From Zingiber officinale (lineage: Eukaryota; Streptophyta; Magnoliopsida; Zingiberales; Zingiberaceae): a stretch of 64,000 nucleotides of DNA. The notes under the pieces were generated by a model. The model was given only the letters and a program-made list of their open reading frames with translations, searched no databases and was not told the origin of the DNA. The translations under genes were made by a program, and so were the position numbers. The stretch's first letter is position 1. Every line of letters begins with the position of its first letter. Of the stretch, positions 1 through 64,000 are shown in pieces. The stretch lies in NCBI RefSeq assembly GCF_018446385.1, contig NC_056005.1:63586239-63650238 (forward strand), written 5' to 3'.

Positions 1-937
1 GGGTATAGAAGGTGGGTATAGGTGGGTATAGTACTATATAAATAAGAGGCTACGATAGGGACCGAGAGGAGGAATTAGTTTTGGTCTCCCGATAAAATTA
101 AGCATCGCACCCAACACACAACTTAATTTTATCAATAATAATTCATTCCACTAGAGAACTATTATTGAACTACCGCATCAATCCCAAATTACATTTTTGG
201 GCTCCTTCTTATTATGAGTGTGTTAGTCTCCCTGTATTTAAGATATCGAATGTCCACTAATTAAGTGAGTTACTGACAACTCATTTAATTAATATCTTAG
301 TCCAAGAGTAGTACCACTCAACCTTATCATCATGTCGGACTAGGTCCACCTGCAGGGTTTAACATGACAATCCTTATGAGCTCCTCTTGAGGACAATATC
401 AACCTAATATCTCTAGGACACAGTTTTCTTCTATAATCAACAACACACACTATAAGTGATACCATTTCCCAACTTATCGGGCTTATTGATTCATCGAACT
501 AAATTTCACCCATTGATAAATTAAAGAAATAAATATCAAATATATGTGCTTGTTATTATATTAGGATTAAGAGCACACTTCCATAATAACCGAGGTCTTT
601 GTTTCTTTATAAAGTCAGTATAAAAGAAACGACCTCAAATGGTCCTACTCAATACACTCTAAGTGTACTAGTGTAATTATACGGTCAAGATAAACTGATA
701 CCTAATTACACTATGACCTTCTAATGGTTTGTTCCTTTCCATTTTGGTCGTGAGCTACTGTTTATAATTTATAAGGTACTGATAACATCATCTTCTGCAT
801 GTGACACCACATACTATGTTATCTACAGTATAAATTAATTGAACAACTACAACTAAATGTAGACAATTTGACCAAATGTGATTCTTTATTCATAATGAAT
901 GTTTACAAAGCTTAGGCTTTCAGTATACACTCCAACA
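1..937 (-). mobile_element. Copia-type LTR, truncated by window edge
   Basis: The segment ends at 937 in CCAACA, so on the minus strand it begins TGTTGGAGTG, a normal LTR start. It is AT-rich, has no reading frame, and resembles long LTRs of plant Copia elements. No polypurine tract follows at 938, where coding-like sequence of another element begins directly. It is therefore probably a solo LTR or a broken copy inserted into the gypsy element described below. The other end lies outside the window, so length and target duplication cannot be judged. The family assignment is by general appearance only. Confidence 0.55.
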
Positions 938-2817
938 AATTCTTCCAAAACTTGCGGTTGCTTGAGCACCAGGAGGCCGCTAAGTCTCCTTCTAACTCAA
1001 CCAAAGCAACCAGGGGAGGATCCCCTTCAGCAGTTTCTGCAGTGGACCCTGAGCCTGCGGAGGAAGGCATGCGCCAAAAATCAGTAAAGGAGTATTTTTT
1101 GTGAGTTTTCCTCCGAGATCTAGAAGTAGATGCGGGAGCATCTAAAGGAAGGGAGGTAGATGGAGTTGCAGAGCTCCCGGGCTGGTCCACTAAAGGTACG
1201 CGTAGCTGACCGGGAGAAGAAGCCTGAGCTGGAAGAGGGTCTGCTCAGGAGTTATAACTTGACTGGGAGCCAGGGTTGATATGTGGGGTGACGTAGCGGG
1301 AACCTCGGGCCCCAAACTAATCTCCTGGGCGGGAGTAGCAGTCTTAGTTTCTGAAGGAAAAAGGGTAGCAGATGAGCGATGGCTGGAAGGAAGAGGTGGC
1401 GGTGATGCCTGGATAGCTGGAGTAACCTTCTGCCTCTTGCGCTGAAGCTTCGGGCGTTTGGTGGGTCAGGAAGATGCAGCCTGTTTTTCTCCAACCTGCT
1501 CCTGGGTTGGCGCCACCTGAATAGGTAGGGAGACGGAAGGAGCAGACCGGGAAGCAGAAGGGCCAGGTCGGGAGGAAGCTGCCACACCTTGTTTATGCTC
1601 CTCACTTAAATTTTTCAAATAGGAAGCAGACCGGCGCTTAACATCAGAGGCGTATGATCGGAACATGGCAGCCTCTGCGATAAGAAAGAAAGATATCTCA
1701 ATTAGCGAATAGTAGTTGAGAGGAAAATGGGGTCTTACCAAACGGAGCCCCGATGTCCTTCTGAATAGGGCTGAGCCCAAACAAATATAGAAAGCCTTCC
1801 AACAATAATATAGAAAAGTTAACGAGCACGCCTTGAAGTGCTTCTGAAGCAGTGATACAAGAAGGCTGGTGTTAATGTATAGGGAGGTCAGAAGGGATGT
1901 CAGAGCGCCACTATGTTGACCCAACCAGTGGCACAGGAAGTCTGACAAAGAAGAAACGGGATTTCCACCCTTTATTCGAAGAAGGCATATCCGAAAAAAA
2001 CTTGTAGCCAGACTTAGCCTGTACCATAAACACTCCTGGCTCTGAGAGCTTGAAGGAATAGAAGTGGTGAAAAAGATGAACAGTCAAGGGAAGTTGATTC
2101 ACGCGACACAAAATGGCGGTGCCACAAACCGCCCTAAAGAAGTTGGGAGCAAACTGGGAGATGCAAATGTCAAAGTACTCACTCAAGGAAGAAATGAAAG
2201 GATGGATGGGAAAACGAAGGCCCCCTAAAATCTAGTCTTTAAAAATGGTCACGAAACCTTCTGGAGGGTTAGCAGGATGCTCATGCGGTGTAGGAACTCT
2301 GAGCTCATAATCAGCACCAAGTTGCAGGTCCGAGCGAATCATGTATAGGTCATGATCGTCTATATCCGAAATGAAACATGAGTACCAAAGAGTGGACTTA
2401 CCGTCAGCCATTATCAAGAGAAAGAAGGTTGCAGAAGAGATCAGTCGGAGGGAAGGGTGAAGAAGAGCACCGGACGAGAAGAGTCTAAAAGGGGAAGGGT
2501 GGAAACACCGGAGAAGTCGAAGCAGCAGAAAGAGGAGAGCGGTCAAAATGCGCAAAGTAATGGCTGCGGGCTGCCTTTAGGGTTTATAAAGGGAGTTCTC
2601 CTAGGGAATATCGAAAAGAGATGTCGAGTATCTTTTTGGGTGAAGCACCTAAAGCCGTTCGATCGCCGAGGGGCATGTCCCTGTGGGAAAGCGTGTACCA
2701 AAAGGAGTGGCGTGGACGGTGTCATCATACATAAGCAATAAAGGCATTGGACAGGTGTCGCTCCCCTAGGAGCCGTATTAATGATGGACGTGATAAGGAA
2801 ATCATGATATGAGGCGA
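938..2817 (-). pseudogene. Antisense extra ORF of a gypsy element, Transposase_28 (PF04195)-like, distal exons plus first repeat copy
   Basis: The minus-strand reading begins MADGK near 2,412. It then follows the pattern of the plant 'putative gypsy type transposon' domain: a YELRVPTPHEHPANPPEGF stretch, an FPIHPF-like stretch and an APNFFRAVCGTAI-like stretch, then GWKSRFFFV at about 1,930-1,960. A GTAAGA donor near 1,741 and a TTATCGCAG acceptor near 1,679 mark a short intron. Downstream is a Ser/Pro/Ala-rich, probably disordered tail (about 1,680-940). Such genes are known as extra, often antisense, ORFs between pol and the 3' LTR in Tat-lineage Ty3/gypsy elements. The position here, opposite to the polypurine tract at 5,163, fits that. 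Frames are interrupted, so it is treated as broken. Confidence 0.6.
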
Positions 2818-3928
2818 ATAATAACCGAGAGGAAAACAGGGTCTTACCAAACGGAGCCCCAATGTCCTTCTGAATAGGGCTGAGCCCAAACAAATATAGA
2901 AAGCCTTCCAACAATAATATAGAAAAGTTAACGAGCACGCCTTGAAGTGCTTTTGAAGCAGTGATACAAGAAGGCTAGTGTTGATGTATAGGGAGGTCGG
3001 AAGGGATGTCAGAGCGCCACTGTGTTGGCCCGACCAGCGGCACAGGAAGTCTGACAAAGAAGAAACGGGATTTCCACCCTTTATTTGAAGAAGGCATGTC
3101 CGAAAAAAAACTTGTAGCCAGGCCTAACCTGTACCATAAACACTCCTGGCTCTAAGCGCTTGAAGGAATAGAAGTGGTGAAAAAGATGAACAGCCAAGGG
3201 AAGTTGATACACGTGACACAAAATGGCGGTGCCACAAACCGCCCTAAAGAAGTTGGGAGCAAACTGGGAGATGCAAATGCCAAAGTACTCACTCAGGGAA
3301 GAAATGAAAGGATGGATGGGAAAACGAAGGTCCCCTAAAATCTGGTCTTTAAAAATGGTCACGAAACCTTCTGGAGGGTTAGCAGGATGCTCATGCGGTG
3401 TAGGAACTCTGAGCTCATAATCAGCACCAAGTTGCAGGTCCGAGCGAATCATGGATAGGTCATGATCGTCTATATCCGAAATGAAACATGAGTACCAAAG
3501 AGTGGTCTTACCGTCAGCCATTATCAAGAGAAAGAAGGTTGCAGAAGAGATCAGTCGGAGGGAAGGGTGAAGAAGAGCACCGGACGAGAAGAGTCTAAAA
3601 GGGGAAGGGTGGAAACACCGGAGAAGTCGAAGCAACAGAAAGAGGAGAGCGGTCAAAATGCGCAAAGTAATGGCTGCGGGTTGCCTTTAGGGTTTATAAA
3701 GGGAGTTCTCCTAGGGAATATCGAAAAGAGATGTCGAGTATCTTTTTGGGTGAAGAGCCTAAAGTCGTTCGATCGCCGAGGGGCATGTCCCTGTGGGAAA
3801 GCGTGTACCAAAAGGAGTGGCGTGGGCAGTGTCATCATACATAAACAATAAAGGCATGGGACAGGTGTCGCTCCCCTAGGAGTCGTATTAATGATGGACG
3901 TGATAAGGAAATCATGATATGAGGCGGG
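1717..3928. repeat. Tandem duplication, unit about 1.11 kb, two copies
   Basis: The stretch starting GAGAGGAAAA at 1,717 recurs at 2,829. The stretch ending ATCATGATATGAGGCG near 2,816 recurs near 3,928. The copies differ by scattered substitutions, so the duplication is not brand new. It lies inside the antisense gag-like gene. Confidence 0.9.
2829..3928 (-). pseudogene. Second copy of the Transposase_28-like exon block
   Basis: This 1.1 kb block is a near-identical direct repeat of 1,717-2,817, at an offset of about 1,111 bp. On the minus strand it carries the longest uninterrupted version of the domain (about 3,665-3,081, 194 codons), starting MADGK at 3,522 and running through the conserved YELRVPTPHEHP, LRFPIHPF and FAPNFFRAVCG stretches. 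The first copy has small lesions in the same frame. The exon/intron boundary GTAAGACC near 2,850 is repeated too, so the duplication copied an internal exon block, not a whole gene. The domain family is common in plant LTR elements; its function is unknown. Confidence 0.65.
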
Positions 3929-4239
3929 AGTACGGAAATGCTTACTACGCGATTTTCTCGGGAACCATCGAAGAAAAGTAGCTGGAAAGAAATTTAAATG
4001 CAACAAGGCTAAGGCTGAGTAAGATTTTAATATGGTTATCCTCACAACACCACTAATGGTGTATTTTTTTATGACAGACGTAGTCGAAGCTCTTCGAACA
4101 ATATCCTAGTCAGGAGATAGACCTCCAGGTCGGCATCATATATCCTGATCAAGAGATCGAGCCCCTGGTCGGCAACATTCATCTTGGCCAGGAATTTACT
4201 CTTCATGTTTGCAATATATATATCCTGGTAGGGATGTGC

Positions 4240-4830
4240 CTTCCAGGTCGGCTGTCCCAGACTCTTGCCCCAGTGAAAGTTATAACTGAGCATGGCTCTC
4301 ACGCCCAACAACCTTCTAGGTCGGCTGTCCCAGACTCTTGCCCCAGCGCAAGTTATAAGTGAGCATGACTCTCATGCCCAACGACCTTCCAGGTCTGCCG
4401 TCCCAGACTCTTGCCCCAGCGCAAGTTATAAGTGAGCATGGCTCTCACGCCCAACGACCTTCCAGGTCGGCTGTCCCAGACTCTTGCCCCAGTGCAAGTT
4501 ATAAGTGAGCATGACTCTCACGCCCAACGACCTTCCAGGTCGGCTGTCCCAGACTCTTGCCCCAGTGCAAGTTATAAGTGAGCATGGCTCTCATTCCCAA
4601 CGACCTTCCAGGTCGGATGTCCCAAACTCTTGCCCCAGTGCAAGTTATAAGTGAGTATGGCTCTCACGCCCAACGACCTTCCAGGTCGGCTGTCCCAGAC
4701 TCTTGCCCTAGTGCAAGTTATAAGTGATCATAACTCTCATGCCCAATGACCTTCCAGGTCGGCTATCCCAGACTCTTGCCTCAGTGCGAGTTATATGTGA
4801 GCAGGGCTCTCATGACCAACTACCTCCGCA
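4240..4830. repeat. Tandem array, unit about 73 bp, about 8 copies
   Basis: The unit begins CCTTCCAGGTCGGCTGTCCC and continues through CAGACTCTTGCCCC, CAAGTTATAAGTGAGCATG and CTCTCACGCCCAACGA. Copies start about every 72-73 bp from about 4,240 to 4,750. The last copy is degenerate. Gypsy elements of the Tat lineage often carry tandem arrays in the untranslated region before the 3' LTR, which is where this lies. Confidence 0.9.
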
Positions 4831-5162
4831 GTCAGGCAAGGATTTTCTCGAATAGTGCGTCTTATATTCACTTACACACCAAGCCACAAGCTAAGCCTAC
4901 CTTCTACTAACTCATTGACGGTGGTCACTATTTCATATGATATGAGGTAATATTGGGTAAGCAATCTACTTCTTTATTGCTGTTATTTTTGTTATTAGAA
5001 ATATTAGACAGACACAAGTGGTCTATAAAGACACCATGATATCCAAAGCAAAGTATGTAGCTACAATAGGAGGGAATACGGGCCAGCAAAGAATGCAAGA
5101 CCCAGGTCGGGGGTGGATGAGACTGGGGTCTAGTCAGTCGGACTAGAGCCTCCTTCGACTAG
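4831..5162. other. 3' untranslated region of a gypsy element, no gene seen
   Basis: No convincing reading frame is present. The stretch joins the 73-bp array to the polypurine tract. A short piece near 5,040-5,080 weakly resembles the end of a retroelement RNase H, but it is too short and broken to name. Confidence 0.4.
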
Positions 5163-5178
5163 ACTTGAGGGGGAGGCT
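5163..5178 (+). other. Polypurine tract of a plus-strand LTR element
   Basis: ACTTGAGGGGGAGGCT lies immediately before TGTGATACGG, the probable LTR start. This is the expected layout of plus-strand priming in LTR retrotransposons and fixes the element's orientation. Confidence 0.7.
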
Positions 5179-5234
5179 TGTGATACGGTGCGTGTTTTAT
5201 GGGGTCGATAGGATGCTGTGAGTAGGAGTCAAGG

Positions 5235-5494
5235 TCCCAGGAGGGTCAAAAGTCAAGTCTCCGTGGCAGGTCAACAGTCAAGCTGATGTGGAAGCCAGGA
5301 GGGTCAAAAGGCAAACCTCCGTGGCGGGTCAGCAGTCAAGCTGATTTGGAAGACAAGAAGTTCAAAAGTCAAGCCTCCGTGGTAGGTCAGTAGTCAAGCT
5401 GATGTGGAAGACAGGAAGGTCAGAAGTCAAGCCTCCGTGGCAGGTCAGCAGTCAAGCTGATCTGGAAGACAGGAAGGTCAAAAGTCAAGCATTC
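5235..5494. repeat. Tandem repeat, unit about 59 bp, about 4 copies
   Basis: The unit contains GGTCAAAAGTCAAGCCTCCG, TGGCAGGTCAGCAGTCAAGC and TGATGTGGAAGACAGGA. It lies within the gypsy LTR and is cut off sharply at 5,494 where the Copia LTR begins. Confidence 0.85.
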
Positions 5495-7342
5495 TGTTGG
5501 GTATTCGGGCCGCGAAAACCGCGTTTTCGCGTCGCGGAAACCCTGAATCACCAATGCCACTAGATCTCGTACGAAGGATAGATTTCAAAAAAAAAAATTA
5601 AATACGAGTACGAGTTTACTAAAACTTAGATCTACTCCTAGATCTACATGGAAGAGATCTATACCTTCGATGCGTGCCCTTTTTCGTATCCCGCTCGTCC
5701 AAGATTCGTCGGATCTCGAAAGTATCAAAGATAGATACTTCTCTATACGTATCCACACGAACACACTAGGTGGAGATGACCAAAACAAGGTGTGCTAGCA
5801 CCTTATGGGATTCGGCCAAGGAAAGGAGAGGGAGAGCAAAAATGTCTAGAGGAAGGAGATGAAGTGAATGCACATGAATGAGAAAATGAATTCACATCCA
5901 CAACAAAAAGTGGTCGGCCACTTTCCCAAGTGTAACCCCCATTTTTACATTAAGTGTGGCCATTAAGATATTTGTAACCTTCATGAGATGGCACACACAT
6001 GTGCTAAACATGATGATGTGGCACCTCATCATTGGCCACTTATTGCCAACTCACCAATGAGGTGGCATGAAGTCAAGTCAAACTTGACTCTTCATCTTCC
6101 TCTCAAGTCAAGTCAAACTTGACTTAATCTCTCTCATGGTTGATCTAATCCAACCATTTAATCCAATTTAATATAATGAATCTAATTTATTTAATTAAAT
6201 TGATTCAATGAGTCATAATCTAAATTAAACTCATTAAACACATGAATCAACTTGAGTCTAACTCAAGTTAGCCCAATTAGGATTACTCTTAATCCAATTT
6301 GATTCATCAAATGAATCTAATCCTCTTGGTTCATCATATGAACCTAATCTCCATCTAATTGTCCTTAGTGTGTGATCCTATAGGTTCTTGTAACGTTGGC
6401 AATGCCCCTAAATTCATTTAGGAGGATAAGTAATGAGCGGTATCTAGCAACACATCATTACTACCCAATGTTACAAGAATGTTGAGATCCAACATCACCT
6501 TGTGACTATTAATTGTGATTCCTCACAATATATGACAAATGCCCTTCGATCGTAGACATCTAGATTGATCAATATGAGGCATAGACTGTGTCATCCTCTA
6601 ATCAATCTAAATCTTGAACTCCAAGTAGACTCACTAAATCAAATGAGCTCAATATCTCATATTGACTCATTTGGGCATGGCCATGCACTTCGTGGTCTCA
6701 CTCTATCAAGAATATCAATGTCTCTCCCGTCATATAAGAGGAATAAATCCCATCTACATCACTCACATCCCTCCGCATAATTTGTTACATACCCAGTAAT
6801 CACCTTTATAGTCCACCCAGTTACGGGTGACATTTGACAAAACCAAAGTACATAACTCCTTATGTAGGGAACCATGGTGACTTCAGGTCTAAGGACTAGT
6901 AGTCATACTAATAGCCACATGAGAAAGTATATGACACTCATATAACGATCCATGATACTTTCTCATGGTGGGTCATTCAGTATACATTCTCCAATGCATA
7001 CCCATGTGTCAACTTGATATCTCCATATCCATGATTTGTGAGATCAAGTCATCGAGTTGACCTACATGCTAGTCTTATTGCATTAACATTGTCCTTGAAT
7101 GTTAATACTCGACTAGGAATGATTTAGAGTAGTGTTCCCTATATCATCTCACTATCGATTCAACCAATCGATTGATATAGGTAAGAACCTTCTACTCAAG
7201 GACGTTATTATACTTAGTTTATTTGGCATCAATACAAGTAAGTATAATAACCAAAAACCAAATGCCTTTATTTATATAGAATATGATACAACAAGTCCAA
7301 AATACAATCATCAAATGATTGGCTCTAGGGCTCTAGCTAACA
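5495..7342 (-). mobile_element. 3' LTR of Copia element, 1,848 bp
   Basis: Read on the minus strand, the LTR starts TGTTAGCTAG at 7,342, directly after the polypurine tract AGTGGGAGAT (7,343-7,352). It ends CGAATACCCAACA at 5,495, giving TG...CA ends. Parts of the same LTR recur at 12,000-13,160 in inverted orientation and at 14,850-15,211 in the same orientation. The five bases before it are CATTC. The matching target duplication on the far side was not found because the 5' end of the element is rearranged. Confidence 0.8.
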
Positions 7343-7379
7343 ATCTCCCACTAGCACTAGTGCCAATCAGTGTAGGCTC

Positions 7380-10300
7380 TAAGCCCCAATGACCTAGTGT
7401 GACCATCATGCTTCCTCTGTGCCAAAGCCTTGGTCAAGGGATCTGCAATGTTAGCCTCTGTAGGTACTCTGCAAATCTTCACATCTCCTCTCTCGATGAT
7501 CTCTCGAATGAGATGGAAGCGCCATAGTATGTGTTTGGCGAGGTTCCTTCACCTGTGTTATAGCTCCATTGTTGTCACAATAGAGCTCAATAGGGTCAAC
7601 AATGCTAGGAACCCCAAGTTCAATGATGAACTTGCGAATCCAAACGCCTCCTTCTTGCCTCGATGCCGCAATATACTGTCAGAGAATCACTATTGTGTCC
7701 CTTGCTCAACTCTTCCACCACAAGACCACCATTAATGCAAAACACAAACCCCGACTACGATCTATAGTCATCCTGGTCGATCTAGTAACCCTTTACACCT
7801 AGCTCATCATTGCCTCCATATATCAAGAAATATTCTTTAGTCCTTCTTAAGTACTTAAGAATATTCTTGACCGCTATCCAGTGACTTTCACCTGGATCTG
7901 ACTGGTATCTGCTCGTCATGCTCAAAGCATACGAGACATCAGGTCGAGTACATAGCATGGCGTACATGATCGATCCTATGGCTGAGGCATAAGGGATCTG
8001 ATCCATGCGGTCTCTCTCCTCTCTAGAAGAGGGACCTTCGAAAGACTCACAGAAATCCCTTCTTGGAGTTCTGCATGGCAAACTAAATGAGTACCTTGTC
8101 AATGTATGTACTCTGACTTAGGCCAATCAATCTGTTAGATCTATCTCTATAGATCTGTATCCCTAGAATGCGGGATGTCTCACCTAAGTCCTTCATTGAG
8201 AAGCAACTCCCTAGCCATGTCTTGACAGACTGAAGCATAGGGATGTCCTTCCCAATGAGCAGTATGTCATCCACATACAATATGAGGAAGACAACTATGT
8301 CCCCTACAACCTTCTTGTAGACATAAGGTCTATCTTCGTTCTTGATGAAACCAAACTGTTTGATTGCATCATCGAATCGAAGATTCCAGCTCCGAGAAGC
8401 TTGCTTTAGTCCATAAATGGACCTATGCAACTTGCATACCCTGCTAGTATACTGTGGATCTACAAAACCCTCAGGTTGTGTCATGTACACATCCTCGAGT
8501 AGGTTTCCATTCAGAAACGCGGTTTTGACATCCATCTGCCATATCTCATAGTCATGGTAGGCTACAATAGCAAGCATGATCCGAATGGACTTAAACATCG
8601 CTACTGGAGAAAAGGTTTCATCATAGTCAATACCATGAATCTGCTTGAAACCTTTAGCTATCAAGCGACCCTTATAGATAAGTCCATCCATGTTAATCTT
8701 TCTCTTAAAGACCCACTTACACCCAATGGGTTTTACCCCTTCAGGTGGATCAACCAAAGTCCATACTTGGTTGGTGTACATGAATTCCATTTCAGATCTC
8801 ATGGCCTCTATCCATTTCTCGGAATCTGGTCTCATCACAGCTTCCTGATAGGTGGTAGGCTCATCCTCTATGAGCATAACGTCATCATGGTCAGACAAGA
8901 GAAATGAGTATCTCTCAGGCTGATAACATACCCTATCAGACCTGCGAAGAGGTATGTCTACTTGAACTGGTTGTTGTTCCTCAACTCTTTGTGGAACATC
9001 ATCATCCACAACACTTTGTGGTTCCAGTTCAATTTCCATCGAGGCGTCAGTGCTATTGTTCGCATCTTGAACTTCTTCAAGATCGAACGCACTCCCACTA
9101 GTCATTCTAGAAACAAAGTCCCTTTCTAGAAAACTACCTTGTGCTGACTGGGAATGTAGAAGTAATATCCCTTAGTTTCCTTGGGATATCGAATAAAGTA
9201 GCACTTGTCAGATTTGGGTCCTAATTTGTCTGAGACTTGATGTCTAACGTAAGCCTCACAACCCCAAATCCTCATGAAAGACACCTGGGCATCTCTCCCA
9301 GTCCATATCCTATATGGTGTCATTATCACGACCTTTGAGTATAAAAGCTGTCGTGTCTAGAGCATAACCCCAAAGGTATGTCGGAAGATCTGTGTGACTC
9401 ATCATAGATCGCACCATATCTAATAGGGTACGATTCCTCCTTTCGGATACACCATTCCACTGTGGTATTCCAGGAGGAGTGAGTTGGGATAAAATCCCAC
9501 ACTCAGCTAGGTAGTCACGAAACTCATGGCTAAGGTATTCTCCACCTCGATCTGATCGAAGTATCTTAATACTCTTGCCAAGCTGGTTCTGTACTTCATT
9601 CTTGAATTCTTTAAACTTTTCAAAGGATTCAGACTTATGTGTCATCAAGTACACATAACCATATCTACTGAAATCAATAAATGTGATGAAGTATCTATAA
9701 CCGCCTAGCAATGACATTGAAAGGGCCACATACATCACTATGTATGAGTCCTAACAAATTAGTTGCTCTCTCGCTATGCCCACTAAAGGGAGTCTTGGTC
9801 ATCTTGCCTCGTAGGCATGACTCGCATATCTCATATGATTCAAAATCAAATGAGTCCAACAAACCATCCTTATGGAGCTGGGATAAGCGCTTGTCATTTA
9901 TATGACCTAAGCGACAGTGCCAGAGGTAGGTTTGGTTCATGTCATTTGACTTGAACCTCTTGGTATTTATGTTATAGATAGGGCTCTCATGGTCTAGAAT
10001 ATAGAGTCCGTTTATCAGAGGTGCACTACAATAGAACATATCGTTTAAATAGACGGAACAACATTTGTTCTTTATTGTAAACGAAAATCCTTCCTTGTCC
10101 AAACAAGAAACTGAAATTATGTTCTTAGTCAAGGCAGGCACATAACAACAATCATCTAATTCTAGTACAAGCCCAGAGGGCAGAGATAGATAGTAAGTTC
10201 CTACAACAATAGCAGCAACCCGTGCTCCATTGCCTACTCGTAGGTCTACCTCACCCTTCGTCAATGTCCTGCTATTTCTCAGCGCTTGTACATTAGTACA

Positions 10301-10776
10301 AATGTGCGAAGCACATCCGGTATCTAATATCCACAATGAAGAAATAGAGAGGTTGACTTCTATAACATGTATACCTGAAGTAGAAATCTTATTTCTCTTC
10401 TTCTTAAGATCTTCCAGGTATTCTTTGGAGTTCCTCTTCCAGTGTCTTGCTTGTCCTTGATATAGGTGACAAAGATGTTCATCCATATCGTAAGCGCCCA
10501 TCAACTCATGTTGCTTCTAAAGCTCAGAGTTCATGGTCGCGAGCATAAGACAGGGCACATCTAATGCATCATCTTGATGCTTCTTGTAAGCATCTTGGTC
10601 TGCTCGCGTGGCAGTGGCAGGAGGAGCCTTCGGAATGGGCTGCTCCAGAACGTACAGTTTACGTTCTTGGGTGAGAATGTTTCTCAAATTCCTATACCAG
10701 TCCAGGAAATTTGCTCCGTTGAGCTTGCCCTTCTTAAGGACAGAACGCAGAGAGAAGTTGTTTGTGTTTGACGTCA
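7380..10776 (-). pseudogene. Ty1/copia gag-pol polyprotein, broken
   Basis: The minus-strand reading starts MTSNTNNFSL at 10,776. In order it shows: a gag start (to 10,517, stop), a gag with its middle missing, a protease (WILDTG), a GAG-pre-integrase zinc motif (LWHCRLGH ... CESC), an integrase core (RSDRGGEY, then NGVSERRNRTLLDM), a reverse transcriptase (QMDVKTAFLNG and YVDDILLIG, 9,105-8,083), and a partial RNase H (to about 7,380, ending before the polypurine tract). It is split into at least five frames by stops and frameshifts, so it cannot encode a working polyprotein. The domain order protease-integrase-RT-RNase H identifies the Copia superfamily. Confidence 0.9.
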
Positions 10777-11998
10777 TGGTAATTCTACAACAGAAAATAA
10801 ATATCATATTCTTAATCATTTAATTAGGCCTTTAACTAAATGATGCTCCCACTGAATTCTATAATTTAAGTGGGACAAGATCCACATCATACTAACCCTT
10901 AAGTTAGCTTTGGCTAATACGCCCAAGTTTTAGTATGATCGGTAGGTAACGATTACCAATTACATCTCTATGCAACTCTTGTTTATAGGATCAAGATCTG
11001 CATTGATATTAAAACTCGAGTTATTTTTGGCTAATACGTCTGAGAGTTAATATATATGTGATTTTGACCTATCTTTCCAACCGTTGGAAGAATGCCTATA
11101 GTTGTACTCGATCCAACCGAGTAAACTAGGAATACTAAATCTAATTGAGTTTGTACTCGCCCATGCGTTGATAAGCGGACCAAGATTGTCCCTCCGTACC
11201 CTACCAAGATAATATGTGTTGCTCTGCTTTGGCAGATTCAACAACGACATGTGATCGAGGTAGTAGTAGGTATCACGGTACGGTAGGCATTAGAGTTGAC
11301 GTGATTTAGATCTAATCTAAATGATGATGCATATTAAATACTTGATTTAGATCTAATCTAATCGTGGGGTGCATCATGTGCACGATTTAGATCTAATCTA
11401 ATCCGCTAGGCACTAATTAACTACTTAATTAAACATGCATCACATACATATAAGCAATTAATTAAATTATTTTGTGATTGTGTCATGGCCCTACTACGAT
11501 CTTCTCAAGCCAATGAGAAGATCGGACGGTCAACCTAAGGTCAATAGCTTCTCAAGCTTCTTCCTTTGACCACCTTGTGTTGCTCGTGCCCTCCTCGTAA
11601 CTCCGTCTCGTGTGGACCTTCCACCGCTTCAAAATTTCATTATAATTTTGAAACTCGAGTTACATTCGAGTCTAAATCTAATTTACAGCCAGAATATAAG
11701 AGAAAGGCACGACGCGCAGGTCGCGAATAAAATAAAAAAAAATACAGCACGCACATCATATAACGGCACGCAGGCCGTATTATGAATTACAATACAAATC
11801 CAATCACATTGGGTCTTTTGGGCCATGACTATCACAAAATTAATATATAATTCTAAATTATATATTTTTTCATAATTTTCTGTAATTTTCATAATTTTTA
11901 CAATTTTATGAGTAAATTTTTCCAGCGGTCCCGTTTAGCGTTTTCGCAGGGGCAGCGCCCCTACCCACGATCTAACCATCGCGAGGGTTCCTTTGCGA
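10777..11998 (-). mobile_element. Untranslated leader of the Copia element, one arm of an internal inverted repeat
   Basis: This 1.2 kb non-coding leader lies upstream of gag. Its reverse complement recurs at 13,382-14,640 in the same order, including [23 protein letters not shown] AT-rich sequence and a short GC-rich block (GGGGCGCTGCCCCT). No standard tRNA-Met primer site was found between here and gag. The arm stops abruptly at 11,998, next to sequence that belongs to the LTR. Confidence 0.75.
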
Positions 11999-11999
11999 T

Positions 12000-14849
12000 G
12001 AGTCAATATGAGATATTGAGCTCATTTGATTTAGTGAGTCTACTTGGAGTTCAAGATTTAGATTGATTAGAGGATGACACGGTCTATGCCTCATATTGAT
12101 CAATCTAGATGTCTAGGATAGAAGGACATTTGTCATATATTGTGAGGAGTCACAATTAGTAGTCACAAGGTGATGTTGGATCTCAACATTCTTGTAACAT
12201 TGGGTAGTAATGATGTGTTGCTAGATACCGCTCATTGCTTATGCTCCTAAATGGGTTTAGGGGCATTGCCAACGTTACAAGAACCTATAGGGTCACACAC
12301 TAAGGATAATTAGATGGAGATTAGGTTCATATGATGAACCAAGAGGATTAGATTCATTTGATGAATCAAATTGGATTAAGAGTAATCCTAATTGGGCTAA
12401 CTTGAGTTGGACGCAAGTTGATTCATGTGTTTAATGAGTCTAATTTAGATTATGACTCATTGAATCAATTTAATTAAATGAATTAGATTCATTATATTAA
12501 ATTGGCTTGAATTAAATGGTTGGATTAGATCAACCATGAGAAAGATTAAGTCAAGTTTGACTTGACTTGAGAGGAAGATGAAGAGTCAAGTTTGACTTGA
12601 CTTCATGCCACCTCATTGGTGAGTTGGCATTAAGTGGCTAATGATGAGGTGCCACATCATCATGTTTAGCACATGTGTGTGCCATCTCATGGAGGTTACA
12701 AATCTTTTAATGGCCACACTTAATGTAAAAATGGGGGTTACACTTGGGAAAGTGGCCGGCCACTTTTTGTTGTGGATGTGAATTCATTTTCTCATTCATG
12801 TGCATTCACTTCATCTCCTTCCTCTAGCCATTTTTGCTCTCCCTCTCCTTTCCTTGGCCGAATCCCATAAGGTGCTAGCACACCTTGTTTTGGTCATCTC
12901 CACCTAGTGTGTTCGTGTGGATACGTATAGAGAAGTATCTATCTTTGATACTTTCGAGATCCGACGAATCTTGGACGAGCGGGATACGAAAAAGGGCACG
13001 CATCGAAGGTATAGATCTCTTCCATGTAGATCTAGGAGTAGATCTAAGCTTTAGTAAACTCGTACTCGTATTTAAATGTTTTTTTTTTTTGAAATCTATC
13101 CTTCGCACGAGATCCAGTGGCATGGGTGATTCGGGGTTTTCGCGACACGAAAAGCGGTTACGTGCGAAGCGAGTACAAGTTTAGATTCGTATTTTTATGA
13201 AAAATATAGATCTGTAAACTTTCTGTAAATTCATGTTTTTATAGTTTTAATGGGTATTTTTCTCATAGAAGCGAAGCACAAGTGTTTAGACACTTGTAGG
13301 CTTCGACTACCGAGAAGAATTTTCCAAAACGGCAATGTTTCGCCCCAAAATTTTTGGGACAGCTGGCTTAGGCGTTGTTAGATCGCAAAGGAACCCTCGC
13401 GATGGTTAGATCACGGGTAGGGGCGCTGCCCCTGGCCCCACAAGGGGATTCGTTTCGCGATTGCGCCCGAAAACGCTAAACGGGACCGCCGAGAAAATTT
13501 TACTCATAAAATTGTAAAAATTATGAAAATTACAGAAAATTATGAAAAAATATATAATTTAGAATTATATATTAATTTTGTGATAGTCATGGCCCAAAAG
13601 ACCCAATGTGATTGGATTTGTGTTGTAATTCATAATACGGCCTGCGTGTCGTTATGTGATGTGTGTGCTGTATTTTTTTTATTTTATTCGCGACCTGTGC
13701 GTCGTGCCTTTCTCTTATATTCTGGTTGTAAATTAGATTTAGACTCGAATGTAACTCGAGTTTCAAAATTGTAATAAAATTTTGAAGCGGTGGAAGGTCC
13801 ACACGAGACGGAGTTACGAGGAGGGCGCGAGCAACACAAGGTGGTCAAAGGAAGAAGCTTGAGAAGCTGTTGACCTTAGGTTGACCATCCGATCTTCTCA
13901 TTGGCTTGAGAAGATCGTAGTAGGGCCATGACACAAACACAAAATAATTTAATTAATTACTTATATGTATGTGATGCATGTTTAATTAAGTAGTTAATTA
14001 GTGCCGCGATTAGATTAGATCTAAATCGTGCACATGATGCACCCCACGATTAGATTAGATCTAAATCAAGTATTTGATACGCATCATCATTTAGATTAGA
14101 TCTAAATCACGTCAACTCTAATGCCTACCGTGCCGTGATACCTACTACTAACTCGATCACATGTCGTTGTTGAATCTGCCAAAGCAGAGCAACACATATT
14201 ATCTTGGTAGGGTACGGAGGGACAATCTTGGTCCCGCTTATCAACGCATGGGCGAGTACAAACTCAATTAGATTGAGTATTCCTAGTTTACTCGGTTGGA
14301 TCGAGTACAACTATAGGCATTCTTCCAACGGTTGGAAAGATAGGTCAAAATCACATATATATTAACTCTTGGGCGTATTAGCCAAAGCTAACTCGAGTTT
14401 TAATATCAATGCGGATCTTGATCCTATAAACAAGAGTTGTATAGAGATGTAATTGGTAATCGTTACCTACCGATCATACTAAAACTTGGGTGTATTAGAC
14501 AAAGCTAACTCAACGGTTAGTATGATGTGGATCTTGTCCCACTTGAATTATAGAATTCAGTGGGAGCATCATTTAGTTAAAGGCCTAATTAAATGATTAA
14601 GAATATGATATTTATTTTCTGTATTTTTCTGTTGTAGAATTACCATGACGTCAAACACGAACAACTTCTCTCTGCATTCTGTCCTTAAGAAGGACAAGCT
14701 CAACGGAGCAAATTTCCGGATAGGGAGAAACGTTCTCACCGAAGAACGTAGCAGACGCTCCCCATTCATTCCGAGGCTCCTCGCCACGCCACCTGCCTGC
14801 TTACAAGAAGCATCAGAGATGGACGTTAAATGTGTCCTGTCTCATGATA
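12000..14849 (+). mobile_element. Inverted partial copy of the same Copia element (LTR 3' part, leader, gag start)
   Basis: Bases 12,000-13,160 are the reverse complement of the 3' LTR interval 6,672-5,510. Bases 13,382-14,845 are the reverse complement of the leader and gag start (11,998-10,520). The gag start MTSNTNNFSL recurs at 14,645 with many small deletions. The segment 13,160-13,380 has no counterpart in the other copy. The result is a hairpin-like layout: two arms of about 1.45 kb around a loop of about 1.38 kb. It probably arose by strand switching during reverse transcription or by a later inversion-duplication. Confidence 0.8.
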
Positions 14850-15211
14850 TTTTTCTCATCATGTCATTCATTCAAGATACATTCTCCAATGCATACCCAT
14901 GTGTCAACTTGATATCTCCATATCCATGACTTGTGAGATCAAGTCATCGAGTTGACCTACATGCTAGTCTTATTGCATTAACATTGTCCCTAAATGTTAA
15001 TACTCGACTAGGAATGATTTAGGGTAGTGTTCCCTATATTATCTCACTATCGATTCAACCAATCGATTGATATAGGTAAGAACCTACTCAAGGACGTTAT
15101 TATACTTAGTTTATTTGGCACCAATAAGTATAATAACCAAAACTAAATGCCTTTATTTATATAGAATATGATACAACAAGTCCAAAATACAATCATCAAA
15201 TGATTGGCTCT
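14850..15211 (-). mobile_element. Fragment of the Copia 5' LTR start
   Basis: This matches 6,960-7,328 of the 3' LTR in the same orientation, so it is the first part of a minus-strand LTR, lacking about 14 terminal bases. It marks the upstream edge of the Copia insertion. From 15,212 the sequence is again the gypsy LTR's tandem array. Confidence 0.8.
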
Positions 15212-15880
15212 AGACGTTCATGCCTTGGATAACAGCAGACAGATGTGGGTCGGCAGACAGACCCAGCGTGCAGGTCGGGATGTTCATGCATTGGATAGCA
15301 GCAGATAGATGTGGGTCGACGGACAAACCCAGCGTGCAGGTCGGGACGTTCATGCATTGGATAGCAGCAGATAGATGTGGGTCGGCAGGCAGACCCAGCA
15401 TGCAGGTTGGGACGTTCATGCATTGGATAGCAGCAGATAGATGTGGGTCGGCAGGCAAACCCAGCGTGCAGGTCGGGATGTTCATGCCTTGGATAATAGC
15501 AGATAGATGTGGGTCGGCGGACAGACCCAGCGTGCAGGTCGGGACGTTCATGCCTTGGATAACAACAGACAGATGTGGGTCGGCAAACAGACCCAGCGTG
15601 CAGATCGGGGCGTTCATGCATTGGATTGCAGCAGATAGATGTGGGTCAGCAGGCAGACCCAGCGTGCAGGTCGGGATGTTCGTGCCTTGGATAACAGCAG
15701 ATAGATGTGGGTCGGCAGGCAGATCCAGCATGCAGGTCGGGATGTTCATGCCTTAGATAACAGCAGATAGATGTGGGTCGGCTGACAGACCTAGCGTGCA
15801 GGTCGGGATGTTCGTGCCTTGGATAATAGCATACAGATGTGGGTCGGCGGACAGATGCAGCGTGTAGGTCGGGACGTTTG
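15212..15880. repeat. Tandem array, unit about 66 bp, about 10 copies
   Basis: The unit contains GTTCATGCCTTGGATAACAG, CAGATAGATGTGGGTCGGC and AGACCCAGCGTGCAGGTCGG. Since the period is a multiple of three, long reading frames appear on both strands, but these are products of the repeat, not genes. The array belongs to the gypsy LTR. Confidence 0.9.
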
Positions 15881-16260
15881 AACCAAGACTCATAGGTCTT
15901 CTCACAGACCCGGTGCGCAGATCAGGACATCCGAGTCAAAGAGCAGAAGTCTAGATATAGACCCAGAGTACCTATCAAGATGTGTAGGCCAAAGATAGTA
16001 GAGGACAAAGGCAGGGCAAGCCTAGATCTCGGAACGCAAGCTCGTCGGTCAGACACTACAGGACAAATTAGCGAAGGAATCGTAATTGCTTGTCAGAGAG
16101 AATAATCAAGGTGTCAGGGAATATGCCAACAATCAGGGCTCAACACACCTTAGATTTTGCCGCCAGCCTATCAAGAAAAGCCACGTGTCAATCATCGCCA
16201 GACAAAGCCTGACAGCCAACATTCCCTGACACCCGTCAGACCCAGAAACTTCCGTTGTAG

Positions 16261-16270
16261 TATAAAAAGG
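16261..16270 (+). promoter_or_regulatory. TATA-like box of the gypsy LTR
   Basis: TATAAAAAGG lies in the LTR about 350 bp before its 3' end, a usual place for the U3 promoter of a long LTR. Activity is not shown by sequence. Confidence 0.45.
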
Positions 16271-16950
16271 GATGTCTTGTCCCTTATGCAGGTACGCTCA
16301 CTCGTCATTTCTCACTAGTCATTTACTTTTCGTCCGTTCTCTGCGATTTCTGGGGAAAATGTACCTGACTTGAGCATCGGAGGGCCTGATCCGGGGACTT
16401 TTTCCCTGATTCTTGGTCTCTAACGACCGGTGGACTCGTCTGAGTGTGTGCAGAACATTAGCGTCATCGTCCTGATCATCTCTCTCCGTAGGCCGCTCGT
16501 GCGAACCTTTCCAGGGGGTACTCGGCGGATTTAACACTTCAACGACTCTCCGTCAACCTTTCGTAGAATAAGGCCCGCCTTTATCCGACTCAACTTCCGG
16601 ACGGGATCAATTATGATATAGGATTACTAAAGATAATCTTTATGTTTTCTGGAAGTAACCATAATGAGTTAATTGCTACAAAATCTTTACTGAAATTTGC
16701 AATGTTTTTCTCATGTTGGCAAGTATTAAAGCATTTACAAAAAATTCAAGACTGTTAAATCTTGATTTCACTAATTAGTGACCCCAAATAAGTTATTTTC
16801 TTTATGATTCTGGTATTTCACTGACACGTTGTACAAAAGCTGATCTGCTGATCTAGTCAGTGTATCTCTAGAGAGCAAAATAAAATTAAAAGGAAAAAAT
16901 AGCAAATTCAAATGCATATTGATTTAATGGGGATAATTTGATATCATACT

Positions 16951-17217
16951 TTGCGAATATATTTTCTTTCCTTGTTATCCAAGCTTTGCTACAAATGTGC
17001 AGGTGAGTTTGTGAACTGTGTTCGGCACATCAAAATACTATCTCCACAAGAAGTTCAACAAATGAGCCTGGATATTGATTTGGGAAACAACCTCCCAAAT
17101 CAAGCATGCAGCAGTTCAGATGGTGGAAATGCCTGGAGGGGCCAATGTGATCAGAACTCAGGCAATCCATCTGCCGGGTCATATGAACATTTTGAGCGAC
17201 AGATGGTCATGCGGTGA
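16951..17217 (+). pseudogene. Duplicated last exon of the ARF gene
   Basis: This is the inverted copy of ARF exon 14. From about 17,004 it reads [20 protein letters not shown] and ends at 17,215 with the same length of tail and a TGA, with one substitution in the last codons (MVMR for MVMQ). Part of the preceding intron is also copied (16,610 onward). Compared with the intact exon start GCAG/GGAG, the copy reads GCAGGTGAG, a one-base insertion that would shift the frame. No upstream exon is present in the window, so it cannot encode an ARF. It could still be transcribed, or be the 3' end of a larger copy interrupted by the gypsy element. Confidence 0.9.
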
Positions 17218-18081
17218 ACCTGTAATCCAAAACCATTTCCCTTTTCACAATGAAAATTGTCTGAGAAAATTGTGATGGATGATCTCATACTACTGAAATC
17301 CTTCCTAAGACATTGGTTTGCAAGGCTGATTCATGAAAAGCACAGGTAGCCACATGGACCACACCATCCATCCTTTTCTTCTTTTGATGAAGACTAGAAC
17401 TTGAAGAGGAGGCAATTATTAGGATTCTATCAGAAGCGTCAGTCTTCTAATGATTCAGGTATGTTACGTAGTTAAATGCCAGTCCCACTCATAGAATGGG
17501 GACAAGTCTCCAGAGTTTTCAAGTTTGTAAATGTGTAGAGAAACGAGCTAATTTTCTGTATTGATACTGCTTATGTTTTCAATCTAATTGTAACTTATTG
17601 TGCCCACCTGCTGATTACACTTGGTCCAAAGAGCTATCTAGTGGCTAGGAAAAAAAGAATAGTTAGGCTCTTGAGAAATCATGGTGATTTGGACGTCAAG
17701 CTTGAGGAGGTATAACCACCAAAATGCTACTAAATCTTACTTGTGCATCACCATCAAAACTCAAACACACTGTAAGTTTCATCATGTAGGGTGCCTATTT
17801 GATATGACAATGTATTATTCAGCAGTCTTTCTTGAAACTAGTAATTACTCTAGCAAAATGTTCAATATTCCATGAAAATACTGCTGTGGTACCAATAGAC
17901 AAGCATTTACATGGCATCCCAATTATGCCTACATAGTTGATGTAATATCATCAATTAGTACCCATGCAGAACTAGTTATTAATTTATTTATGCAATTTAA
18001 CTTTAACTGCTTGAATAAGAATGACTAGATGCAGAAGCAAACAGCCCAGCCAGCATTGTTCGAAGTACGAGTTGGTGCATT

Positions 18082-18201
18082 TCAACTTTGAAAGTATGAT
18101 TCATATGTAGCAACCCTAGTCTTTAAATCGGGTTGCTCAATTTCATCCATAAACCCCAATGTCATCGAGAGAAAACCCTCCTTGTGCAGTCGCTTCCATT
18201 C
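18082..18201 (-). pseudogene. AIG2-like exon 5, inverted copy
   Basis: This is the same length (120 nt, including stop) as the intact exon at 48,374-48,493, with the acceptor TTAG kept. It reads [20 protein letters not shown] and ends ATYESYFQS stop. The exon itself is undamaged apart from substitutions such as a Ser-to-Leu change near the C-terminus. Exons 3 and 4 are missing from this arm: sequence corresponding to 38,877 is joined to that of about 48,154 near 18,430. Confidence 0.9.
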
Positions 18202-18779
18202 CTAAGAAGCACAGCAAAAAAGTAAGTCAGGAAAACTGTAGTTTTTCAGTGGGAAGTTACAATGTAGCTGTGTCAGGAAGGCAGGTGGAAAAAAAAAGCA
18301 TGTAAGCAAATCAATGTGTTTCATATGAACGTAAATTGAATGGATAAGAGATGCATTGTTGGTGTTCTCAGTTCTCAATAAATTGTCTGGTACTAATTCC
18401 ACCAACCAATTACTAGATCAACAAAGAAGAGAGAAGAAAGCTATAAGTGCCTTTTGAGTCAGGTAACATAATGAGGATGGATTTGTCTTTTCACGAAGTG
18501 ATTGTTTCTTAGTTTTAATTTTCTTCTTTTGAGTTGGGACTTGGGATCCTACCAATTCATATATCATTTTACAAGAGAAACAATTACATCAAGATCATGA
18601 GTAAGAAGTGTAGAAACAATCTAGGTTTAATATTACATTATTAATCCTTAATATCAAGGCTAAGAGCCAATGACCATTCAGTTGATTTCAAATCATGAAA
18701 TCTACCCCGGGAATAAAGCACCTTTCAGAGATTTGATAAAGTATGGTAAAACAACACACCTTGCCAGCCACCTTCTTAG

Positions 18780-19345
18780 TTTCTATGGGAAGAATTGCAG
18801 GATAAACACGTCCCTTTATGCTGTACTTGTGGCTACATGATTAAAATTTGAATTAGTTGCAACATAACTCGATCAATAGAAGCAAGAAATATAGATTTAA
18901 ACCCTTATCAAGCATTGATCCTCAATTCACATGGTCAAGAAGTGGATATACTTCAGAAACAGTTTGCATGGTTAAAAATTGATATGGTATCGGTAATATG
19001 ACCTTTTGTCGACATCAAGCTAAGCCAATGTCTAAATCCACAGGCAACCCCACACCCTCCGAATTTGTCGGAACAAAACGCGTAGGTAAAAGTGCGATTA
19101 GTCATCGACAACCAGATTGAGATCTAATCCATCAAAGAGACGAGAACGGTAGGAGTGCAATCAAACAACCAATCGAGGAGTGGAGGAAGGGGGAAGAGAG
19201 ATAGGTACTAGTGGTTGAGGATGGCGTAGGAAGAGGGAGGGACGTGCTTGAGCAGTGCCTACACAACCTCGTCATCCATCAGAGTGCCGTAGACGAAGAC
19301 GGTGTGCGGAGCAGAAACATTCGTGGCGACGGCCATAGCGGACCG
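18780..19345 (-). pseudogene. AIG2-like exons 1b and 2b, inverted copy with nonsense codon
   Basis: Exon 1b starts ATGGCCGTCGCC at 19,336 and reads [20 protein letters not shown], then DDEVV and a TAG where the intact copy has CAG. Exon 2b (about 18,785-18,830) keeps the IKGRVYPAI region. This copy keeps the family's conserved YGTL motif, which the intact gene has changed to YDTL. With the early stop and the lost exons 3-4 it cannot make a full protein. Confidence 0.88.
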
Positions 19346-19382
19346 ATCTCTTTCTCTCTGCCTCGCTTATGTTCACCTTCTT

Positions 19383-19864
19383 AGTTTCTACGGGAAGAAT
19401 TGTAGGATAAACACGTCCCTTTATCCTGTACCTATGCCTACATGAATAAAATTTGAATTAGTTGCAACATAACTCGATCAATAGAAGCAAGAAATTTAGA
19501 TTTAAACCAGTTCCCATGGTCAAGAAGTGGATATACTTTAGAAACAGTTTGCATGGTTAAAAATTGATACGGTATCATCGGTAATATGACCCTTTGTCGG
19601 CATCAGGCTAAGCCAATGTCTAAATCCACAGGCAACCCCACACCCTTCGAATTTGTCGGAACAGAACGCGTAAGTAAAAGTGCGATTGGTCGTCGACAAA
19701 CTAGATTGAGATCTAATCCATCACAGAGACGAGAACAGTAGGAGCGCAGTCAAACAACCAATCGAGGAGTGGAGGAAGGGGGAAGAGAGATAGGTACTAG
19801 TGGTTGAGGACGACGGAGGAAGAGGGAGGGACGTGCTTGAGCAGTGCCTGCACAACCTCGTCAT
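19383..19864 (-). pseudogene. AIG2-like exons 1a (3' part) and 2a, inverted copy
   Basis: The second part of exon 1a (about 19,797-19,864) and exon 2a (about 19,383-19,430) of the centre-proximal tandem copy lie here. Exon 1a is cut by the LTR element at 19,865; its first part continues at 27,400-27,465. The pieces match the tandem duplicate at 37,376-37,942. Confidence 0.85.
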
Positions 19865-20917
19865 TGTAGGACCGTGATCGTTCGATAGAGGGGGGGTGAA
19901 TATCGATTCGAAAAGTTGAGTTAAAATACGCATCAGAAAAGTAAATGAACACAGTTTTTTTTACTTCGTTCGGAGCCTGTGACGACTCCTACTCGAAGGC
20001 CCGTGGTCCTTGACCACTTTCGTTAGGCAATCACTATCAATTCAAATATAGTTACAAAATTAGTACAGGAAATGCTAGTGAAAAAAAATAATACCGACAA
20101 GGAAATTAACTAAAACCCGAAGGAGCACTTTGTCGGAGCTTGTTGGCGTTGTAAGAACGTAGAGCAGCAGGACCAGCAGTAGAGGAGTTCTCAGATATGA
20201 TGATTGATTACTGAAGCTCCTGCCTGGGGCTTCTTTTATATGTTGCTCCGGGCGCCTGGAATGTGACGTAGCTGCTCAACCCGAGATGCTCCACGTGGCG
20301 ACGACTTGGCTGGATATAATTTGCCTTCCGGGCGCCCGGACCACCTTGTTCCAGAAAACTCCCTTTTCCTGCAAAACAAAGTTAGTCCGAGGCAATATAT
20401 ATCCTGCAAAATAGATTGTTAGCACATTTTATAATAGTATGAATTAGCACAAATAGTATGACTTAGATTCCGTCTTTTCGAGACCGGAATCTAGTCACGA
20501 TCTCGACTTAGATATCCGAAATGGATCTAAGCCGGATCGACGCCTAATGTTCCCTTCCTGGGAACGCGTCCTCACAGTCACTCCCTTCCAGTGACTTACC
20601 TTTACTCACCTGTCAGACGTCCGGTCAGCCCTTCGACCCGTCTGGACTTCTCGCCAGCTATCCGGTCAGCCCATCGACCTAGCTGGACTTCTCGCCAAGC
20701 GTCCGGTCAGCCCGTCGACCCGCTTGGACTTCTCGCCAGCTATCCGGTCAGCCCGTCGACCTAGCTGGACTTCGTGCCAGACATCCGGTCAGCCCGTCGA
20801 CTTGTCTGGACTTCTCCTGCACACTCGATCAAAGTCTCAGACAACAACAAAACTAACTTAACCTATTTGTCATTCATCAAAACCTAGGTTAGACCGTTAG
20901 TGCTACCCGCACCAACA
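19865..20917 (-). mobile_element. 3' LTR of a non-autonomous LTR retrotransposon
   Basis: The LTR starts TGTAGGACCG and ends CCGCACCAACA at 20,917 on the plus strand, followed by the reverse complement of a polypurine tract (ATCTCCCCCTTTTTGATGG). It contains about five tandem 42-bp units (20,607-20,820, GGTCAGCCCGTCGACC type) and GGGCGCCCGG palindromes. It pairs with 26,535-27,399. The flanking GTCAT (19,860-19,864) is an exact 5-bp target duplication with 27,400-27,404. Confidence 0.92.
20607..20820. repeat. Tandem repeat in the LTR, unit about 42 bp, five copies
   Basis: The unit contains GGTCAGCCCGTCGACC, TGGACTTCTCGCC and AGCTATCC or ACGTCC. The partner LTR at 27,220-27,300 has about two copies, so the number differs between the two LTRs of one element. 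Confidence 0.85.
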
Positions 20918-22188
20918 ATCTCCCCCTTTTTGATGGAATGACAACTTGGTTAAGTTAGTGAAAGAACGCAAAAAAACAGGTACATCGGTTTTAAAGTTAG
21001 TTTTAGTGTTTTCAAGTTGGTTTATGCCTCCCCCTTTGGCATTCATCAAAAAAAATAAGCAAGGGTAAACAATCATAGTGTAGAGTTACTTTTTAAAAAA
21101 ATAATCACAGTTAATCTTGGAAAAAAATATCTGAGTTTGGTTCAAAAAAAAATACAATTTTTAAATCCAAGGAAAAAAATCAAGTTGACTTGGGGGAGAC
21201 AAGTTGAATTTTGAAAAGTATAAAATTAAAGTTAATCAAGTTTAACTTTTTAAGCGTGTAAAAAAAAATTTAAATCAGGATTATCAAATTTTCTTTTCAA
21301 GTTTAAGTAACATTTACTTTTCAAAAAGGTAAATTTTTTAACTTCAATTTTTCAAAACAAAGTAAAAATTAAACAAGTAAGATTAAATTTGCCAAAATAA
21401 ATTTTTAAGGCTAATTTGATAAAAGCTAAATTTGGAAGGTTTAATTTTCAAGCATATGTTAAAAAATTGAATAAGTTTAAATTTGCAATAGTCAACTTAA
21501 AAAATTAGGTGGGATTCAACTTCCAAGTTTTTCAAACACTTAGTTTAGCTTTTTGTAAACTGGTGTTTTAAAAATAAGTCAAAATTAAAATAGTATAAAA
21601 GGCATTTTTCAAACATACAAAATTTTAATTAATTTCTGAACTTGATACTTAAATTTAAACAGCTGTCTAACCAATTAGGTACTAACTAACTATCAGAAGA
21701 TAGTAGCTTTCACTTGGTTAGTCAGATTAAGTTGATTATAAGCAGTCAGTCTTTGACTTGACTGATGAACTTAATCTGATTAATATTTGAGTTGTATTTA
21801 ACGTCCAGACTTATGCTGATGCACCGAAATAAGCATCTTAAGTCCAGACAGTTGGTCTATGCATCTCACCCCTTTCTATGTTTGTCAAACACAAGTAAGG
21901 TAAACATAAGGTGTTGGTGAGATGCTCAAAAACTAGTCCTATGGGTACATGCTTTCTAAGAATTCAAAACTAGTCTAAGGCCAAAACTGTTTTTGAAAAT
22001 CTAAAAATGGGAAGTTTTGAAAACAAACAAGTTTAACTTATAATTTGATAAAACCATTTTTGAAAGTATTTTTGAAAAATCCTTAGTCTATCAAGATAGA
22101 ACATAATCAATGTAAGTCTGAAATATCACTAGATAGATCCAAAATATTTTACAGGTAGTGTAGCTATAGAAGTGAGTCATAACTAGAT

Positions 22189-23430
22189 CTACTGAGATGA
22201 TGAAGGGGGTGGTCCAGATCCCAAGGATCGGAGAAGCGCCATCAGCTCAGTGTGTCGGGTATCCCCGGCAGCTCGTAACTCGGCAACCTCTCGCCGAATG
22301 TCCCGATGAAAATCTGAGTTCTCCTGCTGGAGACTCGCCATAGCTCTCTCTAGTCCGGTCATACGGTCGGCTAGAGTGCGGGGAGCGTGACGTGGTGCTC
22401 GAGCTGGGGGCGGTGGTGGAGCCTGTGCGGCTTCCTCTGGAAATAGTGCGAGCATGAACTCTGGATCGGGCTGGTGCTGTGCCCCCCTCCGCCAAGACAT
22501 AGTCCCGTCATCCCTATCTATCTGGACACCAGCTAGGGAGAAGTTCCGAGCTGCTATAACATCGAATTCGGTCATATGGGCAATGTCTCCTCTAGTGACA
22601 TCAATGTGCAACGAGGACATATAGGCTGTCAAAATGTGACAAAATGGCATGTGGACTCGTCTATCAGTCACAAATCCAGCCGAGTAGATAATGGTGGAGA
22701 AGATATGTAGGCTGATGTCAATATCTAATCTATGACTCAGGGCATAGAGTAAAAATGAATGGAATGGGCGCATCACAACGATGTCCCGAGTAGTCAGTGG
22801 TAAAATGCAAAGGACTAAAACCCTATAAAGAGCGTAGTCCTGGACCCGAAGTTCTACCGACCTAAACTGTGTCACAGTGGGATCTCGCTCTCCCCCAAAA
22901 AAATACAAATAAATCGTATCGAGAGTAATATATGAGTAGGGATCTCAGAATGGTAGATCCCTGGGAGGATAACACAAAAAGGAACAAGTAGATGGACGCA
23001 ACTCTAAAAACTCTCGGATAGTCGTAGGGGAAAATGTGATATCAGTGCCTGCTGCCCTAGTGGTATAGGTGAGATCGTCTACTTTCACTAGGTTATTGCA
23101 AAATTCGGCACACAGACTTATGTTTATTGGACTGGTACATTCGACAAGGTTCCTTAAGTTATAGTGTTCTATAACCTCTAAAACAGAGGGACATGACTCT
23201 AGAAAGAATGATCTATCTATGCAGGTAGTCCTAATGGCTTTATAAATGGTTGACTCAAACTTAATCCTTAGTTCATCTGTGGGAAACCTAGGGTCAGAGC
23301 TAGCATTAGAGGGTCCAGCACCAGTATTTGTTCGTTTCCTACTGTATATATAAGAAAATATTCTAAGAAAAAAAATGAGAGGACAAAAAATAAAGTTTTA
23401 GAGAGGGGAAGAATTTTTACCGAGGAGCCA
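22189..23430 (-). CDS. Putative plant transposon protein (PF20167-like) with C-terminal coiled coil
   Basis: On the minus strand, MAPR at about 23,428 is followed by a GTAAAAATT donor and an ATATACAG acceptor near 23,345. The reading then runs to 22,189 with one stop near 22,945. The main frame from 22,908 holds hydrophobic helical sequence and RPFHSFLLYALSH, followed by a Pro/Ala-rich linker (APPPPPARAPRHAP) and a likely coiled coil (LADRMTGLERAMASLQQENS) to the end SSSQ. Such proteins are known from non-autonomous plant LTR elements; the function is unknown. It lies between gag and the 3' LTR, where pol would be. The family call rests on recalled pattern, not a search. Confidence 0.5.
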
Positions 23431-23785
23431 TCGACAAATATAGATCTGACGACCTCGGTTGAATCGCAACAGCGTCTTCACCGCAAGAAAATATGATTTA
23501 AAATACTCTCGCACTAAGGTTTGGAGTAAACCTTTGGCAAAAGTAAAGTTTGTGGGGCAAGGGTTGGGGGCGCCTGCTGCCCCTTATTTATAGGGGACTC
23601 CGGGCGCCTAGATCCCTTCCGGGCGCCCGGGGTTGATTTAGGGCGGGGCGCCCGGATCCCCTTCCGGCCGCCCCGGAGGGGAATACCAGGGGCGCCCGCC
23701 CTTGGTTTTTGACCCTTTTTTTTTTTTTTTTTTGGAGATTTAGGTTTGAAGTTAAGTTTTTAAAATTAAAATTTTGAAGTTAAAA

Positions 23786-24205
23786 TTTTGAAAATAATTT
23801 TTTTTTTTGAAAAAAAATTTAAGTTTAAAATTAAAATTTTGAATTTAATTTTTAAGTTTAAAATTAAAATTTTGAAATTAATTTTTAAGTTTAAAATTAA
23901 AATTTTGAAATTAATTTTTAAGTTTAAAATTAAAATTTTGAAATTAATTTTTAAGTTTAAAATTAAAATTTTGAAATTAATTTTTAAGTTTTAAAATTAA
24001 AATTTTGAAATTAATTTTTAAGTTTTAAAATTAAAATTTTGAAATTAATTTTTAAGTTTAAAATTAAAATTTTGAAATTAATTTTTAAGTTTTAAATTAA
24101 AATTTTGAAATTAATTTTTAAGTTTAAAATTAAAATTTTGAAATTAATTTTGAAATTAATTTTTAAGTTTAAAATTAAAATTTTGAAATTAATTTTTAAG
24201 TCTTA
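23786..24205. repeat. AT-rich tandem array, unit 33-34 bp, about 12 copies
   Basis: The unit is TTTTTAAGTTTAAAATTAA followed by AATTTTGAAATTAA. When the unit is 33 bp it keeps an open frame coding FKFKIKILKLI repeats, but nothing suggests that this is translated. It lies in the internal region of the LTR element, between the two minus-strand coding parts. Confidence 0.92.
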
Positions 24206-24714
24206 TTCATCTCACTCGATCTATATTATCAATCAGGGAATCCTATGATTTTGTGAGATGAAATTAGTTTGATTACAGAGTTTGGTTTAACTAGTATTAG
24301 ATTCAGGTTTAGTTTTGGTCTCTACAAACAGGCATTCTTCGGATAAACTTCTAAGCTTGGTGAGTCACATGGACGTCATTAGAAGTAACCAACCTTTCGA
24401 GGTTTTCCGAATAGTCCTATCCACGGAGCTTAGTACTAAATCTTGGTCTAACTGGTTAGGATTCATTTAAGAGTAGCTTCGGTCAGTTCCACTTGGCCAA
24501 ATGCACTAGATCGAAACCATATCTTTCTAGACATGCGATGCCCAAGTTTCCCTAACGTACTATCATCCAAAAACTTCACCGGTACCATGATTCAAGTTAA
24601 ACTTGGTCTCTAATCCTAATTACCCTGCCGGGTTAATTTGTTTTGGGTTACCCTGTCGGGTAAGTTAGTTTTGGAGGTGTCTGGAGCCTCCCCTTGAATT
24701 ATTGGCCATTGATT

Positions 24715-26305
24715 TTAAATTTTGGTTTTAGGTTTGTGTCGATTCTTTTTATAGTTATGGTTAACTTGGTGATAATTTTGTTGATTTTTAAAGTGTTTAG
24801 ATTTTGAATTTGATTTAGGTTTGTGTCGATTCTTTTTATAGTTATGGTTAACTTGGTGATAATTTTGTTGATTTTTAAAGTGTTTAGATTTTGAATTTGA
24901 TTTAGGTTTGTCCGATTTTATATAATGTATTTTTTCTTTAGGTATATAATATTGATTAAGTCCTACTTGCGTGGTCAGACACGCTTTCGGAACCCAAGCT
25001 AGATTGGTTGATTTGTATTGGGTTATTAATGATTTGAAGGTTTTATTTGAATTCGACTTATATCCTAGTCCGGTTTTATTATAACATGCTTTTTGATTAT
25101 TCAGGATTAAGTCTAAATTTTTTGATCTTGTTGTGAATTTTTCTAACATTTCTTTTAAATTATTAATCTCATTTTTTAATGATAAATTGTCCTCCTCAAG
25201 TGTTAGATCTTGAGTTGGATTTGAATTTTTGATTTGTTCCTTGAGGTTTTGATTTTCCTCAAGAAGTGATTTGTTTTCATTTTCTGTTTTAATTAATTTA
25301 TTGTTTAAACAGGAAATAATTCTAAAAATTTTTTTGTTTAAATTAAAGTATACCTCATTCGGGCCTTCGGAAACGAGTACAGACTCGTGGCTTGTTTCGG
25401 GTTCAGACCCGTCTTCATCTTCCGACTCGTCTTCTGTTTCAGCTTCGTGGGCCATCAGTGCGAGGTGGCTCGATGTTTCTGCTCTTCTTCCTCCGATTTG
25501 TCCGAGTTTTGGGCATTCGTTCTTGTAGTGTCCCTTTATCGCAACCTGCCCTTTGTTCTGTGAGAGAGCTGAGCTTTTGAAGGTCCTTTTTACTGAAGCT
25601 CCTCTTTCTCCTGGTGAACATTTTTCTTACCAAGTTCACCAGGTGTTCTTCGTCTTCGGAGTCATGGTCGGAATCTTCTTCAAATTCAGGCTTGCTTTTC
25701 TTTTCTTTAGTGGAACCTGCAAATAAAGCTATACCTTTCTCGGCTCCAGCATTAGTTTGTTCATGTAATTCTAATTCACAGAAAAGCTCATCTAATTTTA
25801 ACTTAGAAAGATTTTTTGAAATTTTGTAGGCATCCACTATTGATGCCCACAAACTATTACGTGGAAAGGCGTTTAATGCGTACCTTATTAAGTCTCTGTT
25901 TTCCATCTGGTGGCCTATCGCATGAAGCCCGTTGAGGATGTCCTTGATCCTCACGTGAAGCTGATTCGTCGTTTCTCCTTCCTGGATTTTTATATTAAAA
26001 TTTTTATTTAAAAGCAGGTCTCGTTTTGTTACCTTGGCGTCGCTCGTTCCCTCGTGCAGCTCGATCAATTTGTCCCACAGCTTAGCTTTGTAGTCCGTTG
26101 ATGACTTCTTTCTCATGTCCGGAGTCCATTGTTCCAGATCTAGTGAATTTCCGGAGTTGTCGACGGAATTTTGTAGGGTCTCGTAATACTCATCCACTGG
26201 TCGAAGTCGATCTTGAGGTAAACCTCCATCCGCTTTTTCCAGTACGGAAAATCGTCCCGTTGAAGAGTGGGGGCGTACTGTGCTGAATCCTTCATACTGA
26301 GACAT
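24715..26305 (-). pseudogene. Copia-type gag (UBN2-like) of the non-autonomous LTR element
   Basis: The minus-strand reading starts MSQYEGFSTVRP at 26,305. The gag core follows (DKLIELHEGTSDAKVTKRDL, then LKLDELFCELELHEQT), which is typical of retrotransposon gag of the UBN2/DUF4219 group. An acidic stretch and basic RRKRSFSKKDLQK follow. A frameshift near 25,530 separates a CDKGHYKNECPK zinc knuckle, after which a long acidic and Asn/Lys-rich coiled-coil tail runs to 24,715. A 123-bp unit near the 3' end is duplicated (HYKKNRHKPKSNSKSKHFK type repeat). No protease, integrase or reverse transcriptase follows, so the element must rely on enzymes from elsewhere. The frameshift suggests decay. 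Confidence 0.75.
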
Positions 26306-26534
26306 TTTAGTCCTGCACACAGATGAAGAAAGAGACAAAAATCCCAAGACTTGGTCTTGGATTAGTAGTGCGGAAAAAAATTAAGACAAATCTAGATTGG
26401 TGTTGCACCAATTTAGATTTAATTACAAAAAAATGATATAAAAAATGAGAAAAAAAATTTTAAGAGGAAAAAACAAAGGAAAGGTTTCACCCCTCGATTG
26501 GTGGTTGCACCAAATCGAGGCGACCCCGCTCTGA

Positions 26535-27399
26535 TAGCGACCGTGATCGCTCGATGGGGGTGAATATCGATTCAAAAGTTGAGTTAAAATACGCACGGAA
26601 AGTAAATGAACACGCTTTTTTACTTCGTGCCCGACGACTCCTACTCGAAGGCCCGTGGTCCTTGACCACTTTGGGCAATCACTATCAATTCGAATAGTTA
26701 CAAAATAAGTACAGGAAATGCTAGTGAAAAAATAATATCGACAAGGAAATTAACTAAAACCCGAAGGAGCACTTTGAGCTTGTTGGCCGCAAGAACGTGA
26801 GAGCACAGGACCCGAGTAGAGGAGTTCTCGAGATATGATGATTGATTATCTCCTGGGCTTCTTTATATAGGCTGGATTCCTTCCGGCACGGAATGTCACG
26901 TCGCGTGGTGGATATAATTTGCCTTGAGTCGCCGGATCCTCCGGCCGGATCACCTGTTCCGAAAACTCCTTTTCTTGCAAAACAAAGTTAGTCCGAGGCA
27001 ATATATATCCTGCAAAATAGATTGTTAGCACATTTTATAATAGTATGAATTAACACAAATAGTATGACTTAGATTCCGTCTTTCCGAGACCGGAATCTAG
27101 TCACGATCTCGACTTAGATATCCGAAATGGATCTAAGCCGGATCGACGCCTAATGTTCCCTTCCTGGGAACGCGTCCTCGCAGTCACTCCCCTCTAGTGA
27201 CTTACCTCACTTACCTGCCAAACGTCCGGTCAGCCCTTCGACCCGTCTGGACTTCTCGCCAGCTATCTAGTCAGCCCGTCGACCTGTCTGGACTTCTCCT
27301 GCACACTCGATCAAAGTCTCAGACAACAACAAAACTAACTTAACCTATTTGTCATTCATCAAAACCTAGGTTAGACCGTTAGTGCTACCCGCACCAACA
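26535..27399 (-). mobile_element. 5' LTR of the non-autonomous LTR element
   Basis: This matches 19,865-20,917 but is about 190 bp shorter. The half near 26,960-27,399 is almost identical to its partner except for missing tandem units. The half near 26,540-26,960 carries many short deletions. Next to it, TATCAGAGC (reverse complement at 26,529-26,536) is part of the usual initiator tRNA-Met primer site. GTCAT follows at 27,400. Confidence 0.88.
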
Positions 27400-27465
27400 G
27401 TCATCCATCAAAGTGTCGTAGACGAAGACAGTGTAGGGAGCGGAAACATTCGTGGTGACGACCAT
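27400..27465 (-). pseudogene. AIG2-like exon 1a, 5' part, inverted copy
   Basis: Starting ATGGTCGTCACC at 27,465, it reads [20 protein letters not shown] and stops at the LTR insertion point. The remainder lies at 19,797-19,864. Here the motif is YDTL, as in the right-arm copies. Confidence 0.88.
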
Positions 27466-27998
27466 GGCGGAACCGCTCTCTTTCTCTTTGCCTCGCCTAT
27501 GTTTAGTTGTTTATTTTGCTTTCAGGTAAAATTGTAGGTATATCCTTCGCATATTTTCTAATTTACTTATTTACCATTTAGAATATAATTTTACAAATAT
27601 ATCCTTCTAAAATTTTGAATATTCCATATATTTCATTGTAAAGTTAACTTCTGAACGACTGAGGGGGTTAATATCAATTTTTTTTCCTTTTCTTTCGTCG
27701 TTTGTTCATTTCTATCAATACAAGAATTTGTAGCGGAATTAGATAACAACAAAATAAAAAGGCATAAACGATTTACTTAGTTTTAAAATCCCAAGATTAG
27801 TATGTCCAAGACTTATGATCTGTCTATAATTTTTTATCTCTTTTTCAAAACTTTTCTGGTGGCAGAGAAGCCACTTAGAATTTAAGTACAATCAACAGAT
27901 AATGAAATAACGTACATGTACTTAAATATAAATAAATTTGTCAAGTCGATTTGAAAATCCGTTGTGGGTTGTGTTTTCCTCGTTGTAGTGGAGTAAGT

Positions 27999-28049
<51 letters not shown>
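27999..28049. repeat. (TA)n microsatellite, about 25 units
   Basis: An uninterrupted TA run. The mirrored position in the right arm (36,781-36,799) has only about nine to ten units, so length changed after the duplication. Confidence 0.95.
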
Positions 28050-28050
<1 letters not shown>

Positions 28051-28059
28051 CTGCGTGAA

Positions 28060-28219
28060 ATGTTTATTTAAATTATTCCCTTATGTTCCGACCGTGTTAG
28101 TCGAGGATTGAGAGACCCTGAGGGTTGTGTATTTATGGATTCAGATTGTCACTGGTACAGGGGAGACGTTGTCGGATTTTTCTTTGACAGGGACTCTTAT
28201 AGAACGTGACAAATTTAGT
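28060..28219. mobile_element. TE terminal fragment shared by both arms (GTGACA end)
   Basis: Sequence around GGTACAGGGGAGACGTTGTC ends CGTGACA at about 28,210. It is related to the end of the neighbouring element (30,880-30,978, GGTACAGGGGAGATGTTGTC). The same fragment lies in reverse at 36,631-36,790 (TGTCACGCCCC start), so it was present before the inverted duplication. Confidence 0.7.
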
Positions 28220-28224
28220 ATTCC

Positions 28225-30978
28225 TGTAAAATATAGTACCTAAGTAATATTAAATAATAAGATTATTTGTGTAAAATATAATATCCAAATAATAATTAAA
28301 TAATAAGGTTATTTGACAAATAATTTTATTGGAATTTTAAATTTTTTTTTGAGATTTAATCGGAGCTTGTATGATGTATTTAGAGGGAATGTAATTATGA
28401 GATTGAAAACAAATTTGTTTGGAATATTTAAAAAATATGAGTTGATTGAGAAACTGAACTAGGGTTTAATTGGAAATTCCTAAGTGATAAGTTTAATTCC
28501 CGTGCCCTAGCTTTTCCCTGCCTCGCCGAACTTCCTTTTACCCGAGCCCTCTCCTCTCGCGACCCTCTTCTCCCCAAATCCACCGCCGGCTCTCCTTATC
28601 TCCGCCGAGCCATTGCCACCGGTCTCCTTTCTTCCTTGCGCGGGAGCACCACAGCAGCCGGCGATTTCTCTCTTCCTCACGCGAGCACCAGCTGATCTCC
28701 CTCTCGCAATTTTCCCGAGCCGCAAAAATCGCCGGCCTCTCCTCCTCGCACGGGCACCACAGTCGGCGGTCTTTCGCTCTCGAGCTACAGCCGCCTGCTC
28801 TCCTCCTTCCCAAGCCCTCACGCGACGCTGCCCAAATCCATCGCCGAGCCACGGCCGCCGAGCCACAGTCGCCGACCCCTCTTCCTCACACTGACGGTGC
28901 CCTAACTGATCCAGCGAGTAGATTCCCGTCGTAAGTATGAGATGAATGTTTTTTTTCCATTGGTTGCAATATGATCCGGATGATGCCCTGGTTCTGCACA
29001 AGGATTTCTGTTTTATTTTTCAGAATTTGTTATAGTGAGTTCTTCTTGATGGGTTTGAGATTCTGGCACTGATCTGAGTGATGTGTGAGTATCTCCATGT
29101 TTGTCTCGTTTTGTTTTCATGATGTGGGATGGAGTTTTGGTGAAGATTTTACCTCTGGTTGTAGATTCAGATCCATACGGGTAGTGGTGGTAGAACTGTG
29201 ATTTCCCTTGTGTACTGAATTTCTGGTGGATTCGAAGGTAGGGAGTTGAATTTGATTTAAGTTTTGGTTTAGATTTTTAGCAAGATCTCGGTATAGATTT
29301 TGGTGGTATTTTGATGTGAAATTCAGTACTGTGTTTGGTTTCCTCTACTGGAAGAGTTTGTTTTAAAGGGGTTTGGTTGTTTTGTGCATCTATTTCGAGA
29401 TAGGCTGATGGTTTTGAGGGTTGTTCTAGGATTGGGTTAGATATGGTTTGAGAATTGGTATTAGCTATTTGATTCATATGAAGATAGCTAATTTGTGCGC
29501 GCCGGTGCAGGACGTTGATTGAGACGGTTGACGTGACAAGACGTGATTTGGTTCAGACTACAATAAAGGCGGGTACTTCTTGCTTTGACTCTTTAGTTCT
29601 TTGAATTTAGTGCATGAGCTATCTTTGGATAGAAACTGCTTTTACTTAACTCTATTTTTCCTACGGTTGATACTTCCACTCGATCTTTGAGATATTCGTT
29701 TCAATATCTATACAGTCTCTCGTTATTATCCATGATACGTAGCAGATACTAGATACCATGTTTGCATGTTTTGATTGTTGTTTATTTATGTTCTGTATTG
29801 AGCATGCTGGCTTATATCATTGCATACATGTCAACGACAAATTCTCCCTTGCGGTCGAGAGAGTCGTTGACCAAGGCCGCATCATCGTCCACTCGACAGA
29901 GTGGTAGCTAGAGTTGATGCCGCTTGTCCTGTCGTGCCACACTCGACCACTTGTGGGTAGTGGTAGCTGGAGTTGCGAACAGCAGGGACCCCCTTCGCTG
30001 TGTAGCTAGTTAGCTACTCAGCACTTGCCCACTCGGTCACTTGAGAGGAGTGGCGGCCTTTGAGTAGTACAGTTGTCATCGATCCGGTCTCTCGATCATA
30101 CAGGGGTCGTGGTGCATTGAGGTGGGCGGGGTGACCATCCGTGCATACGCTGTTATTATATTTGCTTTAGCTGCTGCTATTTTACAGATGCTGTTATTGC
30201 TTACTTACTGTTGTTATTCACATATGCTGATATGCTTACTTATGTTGAGATATACTCTCATTGTAGGTGTTTAGACATTGGTTTATTTATTGGAAATGTT
30301 TATATACCTTACATATTACCTCTGTAGTTATGAGCAGTACTGTAGTAGATTAGTACTACTTTTGACCTTCTATTGTTAGCCTAGGATATGACTTCAGGTA
30401 CGGACATTTATTATGGCTTTATTTTAGTATCTGCTACTTCCCTTATGAGATTGTATATGTTATGTTCATGTACTATTTCTCCTTGTCCACTGAGTTCCAA
30501 TACTCACCACCTCGCAAACTGGTTTTCTTCCGCCAGCTAATAGATAGATGAGTCATGGATGCTCGGAGAGATGCTGCTTGTCAGTCCTGTGTCATATCCG
30601 AGAAATGATTTTGATTTTGTTTCTCTTTACTTGCATTTCGTATTTGTTAGATTTGGTGTTATGAGAACTAACTATATTTTGATATTTGTTTTGTGGACTT
30701 TGCATTTGTGGGTTTTCTTTCCGTTATTCCGCTGTGTTTTCAGTGTAGCCGTGTGGGCTGTTAGTGTTTTAAACTGTGGGTGTTGTTGTTTTGTTCCAGC
30801 CGAGTAGGCTGTATGAATATAAATTGTGTGGTTATGTGTGTTCCAGCCGTGTGGGCTATTGAATGTGTTATGTTATTATGTTATATGTTGTGTGTATGTA
30901 TATTAGTCCTAATTGTCACCGGTACAGGGGAGATGTTGTCGAAATTTTGTCGGTAGGGACTCCTCTGGGGGAGTGACA
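28225..30978. mobile_element. 2.75 kb element with TG...CA ends, present only in the left arm
   Basis: The element begins TGTAAAATATAG, ends GAGTGACA, and is flanked by ATTCC (28,220-28,224) and ATTTC (30,979-30,983). The right arm has the empty site (one ATTCC followed by TATCACC, seen in reverse at 36,615-36,625). Inside is a GC-rich exon-like leader (28,500-28,930), splice-like junctions and a GC-rich block (29,830-30,120), with no convincing protein. Its last 100 bp resemble the adjacent fragment ending at 28,215. It could be a solo LTR of a long-LTR family or a non-coding LARD/TRIM-like element; I cannot decide. Orientation is unknown. Confidence 0.65.
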
Positions 30979-30983
30979 ATTTC

Positions 30984-33673
30984 TATCACCCTCGCCTATC
31001 CATTTCACCGCTACCTTCTGCTTCCAGAACTCTTCTTCCATACCATCTTGAAAAGTAAAGCTTGACACCTTGACATGTTAATTTTATTCGCATCAGTAGG
31101 ATCACCATTAAAAGCTTTCTCCACAGCCGCAAGCTGCTCTTTAACTTTCTTAACATGTCATGTATCTCCCCAAACACTTTAGCATTCCACTACTGCAAAT
31201 GAGCTTTTAATATTTTAAGTTTAAACTAAAATTTCTACAGTCCAATCCCATAGCAAGGCAACATCTAATTTAATCTAACTGTGAGGGAAAAATTGCGATG
31301 TTTGATCCACATATATTGAAACCTAAAAGAAGTCATCGGACTCAAAAAGCATGAAATTTTAATAAGAAAAAGGCTATGATCAGAGAAAACCCTATTTAAA
31401 TGCTCCACACGCATCAAGAAGTTATTATTACTCCATGATGGAGAAATTAATATTTGATCCAAACGCTTCCAAATTTTATTGATCCAAGTGAATCTATCAC
31501 CCACAAAACCAGTATCCAGCAAACCACTTAATATTAAAAATTTATTGAAATCATCCACAACTCCTAGATTAGAAAGAATTCTAGCAGATTGTTCACAAAG
31601 TCTAGCAATAACATTAAAATCACCACCCATAAGGTATATCTTTCCACTCTCGAACACTTTGCATACACCATAGTCACCAATGTATCAGTAGGAGATAAAT
31701 GAGAATGTAGCTTAAGGTGAAGAAATTGTTCATGATCCACCAAAACATTACATTCTACGATGGAATCTTGAACAAACCATATTTTCCAGTACAATTTGAC
31801 ACTACAAAATTAAAACCCAGCCTCCTAGTTATAAAAGTTTCATCAAGAGATAAAGGGTTCTAGAATTCCCAAAAAATTCAAATGATGAAATTTTCTCAAA
31901 AAATGCACCCTCCTAAGTGAAGCTGCATTTCCTATTCCCCTAATGTTCCAAATTAACCCGTCCATTAAAAGATTGATGGGGATGCAGCTTTCTATGCCAA
32001 GGCTTTGCTATGGCTAACCCTCTGATCTACATCCGAAGGTACCATAACAGCAGGTCCCCTTTTAGCATTTTTATCAAACTTCTTAATTGAAATATTTGAT
32101 AATGATGAACTTCTCTGCAAATATATAGAACCTTCTAACACAGAATCATCCCCTTCCACAAATGATTTAGACACTATCTCATCCTTAGAATCCTCATGAC
32201 AAATTACAGAACCTGGCCTCCCCCACAACTCTTCATTTTTTGATCTATAATTTAATTTACCAAGTGCTAACTGTTCCACTAATGGTTGGCCCAACTCTGA
32301 AAAACTTGTTGGCCCCTCTGAAATTCTATCTACAACAGCACCTACCTTTGTAAATCTATATTTTTTAGCCAAAATCTACAAACCTCTCCTTCCAACTAAT
32401 GTTCCAGAAGTAAACTAGGAGTTACCAGCCGCTATGTCTATGACTGCTATCCTTTCCTGCTTAGAAGAATCTCTCCTCTCTTTAAATTGTATTTTTCCAT
32501 ACTCAGTCATTCCTAACTCCATTACAAAATTAGAATTCTATACACCTTCATCCATCTTGTTTCCAAACATAACGTCTTTTTGTTTTACAATTTCACTCTC
32601 AACCTGAAAATACTACTGATCAAACACCACTGCTTCCACCTTTTATTGCACTTCTACCTTTCTAGCTTTACCAGGCAGCTCAACAACCACAACCTGGGAA
32701 GTCTCCTGATGTACCTCTTCATCCACAAAACCCAATTCTTCTCCCAAAGGAGATATAGAATAAAATTTGTTTTCATTAGCAATATTCTCTACATTCACTA
32801 CCTCCTTACCCTTCAAGCTCACCTTCTTTTGAATCCATACTTGGTTTTCTGATTCTTTACTAAAATGATCAAATTTTGGCACACTCAGACCCACTCCATT
32901 CCCCTTCTAACTTCCATAAATTTTCTTCCTGTTAATGACCTCTTTTAAATCTTCCCCAACAACCCCAATAATTCTTCTCCCAACCTTACATTCTGGTTTG
33001 GTTTATTTCCATTTACATAACATTCTTTAGCCACATGTTTTAGATGAAGGCAATCACCATAGTATTTAGGGAATTTCTCAAAAACTACTCTCCGCAGTCG
33101 CTTTTCAGCCCCAATTCCAATCTAAAATTCTTCCACTTTGGGTTTCAACAAAGCAATTTCAACACAGACCCTTGTCATCACCGATCTTGATCCATCTACA
33201 ATTGCTTCATCAATCTTGATCAGCTTCCCCACAACTCTAGCAGCAGAGAATAAGCATCCCTTGTTGAACATGTGAATAGGCAAATCTGGTACTGGATCCA
33301 CACTAGAACCTCTAAAGATTCTGTGGTGTATGAGAAGTGTGGCGACCACTTAAAAGTTCTAAGTGGTACACCACCAATAAACCAAATTCCCCTTGCCCAA
33401 ATACAAGTCATATTTTCATTGGAAGAAAGATGCAAAAAAATATACCCAACAAGCAAAAATATAATGTTATAAAATCCCGAAAGACCAAGATTCCCGAAAG
33501 CTTGAAAAGTTGGAAATATCAATCGTGAGTCAGCGGAGGCCAGCACCAAACACACTTGGCAAAAATCGCCTAAGAATCGCCGTCAACAGAGCACCGCGTT
33601 TGCGTTTGAGTGTATTATACTTTCCACCTTAAATGAATAGGGCCTCTATCCAGAAAATTCTGGATAAGAGGAT
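30984..33673 (-). mobile_element. L1-type LINE, left-arm copy, 3'-truncated
   Basis: This is the mirror of 33,721-36,617. On the minus strand ORF1 remnants run from about 33,555 to 31,992 and ORF2 starts MDGLIWNIRG near 31,965. Its endonuclease region (MGGDFNVIARLCEQS, then DRFTWINK, WKRLDQILIS and FSDHS) runs to 31,265. There is no reverse transcriptase: the element ends at about 30,984 where the TG...CA element is inserted. Frameshifts and stops break both ORFs. Confidence 0.85.
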
Positions 33674-33720
33674 ATAGGGCCCGGGGTCCAGTCCACCGAC
33701 CCAATAAATGAATAGGGCAG
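33674..33720. other. Central spacer of the inverted duplication
   Basis: These 47 nt are single-copy sequence between the arms. They include GGGCCCGGGGTCC and a short AATGAATAGGGC that also occurs in the arms. The arms next to them match base for base for about 60 nt on each side and themselves contain the self-complementary TCCAGAAAATTCTGGA. Confidence 0.85.
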
Positions 33721-36617
33721 ATCCTCTTGTCCAGAATTTTCTGGATAGAGGCCCTATTCATTTAAGGTGGAAAGTATAATACACTCAAACGATGTGCATT
33801 GTTGACAGCGATTCTTAGGCGATTTCGCCAAGTGCGTTTGGTGCTGGCCGCCGCCGACTCACGATTGATATTTCCAACTTCCCTCCTCTTCCTTCTTCTA
33901 TTTCTATCCCTACTGAGGCACTGGGTGAAGTAGATCTAGGATCTCCGAAGCCTTTCCTATGGATCAGCTGTGAAACTTGTATCACCTCAAGTTTCAAACA
34001 AGAGCTTTGAAGACGTAGGAGAAGACTTCAAACATGTGGAGATATTTAATAATAAGCCAGGTATGTTCTATTCTGAAGAGGAAGTAGATCGTTTGGGCAA
34101 GCTGTTGTTCTTCAAGCTTTCGGGAATCTTGGTCTTTCGGGATTTTATAACATTATATTTTTGCTTGTTGGGTATATTTTTTTGCATCTTTCTTCCAATG
34201 AAAATATGACTTGTATTTGGGCAAGGGGAATTTGGTTTATTGGTGGTGTACCACTTAGAACTTTTAAGTGGTCGCCACACTTCTCATACACCACAGAATC
34301 TTTAGAGGTTCCAGTGTGGATTCAGTACCAGATTTGCCTATTCACATGTTCAACAAGGGATGCTTATTCTCTGTTGCTAGAGTTTGTGGGGAAGTCGATC
34401 AAGATTGATGAAGCAATTGTAAATGGATCAAGATCGGTGATGGCAAGGGTCTGTGTTGAAATTGCTTTGCTAAAACCCAAAGTGGAAGAATTTTAGATTG
34501 GAATTGGGGCTGAAAAGTGACTGCAGAGAGTAGTTTTTGAGAAATTCCCTAAATACTATGGTGATTGTCTTCATCTAGAACATGTGGCTAAGGAATGTTA
34601 TGGAAATAAACCAAACCAGAATGTAATGTTGGGAGAAGAATTATTGGGATTGTTGGGGAAGATTTAAAAGAGGTCATTAATAGGAAGAAAATTTATGAAA
34701 GTTAGAAGGGGAATGGAGCGGGTCTGAGTGTGCCAAAATTTTTTATCATTCTAGTAAGGAATCAGAAAACCAAGTATGGATTCAAAAGAAGGTGAGCTCG
34801 AAGGGTAAGGAGGTAGTGAATGTAGAGAATATTGCTAATGAAAACAAATTTTATTCTATATCTCCTTTGGGAGAAGAATTGGGTTTTTTTGATGAAGAGG
34901 TACATCAGGAGACTGCCCAGGTTGTGGTTGTTGAGCTGCCTGGTAAAGTTAGAAAGGTGGAAGCAGTGGTGTTTGATCGGCAGTATTTTCAGGTTGAGAA
35001 TGAAATTGTAAAACAAAAAGAAGTTATGTTTGGAAACAAGATGGATGAAGGTGTATAGAATTCTAATTTTGTAATGGAGTTAGGAATGACTGAGTATGGA
35101 AAAATACAATTTAAAGAGAGGAGAGATTCTTCTAAGCAGGAAAGGATAGCAGTCATGGACATAGCGGCTGGTAACTCCTAGTTTACTTCTGGAACATTAG
35201 TTGGAAGGAGAGGTTTGTAGATTTTGGCTAAAAAATAGAGATCTACAAAGGTAGGTGCTGTTGTAGATAGAATTTCAGAGGGGCAGCAAGTTTTTCAGAG
35301 TTGGACCAACCATTAGTGGAACAGTTAGCACTTGGTAAATTAAATTATAGTTCAAAAAATGAAGAGTTGTGGGGAGGCCAGGTTCTGCAATTTGTCATGA
35401 GGATTCTAAGGATGAGATAGTGTCTAAATCAGTTGTGGAAGGGGATGATTCTGTGTTAGAAGGTTCTGTATATTTGCAGAGAAGTTCATCATTATCAAAT
35501 ATTTCAATTAAGAAGTTTGATAAAAATGCTAAAAGGGAACCTGCTATTATGGTACCTTTGGATGTAAATCAGAGGGTTAGCCGTAGCAAAGCCTTGGCCT
35601 AGAAAGCTGCATCCCCATCAATCTTTTAATGGACGGGTTAATTTGGAACATTAGGGGAATAGGAAATGCAGCTTCACTTAGGAGGGTGCTTTTTTTGAGA
35701 AAATTTCATCATTTGAAGTTTTTGGGAATTCTAGAACCCTTTATCTCTTGATGAAACTTTTATAACTAGGAGGCTGGGTTTTAATTCTTCAGTGTCAAAT
35801 TGTATTGGAAAATATGGTTTGTTCATGATTCCATCGTAGAATGTAATGTTTTGGTGGATCATGAACAATTTCTTCACCTTAAGCTACATTCTCATTTATC
35901 TCCTACTGATACATTGGTGACTATGGTGTATGCAAAGTGTTCGAGAGTGGAAAGATATACCTTATGGGGGGTGATTTTAATGTTATTGCTAGACTTTGTG
36001 AACAATCTGCTAGAATTCTTTCTAATCTAGGAGTTGTGGATGATTTCAATAAATTTTTAATACTAAGTGGTTTGTTGGATACTGGTTTTGTGGGTGATAG
36101 ATTCACTTGGATCAATAAATTTGGAAGCGTTTGGATTAAATATTAATTTCTCCATCATGGAGTAATAATGACTTCTTGATGCGTGTGGAGCATTTAAGTA
36201 GGGTTTTCTCTGATCATAGTCCTTTTCTTATTAAAATTTCATGCTTTTCGAGGCCGATGGCTTCTTTTAGGTTTCAATATATGTGGATCAAACATCACAA
36301 TTTTTCCCTCACAGTTAGATTAAATTGGATGTTGCCTTGCTATGGGCTTGGACTGTAGAAATATTAGTTTAAACTTAAAATATTAAAAGCTCATTTGCAG
36401 TAGTGGAATGTTGAAGTATTTGGAGAGATGCATGACATGTTAAGAAAGTTAAAGAGTAGATTGCGACTGTGGAGAAAGCTTTTAATGGTGATCCTACTGA
36501 TGCGAATAAAATTAACATGTCAAGGTGTCAAGCTTTACTTTTCAAGATAGTATGGAAGAAGAGTTCTGAAAGCAGAAGGTATCCGTGAAATGGATAGGCG
36601 AGGGTGATAGGAATACT
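33721..36617 (+). mobile_element. L1-type LINE, right-arm copy, 3'-truncated
   Basis: ORF1 remnants include SRSVMARVCVEIALLKPK, typical of plant LINE ORF1 (DUF4283-type), followed by a degenerate zinc knuckle near 34,560 (YYGDCLHLEHVAKECYGN). ORF2 begins MDGLIWNIRGIGNAASLRR at 35,629 and gives endonuclease motifs (GGDFNVIARLC and FTWINK) to about 36,350. It ends before any reverse transcriptase, at 36,617 next to GGAATACT and the TGTCACG fragment. LINEs are usually 5'-truncated, so loss of the 3' end implies a later deletion or replacement. Both ORFs are broken. Confidence 0.85.
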
Positions 36618-36630
36618 AAATTTGTCACGC

Positions 36631-36790
36631 CCCAGAGGAGTCTCTGCCAGAGAAAAATCCGACAACGTCTCTCCTGTACCAGTGACAATCTGAATCCATA
36701 AATACACAGCCCTTAGAGCCTCTCAATCCTCGGCCAACACGGCCGGAACATAAGGAATAATTTAAATAAACATTCCACGTATATATATAT
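36631..36790. mobile_element. TE terminal fragment, right-arm copy (TGTCACGCCCC)
   Basis: Starts TGTCACGCCCCAGAGG and continues to a TA microsatellite. It is the mirror of 28,060-28,219. TGTCACGCCCC is a common start of plant LTR-type elements. No coding sequence. Confidence 0.65.
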
Positions 36791-37375
36791 ATATATATCA
36801 ACTTACTCCACTACAGCGAGGAAAACACAACCCACAACGAACTTTCAAATCGACTCGACAAATTTATTTATATTTAAGTACATGTACGTCATTTCATTAT
36901 CTTTTGATTGTACTTAAATTCTAAGTGGCTTCTCTGCCACCAGAAAAGTTTTGAAAAAGAGATAAAAAATTATAGGCAGATCATAAGTCTTAGACATACT
37001 AACTTGGGATTTTAAAACTAAGTAAATCGTTTATGACTTTTTATTTTGTTGTTATCTAATTCCGCTGCAAATTCTTGTATTGATAGAAATGAACAAACGA
37101 CGAAAGAAAAGGAAAAACAATTGATATTAACCCCCTCAGTCATTTGCACCCCTACTCTTCGCAAGTGACAAATTAAATAACAAGTTTTAGAAGTTAACTT
37201 TGCAATGAAATATATGGAATATTTAAAATTTTAGAAGGATATATTTGTAAAATTATATTCTAAATGGTAAATAAGTAAATTAGAAAAAATGCGAAGGATA
37301 TACCTACAATTTTATCTGAAAGCAAAACAAACAATTGAACATAAGCGAGGCAAAGAGAAAGAGAGCGATTCGCCA

Positions 37376-37942
37376 TGGCCGTTGTTACGAATGTTTCTGC
37401 TCCCACACCGTCTTCGTCTACGACACTCTGATGGATGACGAGGTTGTGCAGGCACTGCTCAAGCACGTCCCTCCCTCTTCCTCCGCCGTCCTCAACCACT
37501 AGTACCTATCTCTCTTCCCCCTTCCTCCACTCCTCGATTGGTTGTTTGATTGCGCTCTTACTGTTCTCGTCTCTTTGATGGATTAGATCTCAATCTGGTT
37601 TGCCGACGACCAATCGCACTTTTACCTACGCGTTTCGTTCCGACAAATTCGGAGGGTGTGGGGTTGCCTGTGGATTTAGACATTGGCTTAGCCTGATGCC
37701 GACAAAGGGTCATATTACCGATGATACCGTATCAATTTTTAACCATGCAAACTGTTTTTGAAGTATATCCACTTCTTGACCATGCGAACTGATGATCAAT
37801 GTTTGATAATGGTTTAAATCTATATTTCTTGCTTCTATTGATCGAGTTATGTTGCAACTAATTCAAATTTTATTCATGTAGGCACAGGTACAACATAAAG
37901 GGGCGTGTTTATCCTGCAATTCTTCCCGTAGAAACTAAGAAG
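37376..37942 (+). pseudogene. AIG2-like exons 1a and 2a, dead tandem duplicate
   Basis: Exon 1a starts ATGGCCGTTGTTACG at 37,376. One C is missing in a CCCCAC run, giving a frameshift and a TGA after 18 codons. In exon 2a the acceptor GGTACAG of the intact copy has become GGTACAA, so splicing into IKGRVYPAI would also fail. It abuts exon 1b at 37,976. Both arms carry the same tandem pair, so the tandem duplication of exons 1-2 is older than the inverted duplication. Confidence 0.9.
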
Positions 37943-37975
37943 GTGAACATAAGCGAGGCAGAGAGCGGTTCTGCC

Positions 37976-40900
37976 ATGGCCGTCGCCACGAATGTTTCCG
38001 CTCCCCACACCGTCTTCGTCTACGACACTTTGATGGATGACCAGGTTGTGCAGGCACTGCTCAAGCACGTCCCTCCCTCTTCCTCCGCCGTCCTCAACCA
38101 CTAGTACCTATCTCTCTTCCCCCTTCACTCCTTGATTGGTTGTTTGATTGCGCTCCTACCGTTCTTGTCTCTTTGATGGATTAGATCTCAATCTGGTTTG
38201 TCGATGACGAATCGCACTTTTACCTACGCGTTTCGTTCCGACAAATTCGGAGGGTGTGGGGTTGCCTGTGGATTTAGACATTGGCTTAGCCTAATGCCGA
38301 CAAAGGATCATATTACTGATGATACCATATCAATTTTTAACCATGCAAACTGTTTCTGAAGTATATCCACTTCTTGACCATGTGAACTGAGGATCAATGC
38401 TTGATAAGGGTTTAAATCTATATTTCTTGCTTCTATTGATCGAGTTCTGTTGCAACTAATTCAAATTTTAATCATGTAGCCACAGGTACAGCATAAAGGG
38501 GCGTGTTTATCCTGCAATTCTTCCCGTAGAAACTAAGAAGGTGACTGGCAAGGTGTGTTGTTTTACCATACTTTATCAAATATTTGAAAGGTGCTTTATT
38601 CCCGGGGTAGATTTCATGATTTGAAATCAACTGAATGGTCATTGGCTCTTAGCCTTGATTATTAAGGATTAATAATGTAATATTAAACCTAGATTGTTTC
38701 TACACCTCTTACTCATGATCTTGATGTAATTGTTTCTCTTGTAAAATGATATATGAATTGGTAGGATCCCAAGCCCCAACTCAAAATGAGAAAATTAAAA
38801 CTAAGAAACCATCACTTCGTGAAAAGACAAATCCATCCTCATTATGTTACCCGACTCAAAAGGCACTTATAGCTTGTTCGGTAGTGTATACCTTTTATTT
38901 TGGAACTGCATCAACTTCCAACACTTTGTCTGATGCCATTGTTTTGAAAAACATAAATTGGGAATTTTTATTCCAACATCCCATGAGACCATGTTTGGAA
39001 AATCCCATTAGAATTTATTGATTGTATGTATTTGTGAATTATGTACAAGTCATGGAACTAAAGTGGCTTTATAAGTTAGTACCAAATATAATCATATGAT
39101 AAAATTCCAAACATGACACATGGAATTCTGGAATATTTTCCCACTTAAATTAAGAGTATAAGAATTGATGAAAATTTTCTGTGGAACTAATGGTTTATAT
39201 GTCTGATACACTTTGGATCATGGCTTATAGATCTTTGAACTACTCTTTATGTAGGTCCTTTTTGGCATTACAAATGTGGAGTTGGATGTCCTGGATGCAT
39301 TTGAAGATATTGAATATGAAAGGAGAGTTGTTGAAGTTTCTTTGCTAGTATGTGTTTTTGATACATTATCTCAGTATCTTCTGCAATTTCCCCAGTATTC
39401 AAGTAAAAGTTTCAATTAAGCAGGACATCTCTTTATATGTAGGTCACAAACAGTTTAATTATACCATAAAGAAACTCAGTTGATTTTACCTCAAATGTTG
39501 CAACTTATGCCCTCCATATGTCCTTTTGGATCTAATGGCCTATATCACCTCAACCATCTTATATCTTTTCTATGTCACCCTTAATGAAGATACAATACAC
39601 CTATCTTTCTCTTTTATTTTTTTCCTTTAGATTTTCTTGAAGAGCCAGCCCTAAGTATTCTTTTTTGGCCTGGGGTCTAAAGTCTGTATATCACCTCAAT
39701 CATTATTATTATCGTCCTTAAAGACTAATGACATTATTTTTATTCATGTTATCTCTCCAAGAGTTTGATCTGCTGATTTGTTATCATCTTCCTATTTATC
39801 TGCATGAGATTATGATCCAAGTACATGTGATGTTTATCTAAAAAAATGATATATTTATGCTAAGCAAGGATAGAAATGAGCCAAGGCTAAGCAGAGCCTG
39901 AATTTAACTTTTCATTCCTTCTCCACACAAACTAGGGAAGAAAGGTTATGAACTAAAATCTTCTTTCTCATCCCTGTCATGTGAGACATATTATGACAAG
40001 ATGAGAATGGACAAGGAAACAAAAAATGCAAAAGCCACTAGAAATTTATGAAAATTATTCTCAAGCACTTAAGAAAATTGCTAATATATACAGACAAATT
40101 CATTATCTATAAAATTATTTTGATTTGTGCAAGGTAGTTAGAGTCTTGTAGGAAATGTAATTAGTTTTTCTGAAAAAAAATTCCTCTATCTCAATTACTA
40201 TCTTCAAGAATGACGAATTGGTGTTGGTGTAGGACAAGACAGAGAAACTACTTGTTAATGCATATGTATGGTCCGACAAGAATGATCCAAACTTGTATAG
40301 TGAATGGGATTTTGAGGTGAGCTCTCTTTTCTTTGGCATTTACACTATGTTGAATTGGCAAACATGCTAATTATTTGCAAACAAATATATATATATATAT
40401 AACTTGTCTACCTTTACTCTTCCTAAAAGCTACTTTTTTTTCAAAGGCATATGTGAGGTACCATGTTGATTCCACTAATTCTTCCTTTCTATAACAGATT
40501 TTTTTGTATACAACAAGAAACATCTGTTTTTTTAGTATTATCAAATAGCTTTAGGATTCTGATTTGGAGTGGAAACGCTAACAATAATATATACATTTTT
40601 TTACATTAAGTTAGATCTACATTGTGCCAGATGTATCCAACTTTACAATACAATCCATTAAGTTTAGGTTTGTTATTTGGGACCAAAGTAGATTCCTTCT
40701 AGGATAATCCACTTGAGAGGGTATTTTCTTTGTTGAGGTTCTCATACTAGTGATTTCCCATGGATTGTAGATTTGTCATCACATAAATTAAAGGTGATAA
40801 TGACTTGCCATAAAAGGAGCAATATTGTGGCGAGCTAACCATGTCTTTCATCTAGTCACATATGAGCAATGGCTTTGGGTTTTTTAATTTGTCACTTACA

Positions 40901-43900
40901 AGTGTGTGCAAAGTTTTGTGCATTTTTTTTGTCATTGGCGCCTAGTTGTATATGGATTAAATATTGTCTTCCTAACGTTTCTGGGCTTTTGATGAGAGCA
41001 AACAATTGGGACTGATTATTTGTTGTGTAAGAAGTTTAAGCAATCAATAATTAGTGCTATAATACTCAAAGGAAGGTTGCAACAAGTAACAAGAGTGACA
41101 ACATCTTATACAATTCTCTAGCCCTCCCCTTGATTAGAAATTTGCAGTGATTAGACTTTCCTTGAAGGCTAAAATTTAAAATTCCTACTTATTCCTTCCG
41201 TATTCTCCTATACCATGTAGTATTCAACTCTTGGCAAGTTATCAACTTCTTCCTTTTGGTTGTTCTTTTCAACGAGTAAGAAATGTTAAGATTAGTGATG
41301 GAGCTAGAGTGGGGTTAGACCTTAAAAATATAAAAATTGGCTACTCTTGCAAATACAAGGGTCAAATTAAGTTAGCATTTAAAAGTTTTTGTCATTGTAA
41401 ACAAAAGAGACATGTTGTGGAAACAAAATATGTGAATACGAATATAATAAACAATGATAAGTGAAGATATTTAATATGGGTTGGACAACCTTGTCCCAAT
41501 CCGCGACCTATAGACTCGCTAAATGAGTCACTCCTGGTAAATACCTATCAAAGAAATCTCTTTCACCTTGTACAATAAGCTTTTTATAAAGATAAAAACA
41601 ATTTAAAGCACGAAAGAAAACTAAAAGAAAAAAACATTTTGCAAGAACTCGAAGTTTATATTATCTTAAGCTCTTGGTTTTATTGAGAGCACTCAGGAAC
41701 TATAAAAGAGAATAAAAAAATGGGTATTTTGAAATTTATGCCATTGTTATTTAGGCCTCCTTTGTTATTTAGGAATAACTTCTCTAGATTGCATTCTAGG
41801 TCCAATATTTCTAAATATGTATGTTCTAGTGTTATAATCATATTGTATGTCCAATATTTCTATAATCTTCCTTTTAGACATTAGTTTGTGTAGTTTGATA
41901 GAAATTTTTTTTCTTCATTGATTGAATATCCTCCTTCTATACAAAGATAAATCCCTTAAAATTAGGGGTGTGATAAGTATGAGCTAATTATAATCCATCT
42001 AGGAAATAAATCCCTACAAAATAGGGATAAAATAACAAATTGTCTAGTTTGTATTTCAACACTTCTAGTGCTAGGCAATAAATGCTCTCCAAATCCAGAA
42101 TCGAACTCAGTACGCTGATGTTGGGTTTGAATAGTGCCTTTGTCAAAATGTCAACGGCTTGCAATTTTGAAGGCCCATGGCGGAGCATGATATCTTTATT
42201 TTCAATCTTCTCTCTAATGAAATGTTTGTCAATCTCCACATGTTTGGTATGGTCATGCTGAACTAGATTCTTGGCAATGGTAATGATTGACGGATTGTCA
42301 CACATAATTTGAATTGGATTTCTTGTTTTTAGCATGAGTTCCGTTAGAATCCATTGTAACCAGATTCCCTCACAAATGCCCAATGTCAGAGTTTGAAATT
42401 CAGTCTCGGCACTACTTCGAGCAACAACTGTTTGCTTTTTACAAGTGATCAAATTTCACTGAACGAACGTACAATATCTAGAAGTAGATCTTCAGTCACT
42501 AGGTGAACCTGCCTGATCAACATCAGTGTAAACTTCCAAGGTTCGTTTGTCTGTCTTTTTAAATATGTGTCTTTTTCCTGGGTCTCTTTTTAGATATTTC
42601 AATATTCAAATTACAACATCCATGTGATCAACTGATTTCTCAGAAATTAACTAATGTGCAAAACTTATATCTGGACAAATGTAAGTTAGGTAGATAAGTC
42701 TGCCTACCAATCGTTGATATCGTCCTTTATCAGCTTCCATTTCGTCAATCTGAAACCTTAACTTGGTATTAGGATCCATAGGTGTATCTACTCTTGTATC
42801 CACCTAATCCAATTCTTGTAGTAGGTCAAAGACATACTTTCTTTGAGACACAAAAATTCCTTTGTGACTTCTAGCAACCTCCATTCCCAAGAAGTATTTG
42901 AGTTGTTCCCGATCTTTGATTTTAAACTCCTTAGATAGGAGTGACTTGAGCCTTTTGATTTCTTATTCATGGTTTCATTTGAGGACAATATCATCAACAT
43001 ATACAGTATTACTAAGATTTTTCCACTTGGAAAATGTTTCACAAATAGCATGTGATTAGCTTGAGACTGGGAGTAGTCATTTCTTTTAAGGACTTTAGCA
43101 AATCTGTCAAACCAAGCTTTAGGTGATTGTTTAAGCTCATACGAGGCTCTCCTTAGTTTGCAAACTTTTCCTTTTGTACTATCTGTCTCATATCTTGCAG
43201 GGACATCCATGTAAACTTCTTCCACAAGATCTTCATTTAGTAACGCATTCTTCACATCTAGCTGAATCAAGGGTCAATCTAAGTTAGTAGCACAGTAATA
43301 TTCGGATTGTATTGAGTTTTGCAACTGGTGCAAAGGCTCCTGATAGTCACTCCCATAGGACTGGGTGTAACCTTTTGCTACCAGTTAAGCCTTGTATCTA
43401 TTTATGCTTTCATCTGGTTTTGCTTGATTGAAAAAATCGACTTATATCCCACAGTTCTTTTTTCTTTGAGGTAGCTCAATAGTGCTCAAGTCAATCTTTT
43501 CCATGGCTGTGTATTCCTCTAGGATTGTCTTGCGCCATTCAGGAACTTTTAGAGTTTCATACACAACTAGGAATACTGATATTCTCAATAGTTGTGCATC
43601 GGATGAAGACTATAAGATCTAGTTCCTTGTCTGTATGTAATAGGCTGGTTCAATGTGGGATTTGTCTATGGAACTGGTTTTATTAGATCCTACTATTTTT
43701 TAAGTTCAACTTGGCCACGAGTTGAGCTATGATATGGCTGAATTTCGTTCAAAAATGCAAGATGTTTCTCCTCGCCTAGACTTCCACTATATCATGGGAA
43801 GGTGGTGTGTTCTTTTGTGGTTCCGAGATAGGTGGCACATGCGATTGTTGTGATGATGAAAAGAACGGAGTTGATGGGGATGATGGAGAGGAAGGAGTTA

Positions 43901-46900
43901 ATGATGATGGTAAGATTGAGGAAGGACTCGATTCAAGAAGGGACTCCCAATCCCAATGTTGTAATGTATTAGAGTAGTATGGAATGTGTTCAACGAAGGT
44001 GACATCCATAGAGTGATAAAATCTCTAAGTGACATGAAAGAAGCACTTAACCTTTTTGTTGGTTGAATATCCCAAGAAAATGCACTTAAGTGCATGTGAA
44101 TCAAATTTTCCCCAATATTAAGAGTAGATGTGGACAAATCCAATACATCCAAAGAGTTTGAGAGATGTTTGAGACAAGTCTGAGTGTGGGATACAGGTTT
44201 TGTAGAACTTGAAATGGAGTCTTGAACTTAAGAACCCCATAAGGGAGGCGATTAATAAGATAGGTAGCTGTTAGAACTACGTTCCCTCAAAATGTTGGAG
44301 TGTGAGCTTTGAAGAGTAAAGAGCGGGCTACCTCAAGTATATGACAATTTTTTCGTTTAACTATACTATTTTGTTAGGGTGTATCAACACATAAACTTTA
44401 TTGGACTATGCCATTATATTGGAGATAGGAGCAAAAGTTGGAATTAAAGAAGTTTTTGCAATATGTATGTCAGCCTGGAACTGGGTCTTGATCATGGTCA
44501 GAAAATTCTGAAAGATTTGTGTGGTCTCAGATTTTTCTTTTATAAGAAAGGTCCAACACAACTGTGTGTGATCATCAACGAAAAATAAGAAAAATCTGGA
44601 GCACTAAGACTTAGGTTTTTGAATAGTCCCCAAATGTCCCCATGATGAGAGAGAAAGGTTGTGTTGGTTGATATTGACGGGGTGTATAAGTGCTGTCTAG
44701 TATGTTTAGCATATTGGCATACATCACACTGAAAGAAATTAGGACTTTAATTGATAAATAATAAAGGGAAAAGATGTTTCGAGTACATGAAATTTGGATG
44801 TCTTAATCAATAGTGTCATATCATAATTTCACTTTGATTATTGGATAGACTATTAGACTTGAAATTATGGATTGTGTAATAGTTGAGCATAGCAAACTGG
44901 CTAGATGTAGGGGAGTGTTCAAGAAGGTAAAGTCCGACATGAAGTTTAGCACTGCCAATCTTCCCAGTGCTAAGTCCTAAAAAACACAACCATCACCAAA
45001 GAACTTAGTTTGATAGTTAAGGTCTCGGTTGAGCCTACCAACCAACACAAGATGACAAGCAAGTCCAAGCATATAAAGCACAGAATTGAGATTGATATTG
45101 TTGATAATTTTAATTGTTTGCGTTCTGACCATTTTGGTACAAGTGTCATTTACTATATGCACCATTAGATGTTTGTCACATAATGAAAATGTTGAGAATA
45201 ACATTCTGTCACCTGTCATATGTTCAGATGCTCCTGAATCGATGATCCAAGAGGACTTGTTTGTGTGCATTGCCATAGGACTGCTTGTCGATGAGTTGGA
45301 AGTTGATCTCTTAAATAGATTGTTCTACTAACATAACTTTTGGAGTATATTCAACTGCTCTTTGGAGTAAGGAGAACTCATAGATATTGAAAATACGCAT
45401 GATGTGTCTTTGCCTCTCGGCTAGAAGGTTTCCAATCAACTGGCTTTCTATGGAATTGCCAGCATTGTTCTTTGAGATGACCTGACTTTCAGCAGTGATT
45501 GCACCAAGTCCTGTTCTTCTATGGTCGAGTGTCACATGCATTTCGAGGCTCACCGATGCTGCGGTTTATGGACTGACTTTGAGCTACTAATGCACTAGAA
45601 TTAGCAAAGGAGTCCTTGTCTCAATTTGGGTTCTCTGAGATGTAGGATTGTCCCAATATTATTCGCTTGTGTCTCTTCTCTCGGCTCACTTCTACAAATC
45701 CTTCCCTAAGTCTAGGTAGTGGCTTGGTGCTAAGAATTCTGCCCCGCACTTCATCAAGCCACTTATCAAGCCCACTTAAGAACTTGAAGACACGCTTTGC
45801 TTCCACAATCTTTCGATAGCAATTTTTTCCTCTGTGCACTTCCATTTGAGAGTTTTGAACATATCTAGTTGTTGCTAATACCAATTGAGTTGTAGTAAGC
45901 TGTCACTGTAGACTTCTCTTGTTGGAGACTTTGCAGAGGGCTCTTCACTTGAAATAACTCTATAGTGTTGTCACGAGGTTTCCCAAACAACCTCCCAAAT
46001 ATCGCTAGTAGAGGTACGTAGAAAACAAATTCACCAACCTCCTTCATCGAGCTGATCAACCATGACATCACCAAGTTATTCTCAGCCCTCCAAATACGAT
46101 GCTATGTTGTTTTAGGATTTGGTTCTAGAATAAAACCAGTTACATAGTCATCTTTGCCTCTTCCACTCATGACCATCATCATGGATTGGGACCATTGAAG
46201 ATAATTGTAGCAATTAAATTTGTGAGTCGTGATGGGAAGGAGACTGCCTTTTGGAGAAGAAGGCATGACGCAGGACATGCCGGAGGAAGTTCCTATCATG
46301 TCTTGCATTGCAAAATCAGAGTCGGCCATGATCCTATCTTACTTGGAAGTCGGTTGCTCTATTTGTTGTCAATGATGTCAGAATGGTGGTCAACGATGCT
46401 GTTGTTGAAAGAACCAACAATCGTCGGAATGGAGGTTGACATTGCTGCTGCTGGAAGAACCATCAATCGTGCGACTTTGTCTTGTGACTAGACGAAGAAC
46501 CAACTGCTAGGGTTTTTTCAGCCAAGGTTTCTGCTTTAATACCATGTATCTATTTCTTTATTGATAGTATATCCTCCTTATATACAAAGATAAATGTCGT
46601 AAAATTAGGGATGTGATAAGTATGAGCTAATTACAATCCATCTAGGAAATAAATCCCTACAAAATAGGGATAAAATAATAAGTTGCCTAGTTTGAATTTC
46701 AACAATTTGTAACCCAAATCAATCTTATACAATCAGGTGTACTTTCCTACCATGTTAAATTTTCTAGAATCATTTGCAATTTGTCTCGTGTTCTTTGATT
46801 TTAAAACTAATCATTCTCATGCTTACCTAGGATTAGTTGATACTAATTTTAGCTTTTTTATGAAGTTATAAATACTTGGTCAATTTTTTAGATTCTTCTA

Positions 46901-48493
46901 ATTGAAAAAGACAAGTCATCCAATACTTTATGTAAACTAGATTTTGTTACCTTCTTAAAGACTTTCCTAGACCCCCTTGGTCTGAGCTTTCCTCTTTGAT
47001 CTTTGCCTTTTTTTGCGTTATGTGCTTGATTAGGTGTTGTCTTCTGGTTCTCCTTTCTTTTCATTCTTTGCATGAGGACATTTTGTTTTGTAGTTTCCCT
47101 TTTCCTTGCATCTAAAGAATATTCTTTGATCTTTATTTTTAGTCATGCCCTCATTATTTAAGGTCAAAGGAGCTTAAAGGAGTGTTGATGATGCTTTGTT
47201 TGTCACTCAACCTTAATGTTGGAATCTCATTTTCCAAGGGCTTGAATGGTTTGATGTGGAAGTAATCGATGAATCTTTGATATTCTTGACTTTCTTCAAA
47301 ATATGATTCTTGATTTATTTCCATTATTTCCACATCTTGTGCTAGTGAAGGATTTTGTGGAGGTCGACCACTTTCCACATCTGAGGGCTTGGCATCTACT
47401 TTCCACTTTTGATAGACTTGCTCTATTTAAGTGTCAATAGTCCAAGGCTCTTTAAATTTTGACATGTGTCCATTAACAGATTAAGTAAAAGTGGATCTAA
47501 GCTGTTCCCTCATCTCACGACATGTGCAATTCTTTAAATTTGTTCAATGATGATTGTTTTAGCTTTATCATTTTTCTCTACAGTTGATCCTAAAGTATAT
47601 TGGAATGGATTTTTTTTTGTCATTTTTTTTGTTTTATTTTGAATCAAAGCGTGATGTAGAAATTGTGGATGGAGCTGATTTTTTTGCAGGCTGTGGCAAC
47701 TCTTCCTTGTCACACAGGGAGATGTGTAACGAGATGTGTGGAGAAATTGGTTTCCACCAACTCCTTACAGGAGCAACAACAGGTGGGGAGAGACCTTCAT
47801 GCTTGGAGGCTACATAAGTGCGTAATTTAGAGCAAGCTGCAGAAAGTTGAGGTTCGAGGAATCTATGAAAGCAATCAATAGCATCTATAAGCAGCTAAGC
47901 AACGTGCAACCTTAGAATCATTTGAGAAGGTTAGATGAGATATCGATCCCATTCACAGAAGAGGCAAACATCTTTCTATTCAATAAACCCCTCTAGGTGA
48001 GGGTTATTGTTATCGGTGATACCACTTTGTTGTGCTGAAGCTCACATAACTGTAGAAGATCAGGGTCACTTGCATAGGAAGCACATGACGAGTGGGCCTT
48101 CTTGAATGAGAGCATAGCTGGTAATGGATGTTAGGATGGAGAATGCGAAGAGAAGTGATCTAGAAATTGGTTGGTTGAATTAGAACCAGACAATTTATTG
48201 AGAACTGAGAACACCAGCAATGCATCTCTTATCCATTCAATTTCCGTTCATTTGAAACACATTGATTTGTTTACGTGCTTTTTTTCCACCTGCCTTCCTG
48301 ACACAGCTACATTGTAACTTCCCACTGAAAAACTACATGTTTCCTGACTTTCTTTTTTTGCTGTGCTTCTTAGGAATGGAAGCGACTGCACAAGGAGGGT
48401 TTTCTCTCGATGACATTGGGGTTTATGGATGAAATTGAGCAACCCGATTCGAAGACTAGGGTTGCTACATATGAATCATACTTTCAAAGTTGA
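37976..48493 (+). CDS. AIG2-like protein (gamma-glutamylcyclotransferase-fold), 5 exons
   Basis: Exons: 37,976-38,103; 38,492-38,552; 39,255-39,347; 40,233-40,316; 48,374-48,493. Joined, they are 486 nt in one frame, 161 codons plus TGA, close to the usual plant AIG2-like length, and all junctions are GT/AG. The protein reads [20 protein letters not shown] at the start, [20 protein letters not shown] in exon 2, then [35 protein letters not shown] and [10 protein letters not shown], ending ATYESYFQS. These features match the plant AIG2 family, named for an avirulence-induced gene; the fold is related to enzymes acting on gamma-glutamyl groups, and the plant role is unclear. The family's conserved YG(S/T)L loop is YDTL here, so catalysis may be affected. 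The last intron is 8,057 bp and contains a Copia element. Convergent with ARF. Confidence 0.88.
40317..41895. other. AIG2 intron 4, first part: no gene recognised
   Basis: AT-rich intron sequence with short TA runs near 40,385. A short reading frame near 41,231 has no recognisable features. Nothing else can be named. Confidence 0.5.
41896..46704 (-). mobile_element. Copia retrotransposon inside AIG2 intron 4, 4.8 kb
   Basis: Short LTRs of about 160 bp lie at 41,896-42,061 and 46,545-46,704. They share TATCCTCCTT, GTGATAAGTATGAGCTAATT and CCATCTAGGAAATAAATCCC. On the minus strand, TGGTATTAAAGC at 46,533-46,544 follows the 5' LTR as a primer site. The LTRs differ by several percent, so the insertion is not recent. 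It lies antisense to the AIG2 gene. A clear 5-bp target duplication could not be confirmed. The left arm lacks this region, so timing relative to the inverted duplication is unknown. Confidence 0.85.
41990..46329 (-). pseudogene. Ty1/copia gag-pol polyprotein, broken (intron copy)
   Basis: In order on the minus strand: gag start [20 protein letters not shown] at 46,329, with a [10 protein letters not shown] stretch typical of copia gag; protease [12 protein letters not shown] near 45,250 (DSG catalytic motif); integrase remnants 44,900-43,900; reverse transcriptase around 43,270 ([20 protein letters not shown]); RNase H ([10 protein letters not shown], then [13 protein letters not shown]) to 41,988. 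Many stops and frameshifts divide it, and the YVDD region is damaged, so no active enzyme is expected. Confidence 0.88.
46880..47400 (-). pseudogene. Retroelement gag-like remnant with zinc knuckle
   Basis: On the minus strand a reading around 47,130-47,020 gives [20 protein letters not shown], close to a CCHC zinc knuckle (the His is replaced by Asn). A Lys-rich tail follows to 46,888. An upstream frame (47,378-47,154, [20 protein letters not shown]) may belong to it. The family is not clear. It lies just outside the Copia 5' LTR and was probably an older insertion in the same intron. Confidence 0.4.
47400..48373. other. AIG2 intron 4, last part: no gene recognised
   Basis: Intron sequence before exon 5. 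From about 48,154 it matches the left arm (reverse of 18,201-18,430). A 77-codon frame at 47,584 shows no known features. Confidence 0.5.
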
Positions 48494-49376
48494 AATGCAC
48501 CAACTCGTACTTCGAACAATGCTGGCTGGGCTGTTTGCTTCTGTATCTAGTCATTCTTATTCAAGCAGTTAAAGTTAAATTGCATAAATAAATTAATAAC
48601 TAGTTCTGCATGGGAACTAATTGATGATATTACATCAACTATGTAGGCATAATTGGGATGCCATGTAAATGCTTGTCTATTGGTACCACAGCAGTATTTT
48701 CATGGAATATTGAACATTTTGCTAGAGTAATTACTAGTTTCAAGAAAGACTGCTGAATAATACATTATCATATCAAATAGGCACCCTACATGATGAAACT
48801 TACAGTGTGTTTGAGTTTTGATGGTGATGCACAAGTAAGATTTAGTAGCATTTTGGCGGTTATACCTCCTCAAGCTGGACGTCCAAATCACCATGATTTC
48901 TCAAGAGCCCAAGTATTCTTTTTTTACTAGCCACTAGATAGCTCTTTGGACCAAGTGTAATCAGCAGGTGGGCACAATAAGTTACAATTAGATTGAAAAC
49001 ATAAGCAGTATCAATACAGAAAATTAGCTCGTTTCTCCAGTTTTCTAAGGAGATGCTACACATTTACAAACTTGAAAACTCTGGAAACTTGTCCCCATTC
49101 TATGAGTGGGACTGGCATTTAACTACGTAACATACCTGAATCATCAGAAGACTGACGCTTCTGATAGAATCCTAATAATTGCCTCCTCTTCAAGTTCTAG
49201 TCTTCATCAGAAGAAGAAAAGGATGGATGGTGTGGTCCATGTGGCTACCTGTGCTTTTCATGAATCAGCCTTGCAAACCAATGTCTTAGGAAGGATTTCA
49301 GTAGTATGAGATCATCCATCACAATTTTCTCAGACAATTTTCATTGTGAAAAGGGAAATGGTTTTGGATTACAGGT
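48494..49376. other. Shared 3' region between AIG2-like and ARF genes
   Basis: These 883 bp between two convergent stop codons must hold both 3' untranslated regions and their polyadenylation signals. The whole stretch is copied in reverse in the left arm (17,216-18,081). No ORF of interest. Confidence 0.7.
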
Positions 49377-52300
49377 TCACTGCATGACCATCTGTCGCTC
49401 AAAATGTTCATATGACCCGGCAGATGGATTGCCTGAGTTCTGATCACATTGGCCCCTCCAGGCATTTCCACCATCTGAACTGCTGCATGCTTGATTTGGG
49501 AGGTTGTTTCCCAAATCAACATCCAGGCTCATTTGTTGAACTTCTTGTGGAGACAGTATTTTGATGTGCCGAACACAGTTCACAAACTCCCTGCACATTT
49601 GTAGCAAAGCTTGGATAACAAGGAAAGAAAATATATTCGCAAAGTATGATATCAAATTATCCCCATTAAATCAATATGCATTTGAATTTGCTATTTTTTC
49701 CTTTTAATTTTATTTTGCTCTCTAGAGGTACACTGACTAGATCAGCAGATCAGCTTTTGAACAACGTGTCAGTGAAATACCAGATTTATAAAGAAGATAA
49801 CTTATTTGGAGTCACTAATTAGTGAAATCAAGATTTAACAGTCTTGAATTTTTTGTAAATGCTTTAATACTTGCCAACATGAGACAAACATTGCAAATTT
49901 CAGTAAAGATTTTGTAGCAATTAACTCATTATGGTTACTTCCAGAAAAACATAAATATTATCTTTAGTAATCCTATATCATAATAATGCCAGAAATTTCT
50001 AGGTCCTGTATTTGGTTTTCAATATTATGATATTCTAAAGAATACAGGAAATATTCCTCATGTCTAAAAGTCATATGTAAAGTGTTTAAGTCATGTTATA
50101 ACTTACTCCCATGGATCATCCCCGACAAGTAGAACATCGTTCTCATGATCTACATAAACAAGTTTCCAGCCGATTCTCTGACGATCTTCAAGCTGTCCCT
50201 CTATGCTGAACATCCGTGCAAGATCATGTTTTAGCTCATCATATCCTGAATAACGTGTGATATCTATTGATCTGCCAACAGCTCCTCGCTTATAGACCTA
50301 CAAACAATATCACATGTGTATTAGAAAAACAGTACAACTAATGCATAAACTAGCAGTTTAGAAATAGATTCAACATGGTGGATTGTTTCAGCTAATATCA
50401 AAAAATTGGGCGATTCTTACATCCATCAGCAGAAAAGTTTCAGCATAAATGCTAAACCCATCTAAGCTACCATTTGCATTAAATTTCCATGGTACTACAG
50501 TATATACAAAGAGCTGTAAAAGGTTTGGACTTTCACCTTCCCTTCATGGTGATCAAACCTAAATTAAGTTCAGATAAGATTTTGCAAATAAAAAAAGCAA
50601 TCCAGTTCATCTTCCAATTGTATTTTCACAAAGTGATGTTTGAAGAAGTCGAAAGACCATACCTTGGTGTACGTGCGCTTGCGTTGAAGTTGTGGTGGCG
50701 GTGGTGGAGCCCAGGAGTTTAAGAACCCATTTTCACTAATAGTTGAATCAATTGAATTAAATGCCACATCTGGAACTCCAAATGATTGTGAAACCATTGA
50801 TGATGACAGCTCTTGTTGAGCATCTTTTGTGGTGTTGTAACTGGCAACTATATCACTAGGGATGTGATTCTGATACTTTTCAGAGTCAATGCTGTTAACC
50901 ATCAAAGCATCAGAAGTGAAAGGTATTCCCAACGTGCCATCAATGTTAACTCCAAAAAGTACATTGTTCCTGGGGTCTGTATTAGGAACATCACTCTCTG
51001 GTGGTGCATCTCTGAGCACTGGCGGTTGATTAAAATTTGACAGAGGGAAGATTTGATTTAAGGATCCATTAGTCTGAGATAGGCATACAGAAGTTGCTGA
51101 GGAGGTTGTGTCTAAGTAATCCATTTGCGCTGTGTTGCTTACATAAGTTTGAGGTGCTACAACACCCTGATGTTGCACCTTGGAAATTGGGATTGATGGC
51201 TTTACATTATGAACAATTTTTGGAAGCTCCTTCGGCATATTTGTATTTGCTGCTGGAGCTGAGTTTTGATTAAGCAATGTAGCAAGTGTCTGAGATGCCT
51301 TCTCTGTTGACAATTGATTGCATTGTTCATGTTTATTTAGAGCTATATGGGGAGGAATAGCTCCATTGTTTGTTGATGGTGATGTGGAGCATGATGGGAC
51401 ATCATCTGTAAGCCCTGATTGTGCCCCACCAGCACCCATCAAGGAATTTCCAACTGCTGGGATAATATTTGTGGCTTGGTTAGCTGGAAGGATAGCTGCA
51501 GGTAATTCACCCAGTAGAACTTCCTGCTGCTGAGATTTTTGCTGCGGCTGGTCTTGGGATGACTGTGGCAGCCTCACAGACTGTGAAGCAACCTTTGGAC
51601 ATTGTTCAGAGTTGATTGATTGCTGAAATAGAGAATTGAGATTTGATAACTGCTGCGATACATCTGGGAGAGTTTTTTGGTACTCCTGACTTTGGGAGAG
51701 TTGAGCTGATTGCATTCTCGGCTGTGAAAAATGTGGATGCTGCTGCTGTTGGAGTTTCTGTAGCAACTGCAACTGAATCTGTTGGTCGGATAATTGTTGA
51801 TTTACATGGCTGGGGAGTTTAACAGGCATCATGCCTTGTGACTGCTGGTATTGCTGCTGAAGTAGTAATTGCTGCTGTTGTTGCTGTTGCTGATGTTGCT
51901 GCAGCTGATGCTGTTGTTGCTGTTGTTGCTGCTGCTGCTGCTGGTGGAGCAATTTCTGAGTATTTTGTTGTTGATTTTGTGGCAGGCTGGCCTGTAATAG
52001 CTGATTGTTACGAATTATCGCTTGCTGTCGTTGCTGTTGTTGCTGCTGCACTTGAGACTGTACCAGTAGTTGTGTCTGTATGACATTGTTCTGAGTCTGG
52101 TTCAGTGGTAATGCTTGGTTGACTATCTGCTGCTTCTGCTGCATTGATAAATCTTGCAATTGCTGTGGAGATCTACTAGCAGCACCCACTTGGCTCACTG
52201 GGATTGAGACCTTAGCGAGTTCATCAACTTGCTGGCCTGGTTGAGATAATCTACTAGGGTGAAACTGTATGCTATTTTGCTGCAACATTTGAGCTTGCAA

Positions 52301-55300
52301 TCCCAACTGCCTAGAGAGATCAGTTGCGCCAAGGTTTTGCATAGGTCCAGATGGAGAACGCAAATGTTCAGTCTGTAAAGTTTGGTTAGCTAATGGATTC
52401 TGTTGCATGCTCATCCACTGAGCCAAACTTAAACCTGGCATTACAGTGCTCTGAGTTTGAGAATCCTGTATGCAGATTTCCTCTCCAAGCCAAGGCATTG
52501 CCCTCTTAAAAAGATTTTCCATTTCTGATGATTCATCATCTGCAACATCAACATAACCAATTCAGAAAATATACAATTTCCCAATAAAAAAGTTGCTTGC
52601 ACAATACAACCATTTCCTAGTTAAATTATTAAATTCATCTCTGACTATCGCCATAGCACTACCCACTATTTAGGCGACCTGAGTTTCAAATTACAGTTAT
52701 AGCTGGTTCTTGGGCAGTTACTGATGAAATCTAGATTCATCAAGTTACAAGTTTAGACTTCAAAAATTCTTAGTTTACAACATCCAGCCGGTTTCAAGTT
52801 AATTTGGACAAGCAGTGTGAGAGAAGCAACAACATAAGATGAGAATATCCACCACACAAGGATCTAAAATTCTAAATCCACTCTTAAGTATGAATTGTGT
52901 AAGATAATGCGATAAGTACCTGGCATTCCTGGTTGCCTAGGTCGTTTTCTGAAAAATGGAGGAGGACAGATGAAGAATGGTGCTATAACAGGCTCAATTT
53001 CCCATATTGAGACTCGGTTTCGCCTCTCACCAGCTGCAGACTCATCCCACCCAACCTGTCGAGAAAGAATAACAATATTAATGAAAAGGAAACTATAAAC
53101 CAGAAAATATTAAATTACTAACTAGGCAAGCGTACAATTTAACAGATCATCATGGCTCATTGATAGAAGACCAACCTGCAGATTGCGCCATTGTGAGTTT
53201 TTCCATCTCACAGGATCCAAATCACTAATACCAGTAATTGTGCCCATGTACCTGCAGAATTTCACAGCAAATTTAACTTTCTCATAGGGTCTTCAAAGAA
53301 TAAATTAAACTTCTCATGACACTTGGACATACAAATGCTACAAAAGTCCAGGAATTTAATTTCAATAAGAAATCAGTTATTTAGTCTGGTACTTAGTGGA
53401 AAAACACAAGGTATCAATTAGAGTTAATACTTTGTGTTGCCCATGGTATACTTTTAGGGTGCGTTTGGTTTAGGGATGGTTCAGTACGGTATACCGATAG
53501 TAATTTTCCCCACCCCTAGTTTGGTTCAAGGTTATTATGTAATTTTGATTATGTGATTACCAGATAATCACATAATCAAACTATGGGAAATACAACATAA
53601 CCTAATGTTGTTTGGTTCAATCTTAGCTAATGCAATAAAAGTTGTTTGTTTGGAGATTTTAAGGTATAACTTAGTTTAATATTTTATTTTAAAAATAGTA
53701 ACAATATAATTCATAATTACTAAGGAAATGAATTTATATTAATATATAGAATTTATTAGACTTTTTTAAAAATTTTCAAGAGTTTTTAAATATTTTAATA
53801 GGATAAATCAATTAGGGTTTAGAAAAGTCTGCTTGGTTATCCTATTTAAACTGGAAATTGATTGGAACTTAACCTAAGTTTGGGAAATTAAAACCTAAGT
53901 TTTAATTAAACTCTTCCCCACCGCCGTTCCTCTTCCTGTTCTTCGCGAGCGCCCACAGCGTTGTCACCCGAGCAGCCTACCGAGTGCATGTCCTCCGGCG
54001 TCACCTCCGTCCATGCAAGACAGCAACGCACCATCCTCTCCATCCCAAACCACGTGAGACGCCGATGCTCGTACTGGAGTTCCTCGCAAGCGCCTACAAC
54101 ACTGTTGCTAGAGCAGTGACTAAGTGCACATCTAAAGACGTCGCCTGCGTCCACGTGAGATGTCGACACCCCATCCTTCTCCTTCATGAGCCATGTGAGA
54201 CGCTGACATGGGTACTAAATGTCTGACCAGTTTGGGAAGACGAAGCTCCACCCAGGTGTGCCTTTCATTGGCCACCCCAAATCGCCGCGACTCTCTCCCC
54301 CTGCTCGTTGATCGCGTTCGACGATCGACAGTTGCTCGCACACGACGACAACCTGTGATTGAATTCTCGTCAATCCTAGAATCAAGGAAAACCTTAGACC
54401 AATTCTGGGACACATAACCCTTTTGCATTATGTGACGTGGCGAGCATGCATAATAATTTGGGAATCAATTATTACCTAAACCAAACAAGGTTAAATAACA
54501 TAGCATGAGATGGATAACTAAGGTTATCACCGATTACATTGAACCAAACCCACCATTAATGTACTATGATGTTTATGTGAACAACAGGATACTAGCATCT
54601 GTTGGTATTTTTAATTTAAAAAATTATAATATAAAAATATAGCAATTTTTATTTCAAGTATTTTTTTTATCTTAGAGGGAAACGTGAAAAAGATGTGAAG
54701 GAATAAATATTAAACTCGAATCTTAACAGAAATAAAAAATCTTAAGCTTAGTAGAGTAAAGATAGAATATATATATTTAAATTTAATAATATTAGATGTA
54801 AAAAGACAATTGTTAAGATAGGAGACAATGAGTTATTTATAACTAAAAGTTTTAAGTATTTAGGATCATTTTTACCAAAGAATTAGGGACTGAGACATGT
54901 CTTATATAGAATAAAAACAGGATTGTTGAAATTAAAAAGAGTGTCAATGATCTCTGTGATCATAAAATACCTCTAAGACTTAAAAAGAAGTTTCACAAAA
55001 CCGCAGTTAAACCTACTTATGTTAGATAAAACTGAATGTTGGACTATAACTTGAGTACATGAGCAAAAGATGAAAATTACAAATATAAAGATATTAAGGT
55101 GTATATATAAATATACGAGGATGAACAGAATAAGAAATAAGAACATTAGAAAAAAAAGTCAAGATTGCATCTATTGAAAAAAATCTCCAAAAGACACATT
55201 CAATATGGTGCCAAGATATACTAATTAAGGGATGTAAAACTATAAAAAATATGCATATCAAACACCAAAAAGATTTGGTTAGCAATAATAAAATAAGATA

Positions 55301-58300
55301 AAATTTATTTAAATATAAATGACAATATAATATGGGATAGCATCCAATGACATAAAATGATTCATATAGTCGACCCCACCTAATAGGACCCCACCTAATA
55401 GGATAAGGCTTGGTTGTTGTTACTTTGATCTCAAGAGGGAACACATTTAGAGAAGTAACCTTAAATAAATATAACCTTAAATCAATATAGGCCCATTTGC
55501 TCTTTGTGAAAGGAGGAATTTTAAGCATCTATGCACCACTAAGAACTCTTAATCAGCATCCATTAAATGGAGAAAGAATAAAAAATGGACACAACAATTT
55601 GGGGCATTCATTCTTTATATCAACCCAATCTTTTTGTTGAGAAGCCAGTAAAAAATAAATAATTAAAGCCCAGCAGGAGGAGGTTAAAAGCCACTTAACA
55701 AATGGCATGCATAAGGTAGTCATGTAAAGGGCCAATGATCAAGTGGGCAATATCCACAGCCCACTGTTGGACAAGCCATTAGCAATATCAGCTAAGGAAA
55801 AGCACTATGCACCCAGGGATGTTTGAATGCTTAGATACAGTGGCAAGAATCAGTACAGGTCAACTACCATGGCCAAATCTGAGAAAAAAGGACACATAAG
55901 GCTCCTTGTTCTTCATGAAGTAGTCAGCGAGCCTGTCCAACTCAGAAATAGCAAGCTTTTTGGTCATGTCTTGCAAAATCATCTAGTTTTTTCATGACGA
56001 CCTTATGCATGCCATTTGTTAAGTGGCTTTTAACCTCCTTATGCTAGGCTTTAATTATTTATTTTTTACGGGCTTCTCAACAAAATGATGGGGTTGATAT
56101 AAAGAATGAATGTCCCAAATTGTTGAGTCCATTTTTTATTCTTTCTCCGTTCAATGGATGCAACACACTGTTGGGCAATATCCACAGTACACTGTTGAAC
56201 AAGCCATGGGAAATATCAGCTAAGGAAAAGCACTATGCACCCAGTGATGTTTGAATGATTAGGTACACAGTGGCAAAAATCGCTATAGGTCAACTACTAT
56301 GGCCAAATCTGAGCAAAAACGACACATAAGGCTCCTTGTTCTTCATGAAGTTGTTAGCGAGCCTGTCCAACTAAGTAATAGCAAGCTTTTTGGTCATGTC
56401 TTGCAAAATCATCTAGTTTTTTTTATGATGTATGTCAAGTCCATAACCTACACGAAAGCTTCAACTCCATTACTCGGGAGACAATAGTGTTATATATAAG
56501 GCTGAGGTTTCAGTGTATGTGTTGCCTCTGAAACACTTTGTGCAAAGGTAGATGATGGAATGATAACACTAACTTAGTGGGTGCACCTCAAGATGGGGTG
56601 ATGAGTAGCCTAGTAAGGTTGTTATCAAAGGCATATATTCATGAAAGGTAGATCTATAGAAAATTTTACTAACTAAAATATCAGTAATAAACTTATTTTG
56701 ATGCGCTATAATGTATTATTATACATATAATTCTCATTTGTATCAAATTATATATTATTTAATAGCTCAATAAAAAAAAATGATAAACTCAGTTAGTCCT
56801 ATTGACTATCCCTGGGATGACCGGCCGGATTCCACGGAAGTTTCCCATCGGGGTAAATCGGGAAGCACGCGCGGCGACCAACCCAGACGCCCAGCATCCT
56901 TTGGTTGCGCTCCCCATTTGGAGGAAAAATTCCTGCAAATATGCCATAGCTGGGGATCGAACCGCGGATACCTGGATGACAACCTGGATGTTCTATCGTG
57001 GCACCGCAACCTCGGGGACATTTAATGGCTCAATAAAGATTTGCAAATTTTGTTAAATTCTCATGGTAATTAACCAAATTTGATCAATTAGTGTTGACAC
57101 CTTGATGCTACAATTAATCTAATGAAAAAGGAATGTGCTTATACATATAACTCTCCATGCAAACTTCATTATTTCTTCAGCTAGATAAGTATATGCAGGA
57201 TAAATTTGGTTGTTGTGTTGGTTAAAGTATATGCTACAAATTTAGCACATACGCATTTATCTCCCATTTATTCAATTATTTTAAAATGTACTTATAAATT
57301 TAGTTGATAAGTTTTTAAAGGAATATAAATATTGTTTAATCATAAGATTTTTAAAATAATGTATGAGGATCTCATTAAGAAGATTGATTTCATGTCTCTT
57401 AAAAAAGAACTATACAAGTGATCACTTCAAATATAGTAAAAAAGAGATGGACAAAAATTAAAAGGGCACCCCTTTTTATTAGAATCATCAAAAGGCTGTC
57501 CCTTTTTCATTAATCATCAAAATAGCACCCAACTCCATCTTTATTACCCAAATTATCCATCCTTACGCAGCTGGTCCAAATGCATGGAACTAAACCATCG
57601 ATCAGATTAACACTATGATGTCGCAGCAATGAGTAGTTACAATTCATAGTTGCTATAAAATGTGCACAACTGAGATCCTATTCAACTCAACATTGGTTGA
57701 CGTTGTAGCAACAATAAATCATAGTTACTACAACATGTGCACAAGTGAGATCTTGTTCAACTTAAGTCAACATTGATCAATAACATGTTGTAGCAGGCAG
57801 CTATGGTTACTAGCTAGCACAACATATGCAAAGGCGGTTAAATATCATGTCATAACAATTATAAACCATAATTGCTATAAAATTATAGCAGCTACAATTC
57901 AAAGTTGCTCCAGCATGGACATTGGTCGAAACCTATTTGATTTAGACTGACCAAACTTAAGGGTATTAGAGTCAAACCACAGGAGGTGGGACATTGTTTT
58001 GATGATTAATGAAAAAAGAGATGTTCTTTTGACAATTTTAATTTAAAAAACGCCCATTTTTGCCCAAAAGACATACACAAAGGTATATGACTATTTTTTC
58101 AAGTAATGTATATATATTATTGTATGTCAGAAGTATGAACATTTATCTTTATCGCCCTACCTCCATGGAGTACTGAAAAAAGAATTTACCTAGTTAAAGG
58201 CAAAGACAAACTAAATTACTATCTTGAAACCCCTTTGAAGATAAAAACCATGCTTTTGAAGTTAATAATTAATCAAGATCTTATATTCGTCAATGGATAT

Positions 58301-61300
58301 CTGTAAACAAGACGGATCTTCTTACATTGGTGAACTTGGAGGATAATAACAATCCAGCCAGCCCAAAATTTCCATTTAGAAAATTATTAGAAAGTACTTT
58401 GTAAAGGTTGGAGTTCAAGATTAAATGATCCTCTGCCTCATTCCTAAGGTGACTCAATGCAAAAGTTTCCATGACAAGTGACTCCACATCACTTAATGGT
58501 TCGCCTATATACCTGTTGATAACTATGACTAGGAGCTAGATACTCCCAAGTGTGATCACAAAAATCAAGGCATAAGAACACAACCGTCAATGCGCCAACA
58601 TACATTATATATTCTTCTATGTATACTTTAGCTAAAGTCGGATCAAAAACATTATGTAATCCTAAGAAATAATATCAAGTAAGAACTTTTATAAGATGAA
58701 TGGTAATCCTAAGATGAAAATAACAATAGTTAAAGCTGGATAATAACAATAATAATTAAAAATATTTTTCTACTTGGAAGTAAAAAAAATATATAATTGA
58801 ATTTTTTTTTTCAAATTATATAGAATGAAGAAAATTGTGCTATAGCAAATGTCGTCATTTTTAAATGCTACATCATTTTTAAATGCTACATAGGAATGGT
58901 AAATAGGAAGAGGGTTGGATTGTAGGTTCGTAAGACATTAGCCCAAGTTCTACTTGGGATCTTAATCATTTAGGTCAATTTTAGATTGTAGGATTGAAAG
59001 ATCTAAGGTCTGGATCACAGCAATATTGACTACCACGAGACCAAGTATCATTATTTTACTTTAATGATAGAAATTCACCTAAAGCACTAAACGAACTCTC
59101 CCTACACAACCTGTCTGACTACTTCGACACCCTTATGAAGCATCATTGCACGACAGCACAACAGTTATATGATTAATACAATAGGTTCTTACCTTCTTGT
59201 TCCTAATTCTTCAGTTTCGAACATCATACGGAAGCGCATACCAAGGGATATTTGGTTGCTGTATACTGCCTTCTGGTATTTTGCAAAAGGAACAACAAAC
59301 TCTGAAGGACTGGCCCTGCAAATCAACACCAATTTTGTTACAGTTGCATATGATAAAATCATTAAATAAAGTCATTGCATGAACAATCAATTATCATTTT
59401 CAGATGGATATGCATTTGTATCTCAAGTATACAAAATAATGTACCTTGGATTGTAGAATACAGTGAATGGACTGTGGTTTGCAGCAGCATGGGCAGCCGC
59501 TGCAAGAATGCCAATGTGCATGCTATCAGTTGAAAGAACTGATGAAGATATGTTAGTAGGTTGCCTGTTAGCACGCCTAATGCCTAAAAGAAGTTGTTGC
59601 TTTTGATCCCTGCTCATGAGAACAATGAAGGAGATACAAATTAGTTGCCTACAATATAAATCCTTCAGTATGCATTTATTGTCAACTACAGAAAAGGATG
59701 AAAGAAACCATACTGTTCATGAGACAATGGAGGTACAATACTTTATCTAAAGTATTGTACACAAAATTCTAGATAAAAGAGGAACCAACATGAGCGTGCA
59801 TTACATATAAACCACAAAACAATTTTCTGCTCTTTTATGTGATGAAACTAAATTAATGGAAAATCTGAATCTCTAAATTGGTATTACCTAATAAATAAAA
59901 CAGAATCACCAGCAAACAGCCTCTTCCCACTCACAAATAAGCTCCAACCCGTGGTGAGCAAGTGTCGTTTGGGTTGACCTAGATTTCAGAGAAAGAAAAT
60001 CAATCTTTTGGGAATGACAAGTTCAATAAGACGCATAATTTATCCCATATGCTTGGCAACTCATTGAATTTGAATATCCACGGCTATATGCTTGTTAAAA
60101 CATTAACCTCTAACCCTAGTCATAGTCTTGGAGGTGTTAATCCTAAGTAATAGGATATATGTTACCAGCGAAAGAGACATGAATATTGACCTAGTAGAAC
60201 ATGCAGCATGATTGCTTTATGTGACTTACCTCGATAAATATGACGGAACGTCCACTGATTATCATGCAAGTCTTTTGCTTGTAATTCTTGAGCAGGTGGC
60301 TGCATTGAGAAATCCTATGCACAAGAGCAAAGATTGATCATCAGGAAAAAGTCAGCATCACTTTCAAAGATTATACACAGTTGTGTAATTCACTCACAAG
60401 AGGGGGGAAAATTTTCTCTGCAGCACGTCGAGGCACAGAGAAACCTCCATGAGTGCTTGTGTCACTTGCAGTAAGCGTTTTGCAAAAGAAATCTGTCGGC
60501 GGTTTGGTCTGTTTTAATGCAAGCTCTGATGCCTGCAATGCCTCCTTATCATACTGCATCAATGAAACAATTGAATTAGAACTTCACACAAGTATTGGAA
60601 CTAATTCACGTTGGCAACTAAAGCCCATGCCAGTAGCCAAATTGTCCTTTATAATCCATCAGCAGAATAATTATAATATGTATTCCAATGTTTAAATTGT
60701 ACTACCACACAACCTAAGGATAAGGCAAAAGCATTATTTATAAAGCATATGCTAACAATGAAATTTTTTAGCAAAACAAAAAAAAAAAGTGACTTTTATG
60801 AAACAACACAATTAAGTAAAGTTATGTATGCTAAGGAAAGAATTTTAGTAAAAAAAAGCATATTAAACTCCTTTCAAACTCTAGTCAGAAAATTTTTCTT
60901 TTGAAGACAGGATAGAACAGTATATGCCAAGCACCTCATCATCAACTTTTAAGCTTATTATTCGTACAAGCTTGGAACAACATCAGTAGGATAACATAGA
61001 CTCACAGAGTTGACTGGTTGAAGAGTCATTTGTGCATAAACTTCATCAGTTTCTGGATCAGCCTAAAGCAACATTAATAACCCAGAAAGTTATACACGAT
61101 GACAGAATACAACAGTAATCAATTTGTACAAGGAGAAAAGACTTCACATGTAATGTAACATTATGAAGAAGACATATCAGCTTTGAGGGCAGATTAGGAT
61201 AGTTTGGAACATGAGCATCAATATCCTTCTGCATAGAAGCTGCAACCTGAAAGAAGGCACAAATCATTAACTTTGAACATGTAACTGCAAACATTAAACT

Positions 61301-62591
61301 CTTAATCATAAAATATTATGAGTCTATCAACTTTGTTGTAGGAGATAAAATAATGTTATCATTTATTTGAATCAACTCCATACTATTAAGTCCAAGCCAC
61401 TCAAAGTTAAAGAAGTGAGATTGAAAAGGCATCATATCTCTTGAGCCCTCTTAAATTTAAAAATATGGAAGCAGACATCTTACAAACTAAGAGGCCCATC
61501 CACTAGCAAACTGAAACAAGACAACTGGGACTGCTATTTCAGTGATTTATTTCCTCAGTCTATCTGGTCTTTTATAGTTAATTTGATTTTTGAGTGAGGG
61601 GCAGAGGGGCCGTAATCAATCAACAAATAAATTTGTAACCCCAAATATTAAAATTCAACCCCAAAAAGAGAACCAAGTCAAAAATAAAATTTAATGCAAC
61701 CATGAACTCCTACCTTGAGTTAATGGCTAAAGTTATGTTCAATAATTAGACATGAAATTTCACACAACTAATTATATGGTGGATAAAATATCTGCAGATT
61801 GGATAATCAAATTATTAATAAAACCTTTACTGAATTAGTAAAAATGAAATTGCAGAAAGCGATAAGACACTTTCCATTTGAAGTTAAATTTAACTCAAAG
61901 TGAATGCTTTGCAAGATTCTTATAACAACGGTGATAGTGAATTGAATGGCACTTGAAGATCGGCAAGAATAAAACAGACTCGTTTAACTACATCAGAAGC
62001 GGTAATAAAACCAATTATAAGCTCTAAAATAACTAATTGAAAAATGGCAGGGCAAATATGGAATTCACAAACGGCAAACAGAAAAAAGGGGAAAGGATGT
62101 AGCCATAATTGCAACCAGAAAATAGGAAAAGATTCACACAAAGGTATGGTTTAGCATAAAGCTTAGCTAAAGCTTCGGTCCCTGAAAAGGAGGAGGCTTT
62201 CCAAATCCACAGGATAGGACCAGGCGCACGTTAGCAGACGGAAAGCCAAAAGCGCACATAGCGGATCGCAGGCGCCAGAAGGCGAGTGCGCGAAATTAGC
62301 AAGAACTCCTAGCCTTTCCTCATCTCTTTACCTGCTCGCTGTGCCCTTGAGGGAAGTAGACGACGAGGCTCCCCACCGGAGGCAGAGATACAAGCGGTCC
62401 CGCGCAGGCGTACCACAGCTCGGGGTTTATTGTCTTCCTCTCCCCTGCAGCCGCCGCCGTCAATCACCACAAGAGTCAAGTTAAACTCAGCTACCACTGG
62501 CACCGTTACTTAAAGCAACTACAGATTGCTCGAAACCCAACTCACCTTCGCAAGGGGTGGGAGCCGGAGCTCCGCTGGCGGCCGCCTTCAT
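49377..62591 (-). CDS. ARF7/19: Auxin response factor, activator type, ARF7/ARF19 class, 14 exons
   Basis: Exons on the minus strand: 62,591-62,546; 62,444-62,332; 61,246-61,148; 61,062-61,006; 60,553-60,398; 60,314-60,230; 59,978-59,888; 59,609-59,445; 59,315-59,193; 53,251-53,176; 53,055-52,920; 52,539-50,663; 50,297-50,107; 49,590-49,377. They join without frame breaks to 3,429 nt (1,142 codons plus stop). The start [11 protein letters not shown] is preceded in frame by TGA. Domains: B3 DNA-binding at about 125-227 ([38 protein letters not shown]); auxin-response domain about 250-332; VSIWEIEPV near 360; a Gln-rich activation region (about 390-1,000) with a long polyQ run; C-terminal PB1 from about 1,005 with basic YKRGAVGRS and acidic [17 protein letters not shown]. 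It should bind auxin-response elements in the nucleus and pair with Aux/IAA repressors through PB1. [17 protein letters not shown] places it with ARF5/7/19, and [15 protein letters not shown] points to ARF7/19. Confidence 0.95.
51845..51955 (-). repeat. Polyglutamine-coding tract of the ARF
   Basis: CAG/CAA-type codons (seen as CTG/TTG on the plus strand) encode a nearly unbroken Gln run at about residues 578-615, broken by His and Leu. Mixed CAA/CAG codons make it less prone to expansion than a pure run. Gln-rich middle regions mark activator ARFs. Confidence 0.9.
53457..54555. mobile_element. PIF/Harbinger-like non-autonomous element in ARF intron 9
   Basis: The ends are GGGTGCGTTTGGTT and, inverted, TGGTGGGTTTGGTT, flanked by TTA on both sides (53,454-53,456 and 54,556-54,558), the usual PIF/Harbinger target. 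It is 1.1 kb with AT-rich shoulders and a GC-rich middle (53,910-54,420) that contains an internal duplication of about 120 bp. No transposase is present. Confidence 0.65.
54800..55430 (+). pseudogene. LINE reverse-transcriptase C-terminal fragment
   Basis: Broken frames read [11 protein letters not shown], then [30 protein letters not shown] and YEDEQNK. This follows the order of the conserved C-terminal part of plant LINE reverse transcriptases (FKYLGS..., KFYRTAVRP..., RNE). It ends in GGATAAGGCTTGGTTGTTGTT, a common plant LINE tail. Several stops; it is a dead 5'-truncated copy in the ARF intron, on the strand opposite to the gene. Confidence 0.7.
55553..56165. repeat. Foldback: inverted repeat arms of about 165 bp
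   Basis: 55,555-55,725 is the reverse complement of about 56,001-56,163 (for example CCATTTGTTAAGTGGCTTTT in one arm and its complement in the other). The interval between them is one copy of a direct repeat (next entry). No transposase and no clear target duplication. Confidence 0.85.
55743..56430. repeat. Direct repeat of about 257 bp, two copies flanking a foldback arm
   Basis: 55,743-55,999 and 56,173-56,430 share GGGCAATATCCACAG, CACTATGCACCCAG and AGGCTCCTTGTTCTTCATGA, and the end TTGCAAAATCATCTAG. Together with the foldback this gives the order A-B-A'-B, with A' inverted. Divergence of several percent. Confidence 0.88.
56758..57037 (-). mobile_element. tRNA-derived SINE with 17-bp target duplication
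   Basis: The body is 56,775-57,020. Read on the minus strand it starts near CCCCGAGGTTGCGGTGCC, has the pol III B box GGTTCGATCCC (reverse complement near 56,955-56,966), and ends in a T-run (AAAAAA on the plus strand at 56,775). The flanks TTTAATAGCTCAATAAA (56,758-56,774) and TTTAATGGCTCAATAAA (57,021-57,037) are a 17-bp duplication with one mismatch. It lies in ARF intron 9 in the gene's orientation. The A box is less clear. Confidence 0.82.
57461..58060. mobile_element. MITE with long imperfect inverted ends (Mutator-like)
   Basis: The left end, AAAGGGCACCCCTTTTT with CCCTTTTTCATTAATCATCA, is inverted at the right end as TGATGATTAATGAAAAAAG to AACGCCCATTTTTG. The arms are about 75 bp, with an AT-rich non-coding middle. 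The target duplication was not resolved. The superfamily is a guess from arm length and the GGGC/AAAAA type ends. Confidence 0.5.
58065..59192. other. ARF intron 9, last part: no gene recognised
   Basis: AT-rich intron sequence before exon 9 (in plus order). Short frames occur near 58,290 but show no features. Nothing nameable was seen here, nor in 57,038-57,460. Confidence 0.5.
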
Positions 62592-63175
62592 GTTTCAAAC
62601 CTCGGCGATTTCCACGATCACTCTACCGTAGCTACCGGCGCTCATCCACGGGCCACCGAAGCAGCTAAGTTCCCCATGGGGAACAGATCGGTTGGAAGAG
62701 TAATAACCAAAGGCCAGGGAATCTCGAATCGGAGCCTCGGCAGGTCGATGGCAGGGCTCCCTGTTTCCGGCGTGCTTGTCCGGTGAGAAGGCGGAAGGGG
62801 ACCGAGGAGGGAGGAGGGATCCCTGTGAGGGGAGCCGAGCTGAGAGGGTCGAGGGCACTTGAAGGGGTTCGTCTCCCGACAAGGAAGAAGAAGAAGAAGA
62901 CGAGACAGAGAAAGCAATTTAGAGAACAGGTATACCTTCCTGGTCCAAAGCTCTCCTCGCCTATCTATTTCTTTTCGCATCTCCACTTCCTAATAGACAT
63001 TTTAGTCCTCCATTTATCCATTTCCCTTTTAACCCCTTGGAACGCTTTTGGCCGCGTTCGAAAACGACAGCGGAAGCATCGAGGAGTATTTCTCTCGTAC
63101 AGGGACTTTTTTGAAAAAACCTCCGCACAGGCACCGACGGGTAAACGAACGACCCGGTTCCCGTCGCGGTGCAAA
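62592..63175 (-). promoter_or_regulatory. ARF 5' region with long upstream reading frames
   Basis: On the minus strand, a 95-codon frame runs from ATG at 62,882 to TGA at 62,595-62,597, in frame with and 3 nt before the ARF start. A 114-codon frame runs from 62,986 to 62,642. A (CTT)n stretch lies at 62,883-62,900 and one TGTCTC auxin-response-type core at 62,907-62,902. No TATA box was found, so the transcription start is unknown and the frames may or may not be in the mRNA. Confidence 0.45.
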
Positions 63176-64000
63176 TCAGTAAACCAACCTCCCTACGTAT
63201 CGCCTACAGATATAAATGGCAGGTGATTGGACGTCCACATGGGACCCACCACCGCATCCAATACCAAGAAGGTAAAGCCGCGGCAGAAAAAGTAACAGAC
63301 GGGCGGCTCGAGTAACCCCGCTTGGGAAACGATCCCTCATCTGAGATGGACCGTGGACAGAAATCCACGTGGCAGGCAGGAACAATCACCGGCAGGGTTT
63401 CGCATTACAAGTGTTGACGAGCGATTGGAGATGGAAGAAAAGTGTATGCTCGGAGAATTAGCATTCGTTAGCAGTTTCTTAATAACGTTCAGTAAATTCA
63501 AATCATTTGGCATTAATTTGGAATATCTGGGTTTAGGTCACGTAAATGTAACCACTAGACGCAACGCATTAAAATGCCTACGATCTTAATTCTAGCTAAT
63601 GATTGCTTGCCCGCTTGTCGCTCCGAAAGACTGTGGCAAGTACGTAATTAGACACAATCCGGAGGGTAAATGCAGCACAGGAATAAAGTGAAGCGAAACC
63701 CCGCACGCCGACGTCCGCGGCCGCCATCACGTGGAGGATTAGGAATACGAATTAAACTTAATCCTCGAATTAAACGATAATTAACTATGCTTTTTTTTTG
63801 CCTAACGATGCAACAACAGGGCGAGATAGATTAAATCAGTTCTGATCTGACGTGGCGCGTATTTTTCGGCGCGTGCTTTCCTCCCCGTGCGACAGCGACG
63901 GTACTGCCGACGCATCGTCAACAAAACCACGAAAATCGCCCAATGTTGCTACTCGCGCTACGATTGGGGGAGAGAGGTAAGATGGGAGGTCAATGTTTGA
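63176..64000. other. Upstream flank of ARF: no gene recognised
   Basis: Mixed sequence with no supported gene or repeat. It probably includes the ARF promoter. Short frames on both strands show no family features. Confidence 0.5.

Follow-up and report, generated by a model that had tools for sequence, protein, structure and literature searches.

An aged inverted duplication in ginger holds an AIG2-like gene and the 3' part of an ARF7/19-like gene around an axis of MITE sequence

Introduction

Fold-back inverted duplications are described from human DNA, where the cited parts of one study (PMC3907307) report short inverted homology together with a spacer of 766-70,466 bp. The human duplications measure from 10 kb up to tens of Mb and lie next to terminal deletions or translocations, and 3 of the 21 junctions sequenced have interspersed repeats at their edges. 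Hairpin-mediated foldback inversions are recorded in yeast in the cited part of PMC7467729, and an inverted-duplication model of plant miRNA origin is set out in that of PMC3237417. A literature search found no paper on a long palindrome with a central deletion. Long palindromes tend towards loss of their centre, so that their birth is seldom readable.

The ginger locus described here resembles the human fold-back duplications, as the cited parts portray them (PMC3907307), in that the inverted copy lies beside its template, a short spacer is unduplicated, and the MITE ends at both spacer edges may correspond to the inverted homology and repeats of the human junctions; unlike them it is interstitial, ~17.3 kb long and old, and its 47-nt spacer is far shorter. 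With VIM4-VIM2 of Arabidopsis Cvi and PAI1-PAI4, as presented in part of PMC13213937, it shares a gene palindrome of high identity, a short spacer and neighbouring copies. As in the miRNA-origin model outlined in PMC3237417, TE and pseudogene sequence is duplicated in inverted orientation and a MITE is involved. The model concerns miRNAs, and the Arabidopsis pairs make small RNAs and affect homologues (PMC13213937, cited part), whereas the ginger locus was analysed as DNA sequence and its arm 1 is heavily decayed. A literature search combining at least three of ginger, AIG2, auxin response factor and palindrome returned no paper. The inverted duplication is probably non-recurrent and belongs to a known class of event, of which it is an unusually readable case.

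Results

Two diverged arms

The window, which is the whole 64-kb stretch analysed, lies on the chromosome labelled C20; C19 denotes the homologous chromosome. Coordinates are window positions, with negative values upstream of the window start. The window was compared with itself by BLAST, arm pairs being the minus-strand matches (Table 1). The large inverted duplication proposed by an earlier, sequence-only reading is real. Beside the arm pairs of Table 1, the centre (33507-33880) matches itself at 82.9%, and exact arm-1 21-mers recur inverted in the matching arm-2 segment for all seven segments (1184/1791, 654/1407, 194/711, 1203/2497, 47/147, 269/683 and 162/350), against none shared in the control comparison of arm 1 (16610-33506) with window 51100-64000. 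Within the gene part the longest exact inverted stretch measures 170 bp, and within the LINE 201 bp. Kimura two-parameter distance (K2P) between the arms is 0.020-0.058, not near-identical, and each arm has insertions of its own; together with the palindrome on C19 (below) this bears out a true, aged rearrangement and not two copies of one read.

The mirror-order content is as first described: both arms hold LINE fragments, and tblastn places AIG2 exons 1-2 in two tandem sets, AIG2 exon 5 and the last ARF exon in each of them. DUF4283 scores above its cut-off in the LINE fragments of both arms, and an endonuclease-type match there falls below its own. The reported 9-kb loss from one arm is likewise upheld, a 9.28-kb stretch of arm 2 (Table 1) being absent from arm 1 and present on C19.

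Table 1. Features of the inverted duplication, in window positions
Position	Strand	Feature	Basis or remark
16610-18420	+	Arm 1: copy of last ARF exon (from 17005, + strand) and its 3' flank; AIG2 exon 5 (18201-18085, - strand)	96.8% to arm 2 49984-48156, self-BLAST; tblastn peptides
18438-19864	-	Arm 1: tandem copies of AIG2 exons 1-2	93.7% to 38875-37435, self-BLAST; tblastn
19865-27399	.	LTR retrotransposon within AIG2 exon 1a, arm 1 only	LTR pair; copia gag match; junctions
27400-28225	-	Arm 1: remainder of AIG2 exon 1a and AIG2 upstream region; terminal 80-bp repeat	85.3% to 37439-36609, self-BLAST
28226-30911	.	2.7-kb element between ~80-bp direct repeats, arm 1 of both haplotypes	Self-BLAST; C19 comparison
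30912-33506	-	Arm 1: LINE fragment, DUF4283 at inner end, weak endonuclease match	95.0% to 36689-34111, self-BLAST
33507-33673	.	Arm 1: inner end; final 71 bp at 33603-33673	Matches other arm; ends in MITE remnant
33674-33720	.	Spacer (axis), 47 nt; ~36 nt are an internal piece of the MITE family found at the arm ends	
33721-33880	.	Arm 2: inner end, mirror of 33507-33673	Self-BLAST and MITE comparison
33881-34110	.	230 bp in arm 2 only	Presumed arm-1 loss close to the axis
34111-36689	+	Arm 2: LINE fragment; single 80-bp repeat at 36609-36689	
36690-38875	+	Arm 2: AIG2 upstream region; tandem exons 1a-2a and 1b-2b (1b 37976-38101, 2b 38487-38552)	tblastn
38876-48155	+	Arm 2 only: AIG2 exons 3 (39255-39347) and 4 (40242-40316); copia fragments between exons 4 and 5	Lost from arm 1
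48156-49984	-	Arm 2: AIG2 exon 5 (48374-48490, + strand); last ARF exon (49389-49589, - strand)	
49976-51031	-	Arm 2: ARF PB1 exon (50106-50297) and end of large exon; outer duplication end	Arm-1 counterparts 32-51 kb upstream of window start
49380-62463	-	Full ARF7/19-like gene	Approximate limits; exons by eye

Template and decayed copy

We take arm 2, the arm joined to the full-length ARF gene, as the template. The AIG2-like gene belongs to PF06094, and the PB1 domain of the ARF is closest to Auxin response factor 7. That a host gene pair was copied into a palindrome beside itself holds for AIG2 and for the 3' part of the ARF only. 'Tail-first' copying, also proposed, applies to the ARF alone, because AIG2 runs head-first from the axis outward, its copies standing head to head around the axis. 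At five or fewer mismatches to a 21-nt target, no miR167-like site was found in window 16000-64000.

In arm 1 the gene copy has decayed and its parts look like pseudogenes: exon 1b (19336-19211) holds a stop codon, exons 3-4 are missing, and exon 1a is split by an LTR retrotransposon flanked by the target-site duplication GTCAT, for which arm 2 is the empty site. The LTRs of this element differ by K2P 0.108 in a global alignment of LTRs of unequal length, and the main BLAST piece of the pair has 44 mismatches and 30 gaps in 837 columns. At the site of the 2.7-kb element, arm 2 of both haplotypes has a single ~80-bp repeat.

The outer end

The span 16610-49984, originally given as the full extent, proved too short. 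Its edge is an LTR-type insertion in arm 1 and not the end of the duplication, for arm 1 resumes 48.7 kb upstream of that edge (-32755 to -32053, 95.0% to arm 2 50670-49976) and again another 18 kb further (-51124 to -50755, 95.2% to 51031-50663), the arm being interrupted by insertions whose target-site duplications measure 5 bp and 8 bp (by eye). Homology between the arms stops sharply at 51031/-51124, inside the large ARF exon. For ARF 51032-51800 the genome yielded the gene, its allele and nothing more (both of two candidates scored), and no third near-identical long copy of 52600-53100 or of 58200-61400 appeared among 40 candidates scored per search. Since the scored candidates hold no third copy of the ARF sequence beyond it, the outer end is placed at 51031; alternatively another TE insertion may lie exactly there. 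With the C20 DNA upstream of arm 1 (L038) as query, repeats and no C19 match were found among 39 of 61274 candidates scored. The figure of ~7 kb per arm with a 47-nt spacer thus stands for the window, where the mirrored sequence totals ~6.8 kb per arm around 33674-33720, and not for the template, which measures ~17.3 kb unfolded from the axis to 51031 and takes in the LINE, the AIG2-like gene and the 3' part of the ARF7/19-like gene.

The axis

Both arms end at the axis in ~45 nt of a truncated MITE, which we take to be of Mutator type, so that MITE ends lie at both spacer edges with a MITE piece inside the spacer. The innermost 71-bp block is identical between the arms at 70 of 71 positions. 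The family is multi-copy (at least 79 matches, the locus itself included); four full-length copies (L003, L005, L007 and L008) measure 169 bp between shared end motifs and are flanked by 9-bp target-site duplications, clear in L005 and L007 and imperfect in L003 and L008 (by eye). The axis copies are incomplete, each arm keeping only the ~45 nt of the 3' end. The stem predicted for the MITE end is TCCAGAA/TTCTGGA around AA. Folded as single-stranded DNA, 6 of 200 shuffles do as well as window 33621-33682, 5 of 200 as well as MITE copy L007, 26 of 200 as well as MITE copy L005, and 90 of 200 as well as the spacer alone. The MITE end is thus predicted to fold better than most shuffles, a modest hairpin signal.

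The homologous chromosome and the age of the duplication

C19 carries the same arm order with the centre deleted and arm 1 truncated: arm 2 runs up to LINE position 35785 and is followed by arm 1 from ~31629. Arm 1 is cut at C19 71760239, where a high-copy element lies; the cut may have been made by this element itself or by a deletion. AIG2 exons 1-2 occur once on C19, which could suggest a heterozygous palindrome absent from that chromosome; the arrangement just described refutes this reading.

Among the four LINE copies, all six gap-free sites that divide two against two (one of them at the alignment edge) group by arm, with none by haplotype and none crossed; a 1-bp indel adds to the by-arm signal, and the 2.7-kb element is common to arm 1 of both haplotypes. 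As the LINE sites group by arm and not by haplotype, the duplication appears to predate the split of the two haplotypes. The grouping is thin in distance: K2P in the LINE part is 0.041-0.045 between arms and 0.032-0.033 between alleles of one arm, with standard errors of 0.007-0.009, and over a 281-bp upstream piece the four copies fail to separate by distance. A 46-nt LINE piece found in C19 arm 1 only is at odds with a by-arm tree in its simple form and calls for inter-arm conversion or repeated deletion.

The truncated C19 arm falls within a ~1.3-Mb inversion, ~36 kb from its edge. The palindrome itself was considered as the breakpoint of this haplotype inversion and rejected, the C19 breakpoint being ~36 kb off, at an LTR-type element.

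Discussion

The inverted duplication was probably made by a fold-back (hairpin) event at the hairpin-forming MITE. A broken or stalled end within the truncated MITE beside the LINE would have folded back and primed outward synthesis over the LINE, AIG2 and the ARF to 51031; a short template switch within MITE sequence would have left the 47-nt spacer, and the new end would then have been joined to unrelated chromosomal DNA. Since the event, deletions and TE insertions have eroded arm 1, and the centre has been deleted on the other haplotype. As a fold-back event predicts, template and inverted copy are adjacent across a short unduplicated spacer, and the outer end is sharp against unrelated DNA. 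Several points count against it: the initial break and the joined end are no longer visible in the sequence, the spacer is far shorter than in the human cases, the hairpin signal is modest, the by-arm grouping is thin in distance and is not matched by the 46-nt LINE piece of C19 arm 1, and the LTRs of the arm-1-only retrotransposon differ more (0.108) than the arms do (0.020-0.058), though the insertion should be the younger event. A somewhat unlikely alternative is replicative template switching between sister strands at the MITE, presumably FoSTeS/MMBIR-like, in which no broken end folds on itself and the MITE piece would have entered the spacer by templated insertion. The internal MITE fragment between two MITE ends speaks for it and entails at least two switches within MITE sequence; however, the sequence fits a fold-back equally, and by eye the outer junction shows no further evident switch.

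Palindromes are difficult to assemble, and one arm's reads might have been assembled twice. We give this almost no credence: substitutions set the arms apart by 2-6%, arm-specific insertions carry target-site duplications, and the homologous chromosome has the same palindrome with a different centre. The latter, with the by-arm grouping of the LINE copies, makes misassembly very unlikely; arms near 100% identical and a palindrome missing from the other haplotype, the marks of such an error, were both not found. It is just as hard to believe that the locus happens to be flanked by a pair of inverted LINE insertions or by gene captures carried on TEs. The centre does consist of LINE and MITE sequence, but host sequence also follows the mirrored order, through exons, introns and intergenic DNA and into the middle of one ARF exon, and this chance origin is disfavoured because the host sequence is collinear in both arms.

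Compatible with any origin of the palindrome, including the fold-back event preferred here, is a working regulatory role, in which a transcript crossing the axis would give double-stranded RNA of AIG2 and the ARF and hence small RNAs acting on the AIG2-like gene or the ARF. The head-to-head AIG2 copies, the long exact inverted stretches of gene and LINE, and the precedents VIM4-VIM2 and the PAI inverted repeats in the cited part of PMC13213937 are in its favour; against it, AIG2 exon 1a starts ~3.7 kb from the axis with the LINE in between, and insertions break up the arm-1 gene copy. We consider such a role improbable and regard the palindrome as passive, though inverted-repeat RNA may arise from it. 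A haplotype-specific form of the idea is a slim prospect: the C20 palindrome, with gene sequence in both arms, would be a small-RNA source against the AIG2-like gene and the ARF7/19-like 3' end, and C19 would have been disarmed by loss of the centre and of the arm-1 gene part.

Within one genome, the axis survives on one haplotype, and on the other the same ancestral palindrome has undergone a central deletion. This makes the locus a roughly datable inverted duplication of a plant, with a MITE at its axis. It also lends itself to testing whether a palindrome of this kind feeds into small-RNA silencing; if it does so in the haplotype-specific manner, C20 and C19 would be a natural on/off pair within one plant.

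Extent and gene content of the palindrome

Self-comparison of the window (63586239-63650238 on chromosome C20) bears out the mirror order of blocks described in the sequence-only reading, with arm identities of 96.8, 93.7, 85.3 and 95.0%, and 82.9% at the centre. The arms have between 47 and 1203 21-mers per segment in common in inverse orientation (seven segments), and a control comparison with a non-duplicated part of the window gave 0. The palindrome is real and old, as that reading had recognised; its outer limits (16610..49984) are wrong, since 16610 marks where an insertion stops and arm 1 (the decayed copy, left of the axis) resumes upstream of the window on the same chromosome, C20. 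Two outer arm-1 pieces were located there (see table), and their counterparts in arm 2 (the template side, joined to the full auxin response factor gene) are contiguous. The first interruption of arm 1 (48,662 bp, TG...CA ends, ATTAT duplication, judged by eye) is presumably an LTR element. We take the second (17,999 bp, CAGCCCTGG...CCGGGGCTG ends, 8-bp ACACCAAG duplication, also by eye) to be of the hAT type.

Positions of features (window coordinates; negative values lie upstream of the window start)
Feature	Position	Remark
Arm 1, resumption	-32755..-32053	= arm 2 50670-49976
Arm 1, further piece	-51124..-50755	= arm 2 51031-50663
Spacer	33674-33720	47 nt
LTR retrotransposon in AIG2 exon 1a, arm 1	19865-27399	GTCAT duplicated; site unoccupied in arm 2
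2.7-kb element, arm 1	28145-30990	between ~80-bp direct repeats
Single 80-bp repeat, C20 arm 2	36609-36689	without 2.7-kb element
Tandem array	4239-4825	73-bp units
Tandem array	15213-15878	66-bp units
Tandem array	23818-24151	33-bp units; inside arm-1 retrotransposon

Beyond these pieces, ARF sequence 51032-51800 occurs twice in the genome (3.09-Gb assembly, 211 contigs), once in the gene and once in the allele, with 2 of 2 candidates scored. Near-identical copies of 52600-53100 (best 40 of 8032 candidates) and of 58200-61400 (best 40 of 51) are likewise the gene and allele only, the remaining candidates being repeats, or ARF exons that are shorter and less similar. No additional sequence of the large ARF exon was found in 123 kb of upstream C20 (window -89999 to 33000). 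We place the outer end of the duplication at 51031, which gives an unfolded template of about 17.3 kb (33721-51031).

In arm 2 the ARF gene (minus strand) and the AIG2-like gene (plus strand; PF06094, E 5.8e-21) lie tail to tail. The former is classed as ARF7/19-like; its PB1 domain best matches Auxin response factor 7 (4nj6, E 3.8e-30), and ARF_AD and AUX_IAA score above the Pfam cut-offs, with a B3 match under the cut-off. AIG2 exon 1b of C20 arm 2 (37976-38101) reads VYDTLM; VYGTLM stands in the allele on C19, the homologous chromosome (71752795-71752670), and in the decayed copy of arm 1. The C20 AIG2-like gene may be impaired, because the change hits what we take to be a conserved glycine motif of the family.

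Proposed origin at the axis

Over the 71 bp nearest the centre the two arms agree at 70 positions. Both arms end at the axis in ~45 nt that form the 3' end of a 5'-truncated MITE, and ~36 of the 47 spacer nucleotides are an internal piece of it. Four full-length copies elsewhere span 169 bp between the same end motifs, two of them (L005 and L007) flanked by clear 9-bp duplications; the MITE has at least 79 matches genome-wide, the locus itself included (best 40 of 49 candidates). As single-stranded DNA the MITE end folds into a stem, TCCAGAA/TTCTGGA. Out of 200 shuffled sequences in each case, the number that folded equally well was 6 for window 33621-33682, 5 for L007, 26 for L005 and 90 for the spacer piece. 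Because both arms end in this MITE, a piece of it makes up most of the spacer and its end folds, we favour an origin in which the duplication would have arisen by fold-back at the axis MITE. Template switching at the same MITE is a near rival.

The palindrome in the other haplotype

C19 (99.7 Mb) and C20 (97.1 Mb) behave as homologous chromosomes, since the DNA at window coordinates 36376-96729, right of the axis, aligns to C19 in several pieces (93.8-97.6%, the gaps being C20-only DNA) and related genes are paired on C1/C2, C11/C12, C15/C16 and others. The report on the haplotype-resolved ginger assembly gives 11 pairs, 3.1 Gb and pseudochromosomes of 88.69-194.39 Mb (PMC8342452).

The arm-2 side is collinear on C19, in the opposite direction. 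Past the AIG2 upstream region the LINE runs up to 71755115, reverses within 85 bp, restarts at 71755200 or slightly before and ends at ~71755850; the 2.7-kb element and a short AIG2 upstream stretch to 71760239 follow, with small insertions between, and arm 1 ends against a high-copy 3.35-kb element. The turning of the LINE, the 2.7-kb element and the AIG2 upstream piece show that C19 carries this palindrome too, in a form that has lost the centre and part of arm 1. No second C19 copy was found of AIG2 exons 1-2 (4 of 4 candidates scored) or of the ARF 3' end (5 of 5).

Outside the window, the haplotypes differ by an inversion of ~1.3 Mb (C19:70.473-71.796 Mb; C20 up to 64.898 Mb), one breakpoint of which is pinned at C20:64898042/64898047. 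Inverted copies of one LTR-type element (70471372-70472749 and 71795849-71797070, 95-96%) lie at both C19 ends. The C20 site lacks the element, and this points to ectopic recombination between the two copies in the lineage of C19. Gene pairs taken as allelic keep the same orientation at C19/C20 23.76/13.29, 42.46/35.65, 81.73/76.94, 88.79/85.23 and 98.27/95.65 Mb; an AP2 pair (C19:17907016, C20:7137806) has opposite orientations, hinting at a second inversion.

Age and decay

Arm 1 has lost a 9.28-kb stretch with AIG2 exons 3-4 as well as 230 bp close to the axis, and its AIG2 exon 1b carries a stop codon. In its ARF copy PB1 and the last exon are still readable, and the large-exon piece has stops and a frame change. 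Both haplotypes have the 2.7-kb element in arm 1 and the single repeat in arm 2; by its distribution this change, insertion or loss, preceded the haplotype split.

Where four copies of the LINE can be compared, all six gap-free two-versus-two sites (one at an alignment edge) split by arm, 0 by haplotype and 0 crossed, and a 1-bp indel also splits by arm. Private sites number 46 in C19 arm 1, where an extra 46 nt accounts for most of them through an effect at the alignment end, and 9, 9 and 8 in the other copies. K2P between the C20 arms is 0.020, 0.037, 0.036, 0.042, 0.058 and 0.033 over six segments, and between alleles 0.003-0.032 for arm 2 and 0.028-0.033 for arm 1. The LINE part separates arms (0.041-0.045) from alleles (0.032-0.033) by a thin margin, at standard errors of 0.007-0.009, and a 281-bp upstream piece leaves the four copies unseparated (0.026-0.039). 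The duplication thus predates the haplotype split, a conclusion that rests on the LINE site patterns and on the state of the 2.7-kb element that both haplotypes share. At substitution rates of 0.65-1.3e-8 per site per year, K of 0.035 would correspond to about 1.3-2.7 million years, and to more if there has been conversion between the arms.

Two observations tell against this reading. A 46-nt LINE piece (C19:71755155-71755200), in frame, occurs in C19 arm 1 only and is absent from the other three copies. For the retrotransposon confined to arm 1, a global alignment of its unequal LTRs gives K2P 0.108, which exceeds the divergence of the arms, and these LTRs appear older than the arms around them. 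To explain the two observations, inter-arm conversion, repeated deletion or rapid decay of the LTRs has to be assumed.

Functional outlook

Since the AIG2 copies face outward, a hairpin RNA would require transcription across the LINE. Such an RNA seems unlikely; the idea is testable because VIM4-VIM2 shows that crossing transcription is possible in a plant gene palindrome (PMC13213937). Inverted copies as such are common in ginger, for which the assembly report counts 16,787 inverted duplications between the haplotypes (PMC8342452). The palindrome is a further case of an already known kind of event; what sets it apart is that two states of the same palindrome occur within one genome.
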